64,000 nt of DNA. Origin: Roseobacter sp. SK209-2-6. Its GTDB lineage: Bacteria > Pseudomonadota > Alphaproteobacteria > Rhodobacterales > Rhodobacteraceae. Made by a program: the position numbers and the translations under genes. A model generated the notes under the pieces. That model ran no database searches. It was not told the origin of the DNA and saw only the letters and a program-made list of their open reading frames with translations. This document shows positions 1-64,000 of the stretch, in pieces (positions within the stretch are counted from its first letter, which is position 1; each line of letters begins with the position of its first letter). The DNA lies in assembly GCF_000169455.1 (NCBI RefSeq), contig NZ_AAYC01000002.1, forward strand, positions 434,001 to 498,000, read 5' to 3'.

Positions 1-2
1 CC

Positions 3-305
3 TCTGTTCTGGTAAAAAGCCTACTGACACGAAACCCAGCCTCTCTACTGACAGTGAACAACTACTTTGGCGTGCTGCAGGGGGTCCTGCATGATTTGGG
101 CATTGGTATTCTACCGGACTATGTAACCGAAGAATTTCCGGAGTTGGTCGAGGTCCTTCACAGCGACGAAAACAGCGGTGTACCGGTTTATCTGGCCTAC
201 CCAGAAGAACTTCGCCATTCGCAACGGGTTTCCGCGTTCCGTGACTTTGTCCAAACAGAGATCATGGCCCACCGCAAGCACATGAAAGAGCTAGGAAAAC
301 TATAG
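3..305 (+). CDS. LysR-family transcriptional regulator, C-terminal end (5' truncated by window edge)
   Basis: The reading frame is open from the left edge of the window to a TAG stop, so only the last ~100 residues of a larger protein are visible. They read as the end of a LysR substrate-binding domain: a stretch with LTVNNYFGVLQGVLHDLGIG and ILPDY, which is the usual effector-domain segment where the regulator senses its ligand, followed by a short helical tail. A GTG at 54 could be mistaken for a start, but the homology continues upstream of it without a break. The DNA-binding half and the target genes lie outside the window, so its role cannot be stated. A terminator-ended RNA candidate follows it. 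Confidence 0.75.
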   Translation, partial: SVLVKSLLTRNPASLLTVNNYFGVLQGVLHDLGIGILPDYVTEEFPELVEVLHSDENSGVPVYLAYPEELRHSQRVSAFRDFVQTEIMAHRKHMKELGKL

Positions 306-352
306 GATTTCCATAGCTATGCACACAATGCATATCGGGAATGATCTTATCA

Positions 353-478
353 AAGGGTTAAAACCCTTGAAGGGGCGAATGGCTGACCCTAAATGGAGCT
401 TATGAAGACGGTGGCTAGCGCCACACTTCATACCTCCCTGTTGGACTTCGGCCGAGCTTAGTGCTCGGCCTTTTTTTT
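353..478 (+). ncRNA. Candidate small RNA or structured 3' UTR with three hairpins and an intrinsic terminator
   Basis: Three consecutive perfect or near-perfect hairpins are visible. The first is AAGGGTT/AACCCTT at 353-368. The second is TATGAAG/CTTCATA (401-407 with 426-432), enclosing GTGGC/GCCAC (411-415 with 420-424). The third is GGCCGAGC/GCTCGGCC (450-457 with 463-470), followed by eight T residues, a classic Rho-independent terminator. The single-stranded link at 433-439 reads CCTCCCT, complementary to a Shine-Dalgarno sequence, as in several alphaproteobacterial trans-acting sRNAs. No open reading frame fits. It could instead be only the terminator of the upstream LysR mRNA. No promoter was identified with confidence. 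Confidence 0.45.
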
Positions 479-865
479 GCAGCAGATTACATAGTCTATC
501 TCTATCGCGCAGGGAAGCTCTTCACTCGAGTTATTTGCCTAAGACCTTTTTACCAGATGCCATATTGATTGTCTGGCTCAGCGCAGAACACAAGGATAAG
601 CCACATTCTGGGTTCGTACAGAGGCTTTAAAGCTCCCCCTGCCTAGAGATCAGGCAGTTCTCTACTCCTTTTGCCCCTTCTGAGGTCACTTTCGAAGGAC
701 CGACGTTGAGAGTTTTAATCAAGCGCCATTCTGGTCGCGAAGCGGGATACACACAGTTGCGAACCATTCTGGATCGTTTTGGCACCTTAGAATCCCCCTT
801 TCCCAATAGACACGCTTGCTCTAAAAGCCGCGACAGTAGCAGCCATGGGGGGCCAAAACAGCGCC

Positions 866-3031
866 ATGCAAGAACCAGCCATCACACCCGAACTGATCGC
901 AAACCACGGTTTGAAGCCCGAGGAATACGAGATGATCCTGGAGATCATCGGACGCGAACCCAGCTTCACCGAACTTGGCATCTTCTCGGCCATGTGGAAT
1001 GAGCACTGCTCATACAAGTCTTCCAAGAAATGGCTGCGCACTCTTCCAACCGAAGGTCCACAGGTTATCTGCGGCCCCGGTGAAAACGCTGGCATCGTCG
1101 ACATTGGTGACGGTGATGCCGTGGTTTTCAAAATGGAAAGCCACAACCACCCCTCCTACATCGAACCCTATCAAGGTGCCGCCACCGGTGTTGGCGGCAT
1201 TTTGCGTGATGTCTTCACCATGGGCGCACGCCCGATTGCCTCGATGAACTCCCTGTCTTTTGGCGAAACCGCCCACCCCAAGACCCGCCAGCTGGTCAAT
1301 GGTGTGGTTGAAGGTATCGGCGGCTATGGCAACTGTTTTGGTGTGCCCTGCGCCGGCGGTGAGGTTCGCTTCCATCCGGCCTATAATGGCAACTGCCTGG
1401 TCAATGCCTTTGCAGCCGGTCTGGCTAAGACCGACGGTATTTTCTATTCCGCCGCTTCTGGCGTTGGCATGCCGGTTGTTTACCTGGGTGCAAAAACCGG
1501 TCGTGACGGTGTCGGCGGCGCCACCATGGCTTCCGCAGAATTCGACGACACCATCGAAGAAAAGCGCCCTACCGTTCAGGTTGGCGACCCCTTCACCGAA
1601 AAACGCCTGATGGAAGCCACGCTGGAGCTGATGCAGACCGGCGCGGTGATTTCGATCCAGGACATGGGTGCGGCTGGCCTCACCTGCTCAGCGGTGGAAA
1701 TGGGCGACAAGGGCGGCCTTGGCGTGCGCCTGGATCTGGAGAACGTACCCCAGCGCGAAGAGAATATGACAGCCTATGAAATGATGCTGTCGGAATCTCA
1801 GGAACGCATGCTGATGGTGCTAAAGCCAGAGCTTGAGGCCGAAGCCCGCGCAGTATTCGAGAAATGGGACCTCGATTTTGCCATCGTTGGCGAAACCATC
1901 GCAGAAGACCGCTTCCTGATCATGCACAACGGTGAAGTGAAGGCTGATCTGGTTTTGTCCAAACTCTCCTCCACCGCCCCGGAATATGACCGCCCTTGGG
2001 TGGAAACCCCAGCGGCAGAGGCCCTGACAGATGAAGATGTCCCGACCATCGACCCGATCGATGGCCTGAAGGCGCTGATCTCCTCTCCCAATTACGCGGG
2101 CAAGCAATGGGTCTATGAGCAATATGACACCACGGTCATGGGCGACACCCAGCGACGTCCGGGCGTGGGTTCTGGCCTGATCCGCGTGCATGGCACCGAT
2201 AAGAAACTGGCCTTCACCTCTGACGTGACCCCACGCTACGTTAAGGCGAACCCGGTGGAAGGTGGCAAACAAGCGGTGGCCGAAGCCTATCGCAACCTGT
2301 CGGCCGTCGGTGCCAAGCCGCTGGCTTCGACCGACAACCTGAACTTTGGCAACCCCGAAAAGCCCGAAATCATGGGGCAATTTGTTGGTGCCATCAAAGG
2401 TATCGGCGAAGCGGTTGCAGCATTGGATATGCCCATCGTTTCCGGCAACGTCTCGCTCTACAATGAAACTGATGGTCAAGGCATCCTGCCCACGCCAACA
2501 ATTGGCGCCGTAGGTCTGGTTGCGGCCGACGAAGAAGCCATCATCGGCGAAGCCCGCGAAGGCCATGTCGCCCTTTTGGTTGGCGAAACCATCGGTCATC
2601 TGGGCCAATCCGCCTTGCTGGCCGAAGTCTTCAATCGTGAAGACGGCGACGCCCCTGCAGTGGATCTGGCAGCTGAAAAACGCAATGGTGAGTTCATCCG
2701 CTCCAACCGCGATTTCATCAAAGCCTGCACCGATCTTGGCGATGGCGGCCTGGCACTGGCGGCGTTCGAGATGGCCGAAGCGGCAGGGGTCGGCGTTCAA
2801 ATCGACGCCGGTGACACCCCCACACTCTTTGGTGAGGATCAGGCGCGTTACCTTGTCGCCTGCAACTTTGACCAGGCAGAGGCTCTGATGCTGGCCGCAG
2901 GTCAGGCGGGTGTGCCATTGACCACAGTTGGCAAATTCACCGGTGAAGCCGTGAAAATCGGTGGTAGCGAAGCCTCATTGGAAGAGCTCTCTGAGATCTA
3001 CCGCAGCAGCTTTGCCGAAGCCGTCGCTTAA
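866..3031 (+). CDS. purL: Phosphoribosylformylglycinamidine synthase subunit PurL
   Basis: This is the large synthetase subunit of the small-type PurSQL complex. It converts formylglycinamide ribonucleotide to the amidine with ATP and glutamine-derived ammonia in de novo purine synthesis. About 721 residues is the normal length for the separate PurL type. Visible landmarks are the N-terminal [12 protein letters not shown] motif, the KMESHNHPS motif, duplicated AIRS-type domains with [16 protein letters not shown] and a second half beginning near residue 420. The in-frame ATG at 845 would add seven residues, but the next ATG at 866 gives the usual [10 protein letters not shown] start and sits behind a G-rich stretch, so 866 was chosen. 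PurS and PurQ are not in the window. Confidence 0.96.
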
Positions 3032-3053
3032 GCGCTGCCCAAACCTATGGTTC

Positions 3054-3082
3054 AAAGGCGTGCCAAATGGCGCGCCTTTTTC
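3054..3082 (+). terminator. Rho-independent terminator after purL
   Basis: AAAGGCGTGCC pairs with GGCGCGCCTTTT around an AAAT loop with one wobble, followed by T residues. It lies 23 bases after the purL stop. Confidence 0.75.
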
Positions 3083-3190
3083 ACAAATAGCTCTAACCGG
3101 GGTTCCGGTCTTGAAGCGGTGAAGGAAGCTTGCACTCCCCCAGGTGCCATCCTAAATTCAAACATAAGACCCAGATCAAGGACATAGCAC

Positions 3191-3427
3191 ATGCCGATGC
3201 AAGCCCAAGAAATCGAAGACCTTCTGCGCGAGAGTTTCCCCGAGGCGGAAATCCAGGTGGCTGGCCATGATGGGGTGCATATGTCCGCCATGGTCGTGGA
3301 CGAAAGCTTTCGCGGCAAAAACCGTATTCAGCAACAACGCGCTGTTTATGCGGCACTAAAAGGTAAGATGGATGGCTCCAATGGGGAATTGCATGCCCTC
3401 GCCCTGACGACCAAAGCGCCGGAGTGA
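3191..3427 (+). CDS. BolA/IbaG-family protein
   Basis: This 78-residue protein has the whole BolA fold: an N-terminal helix with IEDLLRESFPEAEI, the central GHDGVHMSAMVV strand and loop where the conserved His sits, and the helix-turn FRGKNRIQQQRAVYAAL typical of the family. BolA-type proteins form [2Fe-2S] complexes with monothiol glutaredoxins and act in iron-sulfur handling. A CGFS glutaredoxin is encoded 285 bases downstream on the same strand, which supports that partnership here. The GTG of the next gene overlaps its stop codon by four bases, so the genes are probably translationally coupled. Confidence 0.9.
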   Translation: MPMQAQEIEDLLRESFPEAEIQVAGHDGVHMSAMVVDESFRGKNRIQQQRAVYAALKGKMDGSNGELHALALTTKAPE

Positions 3428-3675
3428 GCTTATCTGATTGGTTCTTATGGGCAGCGTTGGCCGCTTTGATCCTTGTCCTTGCTTTTCCGGCCCTGTCGAG
3501 AAGGAAGCGACACAAGCCCTTGAGCAGATCAAGACCCAACTCGCCCTCCAAATCAGAAAGGAAGGTTGCGCTTGGACAAGAAGCAACTGATTTGGAAAGC
3601 GTAGAACGCACTCAAGAAGAAAATCAGCGGAAAGCCGCAGCACACCAACGCTGGGCAAATCGAAACATTAGATGA
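3424..3675 (+). CDS. Small single-pass membrane protein between bolA and grxD
   Basis: The frame starts with GTG overlapping the BolA stop (GTGA) and encodes 83 residues. One hydrophobic helix, WFLWAALAALILVLAF, lies at about residues 6-24. It is followed by a strongly basic, Arg/Lys/Ser-rich cytoplasmic tail ending in AHQRWANRNIR. No known domain is recognised. The tight overlap upstream and the 36-base gap to the glutaredoxin gene make it part of the bolA-grxD operon. Whether it localises the BolA/glutaredoxin pair at the membrane or is unrelated cannot be told from the sequence. Confidence 0.65.
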   Translation: MSLSDWFLWAALAALILVLAFPALSRRKRHKPLSRSRPNSPSKSERKVALGQEATDLESVERTQEENQRKAAAHQRWANRNIR

Positions 3676-3711
3676 ATGCGCCAAATTGCGCAGCAACCTA
3701 AGGGAAATACA

Positions 3712-4074
3712 ATGAGCGACGCAAATAGCCGCATCGATGAAACCGTCAAAGCCAACGATGTTGTGCTCTTTATGAAGGGCACCAAGGAAATGCCGCAGTG
3801 CGGTTTTTCGTCCCGCGTTGCGGGCGTGCTGAACTACATTGGCGTGGAATACACCGATGTAAATGTGCTGGCAGACGAAGAGATCCGTCAAGGCATCAAG
3901 GATTACTCTGATTGGCCCACCATTCCGCAGCTCTACATCAAAGGTGAGTTTGTCGGTGGCTGCGATATCATCACCGAGATGACCCTCTCCGGTGAACTGG
4001 ACACCATGTTTGATGACAATGGTGTTGCTTTTAACAAAGAAGCTGCTGACAAGATCCGGGAAGCCAACGGCTAA
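3712..4074 (+). CDS. grxD: Monothiol glutaredoxin (Grx4/GrxD type)
   Basis: This 120-residue CGFS-type glutaredoxin carries [2Fe-2S] clusters, ligated with glutathione, and delivers them to apoproteins. The sequence shows [19 protein letters not shown] with the CGFS active site near residue 30, the cis-Pro segment [19 protein letters not shown] and a normal C-terminal helix. An upstream in-frame ATG at 3676 would add 12 residues, but AAGGGA lies just before the ATG at 3712, where the family normally begins, so that start was chosen. It is the third gene of the bolA operon and is followed by a strong terminator. Confidence 0.95.
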
Positions 4075-4103
4075 GCCACAGATCATCTGATCATCAGTGA
4101 AGA

Positions 4104-4139
4104 AAAAACCTGCCCAGGCGAAAGCTTGGGCAGGTTTTT
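4104..4139. terminator. Bidirectional intrinsic terminator between grxD and zapA
   Basis: AAAACCTGCCCA pairs with TGGGCAGGTTTT, with A and T runs on the two sides. It can serve both grxD on the plus strand and the converging zapA transcript on the minus strand. Confidence 0.85.
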
Positions 4140-4183
4140 CTTTCAAGTATACCTAAAGCGCTTCTCCGAAGGCGCCTTTCCGA

Positions 4184-4579
4184 TTAAGAGGCAGCCTTTT
4201 CCTCTATCTGCTGAGCCAGGGCCTCTGCACGGGCGGCCAGCTCCGCCAGTGTTTCCGGAACCTGTGGGGGTACAACCGGCACTTCGATACGCTCGGGCTC
4301 TGGCGGAGGTGCATTTTTCAAAGCTTCCAACTGCGCCTTTAGCGCATCAAGCTCAGCTTCGACCTCATTGTTTCGATCTTCGACCGCTGCGGTTTTATCC
4401 GCAAGCATCAGCCCTGCCATCAACAGCATACGCGCCTCTGGCATTCTGCCAATCTGGTCAGAGAGGACCTGCGCCTCATCATCCAGCATCTTGGCTGCGG
4501 AGTGCAGATAGCTCTCTTCGCCTTCCTGGCAAGACACCTCAAATCCACGGCCACCGATATGAATTGTAACTTCGGGCAT
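4184..4579 (-). CDS. zapA: Cell division protein ZapA
   Basis: ZapA binds FtsZ at the division site and cross-links its filaments. The N-terminal ~75 residues match the family: VTIHIGGRGFEVSCQEGEE followed by the helix YLHSAAKMLDDEA and a long helix with MLLMAGLMLADK. The C-terminal part is longer than in E. coli ZapA. It contains a coiled coil and a proline-rich PPPEPERIEVPVVPPQ linker before a last helix, as is usual in Rhodobacterales. Its ATG shares one base with the stop of the upstream coiled-coil gene, so the two are translationally coupled. Confidence 0.9.
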   Translation of the reverse strand: MPEVTIHIGGRGFEVSCQEGEESYLHSAAKMLDDEAQVLSDQIGRMPEARMLLMAGLMLADKTAAVEDRNNEVEAELDALKAQLEALKNAPPPEPERIEVPVVPPQVPETLAELAARAEALAQQIEEKAAS

Positions 4580-5433
4580 TAGGCTTCCTCCCCTTCCGGC
4601 AGGTTCTGGGCATTGGCAAGCAGGGGCTCAAGTTTGGCAAGTACCGCATTGACCTGTGCATCATCGCTGGCCTTTGCTGCACGCAGTCCCTCTACTTCCG
4701 CCGTCAGTGCAGAATTGATCAGATCTGCACTTGGCAACCCTTGAGCATTGGCATCGCGCAACGCTGCATTGGAAGAACGCAACTGCTCATTTGCAAGCCG
4801 TAGTTTCTGCAGTTCCGCATCCAACCGCAGCAGAGCTTCGTCGTTTGCAGCGGAAGACGCAGATGACGCAGCGCTTTGGGCCGCCTCCAGCTGTGACTTC
4901 AGTGTTGCATTCTCTGCTTCCAATGCGGCTTGATCCACGGCTGAACCGATGTCTTCACTGCCGCTGGAAGCCTCTGCCAATTCCGTGACAAGCGTCTGTT
5001 TTTCTTCAGTCAACTCGGCGACCTTGGTTTCAAGCGCTTCCTTGTTTGCCGCAGCTTCATTTCCAGAACTTTCCAGCTCGGATTTCAATCGCTGCACCTC
5101 AAGTTTCAGTGCTTCCTTTTCGACGTCGTTGCCAACCTCATTTCGTAGCAGCTCCAGTTCGGCCTGCATCGCTGCAACATCTTCCCCGCTCGCGCCCGAG
5201 CCCGCGTTGGCTTCTGCTTCTTTCAGCCGCTCGTGTAGGAGCTTTACCCGCTCTTCGAGTTGCGCGTTGGCGGTGCGCTCCTCATCAAGGGCGGTCTCAA
5301 GTTCAGTATTGTCAGAGGCGGCGCGTGCTTCTTCTTGGGCGCTGGCACAGGCCTGCTCCAACTTTCCAACGCCAGTGCTGATCCGCTCCATCGCGTTCAG
5401 AATACGGCTTTGCAACTCATCAATCTGCGTCAT
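4579..5433 (-). CDS. Coiled-coil protein upstream of zapA
   Basis: The 284-residue product is almost entirely predicted coiled coil. Heptad-like Leu/Ala spacing runs from about residue 5 to 270 (for example [17 protein letters not shown] and [19 protein letters not shown]), with high Glu, Ala and Gln. There is no signal peptide or membrane segment, so it should be cytoplasmic. No named domain is recognised. Overlap with zapA by one base suggests it works with ZapA at the Z-ring, in a position comparable to ZapB-like coiled-coil partners. That role is inference from context only. Confidence 0.75.
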
Positions 5434-5698
5434 GCCTGTCCCTCATCCATCGCCCATCTGGCCGCGTTTTAACCCGTCTGCTTTGACACTTTGCAGATTA
5501 CTCACTGGCGAATCGCAAAGGGGCTCGGTTTTCCAAGCCAGCTTACAAAAACTAGTGGTAAAACACCCCCTGTTTGCTTTCAAGCACTTGCGCGGCTGCC
5601 TTCGTGTTGCAAGCAAGGAATGGCGCAGAAAGCTTGATCTTTGCTCTGTCACTGCTATTGAGCGCCTAACCAGCTTGGAAACCCAAAGGAACAGTTCT

Positions 5699-7720
5699 GT
5701 GGATCTGACAGCCCTGCGCACAGCCAACCCCGATCATTGGAACAAGGCCGCTGCCATTCGCGCCCTCGCTCTGGACGCCGTCGCCGCCGCCAACTCCGGC
5801 CATACCGGTATGCCCATCGGCATGGCCGATGTTGCAACTGTGCTGTTTGAAAAGCACCTGAAGTTTGACGCGGCGAACCCTCAGTGGCCCGATCGCGATC
5901 GTTTTATCCTCTCTGCCGGTCACGGCTCGATGCTGATCTATTCTCTTTTGTACCTCTGCGGTGACAAACAGGTGACATTGGAGCAGATCAAGAATTTCCG
6001 CCAGACGGGAGCGTTGACCGCCGGTCACCCAGAGAACTTCCTAATTGACGCCGTTGAGACCACCACTGGTCCCCTGGGTCAAGGTATTGCCAATGCCGTT
6101 GGTTTTGCCATGGCCGAAGAAATGCAGCGTGCCCAATATGGGCGCAAGATCGTGGATCACCACACCTATGTGATCGCCGGTGACGGCTGCCTAATGGAAG
6201 GCATCAGCCAAGAGGCCATCGGCCTCGCCGGGCGTCACTCCCTGGGCAAGCTGATTGTTCTCTGGGACAATAACAACATCACCATCGATGGCACCGTTGA
6301 ACTGTCTGACCGCACCAACCAGGTGCAGCGCTTCAAGGCCTCGGGCTGGCAGGTGATCGAAATCGACGGCCATGATCCAGTGGCCATTGACGAGGCTCTT
6401 ACCGCAGCCAAGAAATCGAAGAAACCTTCGATGATTGCTTGCAAAACCCATATCGCATTGGGTCACGCAGCGCAGGACACTTCCAAGGGTCACGGCGCAT
6501 TGACGGATGCAGATCAGATGGCGGCGGCTAAAGAAGCCTATGGCTGGACAACTGGTCCTTTTGAAGTCCCCGCTGACATCAAATCCCAGTGGGAAGCCAT
6601 TGGTTCGCGCGGCGCAGCCGAGCGCGTCGCCTGGGAAGCCCGTTTTGCGGAAGTTTCCCAACAAAAGCAGGATCGATTCAACCGGGCCTATGCGCTGGAA
6701 GCACCAAAGAAGCTCTCGGCTACAATCAAGGCGCTGAAAAAGCAGGTTTCGGAAGAGCAGCCAAAGGTTGCTACCCGCAAGGCCTCTGAAATGGCACTGG
6801 CTGCAATCAATCCGGTGATGCCAGAAACCGTTGGCGGCTCTGCCGATCTCACCGGTTCCAACAATACCAAAACCGGCGACCTGGGTGTCTTTGACACCGA
6901 CAACCGCAAAGGCCGCTATGTCTATTGGGGCATCCGTGAGCACGGCATGGCTGCCGCGATGAACGGAATGGTGCTCCATGGTGGTATCCGCGCCTATGGC
7001 GGAACCTTCTTCTGCTTCACCGATTACGCCCGCCCCTCCATGCGTCTGGCCGCTTTGATGAAGATCCCTTCGGTCTTTGTCATGACCCATGACAGCATCG
7101 GTGTTGGCGAAGACGGTCCAACCCACCAGCCTGTTGAGCATCTGGCGATCTGCCGCGCTACCCCGAACACCAATGTGTTCCGTCCGGCGGATGCGGTAGA
7201 AGCGGCAGAGGCTTGGGAGATTGCTCTGACCGAGAAATCCACCCCTTCGGTCATGGTGCTGACCCGTCAGAACCTGCCGACCCTGCGCACCGAGCATAAA
7301 CTCTCGAACCTGACCTCCAAGGGCGCCTATGTCCTGGCTGAAGCCGAAGGCAAGCGCCAGGCGATCCTGATCGCAACCGGATCCGAAGTCTCGCTGGCAA
7401 TGGATGCAAAGGCCAAGCTAGAGGCCGAAGGTATCGGCACCCGTGTGGTCTCGATGCCCTCGATGGAGCTTTTTGCCCAGCAGGATGAGGCCTATCGTCG
7501 TAAGATCCTGCCTCCGGGTCCGGTTCGCGTCGGCATCGAAGCAGCTGTGCGCGCAGGCGGCTGGGACCGTTGGCTCCTGGGTGAGCGCGGCCAGGAAAAG
7601 AAAGCCGGGTTCATTGGTATGGACAGCTTCGGCGCTTCGGCCCCTGCTGGCGAGCTGTTTGAGAAATTCGGCATCACCGCAGAAGCCGCTGTTGCCAAGG
7701 TGAAAGTGCTGATCGGCTGA
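5699..7720 (+). CDS. tkt: Transketolase
   Basis: This is a thiamine-diphosphate enzyme that moves two-carbon ketol units in the pentose phosphate and Calvin-type interconversions. The protein of about 673 residues has [15 protein letters not shown] near the N-terminus, the ThDP/Mg motif [13 protein letters not shown] through NNNITIDG, the pyrimidine-binding half from ~residue 350 with [12 protein letters not shown], and the C-terminal GxEAAVRAGWxxW region. The frame is open far upstream, antisense to the coiled-coil gene, but those residues have no homology. The GTG at 5699 follows AAAGGA at 8-base spacing and gives the expected [14 protein letters not shown] start. Confidence 0.95.
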
Positions 7721-7744
7721 TCAGATCTTTTCACTAGAGAGACA

Positions 7745-7780
7745 AAAACAGGGCGCCTCATTTGGGCGCCCTGTTTTCTT
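7745..7780. terminator. Terminator after tkt, usable by both strands
   Basis: AAAACAGGGCGCC pairs with GGCGCCCTGTTTT. It lies between tkt and the converging ankyrin gene. Confidence 0.85.
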
Positions 7781-7797
7781 TTGAACTCTTACTCCGC

Positions 7798-8355
7798 CTA
7801 ACCTTCCTTGGCCTCTTTCAGCACATGGTATTCAGACGATTTTGTGACCAGTTCGTTGCTGCCGATCATATCATAGGGTGCCTCTCCCATATCAGTCCGG
7901 GAGGCCGGGTCAGCCCCTGCATCCAACAAGAGCCGGATAGTGTCAGGACGCCCCCATTTCGCGGCCCCATGCAGCGGTGCCCAATTGTTAGCGGTACGCG
8001 CATTGGGATCAGCACCGGCCAGCAGTAGCACCTGGACGGCTTCAGGGCCGGCCATTGCTGAAACAAAATGGATGGGTTGACGGTTCAGTGAATCCTCAGC
8101 GCTGACCTCTGCGCCTGCATTGATCATTGTCGCGATGGTTTCAGGTGTTGCGCGCGCCACAAAATGTAATGGGGTGCGCCCCATAGAATCCCGCGCGTTC
8201 AGGTCTTCGCCCGTCGCAAGCACTTGAAGCAGGGATTGCGGGGAGGCCGTTTCATAAAAATCTGTCTGGCACAGCACACCACAGGATCCCGCTGCACTGA
8301 CCTGCACTGCAGAGAGCGCAATGGAAGTGCAAATTCCAGCTATTAGGGTTTTCAT
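7798..8355 (-). CDS. Exported ankyrin-repeat protein
   Basis: The product of about 185 residues begins with a Sec signal peptide (MKTLIAGICTSIALSAVQVSA, probable cleavage near residue 22). Four ankyrin repeats follow, marked by GRTPLHFVARA, NRQPIHFVSAMAG, NWAPLHGAAKWG and MGEAPYDMI, with intervening DAGAD-type turns. Ankyrin repeats bind proteins, and here the likely place is the periplasm. An upstream in-frame ATG at 8406 was rejected: the ATG at 8355 has GAAAGG in front of it and starts the signal peptide exactly. It appears monocistronic and the binding partner is unknown. Confidence 0.85.
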   Translation of the reverse strand: MKTLIAGICTSIALSAVQVSAAGSCGVLCQTDFYETASPQSLLQVLATGEDLNARDSMGRTPLHFVARATPETIATMINAGAEVSAEDSLNRQPIHFVSAMAGPEAVQVLLLAGADPNARTANNWAPLHGAAKWGRPDTIRLLLDAGADPASRTDMGEAPYDMIGSNELVTKSSEYHVLKEAKEG

Positions 8356-8606
8356 AACAAACCTTTCACAAGGGGCTCGATGACACACAAAGGTGGGTCT
8401 AGGCACATGGGTTTCGCTTAGGGCTGTGCCCCTTCTAGGCGTGAAATTGAAAAGTTCCCCAGCATAGTATTGGTGAATATTACCCTACGTAACGCCTATT
8501 ATCCCCCAAAAAGCCGGATCGTACCTTATAGAAGGTTAACGCTCCGCGCAAAACGGTTGACACCATAGCGGGTCTCAAAGTTGCGTCGCCCCAAACCTAC
8601 GGACCT

Positions 8607-9062
8607 CTATAGGTTCGCCCTTCTGCCCTGATCTCCCTGAAGAGCGACCAGTGCAGCCCGCGCAATATCCGATCGCAGCTCATATTTGTCACCTTTGGAA
8701 AGTGGCTGACAGACAAGATCCAATGGATTTTGCCCCAAGCAATCGCATGTCTGCTGCAGTTGCCTCCAGTTCATCGGGATATAGCAGGGGTCCTGACCGA
8801 ACAGAAAGTTGAGAAAGCGCCCACCAATCCACTGAGACCTTTCCTCAGCTCGACGCGCTGTTGCCAGCACAAAGTGCAGAAAGGCTCGAAGTTCCCCAGT
8901 CGACATTGGAAGCTGTTCCAGATAGGCCGCAAAGCGTTTTCCCCGTTTGGTGAAAGGCTTTTCGTTTTCGGCGCGAGAGCGTCTGATCCGAAACCGAGTT
9001 TTGGCAACGCGCAACTCGGGTAAACTCTCTATCGGAGGTTCGGCGTTCACTTGCGCGCGCAT
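8607..9062 (-). CDS. Hypothetical protein downstream of the DUF808 gene
   Basis: This 151-residue soluble protein has no signal peptide and a very basic N-terminal third (AKTRFRIRRSRAENEKPFTKRGKRF). It contains a central helical segment, LRAFLHFVLATARRAEERSQW, and a C-terminal part with IPMNWRQLQQTCDCLGQNP. I do not recognise the family. It begins one base after the stop of the upstream DUF808 gene, so the two are surely co-transcribed. Homologues restricted to related bacteria would be expected. An intergenic stretch of about 250 bases without features separates it from the ankyrin gene. Confidence 0.65.
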   Translation of the reverse strand: MRAQVNAEPPIESLPELRVAKTRFRIRRSRAENEKPFTKRGKRFAAYLEQLPMSTGELRAFLHFVLATARRAEERSQWIGGRFLNFLFGQDPCYIPMNWRQLQQTCDCLGQNPLDLVCQPLSKGDKYELRSDIARAALVALQGDQGRRANL

Positions 9063-9063
9063 G

Positions 9064-10020
9064 TCAGGCTTTGAACCTAGCGATAACAGGCCCGATGACC
9101 TTGGTTGCCAGCGGGATCAGCAAGAGCCCAAGTGCAACACCAAAAACCCCATCCATCGTCGCTTTGGCAGTCCATTCGACAAACCCCGTCCAGCCCGCGG
9201 GAACCATATGTCCCAGTGCATAGGCCCAGTCATGGATATGATGGCCCAGCCAGCCAAAGCCCAATACCTCTAGCCCATGGATGACGATGGAGCCCCCGAC
9301 CCATAGCATGGCCGCGGTTCCAACGACTGAAAGGATCCACATCAGGATCGGCATGAATTTCACCAGACCCCGCCCCAGTCCACGGCCTATCGGAGTTGGG
9401 GCCTTGTTGCTCAGATAAAGGCCTACATCATCCATTTTCACGATCAATGCGACAGAACCATAGACTGCGACAGTCACGCCAATGGCTACGACTGCCAGGG
9501 TTGCGGCCTGCATCCAGACATTTGGTGCTTCGATCGCGGCCAGAGCGATGGTCATGATCTCAGCACTTAGGATGAAATCCGTCTTGATCGCCCCTTTGAT
9601 CTTTTCTTCTTCCAGGTGGCCTGGATCTTTGACGCTCATATCCTCAGCAATTTCATGGCTTGCATGGGGGAAGAGCACGTGGAAGATCTTCTCGGCCCCT
9701 TCGAAACAGAGATAACTGCCGCCCAGCATCAGCAAAGGTGTGATTGCCCAGGGCGCGAAATTTGCCAAAAGCATGGCCACAGGCATCAAGAGAACAAGCT
9801 TGTTGAACAGCGAGCCCCGGGTGATCCGCCAGATGATCGGCAACTCCCGCGCTGGTTCGAATCCCTGGACATATTTCGGCGTCACAGCGGCATCATCAAT
9901 GATCACACCAGCGGTTTTTGCCCCGGCCTTCCCCGCAGCCGCAGCCACGTCATCCACCGATGCTGCCGCAACCTTTGCAATTCCAGCCACATCATCCAAA
10001 AGCGCCAGCAAACCGCTCAT
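9064..10020 (-). CDS. DUF808 (YedI-family) inner membrane protein
   Basis: The 318-residue product shows the DUF808 pattern: an N-terminal MSGLLALLDDVAGIAKVAAA followed by DDAAVTPKYVQGFEPARELPI. Several membrane helices come next (about residues 90-110, 150-175, 180-200, 225-250 and 285-310), separated by the charged segment DMSVKDPGHLEEEKIKGAIK. The E. coli relative YedI is an uncharacterised membrane protein, so no biochemical role can be given. It is the first gene of a two-gene operon and is divergent from gap, sharing a 240-base intergenic region that holds repeated GTTANCG elements. Confidence 0.9.
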   Translation of the reverse strand: MSGLLALLDDVAGIAKVAAASVDDVAAAAGKAGAKTAGVIIDDAAVTPKYVQGFEPARELPIIWRITRGSLFNKLVLLMPVAMLLANFAPWAITPLLMLGGSYLCFEGAEKIFHVLFPHASHEIAEDMSVKDPGHLEEEKIKGAIKTDFILSAEIMTIALAAIEAPNVWMQAATLAVVAIGVTVAVYGSVALIVKMDDVGLYLSNKAPTPIGRGLGRGLVKFMPILMWILSVVGTAAMLWVGGSIVIHGLEVLGFGWLGHHIHDWAYALGHMVPAGWTGFVEWTAKATMDGVFGVALGLLLIPLATKVIGPVIARFKA

Positions 10021-10086
10021 CTCAACAAACCCTCATCCAAGGTTAATCTTTTTTTGCAACCTACCCCATCTGTGGCGCGACACAAG

Positions 10087-10174
10087 CGTTAGCGCCACCG
10101 AATGTAAAGAGCCCTGAACCCGTTAACGCCACCGGTTAAAATCGTTACCGCCACCAGTCCATTTTTGCGCTAAC
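10087..10174. promoter_or_regulatory. Repeated GTTANCGCC elements upstream of gap
   Basis: Three direct copies of CGTTANCGCCACC lie at 10087-10100, 10121-10135 and 10143-10157. An inverted half copy, GCGCTAAC, is at 10167-10174. All lie 90-175 bases upstream of the gap start, in the region divergent from the DUF808 gene. The half-site GTTAnCG is the sort bound by LacI-family regulators. CceR, a LacI-family controller of central carbon genes in Rhodobacter, is a candidate binder, but that assignment is inference from function and motif shape. Confidence 0.5.
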
Positions 10175-10262
10175 AGGCTGGGTTTTAGCCGTTTTTGCCC
10201 CTTTAGCAGGACCCCAATGAAGTCTATATGCGACGCAAGATTTGCTCGCCTGGAGAAGACGC

Positions 10263-11264
10263 ATGACCATCAAAGTCGGGATTAACGGTTTTGGCCGCAT
10301 CGGCCGCTGCACCCTGTCACATATCGCAGCCTCGGGCCGCGACGACATCGAAGTGATCAAAGTCAATGCAACGGGCCCACTGGAAACCGCTGCACATCTG
10401 ATCAAATACGACTCTGTGCATGGCCGTTTCCCTGGTGAAGTTACACTCGGCGAAGGCACCATGAACCTAGGCCGTGGTGATATGCAGATGTTTTCCACCT
10501 ACGATATGGCAGAGCTGGACTGGTCGGGCTGCGACGTTGTTCTAGAATGCACCGGCAAGTTCAACGACGGTGAGAAAGCCAAGGCGCATCTGGAACGCGG
10601 CGCCAAGAAAGTTTTGCTGTCTGCACCGGGCAAGAACGTCGACAAGACCATCGTTTTCGGCGTCAACGACGACCAGCTGGAAGCCGGCGACACCATGATC
10701 TCCAACGGCTCCTGCACCACCAACTGCCTGGCGCCGCTGGCCAAAGTGCTGGACGAGGCCTTTGGCATTGAGCACGGCATCATGACCACCATCCACGCTT
10801 ACACCGGTGACCAGCCGACCCTGGACCGCCGTCACAAGGACCTGTACCGCGCCCGCGCTGCAGCCATGTCGATGATCCCAACCTCGACTGGTGCAGCCAA
10901 AGCCCTGGGTGAAGTGCTGCCCAACCTGAAAGGCCGCCTGGACGGCTCCGCCATCCGCGTACCGACCCCGAATGTCTCTGCCGTGGACCTGACCTTCCGC
11001 GCCGGTCGCGATGTGACTGCTGATCAGATCAACGCAGCCGTCAAGGAAGCTGCAGAAGGCCCGATGAAGGGCGTGTTGGGCTACGAGCCAGCGCCGTTGG
11101 TATCCTGCGACTTCAACCATTCGCCCGAAAGCTCGATCTTTGCACCTGACCAGACCCGAGTTCTGGACGGTCGCATGGTGCGCGTTCTGGCCTGGTATGA
11201 CAACGAATGGGGTTTCTCTGTCCGTATGGCAGATGTTGCTGTTGCGATGGGCAAACTGGGCTAA
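10263..11264 (+). CDS. gap: Glyceraldehyde-3-phosphate dehydrogenase
   Basis: The 333-residue enzyme oxidises and phosphorylates glyceraldehyde 3-phosphate with NAD(P) in glycolysis and gluconeogenesis. It shows the Rossmann start IKVGINGFGRIGRC, the catalytic NGSCTTNCLAP near residue 150, HAYTGDQPTLD and the C-terminal WYDNEWGFSVRM. An in-frame ATG at 10242 lies upstream, but GGAGAAG precedes the ATG at 10263, which gives the standard MTIKVGINGFG start. The Arg/Lys content of the coenzyme loop does not let me decide NAD against NADP. A small membrane-protein gene follows after a hairpin. Confidence 0.96.
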   Translation: MTIKVGINGFGRIGRCTLSHIAASGRDDIEVIKVNATGPLETAAHLIKYDSVHGRFPGEVTLGEGTMNLGRGDMQMFSTYDMAELDWSGCDVVLECTGKFNDGEKAKAHLERGAKKVLLSAPGKNVDKTIVFGVNDDQLEAGDTMISNGSCTTNCLAPLAKVLDEAFGIEHGIMTTIHAYTGDQPTLDRRHKDLYRARAAAMSMIPTSTGAAKALGEVLPNLKGRLDGSAIRVPTPNVSAVDLTFRAGRDVTADQINAAVKEAAEGPMKGVLGYEPAPLVSCDFNHSPESSIFAPDQTRVLDGRMVRVLAWYDNEWGFSVRMADVAVAMGKLG

Positions 11265-11289
11265 ACCGCTTAGCTCTATTGAGATTTGG

Positions 11290-11322
11290 CGCCCGCTCAG
11301 GCATATCTGAGCGGGCGTTCTT
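11290..11322 (+). terminator. Terminator-like hairpin after gap
   Basis: CGCCCGCTCAG pairs with CTGAGCGGGCG and is followed by TTCTTATTTT. The T run is interrupted, so partial read-through into the small gene at 11341 is possible. Confidence 0.65.
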
Positions 11323-11340
11323 ATTTTCGGCGGTATCTCA

Positions 11341-11484
11341 ATGACTAACAAGATTGCTATCTGGCTCGGCATTCTGCTGATCGGCGCCATTGCCATCGAT
11401 GTTTTTCTTAGTGGGCCCGTCCACCTGGTCTTTCTCGGCAAGAAGTTCTTTGAACTGCTCGACTGGGTCGCCTTCTGGCGCTGA
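11341..11484 (+). CDS. 47-residue single-pass membrane protein next to gap
   Basis: An ATG at 11341 opens a 47-codon frame ending TGA at 11482-11484. The product has one hydrophobic helix, IAIWLGILLIGAIAIDVFL, and an amphipathic, aromatic C-terminus, FLGKKFFELLDWVAFWR. Proteins of this size and style sit beside gap in related Rhodobacterales and are sometimes mislabelled as the dehydrogenase; this is recollection, not a search. Transcription presumably comes from gap read-through. No strong ribosome binding site is visible, which lowers confidence. Confidence 0.6.
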   Translation: MTNKIAIWLGILLIGAIAIDVFLSGPVHLVFLGKKFFELLDWVAFWR

Positions 11485-11572
11485 CTCCTTACCCGCGCAG
11501 AGGCACCTGTATTGCGCCCGCGAATAGATATGCCCTCCAGTGGAACGAAATCTCAAACCCACCGAGAAGAAA

Positions 11573-11599
11573 AAAGCCAGGCGAAGACCGCCTGGCTTT
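11573..11599. terminator. Bidirectional terminator between the gap-linked small gene and coaD
   Basis: AAAGCCAGGCG pairs with CGCCTGGCTTT around an AAGAC loop, with an A run on the left and T residues on the right. It suits convergent transcripts. Confidence 0.8.
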
Positions 11600-11630
11600 G
11601 ATGCGACAATCAAAGAAACAGAGGGGATAG

Positions 11631-12131
11631 CTAGGGCGTTTTGCCTAGCCGCTTCGCCAGTTCAGCATTGACCAAAGGTGTTACAAAGCTGGAGACGTCA
11701 CCGTCTAGACGCGCGATCTCCTTTACCAGTTTGGAGGCAATAGCCTGATGGCGCGCCTCTGCCATCAAAAATACGGTTTCGACCGAACTGTCCAAGACCC
11801 TATTCATGCCAACCATTTGATACTCATATTCAAAATCGGCAACAGCCCGCAAGCCGCGAACAATGATCTGTGCGCCAACATCGCGCGCACAATCTATGAG
11901 CAAATTCTCAAAGGGATGGGCCACAATTTCGGTCCCGGTTTGCTCACTGAGTTTGGCACATTCAGCCTCAATCATGACCACCCGCTCTTCCAAGGAGAAC
12001 ATAGGCCCCTTGTCGCGATTGATGGCCACCCCGATTACCAGTTTATCAACCAGTGCGCTTGCCCGGCGAATGATATCTATGTGGCCCAAAGTGATGGGAT
12101 CAAAGGTGCCTGGATACAAGCCGACGCGCAT
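11631..12131 (-). CDS. coaD: Phosphopantetheine adenylyltransferase
   Basis: CoaD adds AMP to 4'-phosphopantetheine, giving dephospho-CoA in coenzyme A synthesis. At 166 residues it has the usual length. It shows MRVGLYPGTFDPITLGHIDI with the nucleotidyl-transferase TxGH motif, the phosphopantetheine-binding region with VRGLRAVADFEYEYQM, and the C-terminal ISSxxVRE equivalent ASKLVKEIA. AGGAGAG precedes the ATG. It stands alone; the 180-base gap to the next minus-strand gene shows nothing else. Confidence 0.96.
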   Translation of the reverse strand: MRVGLYPGTFDPITLGHIDIIRRASALVDKLVIGVAINRDKGPMFSLEERVVMIEAECAKLSEQTGTEIVAHPFENLLIDCARDVGAQIIVRGLRAVADFEYEYQMVGMNRVLDSSVETVFLMAEARHQAIASKLVKEIARLDGDVSSFVTPLVNAELAKRLGKTP

Positions 12132-12313
12132 GGGGCTCTCCTAGCTTTGGTGATTGCGTTCATACTTGTGCGCAGCAAACATATTCACTGTGCGCGATGC
12201 AAGTGGGGAAAATACTGAGCTCCTCTCCCCCTGCGCGTCATCCCGACGCAGAGATCCGCTTCCTAAACAAATAGACCGTATAGGAAACAAACCACCACAT
12301 CGGGCCCGGGATC

Positions 12314-12748
12314 CTAGTGACCCATGATCATGCCTTCGAGGGCATCTTTCTCCATTGCGACCTCTGCTAGCTGTGCTTTGACCACATCCCCAAGAGAGAT
12401 CAGGCCTTTCAGCTTTCCGTCTTCCAGAACCGGCATGTGGCGGAAGCGACCCGTGGTCATCTGCTTAAGGACCTCTTCGACATTCGATTGGGCAGTGCAG
12501 GTCACCAGCTTGCTCGTCATATAGCTGCTTACCGGGTCCGTCAGACAGCCTGGTCCGTTCTGTCCCAACTCGCGGACGATATCCCTTTCTGACAGGATCC
12601 CATCAGCAGCCTCTCCATCGGAAGACACCATAACGGTACCAATCTTCTTGTCAGACAAGAGGCGGGCAGCGTCCGAAACCAAAGTATCCGGCGTCACTGT
12701 AATGACAGAGGCTTCTTTTTTGGAATTCAGAATTGATTGAACCAGCAT
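12314..12748 (-). CDS. Two-CBS-domain protein
   Basis: The product of 144 residues consists of a tandem CBS pair. The first repeat (about residues 10-65) has TLVSDAARLLSDKKIGTVMV and GILSERDIVRE. The second (75-135) has NVEEVLKQMTTGRFRHMPVLE and KLKGLISLGDVVKAQ. Such Bateman modules sense adenine nucleotides or related ligands. No catalytic domain is attached, so it is a stand-alone sensor whose partner is unknown. A frame extension to 12766 was rejected because AGGGAG lies at proper spacing before the ATG at 12748. Confidence 0.9.
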   Translation of the reverse strand: MLVQSILNSKKEASVITVTPDTLVSDAARLLSDKKIGTVMVSSDGEAADGILSERDIVRELGQNGPGCLTDPVSSYMTSKLVTCTAQSNVEEVLKQMTTGRFRHMPVLEDGKLKGLISLGDVVKAQLAEVAMEKDALEGMIMGH

Positions 12749-12806
12749 ATGGGCTCCCTTTTTCAAAAATCGGTTGCTCTACCCCAAGGTTTGCCGCAAC
12801 GCAGCT

Positions 12807-13703
12807 TCAAGTCAAGGCTTCCAACCGAGCCACCTCGTCGCGGATCCCCTTGGCGAGGGCCTGTGCAAAACGATTGAGTCGCTCGCTTCGCTGATCACCT
12901 TGATGGCGCACCAGATAGAAACTCCGACTGAGAGAAAGCTTATCTGTCAGAATTTTGCGCAGCATCCGGTGCGAGGGCAGCGTGAAATCATGCGCAACGC
13001 AGAGGGCCGTGCCCTGAGCCGCCATTTTGATCTGAACAGAAACGGAATTCGAAGCCAGGGCCACGCGTTCAATTCCCAAATCGCTTAGATAATCCAATTC
13101 CTTGTCAAAGATCATATCAGGAATATACCCGATCATCTTGTGCCCCTTCAGATCTTCCAGGGTCTCGATTGCGCCCTTGGCCCTCAGGTAGTGACGAGAC
13201 GCCACCAGATGCAGTTGGTAGTCACAGATTTTCTGCACCAATAGCTGCCCCGCCGAAGGCGCACTCACGGTCACCGCCATATCCGCTTCTCTGCGGCTGA
13301 GGTTGATCACACGGGGCAAAGCCACGATCTGAATGTCCAGATCCGGGTTTTGTTCGGAAATCTCGGCGCAGACCTGTGGCAGAATGTAATTTGCACTGCC
13401 GTCTGGCGCCCCGATACGGATTTGACCCGAAAGCGTATCACTGGGGCCGGTCAGTGCCTCTGCCCCGGCCCGCATCGCCTGTTCAGCGGCTTCTGCATGA
13501 ACCAGCAACCGGTCTCCAGCCGCGCTGAGTGCATAGCCTTGGGGTGATTTCACAAAGAGCGGGGTATCCAGAGCCCCCTCAAATCGAGCGATCCGTCGAC
13601 CAACTGTAGCCGGGTCCATCTTCAGGATCCGTCCTGCACCTGACAGGCTGGCTTCTCTGGCCACAGCCAGAAAGACTTTCATATCATCCCATTGCGGGTC
13701 CAT
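12807..13703 (-). CDS. LysR-family transcriptional regulator divergent from mmsA
   Basis: The protein of about 298 residues has an N-terminal winged helix-turn-helix (WDDMKVFLAVAREASLSGAG through MDPATVGRRIARFEGAL). A LysR effector domain runs from residue ~90 with IRIGAPDGSANYILP. The D-P-A-T-V-G-R-R-I variant of the recognition helix is typical of one LysR subgroup in roseobacters. Divergent placement from mmsA, with 135 bases between them, suggests control of that gene. A GTG six bases further upstream at 13709 is an alternative start, closer to the GGAGG sequence. Confidence 0.88.
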   Translation of the reverse strand: MDPQWDDMKVFLAVAREASLSGAGRILKMDPATVGRRIARFEGALDTPLFVKSPQGYALSAAGDRLLVHAEAAEQAMRAGAEALTGPSDTLSGQIRIGAPDGSANYILPQVCAEISEQNPDLDIQIVALPRVINLSRREADMAVTVSAPSAGQLLVQKICDYQLHLVASRHYLRAKGAIETLEDLKGHKMIGYIPDMIFDKELDYLSDLGIERVALASNSVSVQIKMAAQGTALCVAHDFTLPSHRMLRKILTDKLSLSRSFYLVRHQGDQRSERLNRFAQALAKGIRDEVARLEALT

Positions 13704-13838
13704 CGGCACGGGTCCTCCGTCCTTTAATTAACGCCCTGTTAACCTTTTGCGTTCCTGCAAAGCCTCTTTGAAATCTTTCCTCTTTTCCGACGTTTTTTGC
13801 AAGCCTAGGATTTCGGCAAATGTTCAGAGGAGGATCCG

Positions 13839-15338
13839 ATGGAAGAACTCGGCCACTTTATCAACGGCAAACAGACGGCTGGGACCTCCGGCCGCTTTGA
13901 CGATATCTTCAACCCCGCAACTGGCGAAGTTCAGGCAAAACTGGCCATGGCCAGCGCCGATGAAACCACCGCGATCATCGAAAAGGCCGCCGCCGCACAG
14001 CCAGCATGGGCCGCGACAAACCCACAAAAGCGCGCCCGCGTCATGATGAAAATGGTTCAACTGATGAACCGTGACATGGACAAGCTGGCCGAAGCACTCT
14101 CCCGTGAGCACGGCAAAACCATTCCGGACGCCAAGGGCGACCTGCAGCGTGGTCTCGAAGTGGTGGAATACTGCATCGGCGCGCCACAGATGCTGAAGGG
14201 TGAATACACCGACAGCGCCGGCCCCGGCATCGACATGTATTCCATGCGCCAGGCCCTGGGTGTTGTTGGCTCGATCATGCCCTTCAACTTCCCTGCTATG
14301 ATGCCTCTCTGGCACGTGGGCCCCGCTCTGGCCTGCGGCAATGCCGTGGTTCTGAAACCATCAGAGCGTGACCCATCCGTGCCTCTGATGCTGGCGGAGC
14401 TCTTCGTTGAAGCAGGCCTGCCCGAAGGCGTCTTCCAAGTCGTGAACGGTGACAAAGAAGCTGTCGACACCATTCTGGACAGCGAAATCATCCAGGGGGT
14501 CTCTTTTGTGGGCTCGACCCCGATTGCGCAGTACATCTACTCCCGTGCCACTGCCAATGGCAAACGCGCGCAGTGCTTTGGTGGCGCCAAGAACCACCTG
14601 ATCGTTATGCCTGATGCCGATATCGAACAGGCCGCAGATGCTCTGGTTGGTGCTGGATTTGGCGCGGCTGGCGAACGCTGCATGGCGATCTCGGTTGCCG
14701 TTCCCGTTGGCGAAGAAACAGCGGACAAGCTGATCGCAGCCCTGATCCCACGCGTAGAGAAGCTGAAAGTTGGCCCCTATACCGCTGGTGATGATGTGGA
14801 CCTCGGCCCAGTCGTGACCGCAGCCGCCAAGGACCGGATCCTTGGTCTGGTTCAGTCCGGCGTCGATCAGGGGGCGACCCTGGTTGTTGATAACCGTGAT
14901 TTCAGCCTGCAGGGCTATGAGGATGGTTTCTTTGTTGGTCCACACCTGTTTGACAATGTCACCACCGACATGGACATCTACAAGCAGGAAATCTTTGGGC
15001 CCGTCCTATCCACCGTCCGCGTCGGCTCCTACGAGGAAGCGCTGAAACTGGCGATGGATCATGAATATGGCAACGGCACCGCGATCTTCACCCGCGATGG
15101 TGACACTGCGCGTGATTTCGCATCCCGTGTGAATATCGGCATGGTCGGCATCAACGTGCCAATCCCCGTGCCGCTCGCCTATCACACCTTTGGCGGTTGG
15201 AAGAAATCCATGTTTGGCGATCTAAACCAACATGGTCCGGACAGCTTCAAGTTCTACACACGCACCAAGACCGTGACCTCCCGCTGGCCCTCAGGCATCA
15301 AAGAAGGTGGCGAGTTCAACTTCAAAGCAATGGACTAA
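13839..15338 (+). CDS. mmsA: CoA-acylating methylmalonate-semialdehyde dehydrogenase
   Basis: The enzyme converts methylmalonate semialdehyde to propionyl-CoA (or malonate semialdehyde to acetyl-CoA) in valine, beta-alanine and inositol breakdown. The 499 residues belong to the CoA-acylating branch of the aldehyde dehydrogenase family: SIMPFNFPAMMPLWH in the NAD site, GGAKNHLIVMPDAD, and the active-site Cys in GAAGERCMAIS near residue 285. An AGAGGAGG ribosome binding site precedes the ATG. Propionyl-CoA from this step links it functionally, though not by position, to prpE later in the window. Confidence 0.95.
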   Translation: MEELGHFINGKQTAGTSGRFDDIFNPATGEVQAKLAMASADETTAIIEKAAAAQPAWAATNPQKRARVMMKMVQLMNRDMDKLAEALSREHGKTIPDAKGDLQRGLEVVEYCIGAPQMLKGEYTDSAGPGIDMYSMRQALGVVGSIMPFNFPAMMPLWHVGPALACGNAVVLKPSERDPSVPLMLAELFVEAGLPEGVFQVVNGDKEAVDTILDSEIIQGVSFVGSTPIAQYIYSRATANGKRAQCFGGAKNHLIVMPDADIEQAADALVGAGFGAAGERCMAISVAVPVGEETADKLIAALIPRVEKLKVGPYTAGDDVDLGPVVTAAAKDRILGLVQSGVDQGATLVVDNRDFSLQGYEDGFFVGPHLFDNVTTDMDIYKQEIFGPVLSTVRVGSYEEALKLAMDHEYGNGTAIFTRDGDTARDFASRVNIGMVGINVPIPVPLAYHTFGGWKKSMFGDLNQHGPDSFKFYTRTKTVTSRWPSGIKEGGEFNFKAMD

Positions 15339-15360
15339 GCTCCTACGAACAAACAAAGAA

Positions 15361-15385
15361 GGCCTCGGAGTTTCCGAGGCCTTTT
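15361..15385 (+). terminator. Rho-independent terminator after mmsA
   Basis: GGCCTCGGA pairs with CCGAGGCC around GTTT and is followed by TTTTCTGTTT, 22 bases after the mmsA stop. Confidence 0.85.
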
Positions 15386-15401
15386 CTGTTTCCAACTCAT
15401 C

Positions 15402-16271
15402 TTAATCGACGGCAACCTGGCCAATCTTCAGCGCTTTTTTCATCATGCCAGCGATTTCATCATGCACATCTGGATCCCGCCAATAGCCATTGTGTGACGC
15501 AGGATTCCAGAACTGAAACAATCCTCCGCTGTCCACCCAACGATCCCTGAGACCGCCCTTATCATGCAGCGCCTGGTATCCCGGTGACGTGCCCGCCAGC
15601 GGCATCCCCAGCGCATCGTCCTTGTCATTAAGGTTCAACCACCAGGGTTTGAGACGCTTCTTTTTGGCGATGGCCTTGCCCGGATAGGCTATGGGGTGAA
15701 TATCTTTAGGTTGATAGGAAAACGAAAAGACCGGGATATTGCAGCCAAAGGTCACAAAACCCGCCATTGTATCCAAGCGCTGAAAGGGCGTTGCCCCAGC
15801 GATTTCAGGACGCCCTTGCCGCATGTCATAGATATAGTTCGACATAATATGACCGCCAAGCGAATGCGCCAGAACCAACAGAGGCGTTCCAGGACCGGAG
15901 ATTTCTTCCAGACGCGCAATCGTGTTATGCACCCTTTGATGGATCTGATGGTAAATCTGGTCCCGATCATCCCCCGGATTACGTCTGTAAGAGGCGGCAT
16001 CTGCAAGATTATGCATGACAAAACGACGGGTCTTCATCCAACGCGCCCCCTTGCGTTTGAGGTTCCTCCTCACAAAATCATCCTGGCGGGATTGCAGAAC
16101 ATCCGCCCAAAACACCTCTCTCCAGCCAATGTTGCGAAACACCTGCGAACCCAGTTTTTTCTTCAGTGCTTTGTAGAGGTCTTTGGAAAAGGAAATTTCA
16201 TCAATACCTTGCGAGCTATTCCCTTGGCTGCCCATACCATGAATGACTAGAACGGCTATCCGGTTTGGCAT
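15402..16271 (-). CDS. Putative alpha/beta-hydrolase (lipase/esterase-like)
   Basis: The 289-residue product starts with a strand and oxyanion-type turn, RIAVLVIHGMGSQG. It carries the nucleophile elbow AHSLGGHIMSNYIYDM (Ser about residue 165), both marks of the alpha/beta-hydrolase fold. A late DSGGLFQFWNPASHNGYW segment may give the catalytic His and acid. There is no signal peptide, so it is probably cytoplasmic. The substrate cannot be deduced. A GTG directly before the ATG (16274) is an alternative start. It is monocistronic and converges on mmsA. Confidence 0.75.
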   Translation of the reverse strand: MPNRIAVLVIHGMGSQGNSSQGIDEISFSKDLYKALKKKLGSQVFRNIGWREVFWADVLQSRQDDFVRRNLKRKGARWMKTRRFVMHNLADAASYRRNPGDDRDQIYHQIHQRVHNTIARLEEISGPGTPLLVLAHSLGGHIMSNYIYDMRQGRPEIAGATPFQRLDTMAGFVTFGCNIPVFSFSYQPKDIHPIAYPGKAIAKKKRLKPWWLNLNDKDDALGMPLAGTSPGYQALHDKGGLRDRWVDSGGLFQFWNPASHNGYWRDPDVHDEIAGMMKKALKIGQVAVD

Positions 16272-16421
16272 CACTGTCGCCCTTTCAAATTTGTTTCAGA
16301 AAAAATCAGTAGGAAAAAATCCGCCCTACCACGCGCTTGTGAACGGTAGGCACCTTGGATCTTCAAGGCAGGAGCGGCTATCTGTAAAGTCAAATCTGCA
16401 ACAAAGGAAATGGGTGCTTCT

Positions 16422-17021
16422 ATGTCCCGGAACAAACTGAGCCGACGTTCGACCCTTTTGGGATTTGGGGCAAGCCTCTTCACTCCGGTGGTTTTATCCG
16501 CACAATCCACCGATGCTTTTCCTTCACAAGAGGCACCGATTTCACAGCAACCTCCGGTGAAACGAAACATTTCCTCTTTCCAGCAACAAAGCTGGCAGGA
16601 TCATTTTGATGAATTGGGTGTGGGTTGCCTTTTGGCGGATGTCGCCTCTCGTGCGGTCCATTATTGGGGCGGCGATGGTGAAACCTTCCGCCTCTACCCC
16701 TCCTCGGTGCCAATGTCAGAGGAGCTAACCAAGCGTGGCTATACAAAGGTTGTCCGCAAAGCCAAGAACCCAACCTGGACACCAACGCCGTCGATGCGTG
16801 AACGAGACCCGTCACTGCCTGTTCGAATGGCCGGGGGGGTCGGCAATCCCCTTGGATCTCGCGGCATGTACCTGAGCTGGCCAGCCTATCTGGTTCATGG
16901 CACACATGACACCCGAAAAATCGGACGCCAGAGCTCATCCGGCTGTATTGGTTTATATAACCAACATGTTGAAGAGCTATATGAGCTGGTGAAGGTCGGT
17001 ACGCAGGTCCGGATCCTCTAG
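16422..17021 (+). CDS. L,D-transpeptidase (YkuD domain), Tat-type signal
   Basis: L,D-transpeptidases cross-link peptidoglycan or attach proteins to it in the periplasm. The product of about 199 residues opens with a twin-arginine signal (LSRRSTLLGFGASLF). A spacer and a YkuD catalytic domain of ~130 residues follow. The hallmark is visible: HGTHDTRKIGRQSSSGCIGL, with catalytic His and Cys near residues 163 and 180. An ATG at 16410 is in frame, but its GGA is too close to it; 16422 has looser spacing and leaves the Tat motif intact. The stop overlaps that of the convergent glycosyltransferase gene by four bases. Confidence 0.88.
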   Translation: MSRNKLSRRSTLLGFGASLFTPVVLSAQSTDAFPSQEAPISQQPPVKRNISSFQQQSWQDHFDELGVGCLLADVASRAVHYWGGDGETFRLYPSSVPMSEELTKRGYTKVVRKAKNPTWTPTPSMRERDPSLPVRMAGGVGNPLGSRGMYLSWPAYLVHGTHDTRKIGRQSSSGCIGLYNQHVEELYELVKVGTQVRIL

Positions 17022-18829
17022 CTAGTCGATGTCTTTTCACGAACCATCAAATGCTTGGGTTTAGCCCCCTCTTCATAGCGCAGGATCGCCATTTCCATCA
17101 GCTTTTCAAAGTTGCGCGCATAGCTTTCGGAATCATAGAGCGGGGTTGTCAGCAGATTGTCCTGCAGTCGCAGCCGAAGTTCGCTGTAAGTATCCGCCTC
17201 TGTGGCCAATTTGTAAGCCAGGTCGTAGTACTCATCGATGGTTTCGGTAACCAGATCCGGGCATCCAATAGCTGTTACGACACTCGCGGCCACGCGAGCT
17301 GCAAACTGATTTCCAGCCTTGGTTACCAGAGGAACACCCGCCCATACTGCTTCGCTAGCGGTGGTATGCGCATTACAGTTGAAGGCATCCAGAAACAGAT
17401 CTGCCTGACGCATACGTGCAAGATGATCGTCCATTGAAACACGTTCGGCGAAAATCAGACGCTCCCCACCTACTCCGCGGGCGTTGGCTTCGCGGGTCAG
17501 GTTGTTCTTAATCTCCTCATTCGGCGCTAGGATCCACAGAACGCTCTCAGGAACATTGCAGAGCAGTTTCATCCAAACATCAAATTCTGCCGGTGTCACC
17601 TTATTGGGGTTATTCAAGCTACAGAAGATAAATTTACCCTCCGGCAACCCCAACTCAGTTCGCGAAGGCACAACATCAGGCTGCTTACGATTGCGATCAT
17701 TTGGCTGATAGCAATCGGGCATATACATGATTTTTTCACTGAAATGCTGCCGCTGTGACTGCGGTACGGTCACCTCATCGGCCACGAAGTAGTCCACCGG
17801 CCCCAAGCCACTTGTTCCAGGATAGCCAAGATATGCAACCTGTACAGGGGCCGCCCGTTCCGCAAAGACAGCCATGCGGCCATTTCGCGTATAGCCTTTC
17901 ATATCCACCGCAATGTCCAGACAATCCTCACGCGAGAGCTGCACCAGTTCATGTTCCGAGAGCTCTTTAACCCGCCGGTAGATATAGGCCGAATTCTTCA
18001 CTTTCTGCTGGTGCTCATCATCCGTTATCGGACCAAAATCGTAAATAACAACTTCGAAACGATCCTTATCCAGCAGTTCAAAGAAATCCCCCAAGAGCAG
18101 CATGGTCGCATGGCTATAGAAATCGCCCGAAAAGAAACCAATTCGGATTTTTCGCCCCACAACAGAGCTACGCACGAATTTCCTGTTTTCCTTGACTGCA
18201 TCACTCAGGATCTTGCAGCGCGCTTTAACTCGAAGCTTATGCAGACCTGGGTCATCCGAAATCGCCAACAGTGTGAAGGGCTGAACATTCAATGGGGTAT
18301 CATCGCCCAAACGCAGAATATCATTGAGCTTTTCGAAGAAGCCCCAATCGCTAAGATGCATACTGGTGTGAACCCAATTATAGGCTGCATAGGCATCTTT
18401 GCGATCGGTCTGATGCGCAGCTAAAAAGAAACCATTGGCATCTTTTTGATTTTTCATGATCAGCAATAGGCTGCCGATAGAGTTCAACACCGAAGTATTG
18501 AAGGGGTCGATCCCCATAGCGTCCATATAGGCCAAAAGTGCTTGATCAAGATTTTGCTGCTGTAAGTAGACATCCCCCGACAACCGAAGCAAATTAATGT
18601 TCTTCGGGCTGTAGGAAAGCGCCTCATCAACGATGCTTCGGGCTTTGTTCAAGTCACCCGCAACGATCATTTTCATGGCTTTTTTGAACAACGCTTCTGT
18701 CGAGCGGTTCGCTTTTTTTGTCTTTTTTTTGCCCGCCTTCGCGTAGCCAGTCTCGGACCCCAGGCCGAGGCGAACCCCCGCGGTTCCGGTTTTAAGGTTC
18801 TTGTTGAACTGGAAATTCTGAACAGTCAT
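17018..18829 (-). CDS. TPR and GT41-type (O-GlcNAc transferase-like) glycosyltransferase
   Basis: This 603-residue cytoplasmic protein has a basic N-terminal tail, two to four TPR-like repeats (about residues 45-180, for example AMKMIVAGDLNKARSIVDEA) and a large C-terminal domain. That domain has RIGFFSGDFYSHA, VDMKGYTRNGRMAVFAERA, VQVAYLGYPGTSGL and FCSLNNPNKVTP, the pattern of the SPINDLY/OGT C-terminal catalytic region. It probably transfers a sugar from a nucleotide donor to protein, but the acceptor is unknown. In bacteria such proteins often modify flagellin or adhesins, and neither is nearby. GGAAGAG precedes the ATG. It is monocistronic. Confidence 0.88.
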   Translation of the reverse strand: MTVQNFQFNKNLKTGTAGVRLGLGSETGYAKAGKKKTKKANRSTEALFKKAMKMIVAGDLNKARSIVDEALSYSPKNINLLRLSGDVYLQQQNLDQALLAYMDAMGIDPFNTSVLNSIGSLLLIMKNQKDANGFFLAAHQTDRKDAYAAYNWVHTSMHLSDWGFFEKLNDILRLGDDTPLNVQPFTLLAISDDPGLHKLRVKARCKILSDAVKENRKFVRSSVVGRKIRIGFFSGDFYSHATMLLLGDFFELLDKDRFEVVIYDFGPITDDEHQQKVKNSAYIYRRVKELSEHELVQLSREDCLDIAVDMKGYTRNGRMAVFAERAAPVQVAYLGYPGTSGLGPVDYFVADEVTVPQSQRQHFSEKIMYMPDCYQPNDRNRKQPDVVPSRTELGLPEGKFIFCSLNNPNKVTPAEFDVWMKLLCNVPESVLWILAPNEEIKNNLTREANARGVGGERLIFAERVSMDDHLARMRQADLFLDAFNCNAHTTASEAVWAGVPLVTKAGNQFAARVAASVVTAIGCPDLVTETIDEYYDLAYKLATEADTYSELRLRLQDNLLTTPLYDSESYARNFEKLMEMAILRYEEGAKPKHLMVREKTSTS

Positions 18830-19209
18830 AGGGCACTCTTCCGGAATACTGACAAATTTCTGATGTTTCTGCTTCCGGCTGTATTTACCGGTCTCAGCGA
18901 TAGACTGTATGATCTGCCTCCTAAGAATTCCTTTCTGCTGAACGCCGGAGTTGCGGATTTTTGCCTTTGACCCCTCCCCCTAGGCTTAGGATCTGTTGAT
19001 TTCCGATAGTTTGCTTAAATCATCACTCGAAAACGAGGGGTGGCATGGCTTATCTTTTTTTTGCTGAGCGGCCTGTCAGATGTCGAATGGCTACTCTGGG
19101 ACCACAGCAATGATGACGACAGGTTTGAAAAGGTAATGGGCTAGATCTTCTTCTAGGTGTCCCCTCATCGAACTGGGTATCGACTGCCGGGCAACGATAA
19201 AGGCAAATC
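18830..19209. other. Intergenic stretch with no recognisable gene
   Basis: These 380 bases hold the upstream region of the GT41 gene and the downstream remains of an IS3 element. Just below the orfA stop the minus strand reads RFAFIV, which may be the first residues of a lost orfB, but homology stops at once. No hairpin terminator or RNA gene was seen. Confidence 0.5.
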
Positions 19210-19487
19210 TCACGCCTTTTGGCCTGCGAAGAAGGTCGTCGCCTTCTTTAACACTTTCCTCTTCTCGTGGTGCAATCGGTTCTCTTTGCGAAGGCGTGCG
19301 TTCTCTTTTTTTTCACATCCTCATCTGGGCCGGACATCAGGTCATCATTCTGATCTTGTTGAAGCCATTTGTTCAATGTCGAAACACCACACCCAAAATC
19401 GGAAACGATCTCAGGTCGCGCTAGTCCACTACTTGTTGCAATGCGAACCGCATCACGTCTGAACTCGTTGCGGTATCTTGGTGCCAA
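19210..19487 (-). pseudogene. Frameshifted IS3-family orfA remnant
   Basis: The frame from 19487 reads as an IS3-type OrfA helix-turn-helix: NEFRRDAVRIATSSG and STLNKWLQQDQNDDLMSG, then DEDV. At a run of eight A residues the original frame is lost. Shifting frame there recovers ENARLRKENRL and KVLKKATTFFAGQKA, the leucine-zipper end of the family, with a TGA at 19210. The whole is 92 codons plus two extra bases. OrfB and clear inverted repeats are missing, so this is a dead fragment next to the catabolic locus. Confidence 0.75.
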
Positions 19488-19615
19488 TTGTTGCCTCCTT
19501 CATTGCGAATGTCGCTCGAAAGAGATCGGAACTAAATCCGGACGACTCCACCATGGGGGTGATCACGGAGATGTCGGAATGAATACGGGGTGAAACCGCG
19601 ATTGCAGAGTGAAAG

Positions 19616-20764
19616 TCAACCCGTCAAGATCCTGGCCAGATACTGCTGGAAGTACCAGACCGTGCGTTCTTTCGGGGACAATCGGCCAGGCGCGGCGGCC
19701 AGGGCACCTGCATTTTTGACAATGCCGCCAATGATCGGCTTGTCCTCGTCATTGATCACGTCAAAACCTGCCTTCAATTCAGCCGCATAGGCGGCGCGTT
19801 CTTCTGGATCATCAGGCACCGCACCGGGAAAATAATCTGCCCCCCAGAGCACCTTGACCTGGTTGGTGCCATGGGGTTGTAGCGACAGCCAAAAGGTGCG
19901 TTCCGCCACCACCGACATCACATGGCAGGGGAAGACGGCGGACAGCACCGCCGTGTTGCGGTCCTCTTCGGTCAGCAGCGGGTTGTCCACCTGCATATCC
20001 GAGGCGCGCTCATAGGATTTTCCCGGAATGCGCCCCTGTTTATAGAGGCTGTGCCCCTCGCTGCCATGCATTGCATTGGCCAGTTTGGTCGGCATCGCGG
20101 GTTCGATGGTTTTGGCATGGGCCACAAACAGGTGATAGCCCTCGGTGAAGTTCTGCACGAGGATCTTCCAGTTGGTGTCCCAGATCTCCTCGGCTCGGAA
20201 TAGGGTGCGGTATTTGTCCAACTGGTAGTTCTCCAGATGCTCCGACAGCATAGTCAGGCGGGGCGCCAGCGGTTTTGCCTCGGCGTCCAGCGAGACATAG
20301 ACCCAGCCCTGCCAGACCTCGACCTGGAACTGCGGCAGGCACACCTCCTTCTTATCAAAGTTCTCCCGCATATGGGCGGCACCAATCAACTGGCCGTCAA
20401 GATTGTAGGTCCAGGCATGATAGGGGCAGGTGATGCGCCCCTTCAGATTGCCCGAGCCTTCCAGCAATGTCGCCATGCGGTGACGGCAGATGTTGGACAT
20501 CGCGCGCAGCTTGCCGTCGCGGTCGCGCAGCACCACCACCGGATCACGGCCTATGGTCATGGTGCGATAGTCGCCCTGGTTCTCGAATTCATCAATCCGG
20601 CCAACGCAGAACCATTCGTGATTGAAGATCTCGTCCAGCTCCAACTCCAAAAATTCAGGCGAGGTATAGATCTGCGGCGGCGTTGCCTCTGCCAGCTCAT
20701 CCGGCAGCTCGGCATTGCGGCGCAGGGCCTCCAACAGTTCCTCAAGGGACATATGCGGTTTCAT
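19616..20764 (-). CDS. Rieske [2Fe-2S] non-heme iron oxygenase, alpha subunit (betaine-demethylase-like)
   Basis: The 382-residue protein has a Rieske domain (about residues 45-150) with cluster ligands in NICRHRMATLLEG and CPYHAWTYN. The C-terminal catalytic domain holds a mononuclear iron motif in NFTEGYHLFVAH. Size and motifs match the Rieske oxygenases that oxidatively demethylate quaternary or tertiary amines, such as the glycine betaine and stachydrine demethylases. It ends the seven-gene operon and overlaps soxG by 23 bases. AGGAGG precedes its ATG. A reductase partner, usually encoded next door, is absent. N-demethylation of the locus substrate is the inferred role. Confidence 0.88.
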   Translation of the reverse strand: MKPHMSLEELLEALRRNAELPDELAEATPPQIYTSPEFLELELDEIFNHEWFCVGRIDEFENQGDYRTMTIGRDPVVVLRDRDGKLRAMSNICRHRMATLLEGSGNLKGRITCPYHAWTYNLDGQLIGAAHMRENFDKKEVCLPQFQVEVWQGWVYVSLDAEAKPLAPRLTMLSEHLENYQLDKYRTLFRAEEIWDTNWKILVQNFTEGYHLFVAHAKTIEPAMPTKLANAMHGSEGHSLYKQGRIPGKSYERASDMQVDNPLLTEEDRNTAVLSAVFPCHVMSVVAERTFWLSLQPHGTNQVKVLWGADYFPGAVPDDPEERAAYAAELKAGFDVINDEDKPIIGGIVKNAGALAAAPGRLSPKERTVWYFQQYLARILTG

Positions 20765-21377
20765 TGTTTGTCCTCCTGGCCAAATGGCTTGCTAGGGGTC
20801 GCTGGTTTTCGACCAAACCATATTGTCGCGCGCTTTCAGAGAGCAGCTCCCACAGGGACTGGGCAGAGCTGCGCGGTATCAGAAGATTGAAGTGATCCGG
20901 ATCTCGCCACAGTGTGACACCCACATGGTGGAAGGCGGTGCTGGCAACGGCTCCCACCGGAAAGGCAGAGCTGCGTAGGTTCAAAGGCAGGAAGTGATTG
21001 AGCAGGGTTTCCGCCCTGTCCCCACTGATGCGCAGCCAGCGGCGTCCATCCTGCATATCCAGAATCACGCCCTCCTGCGGCGCAAGGTCAGTGGGAGGAA
21101 CAGTGGTCCCCGGGGCCGCAATCAGCCACCATTTCAAGGGCTCGACCCGGAGCAGGCTGACTGTGTCGCCCAGCATGCCCTGCCCCGGCTGCGGAGCCTT
21201 TTCGCAGCTCGCCGCAGCGGCGGCTAACCCGCCCACCTGGGGTAGGGTCGCCCCCCAGGCAGCATATTGCAGCAGGGTGAAATCAGAGATCTCTTCCAGG
21301 GTGACGCCTGCAGTGCCAGAGCAGCCAGAGCGGCCTGTTTTTCGATTATTTTGCAGGGGTGACAGGGGATTAGCCAT
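20742..21377 (-). CDS. soxG: Sarcosine oxidase gamma subunit
   Basis: The product of about 211 residues fits SoxG, the small structural subunit of heterotetrameric sarcosine oxidase. Middle and C-terminal parts show WWLIAAPG, DMQDGRRWLRISGDRAETLL, AVASTAFHHVGVTLWRD and FNLLIPRSSAQSLWELL, a GcvT-like folded core. The ATG at 21377 overlaps the soxA stop by eight bases and has GGAG before it, so the longer frame to 21434 was rejected. Its position after soxA is the standard soxBDAG order. Confidence 0.88.
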   Translation of the reverse strand: MANPLSPLQNNRKTGRSGCSGTAGVTLEEISDFTLLQYAAWGATLPQVGGLAAAAASCEKAPQPGQGMLGDTVSLLRVEPLKWWLIAAPGTTVPPTDLAPQEGVILDMQDGRRWLRISGDRAETLLNHFLPLNLRSSAFPVGAVASTAFHHVGVTLWRDPDHFNLLIPRSSAQSLWELLSESARQYGLVENQRPLASHLARRTNNETAYVP

Positions 21378-24342
21378 GCATCCGCTCTCCCTTTGGGTCA
21401 AACATATGCGGCGTGACGATCTCGACCGCGACATCGCCTTTGCGCACAGGGTCGGTTGCTGTCACCGCCCTACCCTGCCAGGCGTCATGACCGCCTGAGA
21501 TATAGCCAAGACCAATCCAATGCCCCAAAGTCGGCGAATGGGTCACCGCAGTGATCCACCCCTCACCAAAGCCCGAAATCTCATCGGGTTTGCACAGCAA
21601 GGCGCCGCCGTTGAAGCTCTCGCTACGGTCTTTGGGGAAGATCCCCACCAGTTGCGGTCGGTCTGCGCGTTCCAATTCAGGGCGTTTCCGCAACACGCTG
21701 CCAATAAAGGACTTTTTGGTCGAGGCCATCTTGCCCAGGCCCGCATCATCAATGGTCACCCGGCCATCCAGTTCGGCCCCGGTCACATGCCCTTTCTCGA
21801 TGCGCAGGGTGCCCAGAGCTTCCAGCCCATAGAGGCATCCCCCCAAAGGCTCGGATGCAGCCCAAAGCAGATCCATCATAGCCTCGCCCTGGTTAGCCGG
21901 GACATAGAGCTCATAGGCCAGCTCACCCGAAAAGCTGATGCGGGCGATCAGGCATTTGATGCCGGACTTCAAACGGGTCTCGCGCACCCCCATGAAGGGC
22001 AGGCTCTCTGCCGAGATCATCTCGGGGTCTGTCAGGCAGGCCGCGATGGCCGCCCGAGATTTGGGTCCGGCAACCGAGACCCCCGCCCATTGATCCGAGA
22101 CAGAGGTTACATGCACCTCCAGCTCGGGCCAGCGAAGCTGCAACAGCTCTTCCAGCCAGACCATGACCTTGCCCGCCCCTGTGGTGGTAGTGGTGAGCAG
22201 AAAGTCATTTTCCGACAGGCGCCAGGTGGTGCCATCATCCATCACCATGCCATCGTCGCGCAGCATGATACCATAGCGCGCCTTGCCCACCGCCAGTTTG
22301 GCAAAGGCGTTGCTGTAGATCCGGTTGAGGAACTCGGAGGCATCCGGCCCCTGCACTGCAATCTTGCCCAACGAGCTCACATCACAGATGCCAAGTGTCT
22401 GGCGCACGGTGGTGGCCTCGCGGATATAGGCTTCGGTGATGCTCTCGCCTGTGCGGCCAAAATACCAGGGACGGTGCCACAGGCCCGCGTCGGTCATGGT
22501 GGCGCCATGGCGCAGGTTCCAATCATGCAGCGGGGTGCGGCGCAGCACTTTGAAATGACTGCCAGTATTGCGCCCAGCCAGGGCCCCGATGGCCACTGGT
22601 GTATAGGGCGGGCGGAAGCGTGTGGTGCCCACGGCGGGAATCTCTTTGCCCAGGGCCTCGGCCATCAGCGCCAGGCCGATGACATTGCCCATCTTGCCCT
22701 GATCCGTGGCCATGCCTAGGGTGGTATAGCGCTTCAGATGCTCGACCGAGACAAAGCCTTCCTGATGGGCCAGACGCACATCAGAGGCGGTGACATCATG
22801 CTGCGGATCGACAAAGCTCTTGGTCTTTTTACCCGGCAAACGCACCTCATAGAGCGGCTTGATCGGGGTTTCCCATCCTGCGCGCACGGGTTCCTTGACT
22901 GGCAATCCAAGTGCTTGATCCGCCGCTGCAATGCCCGAGGCAACGCATTCCTCAGCGCTCCAATGCCCCGCTGCAGAACCCGCTATTGTTACATTCTCCA
23001 CGCTGGGCGCAGGCAGGAAACAGGCCAAAGACTGATCCCAGAGTGGTTTTGCTCCGCGATGGGACAGCAGATTGACCACAGGGGACCACCCTGCCGAGAC
23101 CAGCAGTAGATCACAGCGCAGCGTTTCTGCTACTCTCCAAGCTTCCCCATGTGGACGTGCCAGCCGGACAGCCGAAACAGCCTTGTCCCCGATGGCCTTG
23201 AGTGGAGCGAGACCAGTTTTGATCTGAACACCCGCGACGCGCATCTGCTTTGCTAGCTCTGGCGAAACTTTTGCCCGCAGCTCAACCAAGGTGACCTTGG
23301 CTCCGGCCTGGGCTAGCTCTACCGCAACGCCATAGGCGGAGTCATTATTGGTGCTCAGCACGATATTCTGACCCGGCAGGACGCCATAGCGGTTGAGATA
23401 GCTACGCGCAGCGTTCGCGGTCATCACCCCGGGGCGGTCATTGTTTTCAAAAGCAACCGTGCGCTCCAGTGCGCCGGTGGCCAGAATGGTTGCCGCCGAC
23501 CGGACCGTCCAAAACCGCTGACGCGGGCTGTGCTCTGGCTTTACCGCCAAATGATCGCTCACCCGCTGCAACAGCCCCGCCGTGCCATAGTCATAAAGCC
23601 CAAAGGCAGTGGTGCGTGTCATAATCCGCACCCCTGCCGCCTCAAGCGCTGCAATCAGATCGGCGCGGGTTGTCTCGGCGGTTGGGTCGGCCTGGTTCAG
23701 CAGATCGCCGCCCAGTTCGTGATCCTGCTCCACCAGGATCACATCCTTGCCCTGCTGCGCCGCCCTCAGCGCGGCATTCAACCCGGCAGGACCAGAGCCA
23801 ACCACCAGCACATCGCAAAAGCCATGCATGTGGTCATAGCAATCCGGATCCGCCTCGCGCGAGGCCGCGCCCATGCCGGCAGCTTTGCGGATGAGTTTTT
23901 CATATTGCATCCAGAGGCCGGTGCCGCGCCCCCACTCAAAAGGCGGCAGACCCATGAAGGTCTTGTAGTAAAAACCCGCCGAGAAGAACCGGCCGAACAG
24001 CCCTAGCGCTGCACCGATATCGCTGCGCACATTGGGCCAGGCGTTTTGCCCCGAGGCCACCAGCCCGTCATAAAGCTCAACCATGGTGGCCTTGGTATTG
24101 GGTTCCGCCCGATTGCCTGTGCCCAGGGTCACAATGGCGCCGGATTCCTCCACCCCTGCAGACATGATGCCGCGCGGGCGGTGATACTTGAAACTGCGGC
24201 CCAGTACCACCTCGCCATTGGCCATCAAAGCCGAGGCCAGGGTGTCACCGGCAAAGCCCTGATAGGCCCTGCCATCCCAGGTAAAGCGAAGCGGGCAGCT
24301 GCGGTCGATGCGTCCGCCCTTGCTCATGCGTGTCGCGCTCAT
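21370..24342 (-). CDS. soxA: Sarcosine oxidase alpha subunit
   Basis: The 990-residue subunit of heterotetrameric sarcosine oxidase binds NAD and tetrahydrofolate. In order it has an N-terminal ferredoxin-like fold (about residues 10-100, with FKYHRPRGIMSAGVEE), a nucleotide-binding domain starting DVLVVGSGPAGLNAALRAA (~170), a second dinucleotide site with NIVLSTNNDSAYGVAVELA, and a C-terminal GcvT-type folate domain (~600-990). The last contains GICDVSSLGKIAVQGPDASEF and GLEALGTLRIEKGHV. The complex oxidises N-methyl amines and passes the methyl carbon to THF. GGAGG lies before the ATG at 24342, which overlaps the soxD stop (ATGA). Confidence 0.94.
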   Translation of the reverse strand: MSATRMSKGGRIDRSCPLRFTWDGRAYQGFAGDTLASALMANGEVVLGRSFKYHRPRGIMSAGVEESGAIVTLGTGNRAEPNTKATMVELYDGLVASGQNAWPNVRSDIGAALGLFGRFFSAGFYYKTFMGLPPFEWGRGTGLWMQYEKLIRKAAGMGAASREADPDCYDHMHGFCDVLVVGSGPAGLNAALRAAQQGKDVILVEQDHELGGDLLNQADPTAETTRADLIAALEAAGVRIMTRTTAFGLYDYGTAGLLQRVSDHLAVKPEHSPRQRFWTVRSAATILATGALERTVAFENNDRPGVMTANAARSYLNRYGVLPGQNIVLSTNNDSAYGVAVELAQAGAKVTLVELRAKVSPELAKQMRVAGVQIKTGLAPLKAIGDKAVSAVRLARPHGEAWRVAETLRCDLLLVSAGWSPVVNLLSHRGAKPLWDQSLACFLPAPSVENVTIAGSAAGHWSAEECVASGIAAADQALGLPVKEPVRAGWETPIKPLYEVRLPGKKTKSFVDPQHDVTASDVRLAHQEGFVSVEHLKRYTTLGMATDQGKMGNVIGLALMAEALGKEIPAVGTTRFRPPYTPVAIGALAGRNTGSHFKVLRRTPLHDWNLRHGATMTDAGLWHRPWYFGRTGESITEAYIREATTVRQTLGICDVSSLGKIAVQGPDASEFLNRIYSNAFAKLAVGKARYGIMLRDDGMVMDDGTTWRLSENDFLLTTTTTGAGKVMVWLEELLQLRWPELEVHVTSVSDQWAGVSVAGPKSRAAIAACLTDPEMISAESLPFMGVRETRLKSGIKCLIARISFSGELAYELYVPANQGEAMMDLLWAASEPLGGCLYGLEALGTLRIEKGHVTGAELDGRVTIDDAGLGKMASTKKSFIGSVLRKRPELERADRPQLVGIFPKDRSESFNGGALLCKPDEISGFGEGWITAVTHSPTLGHWIGLGYISGGHDAWQGRAVTATDPVRKGDVAVEIVTPHMFDPKGERMHG

Positions 24343-24623
24343 GCCGTCACCTCCAGAGCCTGGGCCATGTCGGGATGCGCCGGGCGCACGGAATGGATCT
24401 CGTGGGTCATGGTATCGCGCTCCACCAAAAGCCACATGCGGCAGCCATTGACATGATGCCAGGTCTCGACCTGTCGCCCGCAGATGTTTTCGCGTTGAAA
24501 CACCGCATCGTGCCAGTCCTCCATCGGCGCATCCAAGGCCGGGTATTTTATCGAGCCATCGCCGCCATAGGAAAACTCACTATGATCGCGGGTGCCGCAA
24601 AAGGGACAGGGAATTCTGATCAT
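24339..24623 (-). CDS. soxD: Sarcosine oxidase delta subunit
   Basis: SoxD is the ~94-residue zinc-binding subunit of the tetramer. The N-terminal IRIPCPFCGTRDHSEFSYGG gives two zinc Cys ligands and a His. The C-terminal part has the family's WHHVNGCRMWLLVERDT with a further Cys. AAGGAGAT precedes the ATG. It starts 11 bases after soxB and its stop overlaps soxA, as in known soxBDAG operons. Confidence 0.93.
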   Translation of the reverse strand: MIRIPCPFCGTRDHSEFSYGGDGSIKYPALDAPMEDWHDAVFQRENICGRQVETWHHVNGCRMWLLVERDTMTHEIHSVRPAHPDMAQALEVTA

Positions 24624-24634
24624 GTGGTATCTCC

Positions 24635-25906
24635 TTATCCGTGCAACTTGGGGTCGGGGCCAGCGCCGCGCTCATCCAACTGGATGCCACGCTCAAACCG
24701 TTTAAGATCATGGTTGGCGACCACCCTATGGGGGCGGTCATTCGCGATGAGATCGGCAAAATAGGTGCCCGAGGCTGGGGTGGCCTTGAAGCCGCCGTAG
24801 TTCCAGCCGGCGTTCAGATAGAGATTGTCCAGCGGGGTTTTGGAGATGAAATGCGAGCCATCCATCGACATATCAACTACGCCAGACCAATGGCGCAGCA
24901 GCCGCACCCGCCCTAGGCAGGGCAGCACCGACATCGCCGCCTCGGCCACGTCTTGAACGATGGGCAGGTTGCCCTTTTGGGCATAGGATTTGTACCAATC
25001 CAGATCGCCACCAAAAACCATGCCACCCTTGTCGGACTGCGAAATGTAGAAATGCGCCCCACCCATTCCAAAGACCACAACCTGATCCAACAGCGGCTTT
25101 AGCGGCTCCGAGACAAAGGCCTGCAATTTGTGGGATTCAATGGGCAGGTGGCGCATCCCCGCCAATGACCAGAGCCGCGAGCTGCTGCCTGCCACTGCAA
25201 GGCCGAGCTTATAGGTCGAGATCCGGCCACGCGAGGTTTCAACCCCCGTCACCCTGCTGCCATCCCGGGTGATACCGGTGACTTCGCAGTTCTGAATGAT
25301 GTCGATGCCCAGCTGATCAGCCGCCCGCGCATAGCCCCAGATCACCGCATCATGGCGGGCGGTTCCGGCGCGTTTGTGCACGGCGGCCCCCATAATCGGG
25401 AAACGAGCCGTGGCATCATAGTTCAGATGCGGCGCAGCTTCTTTCAGCCGTTCCAGGCTCCAGATTTCCGCATCGTCATTGCCGGTGAGCCGCATGATGT
25501 TGTAGTTGCGCGAAGCCGCATCAATCGCACCGGGACTGTGCAGCAGAGTGATATGGGAGCGCTGACTGAACATCACATTGTAGTTCAGCTCGTGGCTCAG
25601 CTCTTCCCAGAGCTTCAACGAATGCTCATAGAACTCACGGTTGCCCGGCTGGGTGTAGTTGGAGCGCACAATAGTGGTGTTGCGCCCCGCGTTGCCGCCA
25701 CCAATCCAGCCCTTTTCCAAGACCGCGATATTGTGAATACCGTGGTTCTTGGCCAGGTAATAAGCGGTGGCGAGCCCATGCAGTCCGCCGCCGATGATCA
25801 CCACATCGTAATGCGGCTTTGGTTCCGGATCACGCCACTGACGGCTCCAGCCCTTTTGACCGGACATCCCCTGCCAAAAGACATTCCATGCGGAAAATCT
25901 AGTCAT
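24635..25906 (-). CDS. soxB: Sarcosine oxidase beta subunit
   Basis: SoxB is the FAD/FMN catalytic subunit that oxidises the N-methyl group of sarcosine-like amines. The protein of about 423 residues has the FAD-binding start VVIIGGGLHGLATAYYLAKN, the GWIGGGNAGRNTTIVRSNY segment, and KRAGTARHDAVIWGYARAAD. The latter corresponds to the region that carries the covalent FMN His in characterised enzymes. The end reads LNAGWNYGGFKATPASG. The frame stays open to 26134, antisense-like and without homology, so the ATG at 25906 (MTRFSAWNVFWQGMSGQKGW) was chosen. It starts 22 bases after the racemase-like gene. Confidence 0.93.
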   Translation of the reverse strand: MTRFSAWNVFWQGMSGQKGWSRQWRDPEPKPHYDVVIIGGGLHGLATAYYLAKNHGIHNIAVLEKGWIGGGNAGRNTTIVRSNYTQPGNREFYEHSLKLWEELSHELNYNVMFSQRSHITLLHSPGAIDAASRNYNIMRLTGNDDAEIWSLERLKEAAPHLNYDATARFPIMGAAVHKRAGTARHDAVIWGYARAADQLGIDIIQNCEVTGITRDGSRVTGVETSRGRISTYKLGLAVAGSSSRLWSLAGMRHLPIESHKLQAFVSEPLKPLLDQVVVFGMGGAHFYISQSDKGGMVFGGDLDWYKSYAQKGNLPIVQDVAEAAMSVLPCLGRVRLLRHWSGVVDMSMDGSHFISKTPLDNLYLNAGWNYGGFKATPASGTYFADLIANDRPHRVVANHDLKRFERGIQLDERGAGPDPKLHG

Positions 25907-25928
25907 TTTTTCTTTGCTTTCGAAGACC

Positions 25929-26726
25929 TTAGGCGGTGCGTTGCAGCAACTTGCCGGGATGTTTGAAGATCTGGCCAAAGCCCTCCAGCTCATCCATGAT
26001 GCCGGCGCGGCGCAGGCAGGACCAGAATTGCGCCTGGTTCGAGGTAATAACTGGTTTCCCAGTGATCTGCTCGATCTCCTGTACGGCGGGAAGCGAACGC
26101 ACCCCACCACAGCTGAGGAAGATCGCGTCCGCATCGGGTTGATCGATCTCCAGCGCGAATTCCTTCCAATACTCAGGCGTCACCAGCCCCATGTCCCAGC
26201 CGCTGGCGATATTGAGCCCCTGGATATCCAGCACATCAAAACCACGTTCAACCAGGAACTCTGCCTCCGCCGTATTGATGTCATCCAGATAGGGTGTGCC
26301 AACCACCAGCTTCTTCGCACCCAGTTCGTCCAGAGCGTCCAGCACCCCTTGCACCAAACACATCGGCTGCGCCCAGGGAGCGCCCTTCTTGATCTCGGCC
26401 ATGACCCGCTCTTCACCGATCACGATAGAGCCCGAGGTGCAGCTGTAGCTGACCACATCCGGCCGTGCCTCCGGTTGAATACGCGCCGCAGCATCGGCCA
26501 TGTGCTCGATATGCTTGGCAAGTGTTTCGGTGGTGGTGTGATCATCTGTCTTCAGGCGGGTGACATAGACCGCCACCCCTTCTGGGGCCATGTCCCAGAA
26601 ATCCCCCTCAGCCGAGGGATCGGTGGACATCAGAATAAAGCCGAGCTTGGCTCGGTGGAATCGTCCGCCATCCATTTCAGGCGTGCGAGGTTTGGACTGA
26701 ATGGTTTGACCAGGCTGAAACATCAC
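25929..26726 (-). CDS. Asp/Glu-racemase superfamily protein (EutA / arylmalonate decarboxylase / maleate isomerase-like), copy 1
   Basis: The 265-residue protein has the two-cysteine signature of this superfamily: SYSCTSGSIVIG near residue 115 and FLSCGGVRSLPAVQEIE near 205. It belongs to the branch with maleate cis-trans isomerase, arylmalonate decarboxylase and EutA of ectoine catabolism. These enzymes act by Cys-mediated proton or double-bond chemistry next to a carboxylate. Its GTG start overlaps the stop of the M24 gene (GTGA); an ATG one codon later is equally possible. Pairing with an M24 gene resembles eutD-eutA. The substrate is unknown. Confidence 0.85.
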   Translation of the reverse strand: MMFQPGQTIQSKPRTPEMDGGRFHRAKLGFILMSTDPSAEGDFWDMAPEGVAVYVTRLKTDDHTTTETLAKHIEHMADAAARIQPEARPDVVSYSCTSGSIVIGEERVMAEIKKGAPWAQPMCLVQGVLDALDELGAKKLVVGTPYLDDINTAEAEFLVERGFDVLDIQGLNIASGWDMGLVTPEYWKEFALEIDQPDADAIFLSCGGVRSLPAVQEIEQITGKPVITSNQAQFWSCLRRAGIMDELEGFGQIFKHPGKLLQRTA

Positions 26727-27865
26727 AGGATGACCTCTTCAACGGATTTTGGATGATGGGTGAGCGGCTCCCAGCCATCGTCGGTGATGATGAAACTGTC
26801 GCCGACCTGAGCGCGGAAAGTGTCGACGGAAACCGAGCCATCCACGGCCAGCACCATGCCCGGCTGGATGATGGTTGTGTCGCCTGTGACCAGCTGCGGT
26901 GCTTCTAGGAAGCTAAAGCCGGTGGCGCGGCCACAGCGGAAGGGATATTCAAAGCCCGCACCCTGGATCACCTCGGCATATTCTGCATGGATGCTTTCGG
27001 CGGTCACACCGGGGCGCAGCGCGTCCAAAGCGGCCTTCTGACTGGCGACGGCCACCTCATAAACCTTCACCTGCTCCGGGTCCGGCTCGCCAATCCAGAA
27101 GGTGCGGTCAAAGCCCAATTTGAAACGGTGAAAATTGGTCATGCCGCAGAAACACAGGAACACCGGCTCCCCCTGTCGCATGACCCGGGTCGAGGCCCGG
27201 TGGTGGGTTTTGATAATGTCTTCACCTGAGGCCATGATCTGCAGGAAATGCGTATTGGGCGACATGTCGGTATCATCGTAATGCGCAGCCAGAAGCTCGG
27301 CGGCCTTGCGGGTGCCAGCCTGGCTGGTGGCGATAGCTACCTCAAATTCCGGCACCCCATCGCCGATGGCTGCGCGGCCTGCATTCATCATCGCAGTGGC
27401 CACCTCACCGGCGTGGCGCGCCAGCTGCAGCTCTTGCGCCGATTTGATCATCCGCATCTCGTTCAGGATCGGGGTGACAGTTGTGAGTGCGACAGCATCG
27501 ACCAGATGGTTCACATAGGCGCGCACCGGCGGCGGCATATGGCCGGGTTCGATCGCCACTTTGGTGGCGGATTGCACCGCCCCCGGCAGTTCCTCTCGCC
27601 ATTCATTACCCATGCCGTCGTTCCACGGCGCAATCCGGCCCACCCGCGCCGCCGCCTGGGCAGAATTGAGATCAATGGTGGGCGTTATCAGCAGCGCCTC
27701 ACCATCCTTGGGCACCACCAGAATGGTGGGGCGGCCAAACTCCATATGCAGATAGTCGTAATAGCCGGTCAGGTAATAGACATTGTCATCATCGGTGATC
27801 AGCGCCACATCGATATCTGCCTCAGCCAGTTTTGTTTGCAGGCGGCTCAAACGATCAGTGAACAT
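26723..27865 (-). CDS. M24-family creatinase-like protein lacking metal ligands
   Basis: The 380 residues have the two-domain pita-bread fold: an N-terminal domain with VYYLTGYYDYLHMEFGRP, then NEMRMIKSAQELQLARHAG leading into the catalytic domain. The five metal ligands of M24 peptidases are gone. Where the second M24 enzyme in this window has LLDTG and CDFDRNF, this one has LCFCG and GFDRTF. The His segment is replaced by GRATGFSF, and the terminal Glu positions are not Glu. A catalytic-type His remains in KTHHRAST. Creatinase (creatine to sarcosine plus urea) is a metal-free relative, and its usual product is a substrate of SoxBDAG encoded next to it. AGGG precedes the ATG. It is the first gene of the seven-gene operon. 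Confidence 0.85.
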   Translation of the reverse strand: MFTDRLSRLQTKLAEADIDVALITDDDNVYYLTGYYDYLHMEFGRPTILVVPKDGEALLITPTIDLNSAQAAARVGRIAPWNDGMGNEWREELPGAVQSATKVAIEPGHMPPPVRAYVNHLVDAVALTTVTPILNEMRMIKSAQELQLARHAGEVATAMMNAGRAAIGDGVPEFEVAIATSQAGTRKAAELLAAHYDDTDMSPNTHFLQIMASGEDIIKTHHRASTRVMRQGEPVFLCFCGMTNFHRFKLGFDRTFWIGEPDPEQVKVYEVAVASQKAALDALRPGVTAESIHAEYAEVIQGAGFEYPFRCGRATGFSFLEAPQLVTGDTTIIQPGMVLAVDGSVSVDTFRAQVGDSFIITDDGWEPLTHHPKSVEEVIL

Positions 27866-27930
27866 AGCGGTTTTCCCTGTGCGAGAGGGCCCAGACCTAC
27901 TGGACCAAATTGTACATTTTCGACGAGCTT

Positions 27931-27992
27931 ATTGCTGGAAATGCCGTTTTCAAAATGACTTTTCATCCCAAATCATGATAACTCATGGTTAT
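27931..27992. promoter_or_regulatory. LysR-type regulatory element A, shared with 32238-32299
   Basis: In this 62-base block 44 positions are identical, without gaps, to a second block at 32238-32299. Shared cores are ATTGCT, TTTCAAAATGAC, TTTCAT, GATAACT and TGGTTAT. It contains a dyad, ATAAC-N5-GTTAT. It lies between the M24 gene and the divergent lysR and overlaps the lysR start codon, which suggests autorepression and activation of the operon. Confidence 0.65.
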
Positions 27993-28866
27993 GAAGAACT
28001 ATCGCCGCACCCTGCCGCCGCTGGACTATCTACTGTTTTTTGAAACCGTTGCCCGGCACAAGAATTTCACCCGCGCCGCCGAAGAGCTGAACGTCAGCCA
28101 GGCAGCGGTCAGCAAGCGGATCAAATTTTTGGAAACCTGGCTGGGAGTCGAGTTGATCAGCCGCCACGGACGTGCGGTCGATCTGACCAAGGCGGGGCAC
28201 AAGCTTGCTGCCAACGCCTCTGAAGCCCTTGAATACCTCGCGCTTGGCATTGGACAATTGCGGCAGGGCAGCCATGAAAAGCTGTCTTTGGCGTCAAATA
28301 TCGCAGTGTCGCAATTCTGGTTGACGCCGCAGGTGAATGAATACCTTCTTAGCCAGGACGCCGTTCCTGTCTCAGTTACCGCATCCAACAATGAAGCCGA
28401 TATTTTAAACCAGGATCACGATGCGATCGTCTATTACGGAAGCGACATTCCCCTAGGTTGGGATGGAGAGGTCCTGTTCGAAGAGATCTGGCAGCCTTTG
28501 GCCGCGCCCGGGTTGCTGGCTGAAAACCCCAATCTGGAGCAGGTTCCCCTGCTGGACTTCGACAAGCTGGCGCTTAAATGGATCAATTGGCCGGATTTCA
28601 TGGAGCTCACCGGCGCTGCCAAACTTGCTGGGGGGCCACGCGTAAATCTGGGCTCTTACGGCAGTTCCCTGGATGCGGCAATCCGAGGTAAGGGCATCGC
28701 TCTGGGCTGCCCCGATGTTCTGAAATATGAAATCGAGGCCGGACGGCTGACCCCGTTGGAGGGTACGCCCCTCAAAACGGGACGTACCTATTTTCTCATC
28801 TGGCAGAGCGGAACCCTATCCCAACGCACCCGCGATCTGTTGCGGGACGTTGGGATCGAGATTTAG
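27985..28866 (+). CDS. LysR-family regulator of the N-methyl compound locus (GcvA-like)
   Basis: The 293-residue protein has an N-terminal winged helix (LPPLDYLLFFETVARHKNF, then ELNVSQAAVSKRIKFLE) and a LysR effector domain ending with YFLIWQSGTLSQRTRDLLRD. The LPPL-LxxFE start is typical of the GcvA-like subgroup. It is divergent from the seven-gene operon and convergent with the ABC transporter operon (12-base gap). The putative binding block A covers its own start codon. The start may be 27985 or the second ATG at 27991; no clear ribosome binding site precedes either. Confidence 0.9.
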   Translation: MVMKNYRRTLPPLDYLLFFETVARHKNFTRAAEELNVSQAAVSKRIKFLETWLGVELISRHGRAVDLTKAGHKLAANASEALEYLALGIGQLRQGSHEKLSLASNIAVSQFWLTPQVNEYLLSQDAVPVSVTASNNEADILNQDHDAIVYYGSDIPLGWDGEVLFEEIWQPLAAPGLLAENPNLEQVPLLDFDKLALKWINWPDFMELTGAAKLAGGPRVNLGSYGSSLDAAIRGKGIALGCPDVLKYEIEAGRLTPLEGTPLKTGRTYFLIWQSGTLSQRTRDLLRDVGIEI

Positions 28867-28878
28867 GCACAGAACGGA

Positions 28879-29694
28879 TCAAACCGCTTCGCGCACCGCG
28901 CTGAGGAACTGCTGGGTGCGTTCACGCTGCGGGTTGCCAAAGAGCTCGGAAGGATGCCCCTGTTCTTCGATCTTACCACCGTAGAAAAAGCAGACCCGGT
29001 CCGAGATGTCACGGGCAAAGCCCATCTGGTGTGTCACCATCAGCATGGTCAGATTGTGCTCGGATACCAGTCCACGGATAACATTGGTCACCTCGCCAAT
29101 CACCTCTGGGTCCAGCGCTGATGTCACCTCGTCAAACAGCATCACCTTTGGCCGCATCGCCAGAGCCCGGGCAATGGCAACGCGCTGCTGCTGACCACCG
29201 GACAGACGCGAAGGATGCTGGTCCTTCTTGGCGATCATGCCCACCAGCTCCAGCAACTCCTCAGAACGATCCCGCGCCTCGGCCTTGGACAGGCCCAGCA
29301 CCTGCACCGGTCCTTCCATGCAGTTCTCCAGCGCGGTCATATGCGGGAACAGGTTAAAATGCTGAAAGCACATGCCGATATCGGCCCTGCGGCTGCGCAG
29401 GTGACGCTCATTCGCGGGCACCAGTTTGCCGCCCTTGGGCATATGTGTCAGAGGTTGGCCATCCACATAGATCACCCCGCTGTTGATCTGCTCCAGCGTC
29501 ATCAGCATGCGCAAGACTGTGGTCTTCCCCGACCCCGACGGGCCAATGATGGAGACCATTTCGCCTGCGTTGATGTCGAGGTCGAGATCATCAAGAACGG
29601 TCAGCGCGCCATAGGATTTGCGCACTTTTCGAAAACTCACCATGGGTGTGTTTTCTCCGCTCAGTTCGGTCGGAAAACCTGACATATCCAGCAT
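28879..29694 (-). CDS. Amino-acid-type ABC transporter ATP-binding protein (EhuA-like)
   Basis: This 271-residue ATPase energises uptake by the polar amino acid family importer encoded with it. It has Walker A IIGPSGSGKTTVLRML (residues ~48-63), Q-loop CFQHFNLFPHM, signature LSGGQQQRVAIARAL, Walker B VMLFDEVTSALD and switch VTHQMGFA. The style is that of GlnQ/HisP and of EhuA, the ectoine/hydroxyectoine importer ATPase. Its ATG shares one base with the stop of the preceding permease gene. It is the last gene of the four-gene transport operon. Confidence 0.92.
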   Translation of the reverse strand: MLDMSGFPTELSGENTPMVSFRKVRKSYGALTVLDDLDLDINAGEMVSIIGPSGSGKTTVLRMLMTLEQINSGVIYVDGQPLTHMPKGGKLVPANERHLRSRRADIGMCFQHFNLFPHMTALENCMEGPVQVLGLSKAEARDRSEELLELVGMIAKKDQHPSRLSGGQQQRVAIARALAMRPKVMLFDEVTSALDPEVIGEVTNVIRGLVSEHNLTMLMVTHQMGFARDISDRVCFFYGGKIEEQGHPSELFGNPQRERTQQFLSAVREAV

Positions 29695-30362
29695 TACTTA
29701 AGCCCCAGTTTACGACGCACCCGCCCTTCGACCAGCCGGATCAGACCCGCAGCAGGAAGAGAGATTGCAAGGAAAATGATGCCAACCATCGTGAAGGGTT
29801 CCAGAAAACGGTAGTGCTCTGACCCGATGGCATTGGCAGTGTGAATGAGTTCGGCGACCCCGATGACCGACAACATCGGCGTATCCTTGAAGATACCAAC
29901 CAGATAGTTGCCCATGCCCGACAGGGCCGAAGGGATCGCCTGCGGAATGATGACACGGCGGTATTTCTGTACCGTCGTCATATTGAGCGCGATCGCCGCC
30001 TCCCATTGCCCCTTTGGCACGCTGTCAATGCCGCCGCGATAGACTTCGGACAGGTAGCAGGAGTAATGCAGCCCGATGGCGATCATCCCCGACATCCAGG
30101 GGCTGAGGCGAATACCAAACTGCGGCCCAACGTAAAAGATAAAGAATATCTGCAACAAGAGCGGGGTGGAGCGGATGAACTCAACAAATTCACGCACCAC
30201 AAAGGTCAACCCGCGATAAGGGCTGCGCTGCGCGATGGCGAGGGCAAGCCCCAACACCAAAGCGATGGCATAGCCCGCGCCAGCCGCCAGCAGGGTATTG
30301 CCGGTGGCCGTTACCAGGCGGGGCAGGATTTCCCAGGCGAATTCCCATTTCCAGTCAAACAT
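29694..30362 (-). CDS. ABC transporter permease (polar amino acid family, EhuD-like)
   Basis: The 222-residue inner membrane protein has about five helices. The cytoplasmic EAA loop of the HisM/GlnP family is visible as SVPKGQWEAAIALNMTTVQKYRRVIIPQA (about residues 110-140), which contacts the ATPase. The N-terminus FDWKWEFAWEILPRL and first helix are typical of the paired permeases. It starts three bases after the first permease and overlaps the ATPase gene, so translation is coupled. Confidence 0.92.
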   Translation of the reverse strand: MFDWKWEFAWEILPRLVTATGNTLLAAGAGYAIALVLGLALAIAQRSPYRGLTFVVREFVEFIRSTPLLLQIFFIFYVGPQFGIRLSPWMSGMIAIGLHYSCYLSEVYRGGIDSVPKGQWEAAIALNMTTVQKYRRVIIPQAIPSALSGMGNYLVGIFKDTPMLSVIGVAELIHTANAIGSEHYRFLEPFTMVGIIFLAISLPAAGLIRLVEGRVRRKLGLK

Positions 30363-30365
30363 GGA

Positions 30366-31031
30366 TCATGCCCTCCCCATTTTGCGGGCCATGTAGCCCT
30401 CGAGCCAGCGCATGAAGGGCGTGACCATGAAACGCGCCAGAATGTAGTAGATGACCAAAGCGGCGCCGAAGGCCTGGGCCGACAGGAAGGTGGAACTGTT
30501 GATCTGTTTGGTTTCAAACATCAGGTCAGCCACCGAAATCAGGGAAACCAGCGCTGTGCCCTTGAGCAGTTCAATCATCAGATTGCCCCAGGGCGGCAAC
30601 ATATTGACCAGAGCCTGCGGGAGGATGATCCGCTGCATTCGCTGCGCCGGGGACATATTGATCGCCAGCGCTGCCTCCCATTGCCCCTTGGGGACAGAAA
30701 GAATGCCGCCGCGCACCAGCTCAGCCCCATAAGCGCCGATGTTCATGCCCACTGCCACATAGCCGGCGGTGAATTTGTCAATTGTTACGCCGAACAACGG
30801 CAAGACAAAGAAGATCCAATAGAGCTGCACCAAAAGCGAGGTGCCGCGAAAGATCTCGATATAGGTGACCGCAGAACCACGGATCAGCTTGTTGGAAGAC
30901 AGCTTCATCAGCCCCATCATCAGGGCGATAGTTACACCGAGAATGGCCGCGAGGAAGAACTGCGCAACGGTCATACCGCTGCCAGCAAGAAGACGCGGCC
31001 AGTACTGGATAACGAAATCAAAGATATTCAT
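30366..31031 (-). CDS. ABC transporter permease (polar amino acid family, EhuC-like)
   Basis: The 221-residue partner permease has the same fold and an EAA loop reading SVPKGQWEAALAINMSPAQRMQRIILPQ. It has five hydrophobic helices, starting with MTVAQFFLAAILGVTIALMMG. The frame runs open to 31175, but those extra residues overlap the binding-protein gene and are not hydrophobic, so the ATG at 31031 (MNIFDFVIQYWPRLL) was chosen. It follows the substrate-binding protein gene by 70 bases. Confidence 0.92.
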   Translation of the reverse strand: MNIFDFVIQYWPRLLAGSGMTVAQFFLAAILGVTIALMMGLMKLSSNKLIRGSAVTYIEIFRGTSLLVQLYWIFFVLPLFGVTIDKFTAGYVAVGMNIGAYGAELVRGGILSVPKGQWEAALAINMSPAQRMQRIILPQALVNMLPPWGNLMIELLKGTALVSLISVADLMFETKQINSSTFLSAQAFGAALVIYYILARFMVTPFMRWLEGYMARKMGRA

Positions 31032-31101
31032 GGATCCGCTCTGCCATATAAAAGGACGTGCAAAGTGCAGCGAGGCTTTGGAGCCTCGCTGCGCAGGTGG
31101 C

Positions 31102-31950
31102 TCAGCGGTTGCCGCAGACCCATTCTGCCGTTTTGTCACCGGGCAGATGCGACGGGGTGTAGCCGTATTCAGCAACAGCGTTCAGCATTGCGTCGCTGCC
31201 GACATAGCTTGCCAAGGCTGCGTTGAACTTTGCCATGAACTCTGCGTCTTCGTCGCGAAAGCCGATGCCGACCCAGTTTTTAGTCCATTCAGGCAGCGCC
31301 GAGGGATCGGTCACTTCGAATTTGCCTTCGGACTGGTCCGCCAGATACAGCGCCTCGAAATAGGTCAGCGCTGCAGCATCCGCACGGCCCGCGTTCATCG
31401 CTGCAAGGGTCTCCGTCGGGCCAGGCACCTGCATCATCTGCCCATCGCTCAGGCCTTCCTTGCGCGAGGCTTCGACAGTGTTTGCACCGGAATACATGAT
31501 CAGGACGGAACCGTCGTTGGATAGAACATCCTTGTAGTTGTTGATGTTTTTCGGGTTACCGGCAGGCACCAGGAAGGCATCGCCCATGGAGCCGATCGGC
31601 TCGGAGAAGGCGATGTTCTGGCAGCGGCTGTTCAGGATATAGAGACCACCGGTGATCATATCATAGCGGTTGGCCTTGAGGCCGGGGATCAGCCCGCCCC
31701 ATTCGGTGACCGTAGTTTCCACTTCGGTGTGACCCATCTCCGCCAGAATGCCGAGAGCAATCTCGTTGACAAAGCCTTTGGCGTTTCCGTCCTCATCAGG
31801 AAAACCCCAGATCGGGATATTGGAAAAGCCGATCCGGATCGGCTCGCCCGCTGCAATCCGATCCTCCAGTGGTCCGGCAAACACCGATACGGTGCTCAGA
31901 ACTGTTGCGGCCACTGCGGTGCCGAGTGCCTTAAATAGTGTGCAAGTCAT
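31102..31950 (-). CDS. ABC transporter substrate-binding protein (EhuB-like)
   Basis: The 282-residue protein is exported by a Sec signal (ALGTAVAATVLSTVSVFA, cleavage near residue 25). It has the family-3 solute-binding fold: IRIGFSNIPIWGFPDEDG, then TEWGGLIPGLKANRYDMI, then GGLYILNSRCQNIAFSEP. That Cys-containing segment resembles EhuB, the ectoine/hydroxyectoine receptor, more than HisJ or GlnH, which supports a small zwitterionic compatible-solute-like ligand. The ligand itself cannot be read from sequence. GGGAGG precedes the ATG. It is the first gene of the transport operon. Confidence 0.9.
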   Translation of the reverse strand: MTCTLFKALGTAVAATVLSTVSVFAGPLEDRIAAGEPIRIGFSNIPIWGFPDEDGNAKGFVNEIALGILAEMGHTEVETTVTEWGGLIPGLKANRYDMITGGLYILNSRCQNIAFSEPIGSMGDAFLVPAGNPKNINNYKDVLSNDGSVLIMYSGANTVEASRKEGLSDGQMMQVPGPTETLAAMNAGRADAAALTYFEALYLADQSEGKFEVTDPSALPEWTKNWVGIGFRDEDAEFMAKFNAALASYVGSDAMLNAVAEYGYTPSHLPGDKTAEWVCGNR

Positions 31951-32101
31951 AGGTTCCTCCCAGAATGAAACTTGGCGCAGATGTGAGGGCGAGGCGTTCC
32001 CGTGCAGAAACCCCGCCCCCAGTTGTCACACCCTGCGCCACCGCTGATTTTGAGAGCAAAAACCAGATGCAGCGCGGGGGCAGTGAATTCCTTGATGTTA
32101 T

Positions 32102-32121
32102 GAAGTGAATTCAATCACTTC
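32102..32121. promoter_or_regulatory. Perfect inverted repeat upstream of the transport operon
   Basis: GAAGTGA-ATTCAA-TCACTTC is a perfect 7-base dyad with a 6-base spacer, about 150 bases upstream of the binding-protein start. It may be an operator or an mRNA leader hairpin. Confidence 0.4.
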
Positions 32122-32237
32122 GCGATCTTCCTCCTAGCAACGCCCAAACCATTCGTAAGCTTGCGCGCTGATATTCCTTCAATCAGGCAGATTTTATTGG
32201 TCAATCTGCCTTTCTTCACAAAATTTCGAACCAGAGT

Positions 32238-32299
32238 ATTGCTACAAATTCGCATTTCAAAATGACCTTTCATGTGGCCATTTGATAACTTGTGGTTAT
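32238..32299. promoter_or_regulatory. LysR-type regulatory element B, shared with 27931-27992
   Basis: This is the ungapped partner of element A (44 of 62 positions identical), including TTTCAAAATGAC and the ATAAC-N5-GTTAT dyad. It lies about 290 bases upstream of the binding-protein gene and past the 3' end of the dimethylglycine-dehydrogenase-like gene. It most likely serves the transport operon. Confidence 0.6.
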
Positions 32300-32333
32300 T
32301 GGATTTCCTCTAGTTGTCCGAGAACTCATACCT

Positions 32334-34793
32334 TCAGTCCTGGCCCGTCAGCATGCGTTTGCTCTGCGGGTCATAGAACGGAGCGAGGCTGACATCGGCC
32401 GGTATGCTCTTGCCTTCGACCAGCACGGTAAAGGCGCCCTTCGCCACCCTATCCTTCTCTGTTTGGCCTTGCGGAAGCTGCAACAGGCAGAGCCCAACCG
32501 CCGAACCGAGGCTCTGTCCCCAGGCGCCGGCTGTGACGTAGCCCGCGATTTTGCCATCCCGCAGAACTGGCTCGTTGTGATGCAAGAGCGGCTCTGGATC
32601 CTGAAGCTTGATGGAACAGAGGAAGGGGCCCTTGTTTTCCGCCCTGCGCGCCAGATAGGCGTCGCGGCCAATAAAGGGGATCTCTTTCTTTGTCTTGCAG
32701 ACAAACTCCATCCCCAGCTGATGCGGCGCTTCGGTATAGGCCATCTCGTGGCCCCAGTGCACAAAGCCCTTTTCCAGTCGCAGGGCATTCAAAGCCTCGC
32801 CGCCGATCAGACACAAGCCATCCTGCGCGCCCGCCTGCATCAACAACTCAAAGACATGTTCGGCAAAATCGGGGGTGATAAAGATCTCCCAGCCCATTTC
32901 GCCGGAATAGGACAGACGCTGAGCAAAGACCGGCGCGTGGCCAATGTGGAAATGCTGCAGGCTATTGAAGGGGAAGGCCGCGTTTGAGGCATCAATTCCG
33001 CTGACGCGCTGCAACAAATCACGGCTTTTGGGGCCCATGATGCCCAGCACGCCATAGGCAGAGGTCGCATCCCGCAGGCGCAGATCTTCGCCGAGCTGGA
33101 TCAGATCCCGCAGATGCAGATAGTCGCGGCGGGTGTGAGAGATCGAGCTCATCACCATGAAGCTCTCATCGCCGTGGCGCGCCACGGTGACATCGCTTTC
33201 GATACCGCCGCGTTCATTCAGCATCAGCGTGTAGACAACCCGCCCATTTGCCATGGCCATATTGTTGGTGCAGGCCCGCTGCAGGAAGCTCTCGGCGTCT
33301 TTGCCTTCGACCATCAGCTTGCCCAGCATGGTGTAGTCGATCAGCGCCACGCCTTCGCGCGCCGCCTTCTGCTCTTCCAGCACATGGGGGAACCAATTCT
33401 GGCGGCCAAAACTGTATTCATACTTGGGCTCGACCCCGTTGGGCGCGAACCAACCGGGGCGTTCCCAGCCCTGCGCCTCGGCATAGCAGGCCCCTAGTGC
33501 TTTCATCGGGTGATAGAACGGCGTGCGGCGCAGATTGCGCGCGGTTTCCCGCTGCCGGTTGGGCCAATGCATCGCATAGGTCAGCACCAGAGTCTCGGGG
33601 CAGCGTTCCTGCAGATAGGGGTCGCGCGCCTGGAATTCCTCGCAGCGCTTTGGGTCCATCTCGCTCAGATCAATAGGCGGGTGCCCGTCAATAATCCACT
33701 GCGCCAGTGCCCTGCCCGCGCCAGATCCGGACTGAATACCGGTGGAATTCACCCCGCCCAGCACAAAGTAATTCGAAATGTCAGGCGCCTGCCCCAAGAT
33801 GAAACGGCCATCGTAAGAATAGCTTTCGGGCCCATTAAAGAAGGTGCGGATTCCGGTTTCCTGCAGCAGCGGCACCCGGTTCATCGCCAGTTCCAGCACC
33901 TCCATCACGTCCTCTTCGACAAAGGGCAGGCTGTCGTATTCAAAGCTTTCCGAAATGCCTTTTATGCCCCAGGGCTTGGCCTGAAAATGGGCAAAGCCAA
34001 AGAGCAGCTTGCCGGCGTCTTCCTTCCAATAAGTGCCATCGCAGTAAGAGCGCAGAACCGGCAGATCGCTGGGCAGATTGTCGATAGCCTCAGTGACCAG
34101 ATAGTAATGCTCGCAGGCGTGCAGCGGCACCCCGACACCGTTCTGACGGCCCAGATCCCGCGCCCACATGCCACCGCAATTGACCACATAGTCGGCCCGG
34201 ATGGTGCCCCGATCGGTGCGCACGCCCACGGCCATGCCGCCTTCGGTCAGCACCTCTTCGACCTTGGTATATTCAAAGATCTTGGCGCCACGCATCCGCG
34301 CCCCCTTGGCCAGGGCGGTGGTCAGGTCCACCGGGTTCGCAGAGCCATCGCTGGGCATATAGATGCCGCCCAGCACGCCTTCGGGGTTCATCAGCGGCCA
34401 GCGTTCCTGGATTTCGGGGGTTTCAAGATATTGCGCCTCAATGCCAAACAACGCGGCAAAATCCGCCTTACGCTTCAGCTCGGCCATACGCTCGTGATTG
34501 GTAGCAACAGAAATGGAGCCCGAGCGGCGATAGCCGGGATTCTGGCCAGTCTCGGCTTCGATCTCTTCCAGCAGTTCGATACCATATTTGGCAAAGGCGG
34601 TGGTGGCGTGGCTGCCCTGAAGCTGCCCGACCAGCCCCGCAGCATGCCAGGTGGTGCCCGAGGTCAGCTGTTTGCGCTCCAGCAGGACCACATCGGTCAA
34701 CCCCTGTTTGGCCAGATGATAGGCCACGGAACAGCCATGGATACCGCCCCCGATGATGACGACCGTTGCCTGTGGTGGAAGATGCTTGCTCAT
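32334..34793 (-). CDS. Dimethylglycine dehydrogenase-like FAD/folate oxidoreductase
   Basis: This 819-residue two-module enzyme has an N-terminal DAO-type FAD domain with VVIIGGGIHGCSVAYHLAKQG. Its SGTTWHAAGL motif holds the His that binds FAD covalently in dimethylglycine dehydrogenases. A FAO-type linker follows near residue 380. A C-terminal GcvT folate domain (~450-815) has GVALIDYTMLGKLMVEG and GGEALNALRLEKGF. The family oxidises N-methyl amino acids and transfers the methyl carbon to tetrahydrofolate. It ends a three-gene operon with an M24 hydrolase and a racemase-like gene. The natural substrate may differ from dimethylglycine. Confidence 0.9.
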   Translation of the reverse strand: MSKHLPPQATVVIIGGGIHGCSVAYHLAKQGLTDVVLLERKQLTSGTTWHAAGLVGQLQGSHATTAFAKYGIELLEEIEAETGQNPGYRRSGSISVATNHERMAELKRKADFAALFGIEAQYLETPEIQERWPLMNPEGVLGGIYMPSDGSANPVDLTTALAKGARMRGAKIFEYTKVEEVLTEGGMAVGVRTDRGTIRADYVVNCGGMWARDLGRQNGVGVPLHACEHYYLVTEAIDNLPSDLPVLRSYCDGTYWKEDAGKLLFGFAHFQAKPWGIKGISESFEYDSLPFVEEDVMEVLELAMNRVPLLQETGIRTFFNGPESYSYDGRFILGQAPDISNYFVLGGVNSTGIQSGSGAGRALAQWIIDGHPPIDLSEMDPKRCEEFQARDPYLQERCPETLVLTYAMHWPNRQRETARNLRRTPFYHPMKALGACYAEAQGWERPGWFAPNGVEPKYEYSFGRQNWFPHVLEEQKAAREGVALIDYTMLGKLMVEGKDAESFLQRACTNNMAMANGRVVYTLMLNERGGIESDVTVARHGDESFMVMSSISHTRRDYLHLRDLIQLGEDLRLRDATSAYGVLGIMGPKSRDLLQRVSGIDASNAAFPFNSLQHFHIGHAPVFAQRLSYSGEMGWEIFITPDFAEHVFELLMQAGAQDGLCLIGGEALNALRLEKGFVHWGHEMAYTEAPHQLGMEFVCKTKKEIPFIGRDAYLARRAENKGPFLCSIKLQDPEPLLHHNEPVLRDGKIAGYVTAGAWGQSLGSAVGLCLLQLPQGQTEKDRVAKGAFTVLVEGKSIPADVSLAPFYDPQSKRMLTGQD

Positions 34794-34812
34794 AGTCTCT
34801 TGGCCTGTCGAA

Positions 34813-35991
34813 TTAGGTGATGATGGGGAATTCGCGCGCTGCCCGGCGCGTCAGCAGTTCGGCGCCATCCTCACGGATGACGATATTCTCTTCGTGCAGC
34901 ATCATTTTACCGTCGCCAAAGGCCAGTCCCGGCTCCAGCGTCAACACCATGCCAGCCTCGATCAGGGTCTCATCCCCGGGCATCAAAGAGGGCCATTCGG
35001 TCACCTGCATGCCAAGGCCATGGCCCATGCGGCCGATCTGATGGCCACTGCAGCCTCCCTCTTCCAGCATCTGCGCCATGACGCCCCAAAGATCGGTGGT
35101 GGTGATTCCTGGGCGGGCGGCTTTCAGACCTGCTTCTGTCGCACACCAGGCCAGGTCATAGGCTGATTTGGCAGCATCCGAGGCATGGCCAAAGGCAAAG
35201 TTGCGATCAAAATCGCAGCTGTAACCATCATAAAGCGCGCCCGTATCCAAAAGCAGCATATCACCTTCGGCGATCACTCGATCCGAAGGGCGATTGATCA
35301 CATCCTCAAATCCGCCGGGGCCCGAACTGCCTACCAGATAGGGCACATCATCGGCGCCTTTTTGCAGCAGGTCGATCTTGAACTTGGCAAAGGCCTGGCG
35401 TTCGGTATCGCCCGCCTTGATGTGCTTTGGCAGGTCCTCAAAAGCGGCAGAGGCAATGCTGCACATCCGGGCGATCTTGGCGATCTCCGCCTCGGATTTC
35501 ACCATGCGCTGGCTGCGCACCACCTCGGTTGCATCCGTTAGCGTGATCCCGTTGAGCCCGGCTTGCAGCCTCTGCAGATCCGCCGCAGGCATACGAACAT
35601 GGGTTTCATGACCCATCGGCAGGCCCAGAGTACCGCCCTTTGGCATGACTTCGCGCAGGGTCTCGCTGAGCAGAGAAATGCCGTCATCCTCGGGCTGCGG
35701 CGCCAGCCAAGTGCGAATGTCGGAGATCCAGGTCAGAGCCATGCTAGGGCCACCAATTTCAGGAATCACCGCAATTGGCGCACCACTGGCGGGGATCACC
35801 ACAAACCAGGGCCGCGTTGGGCTCAGCCAAAATATGGTATCAAAGCCGGTGAAATAGCGCACTTCCGGTTCTGTCGTCAGCAGCATGGCGTCAAGGTCAA
35901 GGCGCGCCATGATCCGTTGCGCCGCCTCCGTGCGCATTTCAAATTCGGCAGTGCTAAAACCGCGTGCGGCGGCGGGATGCAGGTCCGTCAT
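34813..35991 (-). CDS. M24-family metallohydrolase (Xaa-Pro dipeptidase / ectoine hydrolase-like), metal site intact
   Basis: The 392-residue pita-bread protein has all five metal ligands: LLLDTG (Asp), SCDFDRNF (Asp), GHGLGMQ (His), LTLEPG (Glu) and HEENIVI (Glu). The N-terminal domain has VRYFTGFDTIFWLSPTRPW. The family includes prolidases and the ectoine hydrolases DoeA/EutD, which open a cyclic amidine. Here it is flanked by a EutA-like gene one base upstream and the flavoprotein gene 19 bases downstream. An amide or ring hydrolysis on the locus substrate is inferred. Confidence 0.88.
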   Translation of the reverse strand: MTDLHPAAARGFSTAEFEMRTEAAQRIMARLDLDAMLLTTEPEVRYFTGFDTIFWLSPTRPWFVVIPASGAPIAVIPEIGGPSMALTWISDIRTWLAPQPEDDGISLLSETLREVMPKGGTLGLPMGHETHVRMPAADLQRLQAGLNGITLTDATEVVRSQRMVKSEAEIAKIARMCSIASAAFEDLPKHIKAGDTERQAFAKFKIDLLQKGADDVPYLVGSSGPGGFEDVINRPSDRVIAEGDMLLLDTGALYDGYSCDFDRNFAFGHASDAAKSAYDLAWCATEAGLKAARPGITTTDLWGVMAQMLEEGGCSGHQIGRMGHGLGMQVTEWPSLMPGDETLIEAGMVLTLEPGLAFGDGKMMLHEENIVIREDGAELLTRRAAREFPIIT

Positions 35992-35992
35992 C

Positions 35993-36778
35993 TTATTGGT
36001 CTCGGGATCTCAATTGAGTGTGAAAAAGAACGCCTGCGCCTGTAACGCTTTCGCGTATCCCGGCCAGCCGGGCCAGGTGCCAGGCGGTGACCTGATTGCT
36101 CGACAGAACCGGTTTGCCCAGTTGTGCCTCTGCCTCGGCAAGGACCGACAGCACCCGCAGACTGGTGCAGGAGACAAAGACACACTCGCAATCGGTCCGT
36201 GCACCGACCTCTTTGATCGCGGTCAGGATACTGCCAGAGGAGATCCGGGCGACCTTGAAATCATCGGACTGATTAAACGTGCCAATAGCATTCACCTCGA
36301 ACCCCGCTTCCGCCAGGTTACCACGCATTTCTACTGTGACATCAGGTGCATAGGGGGTGATCAATGCGATGCGTTTCAGGCCCAGAGCCCGCAACGCGGC
36401 CTTGCATGCCGTTATGGGATTGCTGGTTTTTGCCTGAGGATGGGCACTTCGCAGGATTTGATCCACCCTGCCCTCGCTAATCATGGTGGCGCCAGAGGTG
36501 CAGCAATAGCCGATGGCATCAAACTCAAAGGATGTCGGGAGCAGCCCTGCGGCGACGGGCAAATCCGCCTCCATTTGCCGCAGCGTATCGCAGGTCACTT
36601 CCATCTCGTTGGGGATCCGCGCGTGATAGAGGGCGACCCCATCCTGACGCAGAAGGCTCGCGACCTCATGCTCAATCGTCTGATCCGATTGCAGCACGAT
36701 CAACCCGATCCGGGCGCGCGCGCCCAGCCCTGCGTCCTGCGCTGCGTTCAGATTTTGAATGTCGGGCGCGGCGCTCAT
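35993..36778 (-). CDS. Asp/Glu-racemase superfamily protein (EutA-like), copy 2
   Basis: This 261-residue protein has both Cys motifs, GYCCTSGATMISEGR and FVSCTSLRVLSVLAEAE. It is more like EutA of ectoine utilisation operons than copy 1 is. It ends one base before the M24 gene starts (TAA-G-ATG), so the pair is coupled as in eutA/eutD arrangements. It heads a three-gene operon whose promoter faces the gntR gene across a region with a double palindrome. No strong ribosome binding site is visible. Its catalytic role is not known. Confidence 0.85.
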   Translation of the reverse strand: MSAAPDIQNLNAAQDAGLGARARIGLIVLQSDQTIEHEVASLLRQDGVALYHARIPNEMEVTCDTLRQMEADLPVAAGLLPTSFEFDAIGYCCTSGATMISEGRVDQILRSAHPQAKTSNPITACKAALRALGLKRIALITPYAPDVTVEMRGNLAEAGFEVNAIGTFNQSDDFKVARISSGSILTAIKEVGARTDCECVFVSCTSLRVLSVLAEAEAQLGKPVLSSNQVTAWHLARLAGIRESVTGAGVLFHTQLRSRDQ

Positions 36779-36886
36779 AGCATGCGCCCGGAAGTCTGGC
36801 AGTTCACGGTTCTATTTCCTCCCTGTACCTCACATCTTGAATTTCATGGGCAACCCATGCAGTCAGAAGAGAGTTCCTTGAGAGGT

Positions 36887-36917
36887 TGGTATATACCACT
36901 ATATTGGTATATACCAA
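36887..36917. promoter_or_regulatory. Double palindromic GntR/HutC operator
   Basis: TGGTATATACCA (36887-36898) and TTGGTATATACCAA (36904-36917) are two perfect palindromes with centres 18 bases apart. They lie 27-57 bases before the gntR start and about 110 bases before the divergent racemase gene. HutC-type GntR regulators bind this kind of GGTATATACC dyad. Confidence 0.8.
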
Positions 36918-36943
36918 GAGAAATCTTGTGAAAGTGAAGTTGA

Positions 36944-37687
36944 ATGAACGAAGACAGCAACAACCAAAGAGCTAAAGGGCCTGCCTTTCAAAAGGTTATC
37001 GAATTCCTGCGTGCGCAAATTCAATTTGGCAAACTGCAGGAACACGCGGCCCTGCCATCGGAACGCGCCCTTGGCGAACAGTTCAACATCAGCAGAATGA
37101 CCGCGCGCAGGGCTCTTCTGGCGCTTGAGATGGAAGGTCTGGCCTATAGTTCTGACCGGCGTGGGCGTTTTGTTTCACCGCAGAGACTGACCTACGACAT
37201 CAGCAAGACAGTCAGTTTTTCGGAACACGCCGAAGAGGGAGCTCTGGGGCTGTCGATCAAACTCGTTTCGCAAGGAATGATAGAGGCCACGCCACAAATT
37301 GCCGCCAAGTTATCGATCGAAGAAGGCAGAGAGCTTTATACCTACACCCGGCTGTTCAGCCTCAAGGGGCATCCGGCCTTTATTGAGGAAGAATTTGCAA
37401 TTGCAGATCTGTTTCCGGACATGTTCAGCCACAGCCTGGAACAATCCACAACGCGGCTCATGGAGCAGGAATACAACATGCCCGCGCATTCCGGCGACAT
37501 CTCCATTCGAATGCGTGCATTGAACGAGGCAGAATCCAAACTTCTGAACTTGCCAACCTATCATGCCGGCATTGAGTTGGAGCAGGTTATTCTGGACCAC
37601 AGAGGTCAGCCGTTCTGTTTTGGCCGACAACTCTGGCGAGGAGAGTTGGCGGAGTTCACAGCCCATGCCGTTGTTCGTAATCGATGA
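36944..37687 (+). CDS. GntR-family (HutC/UTRA) transcriptional regulator
   Basis: The 247-residue protein has an N-terminal GntR winged helix (about residues 10-75: LPSERALGEQFNISRMTARRAL and GRFVSP). A C-terminal UTRA effector domain (~90-240) has LYTYTRLFSLKGHPAFIEEE and FCFGRQLWRGELAEF. UTRA domains bind small metabolites that release the repressor. The divergent racemase/M24/flavoprotein operon and the double palindrome between them make these its likely targets, with control of its own gene. IS fragments begin about 100 bases after its stop, so it is the last intact gene of the catabolic locus. Confidence 0.92.
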   Translation: MNEDSNNQRAKGPAFQKVIEFLRAQIQFGKLQEHAALPSERALGEQFNISRMTARRALLALEMEGLAYSSDRRGRFVSPQRLTYDISKTVSFSEHAEEGALGLSIKLVSQGMIEATPQIAAKLSIEEGRELYTYTRLFSLKGHPAFIEEEFAIADLFPDMFSHSLEQSTTRLMEQEYNMPAHSGDISIRMRALNEAESKLLNLPTYHAGIELEQVILDHRGQPFCFGRQLWRGELAEFTAHAVVRNR

Positions 37688-37784
37688 CACGCAATGTTTC
37701 TTCTCCCTCGCGAACGCTTCGCCTCTACAAGACTCGGGTTGCAGCCCGAAAACCAATAAAGTCTTTTGTGCAGGATGCGGTTAT

Positions 37785-37934
37785 TGAGCAGCCTCATCTG
37801 ACTGGTCCAAGTTGATTGTTAGTGGATGATTGGCCTGCTTTTCATCGGGATGATTGCCTCTGGCGCTGGCGGGCGATAGCCCAATGCACTGTGTGGCCGT
37901 TTGGTGTTGTAGTGTTTCCTCCATTCTCCGATCA
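37785..37934 (-). mobile_element. Degenerate IS3-family terminus (old copy)
   Basis: The sequence matches the left end of the intact elements at 38564 and 49900: a terminal repeat reading TGAGCAGCCTCATCTGACTG, then the 3' end of orfB with the TATCGCCCG and ACACCAAACGGCC equivalents. It has many substitutions and stops abruptly near 37934. It is a truncated relict of a related but different copy. Confidence 0.7.
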
Positions 37935-38078
37935 TCCCCTGAACTTAAACCCTGCATTTACGGATTGGATGATGGGATGGCCTGCGGGATGGACAGATCC
38001 GCTGCAGCCGGTAACGGGGTGGTCCCAATGGCTGCAGCAAGCGCGTATGCAGAACTGAAAAAGGAATTCCCGGCTTAG
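37935..38078 (+). pseudogene. C-terminal remnant of a phage-type C5-cytosine DNA methyltransferase
   Basis: Two overlapping frames encode pieces of one protein end. The first gives LNPAFTDWMMGWPAGWTD and the second, one frame over, gives RSAAAGNGVVPMAAASAYAEL before a TAG. In phage-type cytosine methyltransferases an NPxFVEWLMGWPxGWT segment is followed by GNGVVP (motif X), so this is a frameshifted last ~50 residues. The rest is cut off at the IS fragment boundary. Confidence 0.6.
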
Positions 38079-38220
38079 GAGGCCGGGGACTTCCCCACAG
38101 CACCTTCCTATTTGTCTATCAATAGATGAGTGAAGAAACCTGTTAGCTCTGTGTCACGCGGACATTCTCCTACTTACAGAACAAGCGTATGGTGCGGTAA
38201 TATCTCGACGCATTGGCAAG

Positions 38221-38601
38221 GTGGATTTCAAATTGAATGAGTTTCTAAGAGGCTATTTTGCGTTGGGACTGCTCGCCGGGATTGGGGCGGCTGTTCTGTT
38301 CTTTGTTTTTGTCGTCGGTGTGGATTACTGCCCACTTCTGCCTTGCTCAAATCTGGGTTCAATTTCCGCCAGTTCGGGAGTTGGTAACATCGGCATGCAA
38401 GAGCTTAGGGTTCAAGAGGGTATCGCGCATTCCTCGAAATCTATGGCCTGGGCGGCCTGGGTCACAATTGTCGTGGGAACAATCAGTGCAGGCATTCTGA
38501 TATTTACACTTTCGGCAACACAGAAGGCCGTAGCCGCCTCGGTCGAAGGAAACCAAATAGCAGTGATCAGCCCCATCGAAGTGGTCCAGTGTGAGTGTTA
38601 G
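38221..38601 (+). pseudogene. Membrane protein gene truncated by IS insertion
   Basis: A GTG start opens a frame with two hydrophobic helices (ALGLLAGIGAAVLFFVFVVG and AWAAWVTIVVGTISAGILIF), an intervening Cys-containing loop and ATQKAVAASVEGNQIA. From 38564 on the frame runs into the insertion sequence, so the last ~12 residues are IS-derived. No family is recognised. The missing 3' part is not found after the IS. Confidence 0.5.
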
Positions 38602-39413
38602 TGCATGATCGGCCTGGTTTCCACCGGAACGATGGCTTCCGGAGCCGGTGGGCGATAGCCCAGAGCACTATGCGGCCGTTTTGTGTTGTAGTGATTTCTC
38701 CATTGTTCAATCAGGATCTGGGCTTCACGCAGGCTGTAAAATACCTCTCCATTCAGCAGCTCGTCTCTGAAGCGCGCGTTGAAGCTTTCACAGTATCCGT
38801 TCTCCCAAGGTGATCCTGGTTCAATGTAGGCCGTTTGGGCACCGACCGCTGCGATCCAATCTCGAACGGCCTGAGCAATGAACTCTGGGCCATTATCTGA
38901 TCTGATGAAAGCAGGAACGCCACGCAGGATGAAAAGATCTGTCAGCGCGTCAATAACTTCTGCCGAGTTCAAGCGCCTCTTCACCCGGATCGCCAGGCAT
39001 TCCCGGCTGTGTTCATCCAGAATGTTCAGTGTCCGGAACGCTTTCCCGTCATCCGTTCGATGGTGCACGAAGTCATAGGACCAGACATGGTCACGATATT
39101 CGGGCCGGAGTCGAACACACGACCCGTCGTTCAGCCAGAGCCGTCCTTTCTTCGGTTGTTTCATTGGAACTTTCAGCCCCTCACGCCGCCATAGGCGCTC
39201 AACACGTTTGTCGTTGATTTGCCAGCCGGCGTCTCTCAGAAGAGCCGCTATCCGACGGTAACCGTATCGACCATATTGGCGTGTCAGTTCGATCATGTCA
39301 GACACCAACCGGTCTTCGTCAGCACGTCCAACAGGCACCCGCCTCTGTGTGGAACGGTGCTGTCCCAGAACACGGCAGGCGCGACGCTCTGAGACGTGGA
39401 ACTGGCGTCGCAC
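38598..39413 (-). CDS. IS3-family transposase OrfB, copy 1
   Basis: The 271 residues contain an HTH_21-like start (YGYRRIAALLRDAGW) and an rve integrase core. The catalytic triad is Asp in SYDFVHHRTDDG, Asp in FIRSDNGPEF and Glu in ENGYCESFNARF. The frame is also open upstream toward orfA, so OrfB is probably made as an OrfAB fusion or by coupled initiation. All catalytic residues are present, so the copy may be active. Confidence 0.92.
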   Translation of the reverse strand: MRRQFHVSERRACRVLGQHRSTQRRVPVGRADEDRLVSDMIELTRQYGRYGYRRIAALLRDAGWQINDKRVERLWRREGLKVPMKQPKKGRLWLNDGSCVRLRPEYRDHVWSYDFVHHRTDDGKAFRTLNILDEHSRECLAIRVKRRLNSAEVIDALTDLFILRGVPAFIRSDNGPEFIAQAVRDWIAAVGAQTAYIEPGSPWENGYCESFNARFRDELLNGEVFYSLREAQILIEQWRNHYNTKRPHSALGYRPPAPEAIVPVETRPIMH

Positions 39414-39445
39414 ATGATCAATGCAGTTACGGCGGCGCGAGGGGC

Positions 39446-39724
39446 TCAGAAGTTTCCCCGTGCAGCTTCCGACAGAATGAGCTTGTCCAATGTCAGATCA
39501 GAAACTGCCCAACGCAGCCGGTCATTCTCCTTCTGAAGTCGCTTTAGTTCCTTCAGTTGGTCGGTTCCCATACCGCCATATTGCTTGCGCCAGCGATAGA
39601 AGGTTTGTTCTGTAATCTGCACCTGTCGAATGGCGTCTACGCGCGGCATCCCTTGGCCGCAAAGCACCTCAACCTGCCGTAACTTCGTGACAATCTCTTC
39701 GGGCTTGTGTCGCTTGATTCCCAT
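39446..39724 (-). CDS. IS3-family transposase OrfA, copy 1
   Basis: The 92-residue DNA-binding partner has a helix-turn-helix (EEIVTKLRQVEVLCGQGMP through ITEQTFYRWRKQYGG) and a leucine-zipper-like helix (LKELKRLQKENDRLRWAVSD). It differs from copy 2 at FYRW/FYLW and RLRW/RLRR. Confidence 0.92.
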   Translation of the reverse strand: MGIKRHKPEEIVTKLRQVEVLCGQGMPRVDAIRQVQITEQTFYRWRKQYGGMGTDQLKELKRLQKENDRLRWAVSDLTLDKLILSEAARGNF

Positions 39725-39885
39725 ATCTGATCCTCCGTTTCCTAACTATACGGGCGGATCACTTCAGTGGGGGAGGATCAAGAGCCCACATTGTCGAATG
39801 CTGAACGACGACCCAAAGCCTCCTATTGGGTTTAAGCCCGTTGTCCACTTTTGCAGCGCAATGGGGCACGGGGCATTTGTCGAGA

Positions 39886-40557
39886 TTACTTAAGCGGCAA
39901 AAACAAGCCTGCCACAGCCTCCTGTTCCGACACTTCGGGAAAGAAGGCGATGCGTTGGCAATAAAGCGGGAAATCTCTCGTCTCCTCCCCGCTTTCAGGA
40001 AGCCAGTCGCGGTAGAGATAGAGGGAGGCCGTTTCAAGATCGTCGCTATTGCCTACAACCCTCAATACGGCACAGCGTCCGCCCGGAATGACCCCTGAAA
40101 CCACACCTTGCTCGTCTTCATCAATACCGCGATCTGTCGCCACACAGATGTCCAATCGATATTCCCGGGGATCGGTGCTTTGGGGATCAGAATGGAAGAC
40201 GTTGAATGTTTCGCTGTTTAACGGCGAAAGACCCTTCGCCTTTCGCCAGAGGATAAACCGCTGGATGGTCGCCCCAATCCCGGCCGGTGGACCGCGGTGC
40301 TCTATGATTGCCACTGGAATAGTTTCCGTCTCTCGGATTGTTACGTCGTCTGCCTTGAATGTCTGTTGCATGAGCTTACTCCTCGCGTTGGTGAGAGGCC
40401 CGAAGGCCGCAAGCCACTGCTCCCAATCAGGAGCACCCCGGAAGGACGATGGCGACTGCCCGAACCGTTGTCGAAAGGCGCGGGCGAAGGCGTCAGGTGC
40501 TTCGTATCCGGCATCCATCGCGATCTGCGTGATGCTTTGATCGTCACGAAAGGCCAT
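39886..40557 (-). pseudogene. Truncated AraC-family regulator with GyrI-like domain
   Basis: The frame gives the second half of an AraC helix-turn-helix (DDQSITQIAMDAGYEAPDAF, then FGQSPSSFRG). A linker and a GyrI-like effector-binding domain follow (VTIRETETIPVAIIEHRGP to the end). The N-terminal DNA-binding helices are missing: at 40555 the sequence changes abruptly into an IS3 orfB fragment in the opposite orientation. It is not expected to work as a regulator. Confidence 0.75.
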
Positions 40558-40898
40558 CCGGTCGGACAACGGCTCAGAGTTCATTGCGCAAGCTGTGCGA
40601 GACTGGATTGAAGCCGTAGGCGCCAAGACCGCCGACATCGAGCCAGGATCACCCAAGGAAAATGGATACTGCGAAAGCTTCAACGCAAGGCTTCAGGATG
40701 AACTGCTGAACGGCGAGATCTTCTACTCGCTACGAGAGGCGCAGATCCTGATCGAGCAATGGAGGAAACACTACAACACAAAACGACCACATAGTGCATT
40801 GGATTATCGCCCGCCAGCCCCAGAGGTCATCGTTCCGATGGAACCCAGGCCAATCATGCACTAACATTCAAATCGGACCATTCAAGTGGGGCTGATCA
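40556..40898 (+). mobile_element. IS3-family orfB 3' fragment with terminal repeat, plus orientation
   Basis: The fragment starts inside the catalytic core (IRSDNGSEFIAQAVRDW), runs through ENGYCESFNARLQDELLN to the orfB stop at 40864, and ends with a terminal repeat finishing GCTGATCA at 40898. It is clearly diverged from the intact copies. It replaced the 5' part of the AraC gene. Confidence 0.85.
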
Positions 40899-41034
40899 CT
40901 GCGCCACTCAATGCTACCGTTCCAACCCATACTACTTAAGTATAGGGTTATTGAGCATTTTATTCAATTTCATCCAATGCACTAGCTAACTATCCATTAT
41001 GGATCCGATCTAGTCCATACCCGCATGTTAGCGT

Positions 41035-42489
41035 TTGACACAACCTACTCTTGTGAGGACCGTCGTGCGCATTTCGCATCAACCAGCAATCTCGGACACC
41101 GACCGCAAAGTGAATGCGGTGCTGCACCTTGAGACGCCCACAGGAGAAATGGTGACGATCGCGCAATGGTCCCTATCGGTTTTGATTTGGCCCGAAGAAG
41201 GGCCGAAATGCCCTCAAACTGGGACGTTGAGTGTTCCGTTTCAGGGTGTTGATGTCAGGTTTCCGGTCCGGTTGGAGCGGGCACATGAGACCAATGAAGT
41301 TCTTTTGAAGGGTCTCAGCGGACGTCAGCGAGAAACTCTGGCTCTCTTCTATCGAGCACTGCTTTCCGGAAAAATGGCTTCCAGTTCCGACGTAATCACC
41401 AGCCTAGATACGCCGGTTGACCTGGTACCCATGGAAGAGACTACATCCGAGGCTACCACGACCAAATTGATTGGGAAGTTTCGTGTCTTCCGCGTCGCAT
41501 TGAACATTGTCACCTATTTGGTCTTGGCAGCTTTTATCATTGGGGTGATTGGCAACAATATTTTGACCAATCTCGACCGGATCGATATTCAGCACGGACG
41601 TGTCCTTGCGCCTATTACGGAACTTCCTGTGCCTCGAAATGGGTATGTAGAGAGTGTGCGAGCGAACATAGGTGAAACGGTTCAGGCAGGTACTACGCTT
41701 GTCCAAGTGATTGATCCTATCTATGCATCTGAACTAAAAAAGGCCGAGGCTGAGCTACGAGCCGCAGAGGCAACTTTGGAGGTTTTTCTTGGAGCCAAAT
41801 CACAGTTGTTTGAGCTGGAAACGGAGCCAGCACTACTAGTGAAGCTAGCGGGCGTTGCTCGTATTTTCCAAGACTTTTCCGACTCTAGAGATTTTGATGA
41901 TATTCGACGCCGCTGGATTAACCTTCGGGATCGTGATCCGGTGGCCGCTGAAGCTTTTGATCCGCTAAAACTCACGCATAAACTCGTTGCTTCTCATATT
42001 GACATCGCACGTTTGGAAGTAAGCAAACGTCAAGCAGAATTAGAGGGCCGTCTAGCCTTGGTCAGGTCAACTCAGATCATTGCACAACAGCAGGGCACCA
42101 TTCGTGAGGTTCTAGTCCAGAAAGGTCAGTTTCTTAGCTCAGGCGACCTAGCCGTGAAAATGGAGCGCCAAGAGGCACGTTTGACCATGGGCTGGGTATC
42201 CGAGCGCTTTGCTGAAACGATCTACATCGGAATGCCTGCAACCATTGGCTTCAATGAAGCCGGGGAGTCGAAACGTGTGAAAGGGACGGTTGTAGACGTG
42301 ATGGCAGGGGATCACCCAGAACGACCAGGAGAATTCGGCATCATCGTCACAATTCAACCATCTGGGTTAGAACTTGCGGAACTCCGAGCTAGCCTGCGCA
42401 TTGGTGCCCCGGTGAATCTAGAGGCAGAACGGCAGGTATATTCCCGCTTAAAAGCCTGGTTCGCCTCGTGGATGCAAACCGATGTATGA
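41035..42489 (+). CDS. Alg44-like membrane-fusion protein of the polysaccharide synthase (PilZ-like N-terminus)
   Basis: The 484-residue layout matches Alg44 of alginate synthesis: an N-terminal cytoplasmic beta domain (~1-110), a transmembrane helix (FRVALNIVTYLVLAAFIIGVIG near 150-172), then a HlyD/MFP-like periplasmic part. The latter has RVLAPITELPVPRNGYVESV, a coiled coil with ELKKAEAELRAAEATLEV, and a returning lipoyl half. In the PilZ region the expected DxSxxG is QWSLSV, so c-di-GMP binding may be lost. The listed TTG start is the furthest possible; a GTG at 41065 has GAGGA in front and is a good alternative. The gene overlaps the synthase gene by eight bases. Confidence 0.78.
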   Translation: MTQPTLVRTVVRISHQPAISDTDRKVNAVLHLETPTGEMVTIAQWSLSVLIWPEEGPKCPQTGTLSVPFQGVDVRFPVRLERAHETNEVLLKGLSGRQRETLALFYRALLSGKMASSSDVITSLDTPVDLVPMEETTSEATTTKLIGKFRVFRVALNIVTYLVLAAFIIGVIGNNILTNLDRIDIQHGRVLAPITELPVPRNGYVESVRANIGETVQAGTTLVQVIDPIYASELKKAEAELRAAEATLEVFLGAKSQLFELETEPALLVKLAGVARIFQDFSDSRDFDDIRRRWINLRDRDPVAAEAFDPLKLTHKLVASHIDIARLEVSKRQAELEGRLALVRSTQIIAQQQGTIREVLVQKGQFLSSGDLAVKMERQEARLTMGWVSERFAETIYIGMPATIGFNEAGESKRVKGTVVDVMAGDHPERPGEFGIIVTIQPSGLELAELRASLRIGAPVNLEAERQVYSRLKAWFASWMQTDV

Positions 42490-44071
42490 GCCAGAAAGTG
42501 AATATGCTTTTGACAAAGATCTGTCGCTACGCTTGAAAAAGTTGAGTGGTCCGGCTCCTTCCTTTTTCATGAAATGGACATTGCCGCAGTTCACACTATT
42601 CCTGTTGATCTTTATGGGTTTGTTGTGGCTTCTCGCAAATGTACCCAATCGCTTTTTCAACCCCTCAGTGATGCATGTGACTGTTGCTCTGGGCATGTTA
42701 GGTTTGTGGCGGTTCGGCTGGTGGTTCACTCATGCTTTACGTGCACAGATTTTTGCGCGGACCAAATGGCCAGGAATGCGCAAAGACGCTGATGCCCTTT
42801 GGAACAGTGGCTGGCGCCCCCGTCACCTCCACATCCAGATGACCACTTATTTTGAGGAACCTTCAATCACCAAACGGGTGATTGGGTCTATTCTTGGCCA
42901 GATCCGCCGCGAACAGATCCCAACCACGCTCTATATCGGTACTGGCAGTGCCTACGATGAAATCATCATACGGCAGTTTGTTGAAACCTACGCTCAGGAT
43001 ATCCCGGACGATCTGGCCAGTCTGGTTTTTATCCGGCAAAATCAACCTGGAAAACGCATGGCCATTGGTTTGATCCTTCGGGCAATGTGCCGCGCCTATC
43101 ACCATCCCGACGATTTGGTGATCTTCATGGATGGGGATGCCCTGTTTGGTGGTGACGTTTTGCGTAAAACGCTGCCAATGTTTGGTGCCGACCCCGAGTT
43201 GCAAGCCCTTACAACCGATGAAGAAGTCATCTGTTACGGTCCCAAATGGATCGCCAATTGGTTGGATATGCGGTTTGCTCAGCGGCGGCTTGCAATGCAA
43301 AGCCATGCCTTATCCAACCGGGTGCTGACCCTGACAGGCCGGATGAGTGTTTTCCGAACCAAACACATCCTGGACGAGAGCTTTATCCGTACAATCGAGG
43401 CAGATCATTTGCATCACTGGCTCTGGGGGCGGTTTCGGTTTTTGTCGGGGGATGACAAATCCAGTTGGTATCGCCTGCTGAGCCTGGGGGCCAAGATGAC
43501 CTATGTTCCCGATGCAACCGTCTATACCATCGAGGTGATCAAGGAGAACGGATTTGGCCGCATGGTGCAGAACTTCCGCCGTTGGTCAGGGAATATGCTG
43601 CGTAACGGAGCCCGCGCCATCTCATTGGGGCCGCGCGGAATGCCCTTTTTCATCTGGTGGTGCCTTGTGGATCAACGCATTGCCATGTGGACTATGATAG
43701 TCAGCCCGGTGATGGCCGTTTTGGGTTCACTCATTGCGCCGGGCTATTTCTGGAACTGTATCATTTGGGTATTGTTCTCCCGGATTGTCTTGTGCCTATT
43801 TCTGTTTGGATACAGTCGGAAGGCTGACATGAGCTGGCCCTTCATTTTGTATCTAAATCAGGTGATCAATGCTTCGGTGAAGATTTTCATGATCTTCCAT
43901 CTCTCCAAACAAAAATGGTCGAACCGCGGCAATCAAAGTGCCGGTGGCGGTGATGGGGCTCTAGAGACTGCAAAAAATTTATTTGCAAAATTTCAAATGG
44001 TTACCGCCATTGGAATCTTTTTGGTGATCCTTTTGGCTTATGTCGAATTGATCGAGATCCCCTTCTTTTGA
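42482..44071 (+). CDS. alg8: Alg8-like GT2 glycosyltransferase (mannuronan synthase catalytic subunit)
   Basis: The 529-residue inner membrane enzyme would polymerise mannuronate from GDP-mannuronic acid. It has membrane helices at the N-terminus (FTLFLLIFMGLLWLLA and VALGMLGLWRFG) and a cytoplasmic GT-A domain with VIFMDGDALFGGDVL (metal-binding D-x-D). The stretch LTGRMSVFRTKH, DHLHHWLWGRFRFLSGDDKS and RRWSGNMLRNGARAISLGP is distinctive for Alg8, where GDDKSSW and the RWxGN segment stand for the acceptor and Q/RxxRW motifs. C-terminal helices follow. It is coupled to the Alg44-like gene upstream, as in Pseudomonas alg8-alg44 but in reversed order. Confidence 0.85.
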   Translation: MYEPESEYAFDKDLSLRLKKLSGPAPSFFMKWTLPQFTLFLLIFMGLLWLLANVPNRFFNPSVMHVTVALGMLGLWRFGWWFTHALRAQIFARTKWPGMRKDADALWNSGWRPRHLHIQMTTYFEEPSITKRVIGSILGQIRREQIPTTLYIGTGSAYDEIIIRQFVETYAQDIPDDLASLVFIRQNQPGKRMAIGLILRAMCRAYHHPDDLVIFMDGDALFGGDVLRKTLPMFGADPELQALTTDEEVICYGPKWIANWLDMRFAQRRLAMQSHALSNRVLTLTGRMSVFRTKHILDESFIRTIEADHLHHWLWGRFRFLSGDDKSSWYRLLSLGAKMTYVPDATVYTIEVIKENGFGRMVQNFRRWSGNMLRNGARAISLGPRGMPFFIWWCLVDQRIAMWTMIVSPVMAVLGSLIAPGYFWNCIIWVLFSRIVLCLFLFGYSRKADMSWPFILYLNQVINASVKIFMIFHLSKQKWSNRGNQSAGGGDGALETAKNLFAKFQMVTAIGIFLVILLAYVELIEIPFF

Positions 44072-44173
44072 TCTCTCTATATCCTTTCGACACAGCGCCC
44101 TGTTCTTAGGACATCAAGAAACAAAAACACATATGATGCATGCTGATTTTAAATCAAATTAGAGGAGATCATT

Positions 44174-45601
44174 GTGCTTTATCCAGTCATTCTTGCCGGT
44201 GGAAGTGGAACGCGTCTTTGGCCGGTATCCCGCAAGAGTTTTCCAAAACAATTTGCCTCTTTGGCAGGTGAGAAGAGCCTATTTCAACAGACCCTACAAC
44301 GGTTGTCAGGTCCGGAATTCGCTGCCCCTATGGTGGTAACAGGCGAAGACTACCGATTCATCTCGCAAGAACAGATCACCGCAACAGGTGTTGAAGACAG
44401 TACACTTGTTGTCGAACCTCACGCGCGCAACACTGCCCCTGCGGTTTTGACGGCCGCATTGTCGATGCAAGATACGCCCGACGTGGTCATGGTGATCACA
44501 CCAAGCGACCATTTGATAGCTGATCATGCAGCCTTTGCCTCTGCATTGTACAACGCCAGGGTTGAGGCTGAGAAAGGTGCAATTGTCGTTTTTGGAGTGA
44601 CCCCGGATCACCCGGCAACCGGATTTGGCTATCTAAAAACGTCGAACGTGCCTGTACACCAGGGATCGGCCTTGACAGTGACCGAATTTGTGGAAAAGCC
44701 ACATGAAAATAAGGCCATGAAGATGATCGAGAGCGGAAACTTCTTCTGGAACTCTGGGATCTTTGTAGCGCGTGTCAGCACCATTCTGAATGCATTTACT
44801 ACCCATTCGCCGCATCTGTTAAACCCTTGCAAAGCTGCCTTGGCCCTGGGTCGCGAAGATCTCAACTTCTTGCGTTTGCATGGAGACGCTTTTTCCCAAT
44901 GTGAAAATGTTTCCTTTGACTGTGCAGTCATGGAACGCATTGGAAAATGCACTGCGATACACTTGGACTGCGGCTGGTCTGATCTCGGCAGCTGGAAAGC
45001 AGTCAAGGAGCTGGGAGAAACGGATATCTCTGGCAACACTCTAGCGGGAAATGCGACGGCGATCGAGTGTTCCAACAGCTTTTTGAAGTCGGACAATCCT
45101 GACACCGCGCTGGTTGGGCTGGGCCTCAAGGACATTATCGCAGTGGCAACGGACGATGGTGTCCTCGTCACTGACATGGCGCATAGCGACCAGATTGGCC
45201 GAACCGTTGAAGTCCTTAAAGCCCAAAAGGCCAAGCAAGCGGAAGAGTTCCGACGTTGTCACCGTCCCTGGGGCTATTATGAGACGCTGTCTCTAGGGCA
45301 TCGGTTTCAAGTCAAGCGCATCATGGTCAAACCCGGTGGGCAGTTGTCACTTCAGAGCCATGTGCATCGGGCCGAACATTGGGTTGTCGTTGCGGGGTCA
45401 GCCAAAGTGACTGTGAAAGATCAGGTAAAGATGATGACAGAAAACGAGTCGACCTATATTCCTCTTGGGGCGGTCCATCGGTTAGAAAACCCCGGGAAAC
45501 TGCCTCTGCACCTCATTGAGGTCCAATCTGGCAGTTATCTCGGTGAAGACGACATTACTCGATACGAAGACGTGTACAACCGCGGTGAGGAAGTCGCATA
45601 G
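44174..45601 (+). CDS. algA: Mannose-1-phosphate guanylyltransferase / mannose-6-phosphate isomerase
   Basis: The 475-residue bifunctional enzyme supplies GDP-mannose. The N-terminal nucleotidyltransferase domain has PVILAGGSGTRLWPVSRKSFPK and FVEKPHENKA. The C-terminal isomerase cupin (~residue 360 on) has RPWGYYETLSLGHRFQVKRI, HRAEHWVVVAGSA and the metal-binding QSHVHRAEHW. GTG is the start, with AGAGGAGA in front. It lies 102 bases after the synthase gene and before algD, giving the precursor route to GDP-mannuronate. Confidence 0.94.
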   Translation: MLYPVILAGGSGTRLWPVSRKSFPKQFASLAGEKSLFQQTLQRLSGPEFAAPMVVTGEDYRFISQEQITATGVEDSTLVVEPHARNTAPAVLTAALSMQDTPDVVMVITPSDHLIADHAAFASALYNARVEAEKGAIVVFGVTPDHPATGFGYLKTSNVPVHQGSALTVTEFVEKPHENKAMKMIESGNFFWNSGIFVARVSTILNAFTTHSPHLLNPCKAALALGREDLNFLRLHGDAFSQCENVSFDCAVMERIGKCTAIHLDCGWSDLGSWKAVKELGETDISGNTLAGNATAIECSNSFLKSDNPDTALVGLGLKDIIAVATDDGVLVTDMAHSDQIGRTVEVLKAQKAKQAEEFRRCHRPWGYYETLSLGHRFQVKRIMVKPGGQLSLQSHVHRAEHWVVVAGSAKVTVKDQVKMMTENESTYIPLGAVHRLENPGKLPLHLIEVQSGSYLGEDDITRYEDVYNRGEEVA

Positions 45602-45634
45602 CGATAGCTTCCTACTGAGTTTATCCGCTGGAAC

Positions 45635-45670
45635 GGCCTGCATGAGAGATCTTGCAGGTCTTTTTCTTTC
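45635..45670 (+). terminator. Terminator-like hairpin between algA and algD
   Basis: GGCCTGCA pairs with TGCAGGTC (one wobble) around a 10-base loop, followed by TTTTTCTTTC. It implies that algD and the RTX gene have their own promoter in the 200-base gap. Confidence 0.7.
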
Positions 45671-45807
45671 TACTCGAATGCGAGAAGGGGTGCACTTCGG
45701 TATAGGTCCATTCCTCAATCGGCATACTCCCCTAACCAAGTGCTCAATTTATTAAATATTTCAGTAATTTATAATGAAGGTGTAGTAAAAATTGAGGGGA
45801 TTTCAGA

Positions 45808-47199
45808 ATGAACTTGGAGAGAATTGACGTCTCGTTTTCACGCAGTGTTGCCCAACCTCCTAAGAGCGGGAAACGCATCAGTGTTGTCGGTCTTGGATAT
45901 GTCGGAGCTGTCTCGACTGCCTGCCTGTCGGCACTGGGTCATTCTGTTATTGGCGTTGATATCGACGCCGACAAGGTCGACAAGATCGGCCGAGGACTTA
46001 GCCCCATTCATGAAAAAGACCTAGGCAGCTATTTGTTCCAAGGGGTTAGCACCGGACTAGTGCACACCACAACGAACCTGGTCGCAGCGGTACGCGAAAC
46101 TGATGTGACCTTTATCTCGGTCGGCACCCCGACGGCTGAGGATGGCGGATGTGATGATAGCTTTATCCGTCAGGCCGCACGGCGAATGGCCCGCGGGCTT
46201 CGACAAAAAAACAGTTTTCATGTCTTTGCTATGCGCTGCTCGATCCCACCGGGGACTACCCTTGGTGTTCTGGCTCCAATCATTGAGCGCCTTTCGGGCA
46301 AAAAGCTGGGACAGGATTTTGGTATCTGCTTCAACCCAGAGTTTCTGCGTGAAGGAGTGGCAATCGAGGACTTTTACAATCCGCCTAAGACTGTAATTGG
46401 AGCCACGGATGCCCGAACAGCCAAAGAAATGGCGCAAATATATGCGCCGGTGGATAGCACCCCAATTGTCACCACTATTGAGGCTGCGGAGATGGTCAAA
46501 TATGTCGATAATGTCTGGCACGCCGCCAAGGTCTGTTTTGCCAATGAAATTGGTCGCTTATGCAAGCCCCTGGGCGTAGACAGCCACGAGGTGATGGAGA
46601 TTTTCACTCAGGACACCAAATTAAACCTATCATCCTATTACCTAAAACCTGGTTTTGCCTATGGCGGTTCCTGTCTACCCAAAGAGGTGAGAGCAGTCAG
46701 CCATATGGCGCAGCAGGCGGGCATTGATGTGCCGATGATTGCCAACCTCGACCGCTCGAATAAGGCGCAGATTCAAGAGGCTGTTCGGATGGTATTAGCA
46801 TCTGGTGCAAAACAGGTTGGCATATTAGGCGTCGCGTTTAAACCGGGCACTGATGATCTGCGCGAAAGCCCAGCATTGGAGCTTATGGCCGAGCTGCGAG
46901 AGGCAGGCCTTGAAGTTCTTGCCCATGACCATGCGATTTCTTCGAAAACTACAATTGCCGGTCAGCTGGCCTATGTACGTCACGCTAGCCCCGGTTTGCA
47001 AGCTTTAGCCGGTGTGTTGCCAGAACTACTGCGTGACGACCTTGCAGTGGTAACCCAGCACGCCGAGGTCCTAGTTACTTGCCATTCCGGCACTGAGTAC
47101 CGTGAAGCCATTCAGAAAAGTCGCAAACCCGTTGTTGATCTGGTCCGGCTCTTCGCAACCGCCCCTGCGGAACTGGTAGTCGACGGCATCGGGTGGTGA
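45808..47199 (+). CDS. algD: GDP-mannose 6-dehydrogenase
   Basis: This 463-residue enzyme oxidises GDP-mannose twice to GDP-mannuronic acid, the committed step of alginate-type polymers. It has the NAD motif VVGLGYVGAVSTACLSALGH, FISVGTPTAEDGG, FNPEFLREGVAIEDF, and the catalytic Cys in GGSCLPKEVRAVSHMA. This fits AlgD better than UDP-glucose dehydrogenase. The N-terminus is extended by about 25 residues compared with Pseudomonas AlgD. It precedes the RTX gene by 56 bases, suggesting co-transcription. Confidence 0.92.
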   Translation: MNLERIDVSFSRSVAQPPKSGKRISVVGLGYVGAVSTACLSALGHSVIGVDIDADKVDKIGRGLSPIHEKDLGSYLFQGVSTGLVHTTTNLVAAVRETDVTFISVGTPTAEDGGCDDSFIRQAARRMARGLRQKNSFHVFAMRCSIPPGTTLGVLAPIIERLSGKKLGQDFGICFNPEFLREGVAIEDFYNPPKTVIGATDARTAKEMAQIYAPVDSTPIVTTIEAAEMVKYVDNVWHAAKVCFANEIGRLCKPLGVDSHEVMEIFTQDTKLNLSSYYLKPGFAYGGSCLPKEVRAVSHMAQQAGIDVPMIANLDRSNKAQIQEAVRMVLASGAKQVGILGVAFKPGTDDLRESPALELMAELREAGLEVLAHDHAISSKTTIAGQLAYVRHASPGLQALAGVLPELLRDDLAVVTQHAEVLVTCHSGTEYREAIQKSRKPVVDLVRLFATAPAELVVDGIGW

Positions 47200-47255
47200 C
47201 TCTTGCAAGCAAGTATGCAGCAAGCCCTTTCCCATAGATATGACAGGAATTAACA

Positions 47256-49889
47256 ATGCCCGATCTTTCTCAGGTGACCCTTCTTGGCACAGCTATCTCT
47301 GAAACTTTGACTGGGACCGAAACCCAGGATGTTATTCTGGGCCGTGCAGGCAATGACTACATCTCAGGTGGTGGAAAAGGTGACCAGCTTTATGGTGACT
47401 ACACGCAAGCCAACCAACTGGATGGCACAGAAGGCGCGACCTCTTTTCAAGACTATGGGGCCTCAGGTCATTGGGTTGTCTCTGCGCTAGATGATGGGCA
47501 TCAAGAAATGACGCAATCGGTCGCAACAGAAGCAGGTGGCGTCTATACATTGAATTTTGAAATTGCCTCCAATTTTGCGGCTGGGGTGACCTCGGCTGGG
47601 ATTGAGGTTCTGGTTGAAGGCGCGGTAATTGCAACGGTTTCCTCAAGCAGCGGTGTTTTTGGTGAGCATCAACTTTCTTTTACAGCCACAGACAACCAAA
47701 CTGAACTGACTATACGCTCCATTGACGGGCCGACATCTGAAGGGCCAGTTATTGATACAAGTGGCGCAATTTTTCACTACGATCAGGATATTGTGATTGA
47801 TGGTCAGGCTGTCACCGTTGCTGCTTTTGCCGATGGACAGGCCAACCTCTATCAGGTGTTGAATGGCACCTTGCATGTGTTTGATACAACAAATGGCAGC
47901 TATGAGGTCGCCGGAGCCAGCGGCACAGTCAATGTAAATTCCATCGGCTTCAACCAGGAAGACAACCTACTTTATGCCATTGCGGTTGGGAATGGTGTCG
48001 ATAGCTTAGGGAACTCCGTAAGCAGAAGCGATCTGATAATGATGGATGCGATGGGCAATAGTTATCGCATCGGGGAAACACCCTATAGATCCTGGACCGG
48101 GGATTTTGATGATCAGGGCAATCTGTGGTCTTTCAACTCCAGCATGGACCATATCGCGGTCATCGACGTCGATGCTTTGGACAGTGATGGGAACCCTGAA
48201 ACCACCGTCTATAAGCTCCCAAGGGAATTGGTAACGGAACGATTTTATGACATGGCCTTTGATGCCGCATCGCAAAGCTTCTCCGGCATGGCCCGGCCCC
48301 CGGCTGAAGGTCAACCTGCAACGCTCCTGACAATCGATATTTCGTCAGGCGAGCCAGTCTTTTCTACGGTTTCGGTCACGGAGACCATGATCGATGGGAT
48401 CGCTCATCCAGGGGTTCCTTACCTGACTTTTGGCGCGGCGATTTATGACACCGACGGCAATCTTTACGTTGGTGGCAATTCAGGTGATCACGATATGGAA
48501 AATAGCACTGCCAACAGCGGTGGGATATATCGGGTCGTATTTGACCCACAAAACGGAGAGGTTTCACTGGAACTGGTGGCAGAGGCCCCTCGCTCATCAT
48601 CAAATGATGGCGCTGGTGACCCCAGAGCGCTTAGCCCATTTGCAGATGTAGATCTAACTGCTTCCATATTGATCCGAGATATTGCCTTGGTGACAACCAG
48701 TGAAGGAGATTTGACATTTGACGATACTCTCGTTGGAGAAGCTGGGGCGGATACGCTCGATGGTGGACTTGGCGCAGATCTGGCTATCGGTGGCAGCTTA
48801 GGAGATCATTTGCGAGGAGGTACCGGCGATGATGACCTGCACGGTGGAGCTGCCCCCAGCGATCGCAGCAGCGAAGTTATCTCTTTCTATGATGAAAGTG
48901 GTTTGCGCTACGATCAGTTTGGTAATCTGCTGGCCGAGGACGATGATTTTCTTTTTGGAGGGGCTGGCAACGACACCCTCTCGGGTTCAGCAGGGCATGA
49001 CACACTTGAAGGAGGTACAGGCAATGACGAGCTTTCCGGTGGTTCTGGTCTGGATGTTCTCTCAGGAGGTGTTGGTGATGATACCCTCTCGGGCGGTTCC
49101 GAGGGGGACATTCTATACGGAAATGACGGGAATGACCTCCTAAGAGGTGGCTCAGGTCAAGACCAGTTATTAGGTGGTTCGGGAACTGATGAGTTAAACG
49201 GTGGTTCTGGTGATGATGCTCTTTCAGGCGACTCAGGTACTGACTTCCTTGAAGGAGGGAGCGGCCATGACACTCTCGATGGTGGAGTTGATGACGATAC
49301 CGTCATCGGTGGAAGCGGTGATGACAGTTTAACCGGAGGCTATGGTAACGATAGCATTTCAGCGGGATCAGGTAATGATACGGCTTCGGGCGGAGCCGGT
49401 GCCGATAAGGTTCTAGGTGGGGCGGGTAATGACCAATTGAGTGGCGGCTTAGGAAATGATCGCCTCAATGGTGGAAGCGGAGCAGATTTATTGGCCGGCG
49501 GAGATGGCAACGATCACCTTAATGGAGGCTTGGGGCATGATCTCTTGTTAGGCGGTGCTGGAAATGACCGTATCTATCTTGGAGCCGGAAATGATTCTGC
49601 AACAGGCGGTGGCGACGCCGACCGTTTTATCTTCCGCACCGAAGACTTGGATGGGTCAACTGACTTGATCACTGATTTTTCCACATTGGAAGGCGATATA
49701 CTGGATTTCAGGTCCTTGGATTTGATGGAAGATGGGATGAGCTTTTCAGAATGGTTTAATGGAGCGGCTACATATAACGGTGTAGGAGATGTAACCATAT
49801 CTTTCGGCGGAAGTTTGGTCATCTTGGAAGGATTGAGCATTTCTGATGATCAAGATCTGTTCTCACTAGGTGAAGCCATTTGGCTCTAA
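47256..49889 (+). CDS. Large RTX (hemolysin-type calcium-binding) protein with a beta-propeller-like middle domain
   Basis: The 877-residue acidic protein has a short N-terminal RTX block ([20 protein letters not shown]) and a jelly-roll-like region (~60-165). A middle domain (~170-490) has repeated F/Y-D-x-x-G-N-L-W/Y turns ([24 protein letters not shown]) suggesting a propeller. It is followed by about 20 GGxGxDxLx nonapeptides and a C-terminal [20 protein letters not shown] module typical of type I secreted proteins. No enzyme motif, including alginate C5-epimerase, is recognised. No type I secretion genes are nearby. A matrix protein of the polymer is a reasonable guess. Confidence 0.88.
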
Positions 49890-49933
49890 GAACAATAGAT
49901 GATCAGCCCCATCGAAGTGGTCCAGTGTGAGTG

Positions 49934-50749
49934 TTAGTGCATGATCGGCCTGGTTTCCACCGGAACGATGGCTTCCGGAGCCGGTGGGCGATAGCCCAGA
50001 GCACTATGCGGCCGTTTTGTGTTGTAGTGATTTCTCCATTGTTCAATCAGGATCTGGGCTTCACGCAGGCTGTAAAATACCTCTCCATTCAGCAGCTCGT
50101 CTCTGAAGCGCGCGTTGAAGCTTTCACAGCATCCGTTCTCCCAAGGTGATCCTGGTTCAATGTAGGCCGTTTGGGCACCGACCGCTGCGATCCAATCTCG
50201 AACGGCCTGAGCAATGAACTCTGGGCCATTATCTGATCTGATGAAAGCAGGAACGCCACGCAGGATGAAAAGATCTGTCAGCGCGTCAATAACTTCTGCC
50301 GAGTTCAAGCGCCTCTTCACCCGGATCGCCAGGCATTCCCGGCTGTGTTCATCCAGAATGTTCAGTGTCCGGAACGCTTTCCCGTCATCCGTTCGATGGT
50401 GCACGAAGTCATAGGACCAGACATGGTCACGATATTCGGGCCGGAGTCGAACACACGACCCGTCGTTCAGCCAGAGCCGTCCTTTCTTCGGTTGTTTCAT
50501 TGGAACTTTCAGCCCCTCACGCCGCCATAGGCGCTCAACACGTTTGTCGTTGATTTGCCAGCCGGCGTCTCTCAGAAGAGCCGCTATCCGACGGTAACCG
50601 TATCGACCATATTGGCGTGTCAGTTCGATCATGTCAGACACCAACCGGTCTTCGTCAGCACGTCCAACAGGCACCCGCCTCTGTGTGGAACGGTGCTGTC
50701 CCAGAACACGGCAGGCGCGACGCTCTGAGACGTGGAACTGGCGTCGCAC
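49934..50749 (-). CDS. IS3-family transposase OrfB, copy 2
   Basis: The 271 residues are identical to copy 1 except ENGCCESF in place of ENGYCESF. The Tyr-to-Cys change lies two residues before the catalytic Glu. The rest of the DDE core is intact. Whether this copy is active is uncertain. Confidence 0.92.
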   Translation of the reverse strand: MRRQFHVSERRACRVLGQHRSTQRRVPVGRADEDRLVSDMIELTRQYGRYGYRRIAALLRDAGWQINDKRVERLWRREGLKVPMKQPKKGRLWLNDGSCVRLRPEYRDHVWSYDFVHHRTDDGKAFRTLNILDEHSRECLAIRVKRRLNSAEVIDALTDLFILRGVPAFIRSDNGPEFIAQAVRDWIAAVGAQTAYIEPGSPWENGCCESFNARFRDELLNGEVFYSLREAQILIEQWRNHYNTKRPHSALGYRPPAPEAIVPVETRPIMH

Positions 50750-50781
50750 ATGATCAATGCAGTTACGGCGGCGCGAGGGGC

Positions 50782-51060
50782 TCAGAAGTTTCCCCGTGCA
50801 GCTTCCGACAGAATGAGCTTGTCCAATGTCAGATCAGAAACTGCCCGACGCAGCCGGTCATTCTCCTTCTGAAGTCGCTTTAGTTCCTTCAGTTGGTCGG
50901 TTCCCATACCGCCATATTGCTTGCGCCAGAGATAGAAGGTTTGTTCTGTAATCTGCACCTGTCGAATGGCGTCTACGCGCGGCATCCCTTGGCCGCAAAG
51001 CACCTCAACCTGCCGTAACTTCGTGACAATCTCTTCGGGCTTGTGTCGCTTGATTCCCAT
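50782..51060 (-). CDS. IS3-family transposase OrfA, copy 2
   Basis: The 92 residues have the helix-turn-helix and zipper as in copy 1, with Leu for Arg in FYLWRKQ and Arg for Trp in RLRRAVSD. RLRRAVSD is the more usual family sequence, so copy 1 probably carries the derived change there. Confidence 0.92.
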   Translation of the reverse strand: MGIKRHKPEEIVTKLRQVEVLCGQGMPRVDAIRQVQITEQTFYLWRKQYGGMGTDQLKELKRLQKENDRLRRAVSDLTLDKLILSEAARGNF

Positions 51061-51116
51061 ATCTGATCCTCCGTTTCCTAACTATACGGGCGGATCACTT
51101 CAGTGGGGGAGGATCA

Positions 51117-51355
51117 CCTTCAAGGATGGCGACGAACTGGTCCACGGCCGCACTATGAGCCTGCGCATCAAGCGCCTCGGAATGACCTACAGTGAATATG
51201 CCAAATCGCTTGGGTTCGAACAGCTCCCCCGTGTTCATCTCAAACGGCACAAATACCTTATGCCCCTGGACCGGAAGATGCGTAGGCAGATTGAACCTCT
51301 GGCAAAGAAATACCCCGCTGCCGCGCCACAAGCTGAAAAAGAGACTCCGGCTTAG
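51117..51355 (+). pseudogene. C-terminal fragment of a phage-like protein (Mom-like?)
   Basis: Directly after the IS end the frame reads FKDGDELVHGRTMSLRIKRLG, then TYSEYAKSLGFEQLPRV and HLKRHKYLMPLDRKMRRQIEPLAKKYP to a TAG. The HKYLMPLD-xxxRxxIxPLAxxYP ending recalls phage Mu Mom-type DNA-modification proteins, from memory and with low certainty. There is no start codon of its own. The 5' part is not on the other side of the IS, so the insertion was accompanied by rearrangement. Confidence 0.45.
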
Positions 51356-51518
51356 GCCGGGGTTTCCACCTCATTGCGACGACCAAACCTCCGGGCCTCT
51401 ATCCATAACGCGGCGTATACCGGTTCGTGAACCCAAATTATCCAATGCTGCGCACGGAACAAATGTCAGCTATGTCAGAAATGATGATGTCGGCGGGTCT
51501 GACGCAAAGGAGAACCTG

Positions 51519-51926
51519 ATGGTTGAGAAGACCGAGTATCTGATTGTCCAGTACGCAAGCGATGGCAAAATAGTGAAACAACTTCGCGCGCCCAAAAGTG
51601 CTAATCTTCGCCTGTTGCTAGAAAGGCTTATTTGCCAAGGATTAGACGACGAAGCTGTGATCAACTCATGCCTTCGAAAGAACGCCAAGCGTTTCTATGA
51701 CCCGTTTCAGATAATCGACATGCGAGAGGACCATCGTAGAAAACAAGCGCGTGAAGCGTTGAACGCTAATCCCGAAACTAGTGATACGATAGGAGTATAT
51801 AACCGAGCGCGGGAAGCCCAAATTCCACTTGGAAAGACACTAATGGAAGGCGGGGTAAATCATGACTTCTTTGTTAAGGAGGTAAAGGTCCAGTCGGCGG
51901 CCAGCGTCCCTTTAAAGCCCAGTTAA
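51519..51926 (+). CDS. Hypothetical protein
   Basis: The ATG at 51519 lies behind AAAGGAGAA and gives 135 residues with no signal or membrane segment. It has an N-terminal beta-rich start (TEYLIVQYASDGKIVKQLRAP), a charged helical middle (LRLLLERLICQGLDDEAVINSC) and a polar tail. No family is recognised. The frame is open further upstream to 51192, but that part overlaps the phage-like fragment and was rejected. It lies in the AT-richer island edge, so it may belong to the mobile region. Confidence 0.6.
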   Translation: MVEKTEYLIVQYASDGKIVKQLRAPKSANLRLLLERLICQGLDDEAVINSCLRKNAKRFYDPFQIIDMREDHRRKQAREALNANPETSDTIGVYNRAREAQIPLGKTLMEGGVNHDFFVKEVKVQSAASVPLKPS

Positions 51927-52144
51927 AACGAACCCGCCGCCGGTCGGTTTTAAACACTTCGGGCGGCGGAAATCTGGAGTTTGAAACGGGAAGTGTCCCA
52001 AAGCGCTGCCGGGTTTGCCGCCGATCTGCCCCGCCGCGCAGTGATCACCGGAGGAATTCCAGAGTGGAAAAGCTACGGATTTTAGGGCAACAACGGCTTA
52101 GACTTCAAAAATAAGTTGCTGCAATGGGAAGTGTCCCGCACTGC

Positions 52145-52208
52145 AACGCGAAGTGTCCCGCTACAGTCCCGCTACAAACGCGAAGTGTCCCGCTACAGTC
52201 CCGCTACA
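52145..52208. repeat. Two exact tandem 32-bp units with AAGTGTCCC cores
   Basis: The unit starting AACGCGAAGTGTCCCGCTAC occurs twice head to tail (52145-52176 and 52177-52208) without mismatch. Related GGGAAGTGTCCC cores, themselves inverted repeats (GGGA/TCCC), occur at about 51988-51999 and 52129-52140. The block lies in the 500-base gap before prpE. Confidence 0.75.
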
Positions 52209-52240
52209 ACCACCCGTGAAATCCGATTCTGCGTCCAGAA

Positions 52241-52346
52241 TTTGCAACTTTGCAAAGTTTCGCGGATTATCCACAAAATTGGCCGCTGAAATCGGGTTTG
52301 CAAAAATTTGCAATACGCGTTCCTGTATTTCTGCAAATTTCTTGCG
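52241..52346. promoter_or_regulatory. TTTGCAAA boxes upstream of prpE (ScfR/PccR-type operator)
   Basis: TTTGCAA-C-TTTGCAAA lies at 52241-52256, TTTGCAAA-AA-TTTGCAA at 52297-52313, and a weaker CTGCAAATTTCTTGCG at 52331-52346. ScfR regulators such as PccR of Rhodobacter bind paired TTTGCAAA boxes and control propionyl-CoA genes. The published spacing is 4 bases and the spacing here is 1-2, so this is a likely but not exact match. Confidence 0.6.
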
Positions 52347-52433
52347 CCAAGGTGACGCGGCTAAGTTCTGCGCGCTTGCCCAGGACAGAGCCATGCGCAT
52401 AACTCAGACCATAGGGATGCGAGGAGAATGCCC

Positions 52434-54326
52434 ATGTCGTATAAAGAGGTCTATGCCAAGTGGAAAGACGACCCCGAAGCCTTCTGGATGCAGGCGGCCG
52501 CGGAAATTGACTGGGATCAGGCGCCAAGCAAGGCACTGACAGATAAGGGCGATGGTCTTTATGAGTGGTATGCAGATGCCAAGGTAAATACCTGCTACAA
52601 TGCGGTGGACCGCCACGTCGAAGCTGGTCGCGGTGAGCAAACCGCCATTATCTATGACAGTCCCATCACTCATACCAAGCGTGAGATCTCCTATGTTGAG
52701 CTGCGCAATCGTGTTGCGACCCTCGCTGGGGCCCTGCGTGCAAAAGGCGTAGAAAAAGGCGACCGCGTCATTATTTACATGCCAATGATCCCCGAGGCCC
52801 TAGAAGCCATGCTGGCCTGCTCCCGCATTGGAGCGGTGCATTCGGTTGTTTTTGGTGGTTTTGCTGCGAACGAGTTGGCGGTGCGCATTGATGACGCCAA
52901 ACCCAAAGCCATCATCGCCGCCTCCTGCGGGTTGGAGCCTGGTCGCACGGTTCACTACAAACCCCTTCTGGATGGCGCCATTGATCTGGCAGAGCACAAG
53001 CCGGAGTTCTGCGTGATTTTCCAGCGCGAGCAGGAAGTGGCAGAGCTAATCCCCGGTCGTGACGTCAATTGGCATGGGTTCCAATATGGGGTTGAGCCTG
53101 CCGAATGTGTGCCTGTGGAGGGCAATCACCCCTCCTATATCCTCTATACCTCTGGCACAACGGGACAGCCAAAGGGGGTGATCCGTCACACTGCGGGTCA
53201 GCTGGTCGCCCTCAACTGGACTATGAAGAGCATCTATAATGTCGATCCCGGCGATGTCTTCTGGGCTGCTTCGGATGTGGGCTGGGTCGTTGGGCACAGC
53301 TATATCTGCTATGCGCCCCTGATTCATGGCAACACCACCATCGTCTTTGAGGGTAAGCCGGTTGGCACGCCTGATGCGGGTACCTTCTGGCGGGTGATCT
53401 CGGAACACAAGGTAAAGAGCTTCTTTACCGCCCCGACCGCTTTCCGCGCTGTTAAACGCGAAGATCCTAAGGGCGAGCTTGTGGGCAAATACGATCTCTC
53501 TTGCTTGGAACAGGTCTATCTTGCCGGTGAACGCGCCGACCCTGACACCATCACATGGGCCCAGGAGCAGCTGAAAGTGCCTGTGGTCGACCATTGGTGG
53601 CAGACCGAAACGGGCTGGTCGATCGCCGCCAACCCGCTGGGTATTGAAGAGCTGCCAACCAAGCTCGGCTCCCCTGCGGTTCCCATGCCCGGCTATGAGA
53701 TCGACATCCTGGATGACGCAGGACATCCGGTAGCCGCCGGAGAACTGGGCGCCATTGCGGTCAAGCTGCCCCTGCCGCCGGGCACGCTTCCCAACCTTTG
53801 GAATGCCGAGGACCGCTTTAAGAAAAGCTACCTCAGCACCTTCCCCGGTTACTATGAGACCGGTGATGCCGGCATGAAGGATGAGGATGGATACCTCTAT
53901 ATCATGGCCCGCACGGACGATGTAATCAACGTGGCCGGCCATCGCCTTTCAACCGGCGCGATGGAAGAGGTTCTGGCCAGCCACCCGGATGTTGCAGAAT
54001 GTGCGGTGATCGGGGTGGCCGACAGCCTCAAGGGTCAGATGCCACTCGGCTTCCTCTGCCTCAATGCAGGTGTGGAAAGAGATCCTGCCGAAGTCACATC
54101 TGAAGTGGTCAAGCTGGTACGCGAGAAAATTGGTCCGGTTGCCGCCTTCAAACTGGCCTGCATCGTCGACCGACTGCCCAAAACCCGTTCTGGTAAAATC
54201 CTGCGTGGCACCATGGTGAATATTGCTGATGGCACCCCCTGGAAGATGCCTGCCACTATTGATGACCCCGCGATTCTTGATGAAATCACCGAAGCGCTAC
54301 GCGGTCTCGGCTACGCCAAAACCTAA
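52434..54326 (+). CDS. prpE: Propionyl-CoA synthetase
   Basis: This AMP-forming acyl-CoA synthetase of about 630 residues activates propionate for the methylmalonyl or methylcitrate route. Visible motifs are the phosphate-binding YTSGTTGQPKGVIRH (~240), WWQTETGWSIAANP (adenine site), YYETGDAGMKDEDGYLYIMARTDDVINVAGHR, and the acetylation-site Lys in KTRSGKILRGTM. GHSYICYAPL is characteristic of PrpE rather than Acs. Of two close ATGs, 52434 has AGGAGA at the better distance than 52428. It is probably controlled by the TTTGCAAA boxes upstream. Confidence 0.93.
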   Translation: MSYKEVYAKWKDDPEAFWMQAAAEIDWDQAPSKALTDKGDGLYEWYADAKVNTCYNAVDRHVEAGRGEQTAIIYDSPITHTKREISYVELRNRVATLAGALRAKGVEKGDRVIIYMPMIPEALEAMLACSRIGAVHSVVFGGFAANELAVRIDDAKPKAIIAASCGLEPGRTVHYKPLLDGAIDLAEHKPEFCVIFQREQEVAELIPGRDVNWHGFQYGVEPAECVPVEGNHPSYILYTSGTTGQPKGVIRHTAGQLVALNWTMKSIYNVDPGDVFWAASDVGWVVGHSYICYAPLIHGNTTIVFEGKPVGTPDAGTFWRVISEHKVKSFFTAPTAFRAVKREDPKGELVGKYDLSCLEQVYLAGERADPDTITWAQEQLKVPVVDHWWQTETGWSIAANPLGIEELPTKLGSPAVPMPGYEIDILDDAGHPVAAGELGAIAVKLPLPPGTLPNLWNAEDRFKKSYLSTFPGYYETGDAGMKDEDGYLYIMARTDDVINVAGHRLSTGAMEEVLASHPDVAECAVIGVADSLKGQMPLGFLCLNAGVERDPAEVTSEVVKLVREKIGPVAAFKLACIVDRLPKTRSGKILRGTMVNIADGTPWKMPATIDDPAILDEITEALRGLGYAKT

Positions 54327-54387
54327 GCGCTCTTAGCGCGGCAAAAATACCCTGCTTTCCTATCAAAGCATGGATCCAAAAACCGAT

Positions 54388-54413
54388 CACTGCCCAGCCA
54401 GATCCGGGCAGTG
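54388..54413 (+). terminator. Hairpin downstream of prpE
   Basis: CACTGCCC pairs with GGGCAGTG around a 10-base loop, 60 bases after prpE. It lacks a T run, so termination here is doubtful. Confidence 0.35.
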
Positions 54414-54571
54414 GTCTCCTCAACAGGCTCCCCCATTTGAATATACCTCCGAGGGAGGATGGGCATTCTTTTTGAATTCCCTACCGTTTCCCCACAAAAT
54501 CTGTCGGAAACCTGCATTCTCCCTTGCAAGTGCGTCACCCTGCCCTAGGCTGCGCCAGAGGAGAAAAACCA

Positions 54572-56002
54572 ATGTCCACAGATGCAATCTGGCGTCTCAC
54601 CGCCACAGAGCTGACTGAATTGACGCGCGCCGGAGATCTAAGCGCGGAAGAGGCCGTTCAAGGCTCCATTGACCGCATGACGGCCGTTAACCCGCAGCTG
54701 AACGCGGTTGTCGAAGATCTTAGCTCCCAAGCACTGGAGCGCGCCAGAGCACTGGACAAGGCGCGCACAGCGGGCGCCGCCCCCGGCCCCCTTCATGGGG
54801 TGCCTGTCACCATCAAGATCAATGTCGATCAGGAAGGCTATGCCACCTCAAACGGCATTCCAGCCCTGAAGAACCTGATTGCGCCAGCGGATGCACCGGT
54901 GGTCGCCAATCTGCAAAAAGCCGGCGCAATTGTCATTGGGCGCACCAATACACCGGAATTCTCCTTTCGGGCGGACACGGACAATCCGCTTTTCGGGCGC
55001 ACGCATAATCCCTGGGGGCGCCATATCTCACCTGGAGGGTCATCCGGCGGCGCAGGTGCAGCAGTCATGGCAGGCATCGGGCCCCTTGCCCATGGCAATG
55101 ATATTGGTGGCTCCCTTCGCTTCCCAGCAGCCGCAAACGGCGCCGTCACGGTGAAACCGGGCCTGGGCCGAGTCCCCGCCTGGAATCCCAGCCAATCGGC
55201 CGAACGCGGAATGCTTGCGCAAAATATGTCCGTTCAGGGGCTATTAACACGTTCGGCAGAAGACTTGCACTTGGCCATGCCATCCCTGATTGCGGCTGAC
55301 CCCCGTGACCCTTTTCATGTGCCCCTACCCTGGCGCGGCGAGCGGGCTGATGGCGCGGTCAAGGTTGCCTTTACCCGCAACACCCATGGATATGACCTGC
55401 ACCCGGAGGTCGAGGCCGCCCTTTTGGCCGCCCGTGATGCACTGATTGATGCAGGCTATCAGGTTGAGGAATGCGAACCGCCCAATGTCTTTGACACCGG
55501 GCGCGAGGGCTATCGCGCGCTCATGGGTGAGGTCTATGCCTTGATGAAAAAGGATGTGGACGTCGCAGGTTCTGAAACCGTGCGCCGCATCTTTGAAGTC
55601 TATTTTCAAGAGTTCCCACCGTTTGAAGGTGTTGAGCTGCTGCAAATCATGGCCAAGCGTAGTCACTACGCCCGTCAATGGTCGCTGTTCATGGAGAAAT
55701 ATCCGCTGGTCCTTTCTCCTTTCCTTCCCCAACCCTTCTTTGCACCGGATCGTGACACCGAAGGGCCTGAAGGGGTTCATGAAGTTCTCGGATGTGCGGT
55801 TTATTCCTATGCGATGAACTTCCTTGGCCTGCCCGCAGGCTGTGTCCCCGCCCGCCTGTCACATCTGGAACAGGGGCCTCAGCCAATCAACGTCCAAATC
55901 GCCGCGCGCCGCTGGCGTGAGGACATGGCCGTTGATGCCTGCCTAGCTATCGAACAGCGGATAGGACGCCTCAGCCCATATCTCTGGGACCTGACTGGAT
56001 AG
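54572..56002 (+). CDS. Amidase-signature-family hydrolase
   Basis: The 476-residue protein has the complete amidase signature: Lys in VPVTIKIN (~residue 77), cis-Ser in SPGGSSGGAGAAVMAG (~155) and the nucleophilic Ser in HGNDIGGSLRFPAA (~177). The family hydrolyses aliphatic or aromatic amides, and some members act as GatA. No gatB/gatC genes are adjacent and the C-terminus differs, so it is a catabolic-type amidase of unknown substrate. AGAGGAG precedes the ATG at 54572; the longer frame to 54524 was rejected. Confidence 0.9.
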   Translation: MSTDAIWRLTATELTELTRAGDLSAEEAVQGSIDRMTAVNPQLNAVVEDLSSQALERARALDKARTAGAAPGPLHGVPVTIKINVDQEGYATSNGIPALKNLIAPADAPVVANLQKAGAIVIGRTNTPEFSFRADTDNPLFGRTHNPWGRHISPGGSSGGAGAAVMAGIGPLAHGNDIGGSLRFPAAANGAVTVKPGLGRVPAWNPSQSAERGMLAQNMSVQGLLTRSAEDLHLAMPSLIAADPRDPFHVPLPWRGERADGAVKVAFTRNTHGYDLHPEVEAALLAARDALIDAGYQVEECEPPNVFDTGREGYRALMGEVYALMKKDVDVAGSETVRRIFEVYFQEFPPFEGVELLQIMAKRSHYARQWSLFMEKYPLVLSPFLPQPFFAPDRDTEGPEGVHEVLGCAVYSYAMNFLGLPAGCVPARLSHLEQGPQPINVQIAARRWREDMAVDACLAIEQRIGRLSPYLWDLTG

Positions 56003-56518
56003 CCCATCACGCCCCACCACAGCGATCAGCCCTAGCGCGGCGCACATTTGGGTTATTTCAGCTCCGGTGGTCGTCGCACAGCATTTGCGATTTCTACCTC
56101 TGCCGCTGCTTTGCACCGGCTAAGTGGACAGTCCAAGTGTGCCGTTCAGGATGGGGCTGTCATTGGAATGATCAGGAAGACTTCCTAAAGTCGCGTCACA
56201 AACAGCATTATTGAGCAGAGACTAGGTATGGTAGCAGTGCCACTAAGAAACCGGGACTGGACTAGCCATTCCCGGTTCTTACCCAAACATGGGTCCACCG
56301 ATACTTCCGCGGCCATTGCAGGGCCTGCGGGCTGAGCTGCAGCGATACCAAAGTGCCGCCTCTCTAGGTCAAGACTGCACCGGTTTCTTTATTTAGACCA
56401 GCCGCTTCACGGATTCGTGAATAACAGAATGTTAATTTTGCCAAGGGATTAGCCGCACCCAGCACTTTCCGGCCACGGATCGGCCAAAGCTTTCGCGTGG
56501 CTCTTTCGCAGTATTTCG
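56003..56518. other. Non-coding stretch between amidase and nadK genes
   Basis: These 516 bases hold no convincing gene. An imperfect hairpin at about 56246-56282 (AAGAAACCGGGA with TCCCGGTTCTT) may end transcription from either side. Nothing else was recognised. Confidence 0.5.
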
Positions 56519-57274
56519 TCAGGTAAACTGTTCGGAAATCAGCCGCTCTTCCAGCCCGTGGCCGGGGTCAAACAGGATCCGATGGCGGATCGAAGGCTTG
56601 GTTCCGATTTCCACCCATTCGATATCTGGGAAAGAAATGGAATCCGCATCCGCCATAACCGGGCGTTTGTCCGGATCCAGTACATCAAACCGCACCCGCG
56701 CATTGCTGGGCAAAAGCGCACCACGCCAGCGACGCGGCCGAAAGGCTGCAATGGCTGTCAGCGCCAGCACATCCGAGCCAATGGGCAAGATTGGACCATG
56801 AGCCGAGTAGTTATAGGCCGTTGATCCAGCGGGGGTGCAGACAAGCGCCCCATCGCAGACCAGCTCCTCGAGCCTTTGTCGGCCATCCACAGAGATCCGC
56901 AATCGGGCCGCCTGTGGTCCGGCCCGCAGGAGGGACACCTCATTGATCGCCAAGGCCTTATGCGTCGTCCCCTGACGATCCATCGCGACCATCGACAGCG
57001 GATTGATAATCTCCAGCTCAGCTTCCCGCAGCCGTTCGATCAATCCTTCCTCCTGGTATTCATTCATCAGGAAGCCAACGGTCCCCCGGTTCATTCCATA
57101 GACCGGCGCATCAAGGTCCATGGTCTCATGCAGAGTGCTGAGCATAAAACCATCCCCCCCGAGGGCAACAATCACTTCTGCCTCTACCGGAGTGGAATTC
57201 CCGTGCTTTTCCACCAGGGATTGCAGGGCAAATTGCGCAACAGGCGCATTGCTGGCCAAAAAGGCGATTCTCAT
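56519..57274 (-). CDS. nadK: NAD kinase
   Basis: NadK phosphorylates NAD to NADP. The 251 residues are short for the family but normal in alphaproteobacteria. They include [17 protein letters not shown] with the GGDG motif, [15 protein letters not shown], the NE/D motif AINEVSLLR, and [21 protein letters not shown] six bases upstream (57280) is an alternative start with tighter ribosome-binding-site spacing. It is divergent from glyA with a 177-base gap. Confidence 0.94.
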
Positions 57275-57451
57275 CGTCACCGATTCCTGTTTCCAGTCTT
57301 AGGCATTCGGTTCCGAAACAAGCACAGCTTCCCGCGAAACACCAGACTTGCCGTTCTGCGGCAGGGAATTGCCGCTTTACAGTCTTTAAGACTTATGAAG
57401 TTTCCGATAGGAAATCTCGCAAGAACCTTCTCTCAAACTTACGGAGCCACC

Positions 57452-58747
57452 ATGAGCGCGACCACCCGTGACCCCGGATTTTTCACCCAGCCGCTTTCCG
57501 AGCGTGACCCAGAGCTTTTTGGTGCGATCACCAATGAGCTGGGGCGCCAGCGTGATGAGATCGAGCTGATTGCCTCGGAAAACATCGTCTCCGCCGCCGT
57601 GATGGAGGCGCAGGGTTCCGTCCTGACCAACAAATATGCCGAAGGCTACCCCGGGCGCCGCTACTATGGCGGCTGCCAGTATGTCGACGTGGCAGAGAAC
57701 CTGGCCATTGACCGCGCCAAGGAACTCTTTGGTTGTGAGTTTGCCAATGTGCAGCCGAACTCCGGCTCTCAGGCCAACCAGGGTGTGTTCCAAGCGCTGA
57801 TCCAGCCCGGCGATACCATCCTCGGCATGGACCTCGCCTCCGGCGGCCACCTGACCCATGGCGCGCGCCCAAACCAGTCGGGTAAGTGGTTCAACGCGGT
57901 GCATTACGGCGTGCGCGAGGATGACAACCTCATTGACTACGATCAGATCCAGGCCCTGGCCACAGAGCACCAGCCCAAGCTGATCATCGCAGGCGGTTCA
58001 GCCATCCCGCGCCAGATCGATTTTGCCAAGTTCCGCGAGATTGCCGACAGCGTTGGCGCCTATTTCATGGTTGATATGGCCCATATCGCCGGTCTCATCG
58101 CGGCTGGCGAGCACCCCAGCCCCTTCCCGCATGCCCATGTGGCCACCACCACCACGCATAAGACCCTGCGCGGCCCCCGCGGCGGCATGATCGTCACCAA
58201 TGACGAGGCGATTGCCAAGAAGGTGAACTCGGCGATCTTCCCCGGCATCCAGGGCGGCCCGCTGATGCATGTGATTGCAGGCAAGGCAGCAGCCTTTGGC
58301 GAGGCGCTGAAGCCCGAGTTCAAAGACTACCAGAAGCAGGTGCGCGCCAATGCAGCAGCGCTGGCAGACCAGCTGATCAAGGGCGGCCTCGACATCGTCA
58401 CCGGCGGTACTGACACCCATGTGATGCTGGTGGACCTGCGCCCCAAGGGCGTCACTGGCAATATCACCGATAAGGCGCTCGGCCGCGCTCATATCACCAC
58501 CAACAAGAACGGCATCCCGTTTGATCCGGAAAAGCCCACCGTGACCTCGGGCATCCGCCTCGGCACCCCGGCCGGCACCACCCGCGGCTTTGGTGAGGCA
58601 GAGTTCCGCCAGATCGCCGATCTGATCGTGGAAGTGGTCGACGGCCTCGCGGCCAATGGCGAAGAGGGCAACGGCGAAGTCGAAGCCGCGGTGCGCGCCA
58701 AAGTCGCCAAACTCTGCGCCGAATTCCCCCTCTACCCGAACCTGTAA
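57452..58747 (+). CDS. glyA: Serine hydroxymethyltransferase
   Basis: This 431-residue PLP enzyme interconverts serine and glycine with tetrahydrofolate and makes 5,10-methylene-THF. It has [56 protein letters not shown], the PLP Lys in [14 protein letters not shown] (~230), and [15 protein letters not shown]. The frame continues upstream to 56876, antisense to nadK, but GGAG before the ATG at 57452 and the homology fix the start. It is functionally linked to the one-carbon units released by the sarcosine oxidase-type enzymes. Confidence 0.97.
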
Positions 58748-58771
58748 GACACAGGATCATCAAAACAATAC

Positions 58772-58806
58772 AAACCGCCGCAGTTTCCAAACTGCGGCGG
58801 TTTTTC
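58772..58806 (+). terminator. Strong terminator after glyA
   Basis: AAACCGCCGCAGTTT pairs with AAACTGCGGCGGTTT and is followed by TTTC, 24 bases after the stop. Confidence 0.9.
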
Positions 58807-58872
58807 TTGCTTAACAGGTTTCCCTACACCATAACTCACCTTTTGCACGAACATCGAAAGGGGAAAAAAGCC

Positions 58873-59583
58873 ATGGACAATGGATGGGAAGCTTCGGCCC
58901 AGGCCTGGATTTCCCTGATGGGAGAAGAGGGAGACTTCAGCCGCAAACAGGTCCTCGACAAACCGATGCTCGAACGGGTGCGGCTACGCCAGGATCAGCG
59001 TGTTCTTGATGTTGGCTGTGGAGAGGGGCGGTTTTGCCGGATGGTGGCCCCATACGCGCAAAAGGTAACCGGGGTCGATCCAACCGACAGCCTGTTGCAA
59101 CGTGCTGCATCGCTTTCTGATCAGACATTCGTTAAGGCCAAAGCAGAGGCCCTGCCCTTTGAAAATGCGAGTTTTGACCTGGTTCTCAGCTACCTGAGCC
59201 TCATCGATATTGCGGATGCAAAAGCCGCCATAGAGGAAATGGCGCGCGTCCTTGCACCGGGCGGCCGCATTCTTGTCGCGAACCTGAACAGCTGGAATAC
59301 CGCCTCGCAGTCCGAGGAACGCGGCTGGAGCCGAAGCGAAGGTGGCGGAACACAGATGACCGTTGATCACTACTTGCAAGAGTATTCTCATTGGGGCGAG
59401 TGGAAGGGCATGCGGATCAGAAACTGGCACCGCCCAATGGCCTTTTACATGCATGAATTCCTGCAGGCCGGCCTATCTCTCAGCCATTTCGACGAACCAT
59501 GGGCGTCAGGGGAAGGACGCGCCGAAAGCTATAACCGTGCGCCCTATCTATACCTGATGGAATGGCAAAAGGCCCGGGACTAA
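58873..59583 (+). CDS. Class I SAM-dependent methyltransferase
   Basis: The 236-residue protein has the SAM-binding motif I QRVLDVGCGEGRFCRMVAP (~residue 40), motif II VTGVDPTDSLLQRA, and DLVLSYLSLIDIADAKAAIEEM followed by LAPGGRILVANLN. It resembles Methyltransf_11/25 enzymes acting on small molecules, but the acceptor is unknown. The ATG at 58873 follows AAAGGGG; a longer frame from 58807 runs into the glyA terminator and was rejected. It has its own promoter region of less than 70 bases. Confidence 0.88.
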   Translation: MDNGWEASAQAWISLMGEEGDFSRKQVLDKPMLERVRLRQDQRVLDVGCGEGRFCRMVAPYAQKVTGVDPTDSLLQRAASLSDQTFVKAKAEALPFENASFDLVLSYLSLIDIADAKAAIEEMARVLAPGGRILVANLNSWNTASQSEERGWSRSEGGGTQMTVDHYLQEYSHWGEWKGMRIRNWHRPMAFYMHEFLQAGLSLSHFDEPWASGEGRAESYNRAPYLYLMEWQKARD

Positions 59584-59597
59584 CACCCGGGGCCTTT
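59567..59597. terminator. Terminator overlapping the methyltransferase stop
   Basis: AAAAGGCCCGGG pairs with CCCGGGGCCTTT around the stop codon region. A and T runs on both sides make it usable by the convergent yiaAB transcript. Confidence 0.7.
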
Positions 59598-59631
59598 GTG
59601 TTTTGAAGATTTTCTGGACCGCCCCCTTGGT

Positions 59632-59916
59632 TCAGGTTTCGCTCTTTGGTTCCTTCAATGCCTCTTCCAGCAGTTTTTCATTGCGGGCTTCTTCGATCTT
59701 GCGGATGCGGTCCTCGCTGGAGCGATTGTCGAAGCGGTATTTCACCACATTGATGAGGCTCAGCGTCAGCAAGAGGATACCCATTCCCCAGTAGCCTTTG
59801 GTGGCAAGTGGCACCTCGGTTGAAAGCCAAAGCGAGATGCCAAGCATCAGATAGGCGACACAGACGCCAGCAATATTCAAAAGGGAAATCAATGCGTTAT
59901 CACTACGGTCAGTCAT
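59632..59916 (-). CDS. YiaA/YiaB-like two-helix membrane protein
   Basis: The 94-residue product has two membrane helices (ALISLLNIAGVCVAYLMLGISLWL and GYWGMGILLLTLSLINVVKY) in the YiaAB helix-pair layout. A charged cytoplasmic tail, RIRKIEEARNEKLLEEALKE, follows. The longer frame from 59949 lacks a ribosome site; CGGAGA precedes the ATG at 59916. It lies 75 bases after pspA on the same strand, so it is probably part of the pspA response operon. Its function is not known. Confidence 0.8.
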   Translation of the reverse strand: MTDRSDNALISLLNIAGVCVAYLMLGISLWLSTEVPLATKGYWGMGILLLTLSLINVVKYRFDNRSSEDRIRKIEEARNEKLLEEALKEPKSET

Positions 59917-59991
59917 TTTAAGTCTCCGGAAAAATATGGGGCTGCGCACTTCGGCGCGGAAGTTTGAGTTGTTGGGGTTTAGGCTTGTGTT

Positions 59992-60666
59992 TTAGCTGAC
60001 TTGTTTCAGGCGGCTCAGAACATCTGCGGCGGTACTGCGGCTTGGCGCACCAAAACCCGCATCCGCAAGCTCCTGCGCCGTGTTGGAATGGTTCAGGCCG
60101 CGATCGATTTCCTGCAGGATCTGACCTTTCTCAAACGGGTCATCCTGGTTTAGAACTCGCGAAATCAACCCTTCGGCCTCCTCCATCGGGCTTTGACCCA
60201 GATTCTGGTTTAGGCGGCGCTGCAAGTCCTGTTCCCGGCGGGTAGCACGAGCCATCACCGCCCCTTGCTTGAGGTCGACAATACGGCGGTTTGCGGTCTC
60301 GACCGATTGGCGCAGCTGCAGCACCCGCGCCTCCAGACGGTCTACAGTCTGACGCCGCAGGGTGAGTTCATTCTCCATCTCTGCAACCGCTGCTGCCGCA
60401 GATTGCGCCAGATCTTCGCGCTCCCCTTCCAGGGCCTCTTTGGCGCGGGACAGGAGGTCAGTGGCCCTGCCCTCCAGAATCTCGACCTGACGGATCTCTG
60501 TGCGCTGCCGCTGAATCAGGCTGGCCAGGGTCATCTTGGCTGCGCGCAGGTTCCCCTCTGCCTCACGGATCTTTTGATCAATTAATTCAATCGAATAGGT
60601 GTCGCGCAGCTGCTCTTCGGCGCGGGCGTTTGCCCCAGAAAAAAGTGTTTTAAGAGTTGAGAACAT
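59992..60666 (-). CDS. pspA: PspA/IM30-family membrane-stress protein
   Basis: PspA-type proteins oligomerise on the inner membrane and protect it under stress. The 224-residue protein has the amphipathic N-terminal helix MFSTLKTLFSGANARAEEQ and then a long coiled coil (about 20-150) with IDQKIREAEGNLRAAKMTLA. A C-terminal helical part has LISRVLNQDDPFEKGQILQEI. GGAGGAAG lies before the ATG at 60666; an ATG eight codons upstream is rejected. Three TGAAC-N3-GTTCA operators lie directly upstream, pointing to TetR repression instead of the usual PspF control. Confidence 0.85.
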   Translation of the reverse strand: MFSTLKTLFSGANARAEEQLRDTYSIELIDQKIREAEGNLRAAKMTLASLIQRQRTEIRQVEILEGRATDLLSRAKEALEGEREDLAQSAAAAVAEMENELTLRRQTVDRLEARVLQLRQSVETANRRIVDLKQGAVMARATRREQDLQRRLNQNLGQSPMEEAEGLISRVLNQDDPFEKGQILQEIDRGLNHSNTAQELADAGFGAPSRSTAADVLSRLKQVS

Positions 60667-60683
60667 GTCTTCCTCCAAATTCC

Positions 60684-60755
60684 TGAACATCGTTCATGAA
60701 TTAGATATAGGAAGATCATGAACGATGTTCAAGTATTTTCTTGAACGCCGTTCAA
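60684..60755. promoter_or_regulatory. Three TetR-type operators upstream of pspA
   Basis: Perfect dyads TGAAC-N3-GTTCA occur at 60684-60696, 60719-60731 and 60742-60754 between the tetR stop and the pspA start. The third extends to TTGAACGCCGTTCAA. The first two are exact reverse complements of each other. Confidence 0.88.
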
Positions 60756-60763
60756 ATTTTCAA

Positions 60764-61360
60764 TCAAGCCTTTGTTATTTCGATCAAAACCTGAGAGATC
60801 ATCTCTTCTATACGGCTACGCGGCACACCGGAGATGCGATTTTCAAGCCCCAGGAGGACGATTCCATGCACCGATGAGAACAAGGCGCGCACCATCAGTT
60901 GCAGATCCGCCGGTCCTTTTTTAGGAAAAATCTCAGAGACCGGTTTGGCGATATGGGCAAAGAGCGCATCAAGCTCTTCCATATACCAGTCAGGCACGGG
61001 GCCATCCGCAGGCATATTGACATCAAAAAGCGCGCGCCAAAGTTGGGTGTTTTCAGCGGCAAAGGCCAGATAGGCATGGCTCATCAGAACAAGCCGTTCC
61101 TGCGGGCTGGCACTTTCAGCACCCACGACCGATTTCGCCACCTGCGCGCCCAAGGCACGAAAGGTCTGACCGTTGACAGCCAGGACAATCGCATTGAGAT
61201 CCTCAAAAGCATTGTAGATTGCGCCTACCGCACAGCCGGCATCCTTTGCCAGGTCGCGCGCACGCAGGGCACCTGCCCCTTCTTCGCGGATCCGCCGCTC
61301 TGCCGCCGCGACCAGAGTTTCGCGCAGTTCCGCCCTGCGTTGTTCCGCTTTGCTTGCCAT
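60764..61360 (-). CDS. TetR-family transcriptional regulator
   Basis: The product of about 198 residues has an N-terminal TetR helix-turn-helix (AAAERRIREEGAGALRARDL and AVGAIYNAFEDLNAIVLAV). A C-terminal ligand-binding helical domain has LWRALFDVNMPADG and RALFSSVHGIVLLGLENR. It is upstream of pspA on the same strand. The same TGAAC-N3-GTTCA dyad occurs before its own start and three times before pspA, which strongly suggests it represses both. A frame extension to 61453 was rejected because GAGG precedes the ATG at 61360. Confidence 0.9.
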   Translation of the reverse strand: MASKAEQRRAELRETLVAAAERRIREEGAGALRARDLAKDAGCAVGAIYNAFEDLNAIVLAVNGQTFRALGAQVAKSVVGAESASPQERLVLMSHAYLAFAAENTQLWRALFDVNMPADGPVPDWYMEELDALFAHIAKPVSEIFPKKGPADLQLMVRALFSSVHGIVLLGLENRISGVPRSRIEEMISQVLIEITKA

Positions 61361-61372
61361 ATGCCTCATCCT

Positions 61373-61385
61373 TGAACTGCGTTCA
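61373..61385. promoter_or_regulatory. TetR-type operator before tetR
   Basis: TGAACTGCGTTCA is the fourth perfect TGAAC-N3-GTTCA dyad, 12 bases upstream of the chosen tetR start. It supports autorepression. Confidence 0.85.
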
Positions 61386-61421
61386 CAGTTAAACTGATCC
61401 ATCGCGCAAGAAAAGGCTATG

Positions 61422-61787
61422 TCAGATGAAACCACGCCAGCGCAGAACAACAATCAACAAAGTGGCGACCGCCAGGATCGAAAAGGCCATGCTGCCCAGG
61501 ACGGAAAGGATGCGCCCCTTTCGCCGGTCCGCCAGATCAATTTCCTTGAGATGCGCCTTTACCTCTTTTGCGGCTGAGACAAGCCCGGCCTGATCCAGCG
61601 TAAAGCGCAGCTTGGGGTGCTCGAGCAATGGCAGAGCCGTAGCAAGGCGCATCCCCTGTCGGTAAATCCGACGCGGCAGACGCCTGCGGGCCTTTTTCAA
61701 TGCCTCAGTCAGTGAACCCGAGGCTTCTGCATGGGATTTCAACAGCGCCTGAACCTCTTCGATTTCGGCAAAAATGTCCTGCGCCAT
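61422..61787 (-). CDS. Small hypothetical protein with C-terminal membrane anchor
   Basis: The 121-residue protein is helical and basic in the middle (LKKARRRLPRRIYRQGMRLATAL). It has one C-terminal hydrophobic helix, ILSVLGSMAFSILAVATLLIVVL, so it is probably tail-anchored in the inner membrane. No domain is recognised. It is divergent from the alpha/beta-hydrolase gene and ends 61 bases before the tetR start on the same strand, so it could be transcribed into tetR. Confidence 0.65.
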   Translation of the reverse strand: MAQDIFAEIEEVQALLKSHAEASGSLTEALKKARRRLPRRIYRQGMRLATALPLLEHPKLRFTLDQAGLVSAAKEVKAHLKEIDLADRRKGRILSVLGSMAFSILAVATLLIVVLRWRGFI

Positions 61788-61926
61788 AACTTATCCCGCG
61801 TTTCAGGGGGTGTTCGAAACACCCCAGATCTTGTCACATCTAAAGCAGAGCCCTGCCCTGCTCAATGGCGGGGCGGAAAATCGATTTGGGCTGGCGAAGC
61901 CCTGCCTGCGGGTTTATCAGTTTGGC

Positions 61927-62685
61927 ATGCTGAATTTCCTGACCCATGGCTCTGCCACCGACAAAACACCGCTGCTCATCGTTCATGGTCTTTATGGATC
62001 AGCCCGCAATTGGGGCGTCATCGCCAAGCGACTGTCCGATGAACGCCAGGTGATCGCGGTAGATATGCGCAATCATGGGCAAAGCCCCAAGACCAGCAGC
62101 CACACCTACATAGAATTAGCTGATGATCTGGCAGAGGTCATCGCTGCCCATGGTGGCAAGATGGATGTCATTGGCCACTCCATGGGGGGCAAGGCCGCAA
62201 TGATGCTGGCGCTGCGTCATCCAGAGGCCATTGGTCGCCTGATCGTCGCCGATATCGCGCCCGTCAGCTATAGCCATAGCCAGATCAAGTTCATCGAGGC
62301 CATGCGGTCGGTAGATTTCTCCCACGTAGAGCGTCGCCCCGACGCAGAGGCCCAACTTGCAGAAGCCGGGGTCGAACCCGCCCTCCAGAGCTTCTTCACG
62401 CAATCCTTGGACATTCCCAACAAGGGCTGGAAACTCAACCTGGAGACACTGGCAAAGCATATGCCGGACATCATGGCCTTCCCTAAAACCGGGGCCAGCT
62501 GGGATGGACCAGTCTTATTCCTCTCTGGGGGCGAGTCTGACTATGTTTTACGCGAACACCGCGAACAGACTCAGGCTCATTTCCCCAAAGCACGGTTTGC
62601 CAAGATCCCAGGTGCGGGGCACTGGCTTCATGCGGAAAAACCACGTGAATTCGAAGCCAACGCCCGCGCTTTTTTGAATGCCTGA
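61927..62685 (+). CDS. Alpha/beta-hydrolase, YbfF-like esterase
   Basis: The 252-residue cytoplasmic protein has the oxyanion segment LLIVHGLYGSARNW and DMRNHGQSP. The nucleophile elbow is VIGHSMGGKAAMMLAL (Ser ~residue 93) and the C-terminal GAGHWLHAEKP carries the catalytic His. This pattern matches the YbfF acyl-CoA/ester hydrolases. The frame is open upstream to 61774 but that part lacks homology, so the ATG at 61927 (MLNFLTHG) was chosen, despite a weak ribosome site. The physiological substrate is unknown. Confidence 0.88.
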   Translation: MLNFLTHGSATDKTPLLIVHGLYGSARNWGVIAKRLSDERQVIAVDMRNHGQSPKTSSHTYIELADDLAEVIAAHGGKMDVIGHSMGGKAAMMLALRHPEAIGRLIVADIAPVSYSHSQIKFIEAMRSVDFSHVERRPDAEAQLAEAGVEPALQSFFTQSLDIPNKGWKLNLETLAKHMPDIMAFPKTGASWDGPVLFLSGGESDYVLREHREQTQAHFPKARFAKIPGAGHWLHAEKPREFEANARAFLNA

Positions 62686-62830
62686 GCGCAAACCAGAATC
62701 GACAGATCCGATTCTCATCCCCGCCGCGTTTCCTTCAGTGCCGCCCCCTCTCTTGCATGAGAATCGGATGAAGGCCGGTGAATTCTAACGGAGCCCAACC
62801 AGGGCAGAGCCACTAAGGATCTTGGCCGGA

Positions 62831-63022
62831 TCAAGAGGCCTGCCCGCGATAAAGACGCTGTGCAACCAGATAGGCCACAGGTGCGGCCAGAACAGCCCCA
62901 AATGCTGCGGCCATTAGAATGGCTTTGACGGTCACAAATCCGGCCACAAGAACCACTATAACCGCAGCGCCAGCCAGACTGCTGCCGATAAGGGAATACA
63001 AAACAGATGCAAGGCGTAGCAT
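62831..63022 (-). CDS. Small two-helix membrane protein
   Basis: The 63-residue product has two hydrophobic helices (AGAAVIVVLVAGFVTVKAIL and AAFGAVLAAPVAYLVAQ) and a short basic tail. GAGAGG precedes the ATG. Short membrane proteins like this are sometimes listed as CTP synthetase in related genomes, with no biochemical basis; this is recollection. Function unknown. Confidence 0.7.
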   Translation of the reverse strand: MLRLASVLYSLIGSSLAGAAVIVVLVAGFVTVKAILMAAAFGAVLAAPVAYLVAQRLYRGQAS

Positions 63023-63134
63023 AGAAACCTCTCATAAGATCAAAGCCATAACTCTGACTGAAACTTACCTCTCTTATCGGTTTCCAGCATTGATCCGGAT
63101 CAGATCATACCCCACAGACACTCAAAGCCTTTGG

Positions 63135-63533
63135 CTATTTTGTCATACCTCTATCCGCAGGTTCTTCGCAGCTGCCACCGGCCTGTTTCCAATCCGCAAA
63201 TCCGCCAAGGTTGTAGACCTGTGCATAGCCCATGTCCTTTAGCAGTTGTCCAGCAAGAGCGGCCCGCCCACCGCTTCCACAATACAAAACGATTACCCGA
63301 TCAGACTGAAGCGTCGGATCATAGAAAGGACAGGCCGGATCCGCCCGGAATTCCAACATCCCCCGTGGAATGTGATGGGAACCGGTGGCACGGCCATTCG
63401 CCTCTAGTTCCGGCGCGTCGCGCACATCAAGCAAGAGCGCGCCAGCCGCAACCATTTCGATTGCCCTTTCTGCAGGAATTTTTTCAACTGCCGCGTTGGC
63501 CTCCGCTATCATGCCCTGGACTGTCTTGGTCAT
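63135..63533 (-). CDS. Rhodanese-like domain protein
   Basis: This 132-residue single-domain rhodanese has GALLLDVRDAPELEANGRATGSHHIPRG. The active-site loop is VLYCGSGGRAALAGQLL with the catalytic Cys near residue 85, and the closing segment is VYNLGGFADWKQAGG. It should transfer sulfane sulfur or act in persulfide metabolism in the cytoplasm. There is no operon partner; the following 390 bases toward the window end are non-coding. Confidence 0.92.
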   Translation of the reverse strand: MTKTVQGMIAEANAAVEKIPAERAIEMVAAGALLLDVRDAPELEANGRATGSHHIPRGMLEFRADPACPFYDPTLQSDRVIVLYCGSGGRAALAGQLLKDMGYAQVYNLGGFADWKQAGGSCEEPADRGMTK

Positions 63534-63923
63534 TTCAAACTCCTGGCTCGGCTCACTTTGAGCTCTAAAGATCTAGCGCGTTTCAAGGTTTGGAATATGT
63601 AACCGCCAGGACCGGCAAAGTTCAACGCAGAACGATAAGTAAACGCTCCGCTCTTCTCTGAGCGGATCAGAAACCCCATTAAGCCCCCATTTAAATTGAC
63701 CATCCGATTTCATCAACCTCAGGAAAACGGCCCACTCCCAGGAACCTACCCTATGGTCTTTTACGCTTCGAAACCACGATCTGCAGGTGGCTTACCGTTA
63801 AAAACCGCAAAGCTTAACTAAATCCGTCGCACTTTTTTCCCGTTTTTCAGACCTTCGTATCCACTTGTTTACCATTGCCTGCCCATGAATAGGGCTAGCA
63901 TTGCGGACGCTTGAGGGTTTTCT

Positions 63924-64000
63924 ATGTATCGCGTTATTGGTTGTTTGACCCAAGAACATGACCTGTGGCTGGTGGGCCTTGCCGCCTTAGTCTGTGTCCT
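63924..64000 (+). CDS. MHYT-domain signalling protein, N-terminal start (3' truncated by window edge)
   Basis: The ATG at 63924 opens a frame, MYRVIGCLTQEHDLWLVGLA and then ALVCVL, running off the window. This is the start of an MHYT membrane sensor domain. LTxEHDLxLVxLAxLVC is its first helix. In related bacteria this domain is joined to GGDEF/EAL or histidine kinase modules. Output domain and function cannot be seen here. Confidence 0.65.
   Translation, partial: MYRVIGCLTQEHDLWLVGLAALVCV

Follow-up and report, generated by a model that had tools for sequence, protein, structure and literature searches.

A candidate locus for uptake and stepwise demethylation of an N-methylated ectoine-like compound in Roseobacter sp. 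SK209-2-6

In Roseobacter sp. SK209-2-6, 16 genes organized as three tight operons plus two regulators are found at positions 19616-37687 of the window, i.e., the whole 64,000-nucleotide stretch of DNA that was analysed (Table 1). Operon 1 is carried on the minus strand in the order M24_1, EutA1, SoxB, SoxD, SoxA, SoxG, and Rieske, and neighbouring genes in it either overlap by 4 to 23 bases or are separated by 11 to 22 bases. Operon 2 encodes an importer, EhuB-C-D-A, running from 31950 down to 28879, while operon 3 comprises EutA2, M24_2, and a DMGDH-like gene. The LysR gene (plus strand) is divergent from operon 1, and the GntR/UTRA gene (plus strand) is divergent from operon 3. When the start codons were checked, the true starts of SoxB, SoxA, SoxG, and EhuC proved to be internal to the longest open reading frames. 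All the genes named in an earlier note on this DNA were recovered where it had placed them, the layout bears out the three tight operons that it described, and, as it had claimed, eutB, eutC, and eutE are absent from the 16 genes.

Table 1. Genes and operator-like sites of the locus, in window coordinates; scores and cut-offs in bits.
Feature	Position	Strand	Remark
Rieske-type oxygenase, CntA/GbcA-like	19616..20764	-	conserved Rieske and iron-site residues
SoxG-like subunit	20742..21377	-	67 vs family cut-off 144, below
SoxA, heterotetrameric sarcosine-oxidase alpha subunit family	21370..24342	-	1250 vs cut-off 1164
SoxD-like subunit	24339..24623	-	98 vs NCBIfam cut-off 116; Pfam SoxD passed
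SoxB, sarcosine-oxidase beta subunit family	24635..25906	-	616 vs cut-off 529
EutA1, EutA-like two-cysteine racemase-superfamily protein	25929..26726	-	C96, C206
M24_1, creatinase-like hydrolase without M24 metal ligands	26723..27865	-	
Putative LysR operator TTTCAAAATGACTTTTCAT	27948..27966		between M24_1 and LysR
LysR (GcvA-like) regulator	27985..28866	+	
EhuA-type ATPase of importer	28879..29694	-	399 vs cut-off 345
EhuD-type permease	29694..30362	-	273 vs cut-off 205
EhuC-type permease	30366..31031	-	236 vs cut-off 197
EhuB-like binding protein	31102..31950	-	179 vs cut-off 191, just below; altered ligand box
Second putative LysR operator TTTCAAAATGACCTTTCAT	32255..32273		about 300 bases upstream of EhuB
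DMGDH-like FAD/folate N-demethylase	32334..34793	-	
M24_2, M24 metallohydrolase	34813..35991	-	five metal ligands
EutA2, second EutA-like protein	35993..36778	-	C93, C204
Putative GntR operator, tandem TGGTATATACCA palindromes	36887..36916		
GntR/UTRA regulator	36944..37687	+	

Concerning the demethylating enzymes, the Rieske protein retains the CxH/CxxH motifs, the two iron-site His residues, and Glu208 in all 20 aligned rows. Its best NCBIfam match is GbcA, but it reaches only 143.8 against the equivalog cut-off of 670, and among solved structures it matches carnitine monooxygenase best, in an alignment limited to residues 21-227; a Rieske reductase was not found among the 16 locus genes. 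SoxA (1250.5 vs 1164) and SoxB (616.5 vs 529.45) pass the heterotetrameric sarcosine oxidase subfamily cut-offs, whereas SoxD (97.6 vs 116.5) and SoxG (67.1 vs 143.95) do not reach theirs, SoxD nevertheless passing the Pfam cut-off (96.9 vs 27). The DMGDH-like protein presents a full-length FAD plus GcvT match, and H50, H229, and Y255, which we take to be the FAD-His and the active-site His and Tyr, are present in 24/24 rows. Among 72 EutA1 loci of relatives, the Rieske gene was observed in 18 and a PhyH oxygenase gene in 10, and when DMGDH loci truncated by a contig end are set aside, all 23 that remain have exactly one of the two. Rieske and PhyH oxygenase substitute for one another at the locus, never co-occurring among the 72 loci. 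DMGDH is not seen in five of the 18 Rieske loci, and SoxB is found in none of the PhyH loci.

The two M24 proteins reported previously are both present, although they are not equivalent. M24_2 keeps all five metal ligands in 37/37 rows, whereas M24_1 lacks them and instead conserves F43, R45, H221, D253, and D342 (58/58 rows). Both fall short of the EutD/DoeA equivalog cut-off of 613 (84.6 for M24_1 and 64.9 for M24_2). The best solved match of M24_1 by sequence is creatinase, which also ranks first in Foldseek, followed by prolidase at a near-equal E-value, with EutD at rank 28; the AlphaFold models (mean pLDDT of 80.7 and 77.8, with stretches 39-42 and 311-328 of the M24_1 model below 50) do not firmly separate creatinase from prolidase. 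In comparison with the creatinase site, whose residue roles are assumed here, the His, Arg, and Phe are retained in M24_1, but Asp stands in place of both substrate Glu residues and Leu in place of the second carboxylate Arg. The two EutA-like proteins score 179.7 and 185.6, below the EutA equivalog cut-off of 318, and fall into separate clades in a 26-row tree that carries a long-branch warning. Their cysteine pairs are invariant, in 71/71 rows for EutA1 and in 22/22 for EutA2.

The EhuABCD-like importer had also been recognized before, and it turned out to be closer to ectoine-like uptake than that description implied, since three of its four subunits pass the ectoine-importer equivalog cut-offs (EhuA 399.3 vs 345.4, EhuC 236.0 vs 196.95, and EhuD 273.2 vs 205.2). 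The EhuB-like binding protein misses its own cut-off (178.8 vs 190.9). Its pocket is formed by I45, W48, W84, Y104, and R109, so that the Arg and the aromatic cage are retained while the Glu used by EhuB is replaced by Ile or Val in 27/27 sequences. For the EhuB ectoine-box residues, the positions in 2q88 agree with a uniform +1 offset.

Regarding regulation, perfect copies of the LysR-side operator occur only twice in the 4.55 Mb genome, at the promoters of operon 1 and of the importer, and the putative GntR operator lies upstream of GntR in 16/16 sequences, from loci of both the Rieske and the PhyH types. LysR would therein control operon 1 and the importer, and GntR would control operon 3, each regulator being paired tentatively with its putative operator. 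The presence of a GntR regulator was anticipated by the earlier note; its type is now corrected to UTRA, unlike the GntR of ectoine clusters, which is described as MocR/EnuR type (PMC5924519).

A search for neighbourhood conservation, as the earlier note had suggested, revealed that both the M24_1/EutA1 pairing and the larger gene set are conserved. At least one partner gene is found near the EutA-like gene in 59/72 relatives, while 13/72 EutA1 loci, some on short contigs, have none of the partners. Considering same-strand M24_1/EutA1 pairs in the 72 loci, 34/42 are adjacent (gap <60 bases), including 28 that abut directly; the larger gene set also turns up in several genera. Therefore, this adjacency and recurrence indicate that the grouping is not due to chance.

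Elsewhere in the same genome, and unlinked to the locus, there is an Lrp-M24-DpaL-M20 block with its own M24 copy. Its DpaL passes NF006058 (478.7 vs 276) and TIGR01747 (281.6 vs 274), but not the E. coli-type TIGR03528 (322.8 vs 532; range 308-323), and its M20 protein is DoeB2-like, with 317 against a cut-off of 550. In one relative (locus L192), M20 and DpaL are contiguous with EhuADCB-DMGDH-M24_2-EutA2-GntR. DpaL was detected in 13/72 EutA1 loci, accompanied by M20 in 13/13, and, conversely, 20 DpaL regions contain an EutA2-like gene in 16 cases, an M24_2-type gene in 15, Lrp in 13, and M20 in 11. Additionally, M24_1 and DpaL occur together in 9 of 295 genomes against 1.95 expected, with p-values that ignore kinship and genome size. 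Since the block is joined to locus genes in relatives, these observations point to an incomplete locus, for which the block supplies eutB/eutE-like functions, and to a diaminopropionate-type end. DpaL-family lyases accept other substrates as well. In E. coli, the ygeXY-type diaminopropionate genes also combine DpaL with an M20 hydrolase, whereas here they are joined to EutA, M24, Lrp, importer, and demethylase genes.

The explanation that best accommodates these data, with a probability of roughly 0.48 and hence slightly short of even odds, is that of an inducible catabolic system in which uptake is followed by stepwise oxidative demethylation of an N-methylated ectoine-like zwitterion and then by diaminopropionate-type lysis. 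Gene content, relatives, active-site conservation, shared operator-like sites, and linkage were established by computation, and we infer the reactions, their order, and the substrate class. The Ehu-type importer would admit a molecule bearing a carboxylate and a cation without N-H donors. The first oxidative N-demethylation would fall to the Rieske oxygenase, whose slot is taken in some other strains by a PhyH 2-oxoglutarate oxygenase with the same task, and further methyl groups would be moved to tetrahydrofolate by the DMGDH-like flavoprotein and SoxBDAG. The C-N bonds of the skeleton could then be hydrolysed by the creatinase-like, metal-free M24_1 and the metal-dependent M24_2, a stereocentre being adjusted by the EutA-like racemases, while the M20 deacylase and the diaminopropionate ammonia-lyase of the unlinked block would finish the conversion of the skeleton to pyruvate and ammonia. 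Counting against this explanation are the ectoine-type scores of EhuA, EhuC, and EhuD, the unlinked position of the DpaL block with its own M24 copy and its score under the E. coli-type model, the EutA1 loci without partners, the Rieske loci in which DMGDH is not seen, the lack of SoxB at PhyH loci, the absence of a Rieske reductase from the 16 genes, and the usual neighbours of M24_1. Import and demethylation of a methylated solute by an ectoine-like, non-ectoine route, as formerly proposed, thus stands as the best account, although the DpaL and M20 steps had been missed. A more specific version appears rather unlikely: an undescribed marine osmolyte built on a 2,3-diaminopropionate backbone, either an N-methylated ring-closed ectoine homologue or an N-trimethyl betaine, would be attacked by Rieske and PhyH as interchangeable first demethylases. 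PhyH would then N-demethylate a quaternary amine in a 2-oxoglutarate-dependent reaction, and the skeleton of the osmolyte would be opened by a dedicated pair of metal-free, creatinase-like M24 and EutA racemase.

Other substrates could call on the same enzyme classes. Were the substrate a known betaine (homarine, carnitine, or proline betaine), the Rieske, sox, and DMGDH enzymes would demethylate it and M24, EutA, and M20 would open the ring or acyl bond. The pocket without the EhuB Glu and the carnitine monooxygenase match favour this unlikely option, but no ring reductase, carnitine dehydrogenase, or proline enzyme is present among the 16 genes, a DpaL end is unsuited to such skeletons, and Mgd, said in PMC13390433 to be involved with the methyl group of homarine, is not among the 16 genes either. 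It seems improbable that M24_1 is a creatinase freeing an N-methyl amino acid from creatine or a creatine-like guanidino compound for demethylation by SoxBDAG: creatinase is its best solved match and the Phe, Arg, and His residues do not vary in 58/58 rows, yet the substitution of Asp for both Glu and of Leu for Arg, the importer pocket without an acidic residue, and EutA, Rieske, DMGDH, and DpaL left without explanation argue against it. The known creatinase-sarcosine oxidase route resembles the locus in that the creatinase-like M24_1 stands near SoxBDAG, but the altered site and the locus genes that have no role in that route set the two apart. An equally low probability is given to small N-methylated or diaminopropionate-containing peptides, cleaved by M24 and M20 dipeptidases with the demethylases processing the released residues; M24 and M20 are peptidase families and prolidases rank near creatinase for M24_1, against which stand the missing peptidase metal ligands of M24_1 and the Ehu type of the importer.

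The earlier note had also regarded the locus as matching neither the ectoine pathway nor plain glycine betaine breakdown, and both readings are indeed set low. The EhuA, EhuC, and EhuD scores raised the weight of a second ectoine or hydroxyectoine pathway and slightly lowered that of the main reading. Counterparts of EhuB, EutA, M24, M20 (DoeB2-like), PhyH (EctD-like), and the lyase exist in ectoine/hydroxyectoine catabolism (ehuABCD-eutABCDE-asnC, doeAB), with which the Lrp/GntR regulators also recur. However, EhuB and all scanned catabolic proteins stay under the equivalog cut-offs, the locus is without eutBCE, the EhuB Glu is lost, and the metal-free M24_1 beside a metal-bearing M24_2, the diaminopropionate-type lyase, and the UTRA GntR differ from that system. 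Moreover, the added demethylases would be left without a role, and a canonical cluster, with an EutD/DoeA ortholog and its usual neighbours, lies separately in the same genome (L059), making this pathway quite improbable here. Most improbable is plain conversion of glycine betaine to glycine by Rieske, DMGDH, and SoxBDAG in series. These three N-demethylase classes at one locus do correspond to the three steps of the GbcAB-DMGDH-SoxBDAG system, and GbcA is the nearest family, but the Rieske score lies far under its cut-off, no GbcB is linked, and the association with M24, EutA, and DpaL would be unexplained. In addition, seven MTTB-family genes and three other SoxB genes are found in the genome, and roseobacters use MtgBCD for glycine betaine demethylation (PMC12478193).

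The literature search, with many subscription papers outside its reach, returned no description of the locus. If the demethylation-and-lysis reading is true, seawater should contain a methylated nitrogen osmolyte that supplies a regulated pathway spread across marine Alphaproteobacteria, and EutA-M24 pairs scoring as distant ectoine genes would gain roles. Importer-based annotation, in which EhuA, EhuC, and EhuD pass here, could then over-count ectoine consumers. Finally, in 20 M24_1 regions, M20 is the direct neighbour in nine and EutA1 lies alongside in only four, one of them broken; as M24_1 is often beside M20 and seldom beside EutA1, it may be a general enzyme put to use at this locus.

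In this 4.55 Mb genome, the system encoded by the three operons is probably an assembly of known families into a new version of ectoine-type catabolism; no description of it was found in the literature searched. The gene content of the locus agrees with that described in the earlier note. Operon 1 runs M24_1 (creatinase-like), EutA1 (racemase superfamily), SoxB, SoxD, SoxA, SoxG and Rieske, with junctions consisting of 4-23 base overlaps or 11-22 base gaps; operon 2 encodes an Ehu-type importer, and operon 3 comprises EutA2, M24_2 and a dimethylglycine-dehydrogenase-like (DMGDH-like) protein. LysR and GntR/UTRA genes sit at the operon promoters.

The putative operator TTTCAAAATGACYTTTCAT has two perfect genome copies; the other eight matches carry 3 mismatches, a reversed control gave no matches, and in many orthologues the site recurred, with 0-4 mismatches, at one of these two places or at both. 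The tandem TGGTATATACCA pair is the only such pair genome-wide within 3 mismatches, and at least one perfect copy precedes GntR in 16/16 sequences (window counted), from both Rieske-type and PhyH-type loci. Through these putative sites operon 1 is linked with the importer, and, judged by them, the two locus types look like one system. LysR and GntR are provisionally assigned to particular sites from their position.

Features of the locus, its surroundings and similar regions of genome G000
Feature	Position	Detail
Locus (described genes)	19616-37687
TTTCAAAATGACYTTTCAT copy	27948	M24_1/LysR
TTTCAAAATGACYTTTCAT copy	32255	upstream of EhuB
TGGTATATACCA tandem pair	36887-36916
Transposase	38598-39413	integrase core; near GntR gene
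Transposase and small adjoining ORF	38598-39724	ORF resembles its partner; IS3-like by appearance
SorX small RNA	386-476	Rfam RF02784, singlet oxygen resistance RNA X
Polysaccharide-type genes	41035-49889	HlyD, glycosyltransferase 2, mannose-phosphate enzyme, UDP-glucose dehydrogenase, then 877-residue RTX-repeat protein
L057	G000:C29:342001-362000	EutA1-like gene (48%), M24_1-like gene (39%) a few kb off
L060	G000:C27:59001-79000	EutA2-like gene (41%) directly after apparent UbiD/UbiX genes; DMGDH-like gene nearby; names read from sequences
L167	G000:C16:90001-110000	two Rieske genes in tandem, 41% and 33-35% identity to window Rieske

Distance from characterized systems was judged by curated equivalog cut-offs. 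EutA1 (179.7) and EutA2 (185.6) fall below 318, M24_1 (84.6) and M24_2 (64.9) below 613, EhuB (178.8) below 190.9 and the Rieske protein (143.8) below 670. However, EhuA (399.3 versus 345.4), EhuC (236.0 versus 196.95) and EhuD (273.2 versus 205.2) pass, which counts against the distance from the ectoine system shown by both EutA proteins, both M24 proteins and EhuB. A separate ectoine cluster lies elsewhere in the genome (L059), its M24 matching EutD/DoeA (E 4e-170). Since the genome contains three further SoxB copies and, apart from the one in the window, twelve DMGDH-like paralogues, ordinary sarcosine/dimethylglycine use may be independent of this locus. Glycine betaine in roseobacters is handled via MtgBCD, according to PMC12478193; seven MTTB-family genes are present here.

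M24_2 retains all five of its metal ligands in 37/37 rows; in the corresponding columns, each of the 40 aligned M24_1 rows shows Cys, Gly, Arg, Asp and a gap. In 58/58 rows M24_1 retains the Phe, Arg and His equivalent to those of creatinase and has Asp in place of both substrate Glu; the second Arg position is occupied by Leu. In Foldseek, creatinase was its first match, with prolidases near behind. Both cysteines are kept in EutA1 (71/71) and EutA2 (22/22); two cysteines characterize racemases and one arylmalonate decarboxylase, and the pattern seen is as in the former rather than the latter. Ligands of the Rieske protein (20/20 rows), the HxD...H motif of PhyH (10/10) and the FAD His and active-site His and Tyr of the DMGDH-like protein (24/24) are likewise kept. 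In the alignment to S. meliloti EhuB, the ectoine positions Glu, Phe, Tyr, Phe and Arg, whose roles are reportedly described in the 2007 EhuB structure paper, become Ile, Trp, Trp, Tyr and Arg; this pattern, as I/V, W/F, W, Y, R, holds in 27/27. Because the acidic partner is lost and the Arg and aromatic cage are kept, these residues suggest a carboxylate-bearing cation without N-H as ligand.

EutA1, used as query against the species-genome collection, gave 72 loci, mostly from Rhodobacterales, plus some Hyphomicrobiales and uncultured marine Alphaproteobacteria. Partners were counted by set identity thresholds, leaving out lower-identity paralogues (e.g. those of L089); 13/72 loci had none of them, some of these on short contigs.

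Partner genes in the 72 EutA1 loci
Partner	Loci
M24_1	41
M20 (deacylase)	27
Second M24_2 type (50-80%)	26
DMGDH	24
EhuB	24
EutA2	21
SoxB	20
LysR	20
Rieske	18
Lrp	17
DpaL (diaminopropionate ammonia-lyase)	13
GntR	13
M24_2 at >=80%	10
PhyH	10

Rieske and PhyH occur together in none of the 72 loci, which are related rather than independent, and SoxB in none of the PhyH loci. Among the DMGDH loci, 13 have Rieske and 10 PhyH; in the remaining one, L072, the contig ends before the Rieske position. No DMGDH was seen in 5 of the Rieske loci.

M20 accompanies DpaL in 13/13 EutA1 loci. In this genome, an Lrp-M24-DpaL-M20 block lies at L166, with open frames of 397 aa (DpaL) and 379 aa (M20), and the DpaL passes 2/3 diaminopropionate-lyase models. 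Another 25 family genomes have a DpaL match; 20 regions were fetched, the other five being L041 and L044 (already covered) and three at 50-52% identity. These 20 regions contain EutA2-like (16), M24_2-type (15), Lrp (13) and M20 (11) genes. At L192, EhuADCB-DMGDH-M24_2-EutA2-GntR-M20-DpaL-Lrp form a single run of ~11.8 kb, with 85% (M24_2) and 76% (EutA2) identity to the window copies; the fetched flanks carried no gene labelled as Rieske, Sox, M24_1 or EutA1. Across 295 genomes, uncorrected for kinship and genome size, M24_1 co-occurred with DpaL in 9 versus 1.95 expected, EutA1 with M24_1 in 5 versus 0.68, and EutA1 with DpaL in 3 versus 0.62. M24_1 does not associate exclusively with EutA1, since in 20 M24_1 regions the direct neighbour was M20 in 9 and EutA1 in 4 (one broken).

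The overall route most likely leads from substrate uptake through oxidative demethylation, in which Rieske or PhyH would act first, DMGDH next and Sox last, to C-N hydrolysis by the M24 enzymes, which the racemases would help, deacylation by M20 and a final lyase cleavage that would yield pyruvate and ammonia, with reaction order and substrate as we infer them. For hydroxyectoine, PMC5924519 proposes a stereocentre inversion by EutA that serves the PLP enzyme EutB; EutA and DpaL here would parallel that pair.

Parts of the system are fragmented at some loci (EutA1 in L037 and L137, M24_1 in L068, EhuC in L080); gene loss or errors in assembly may account for this. In the other M24-EutA set, at L057, two stops were counted within the EutA match, yet a 241-residue frame is open.
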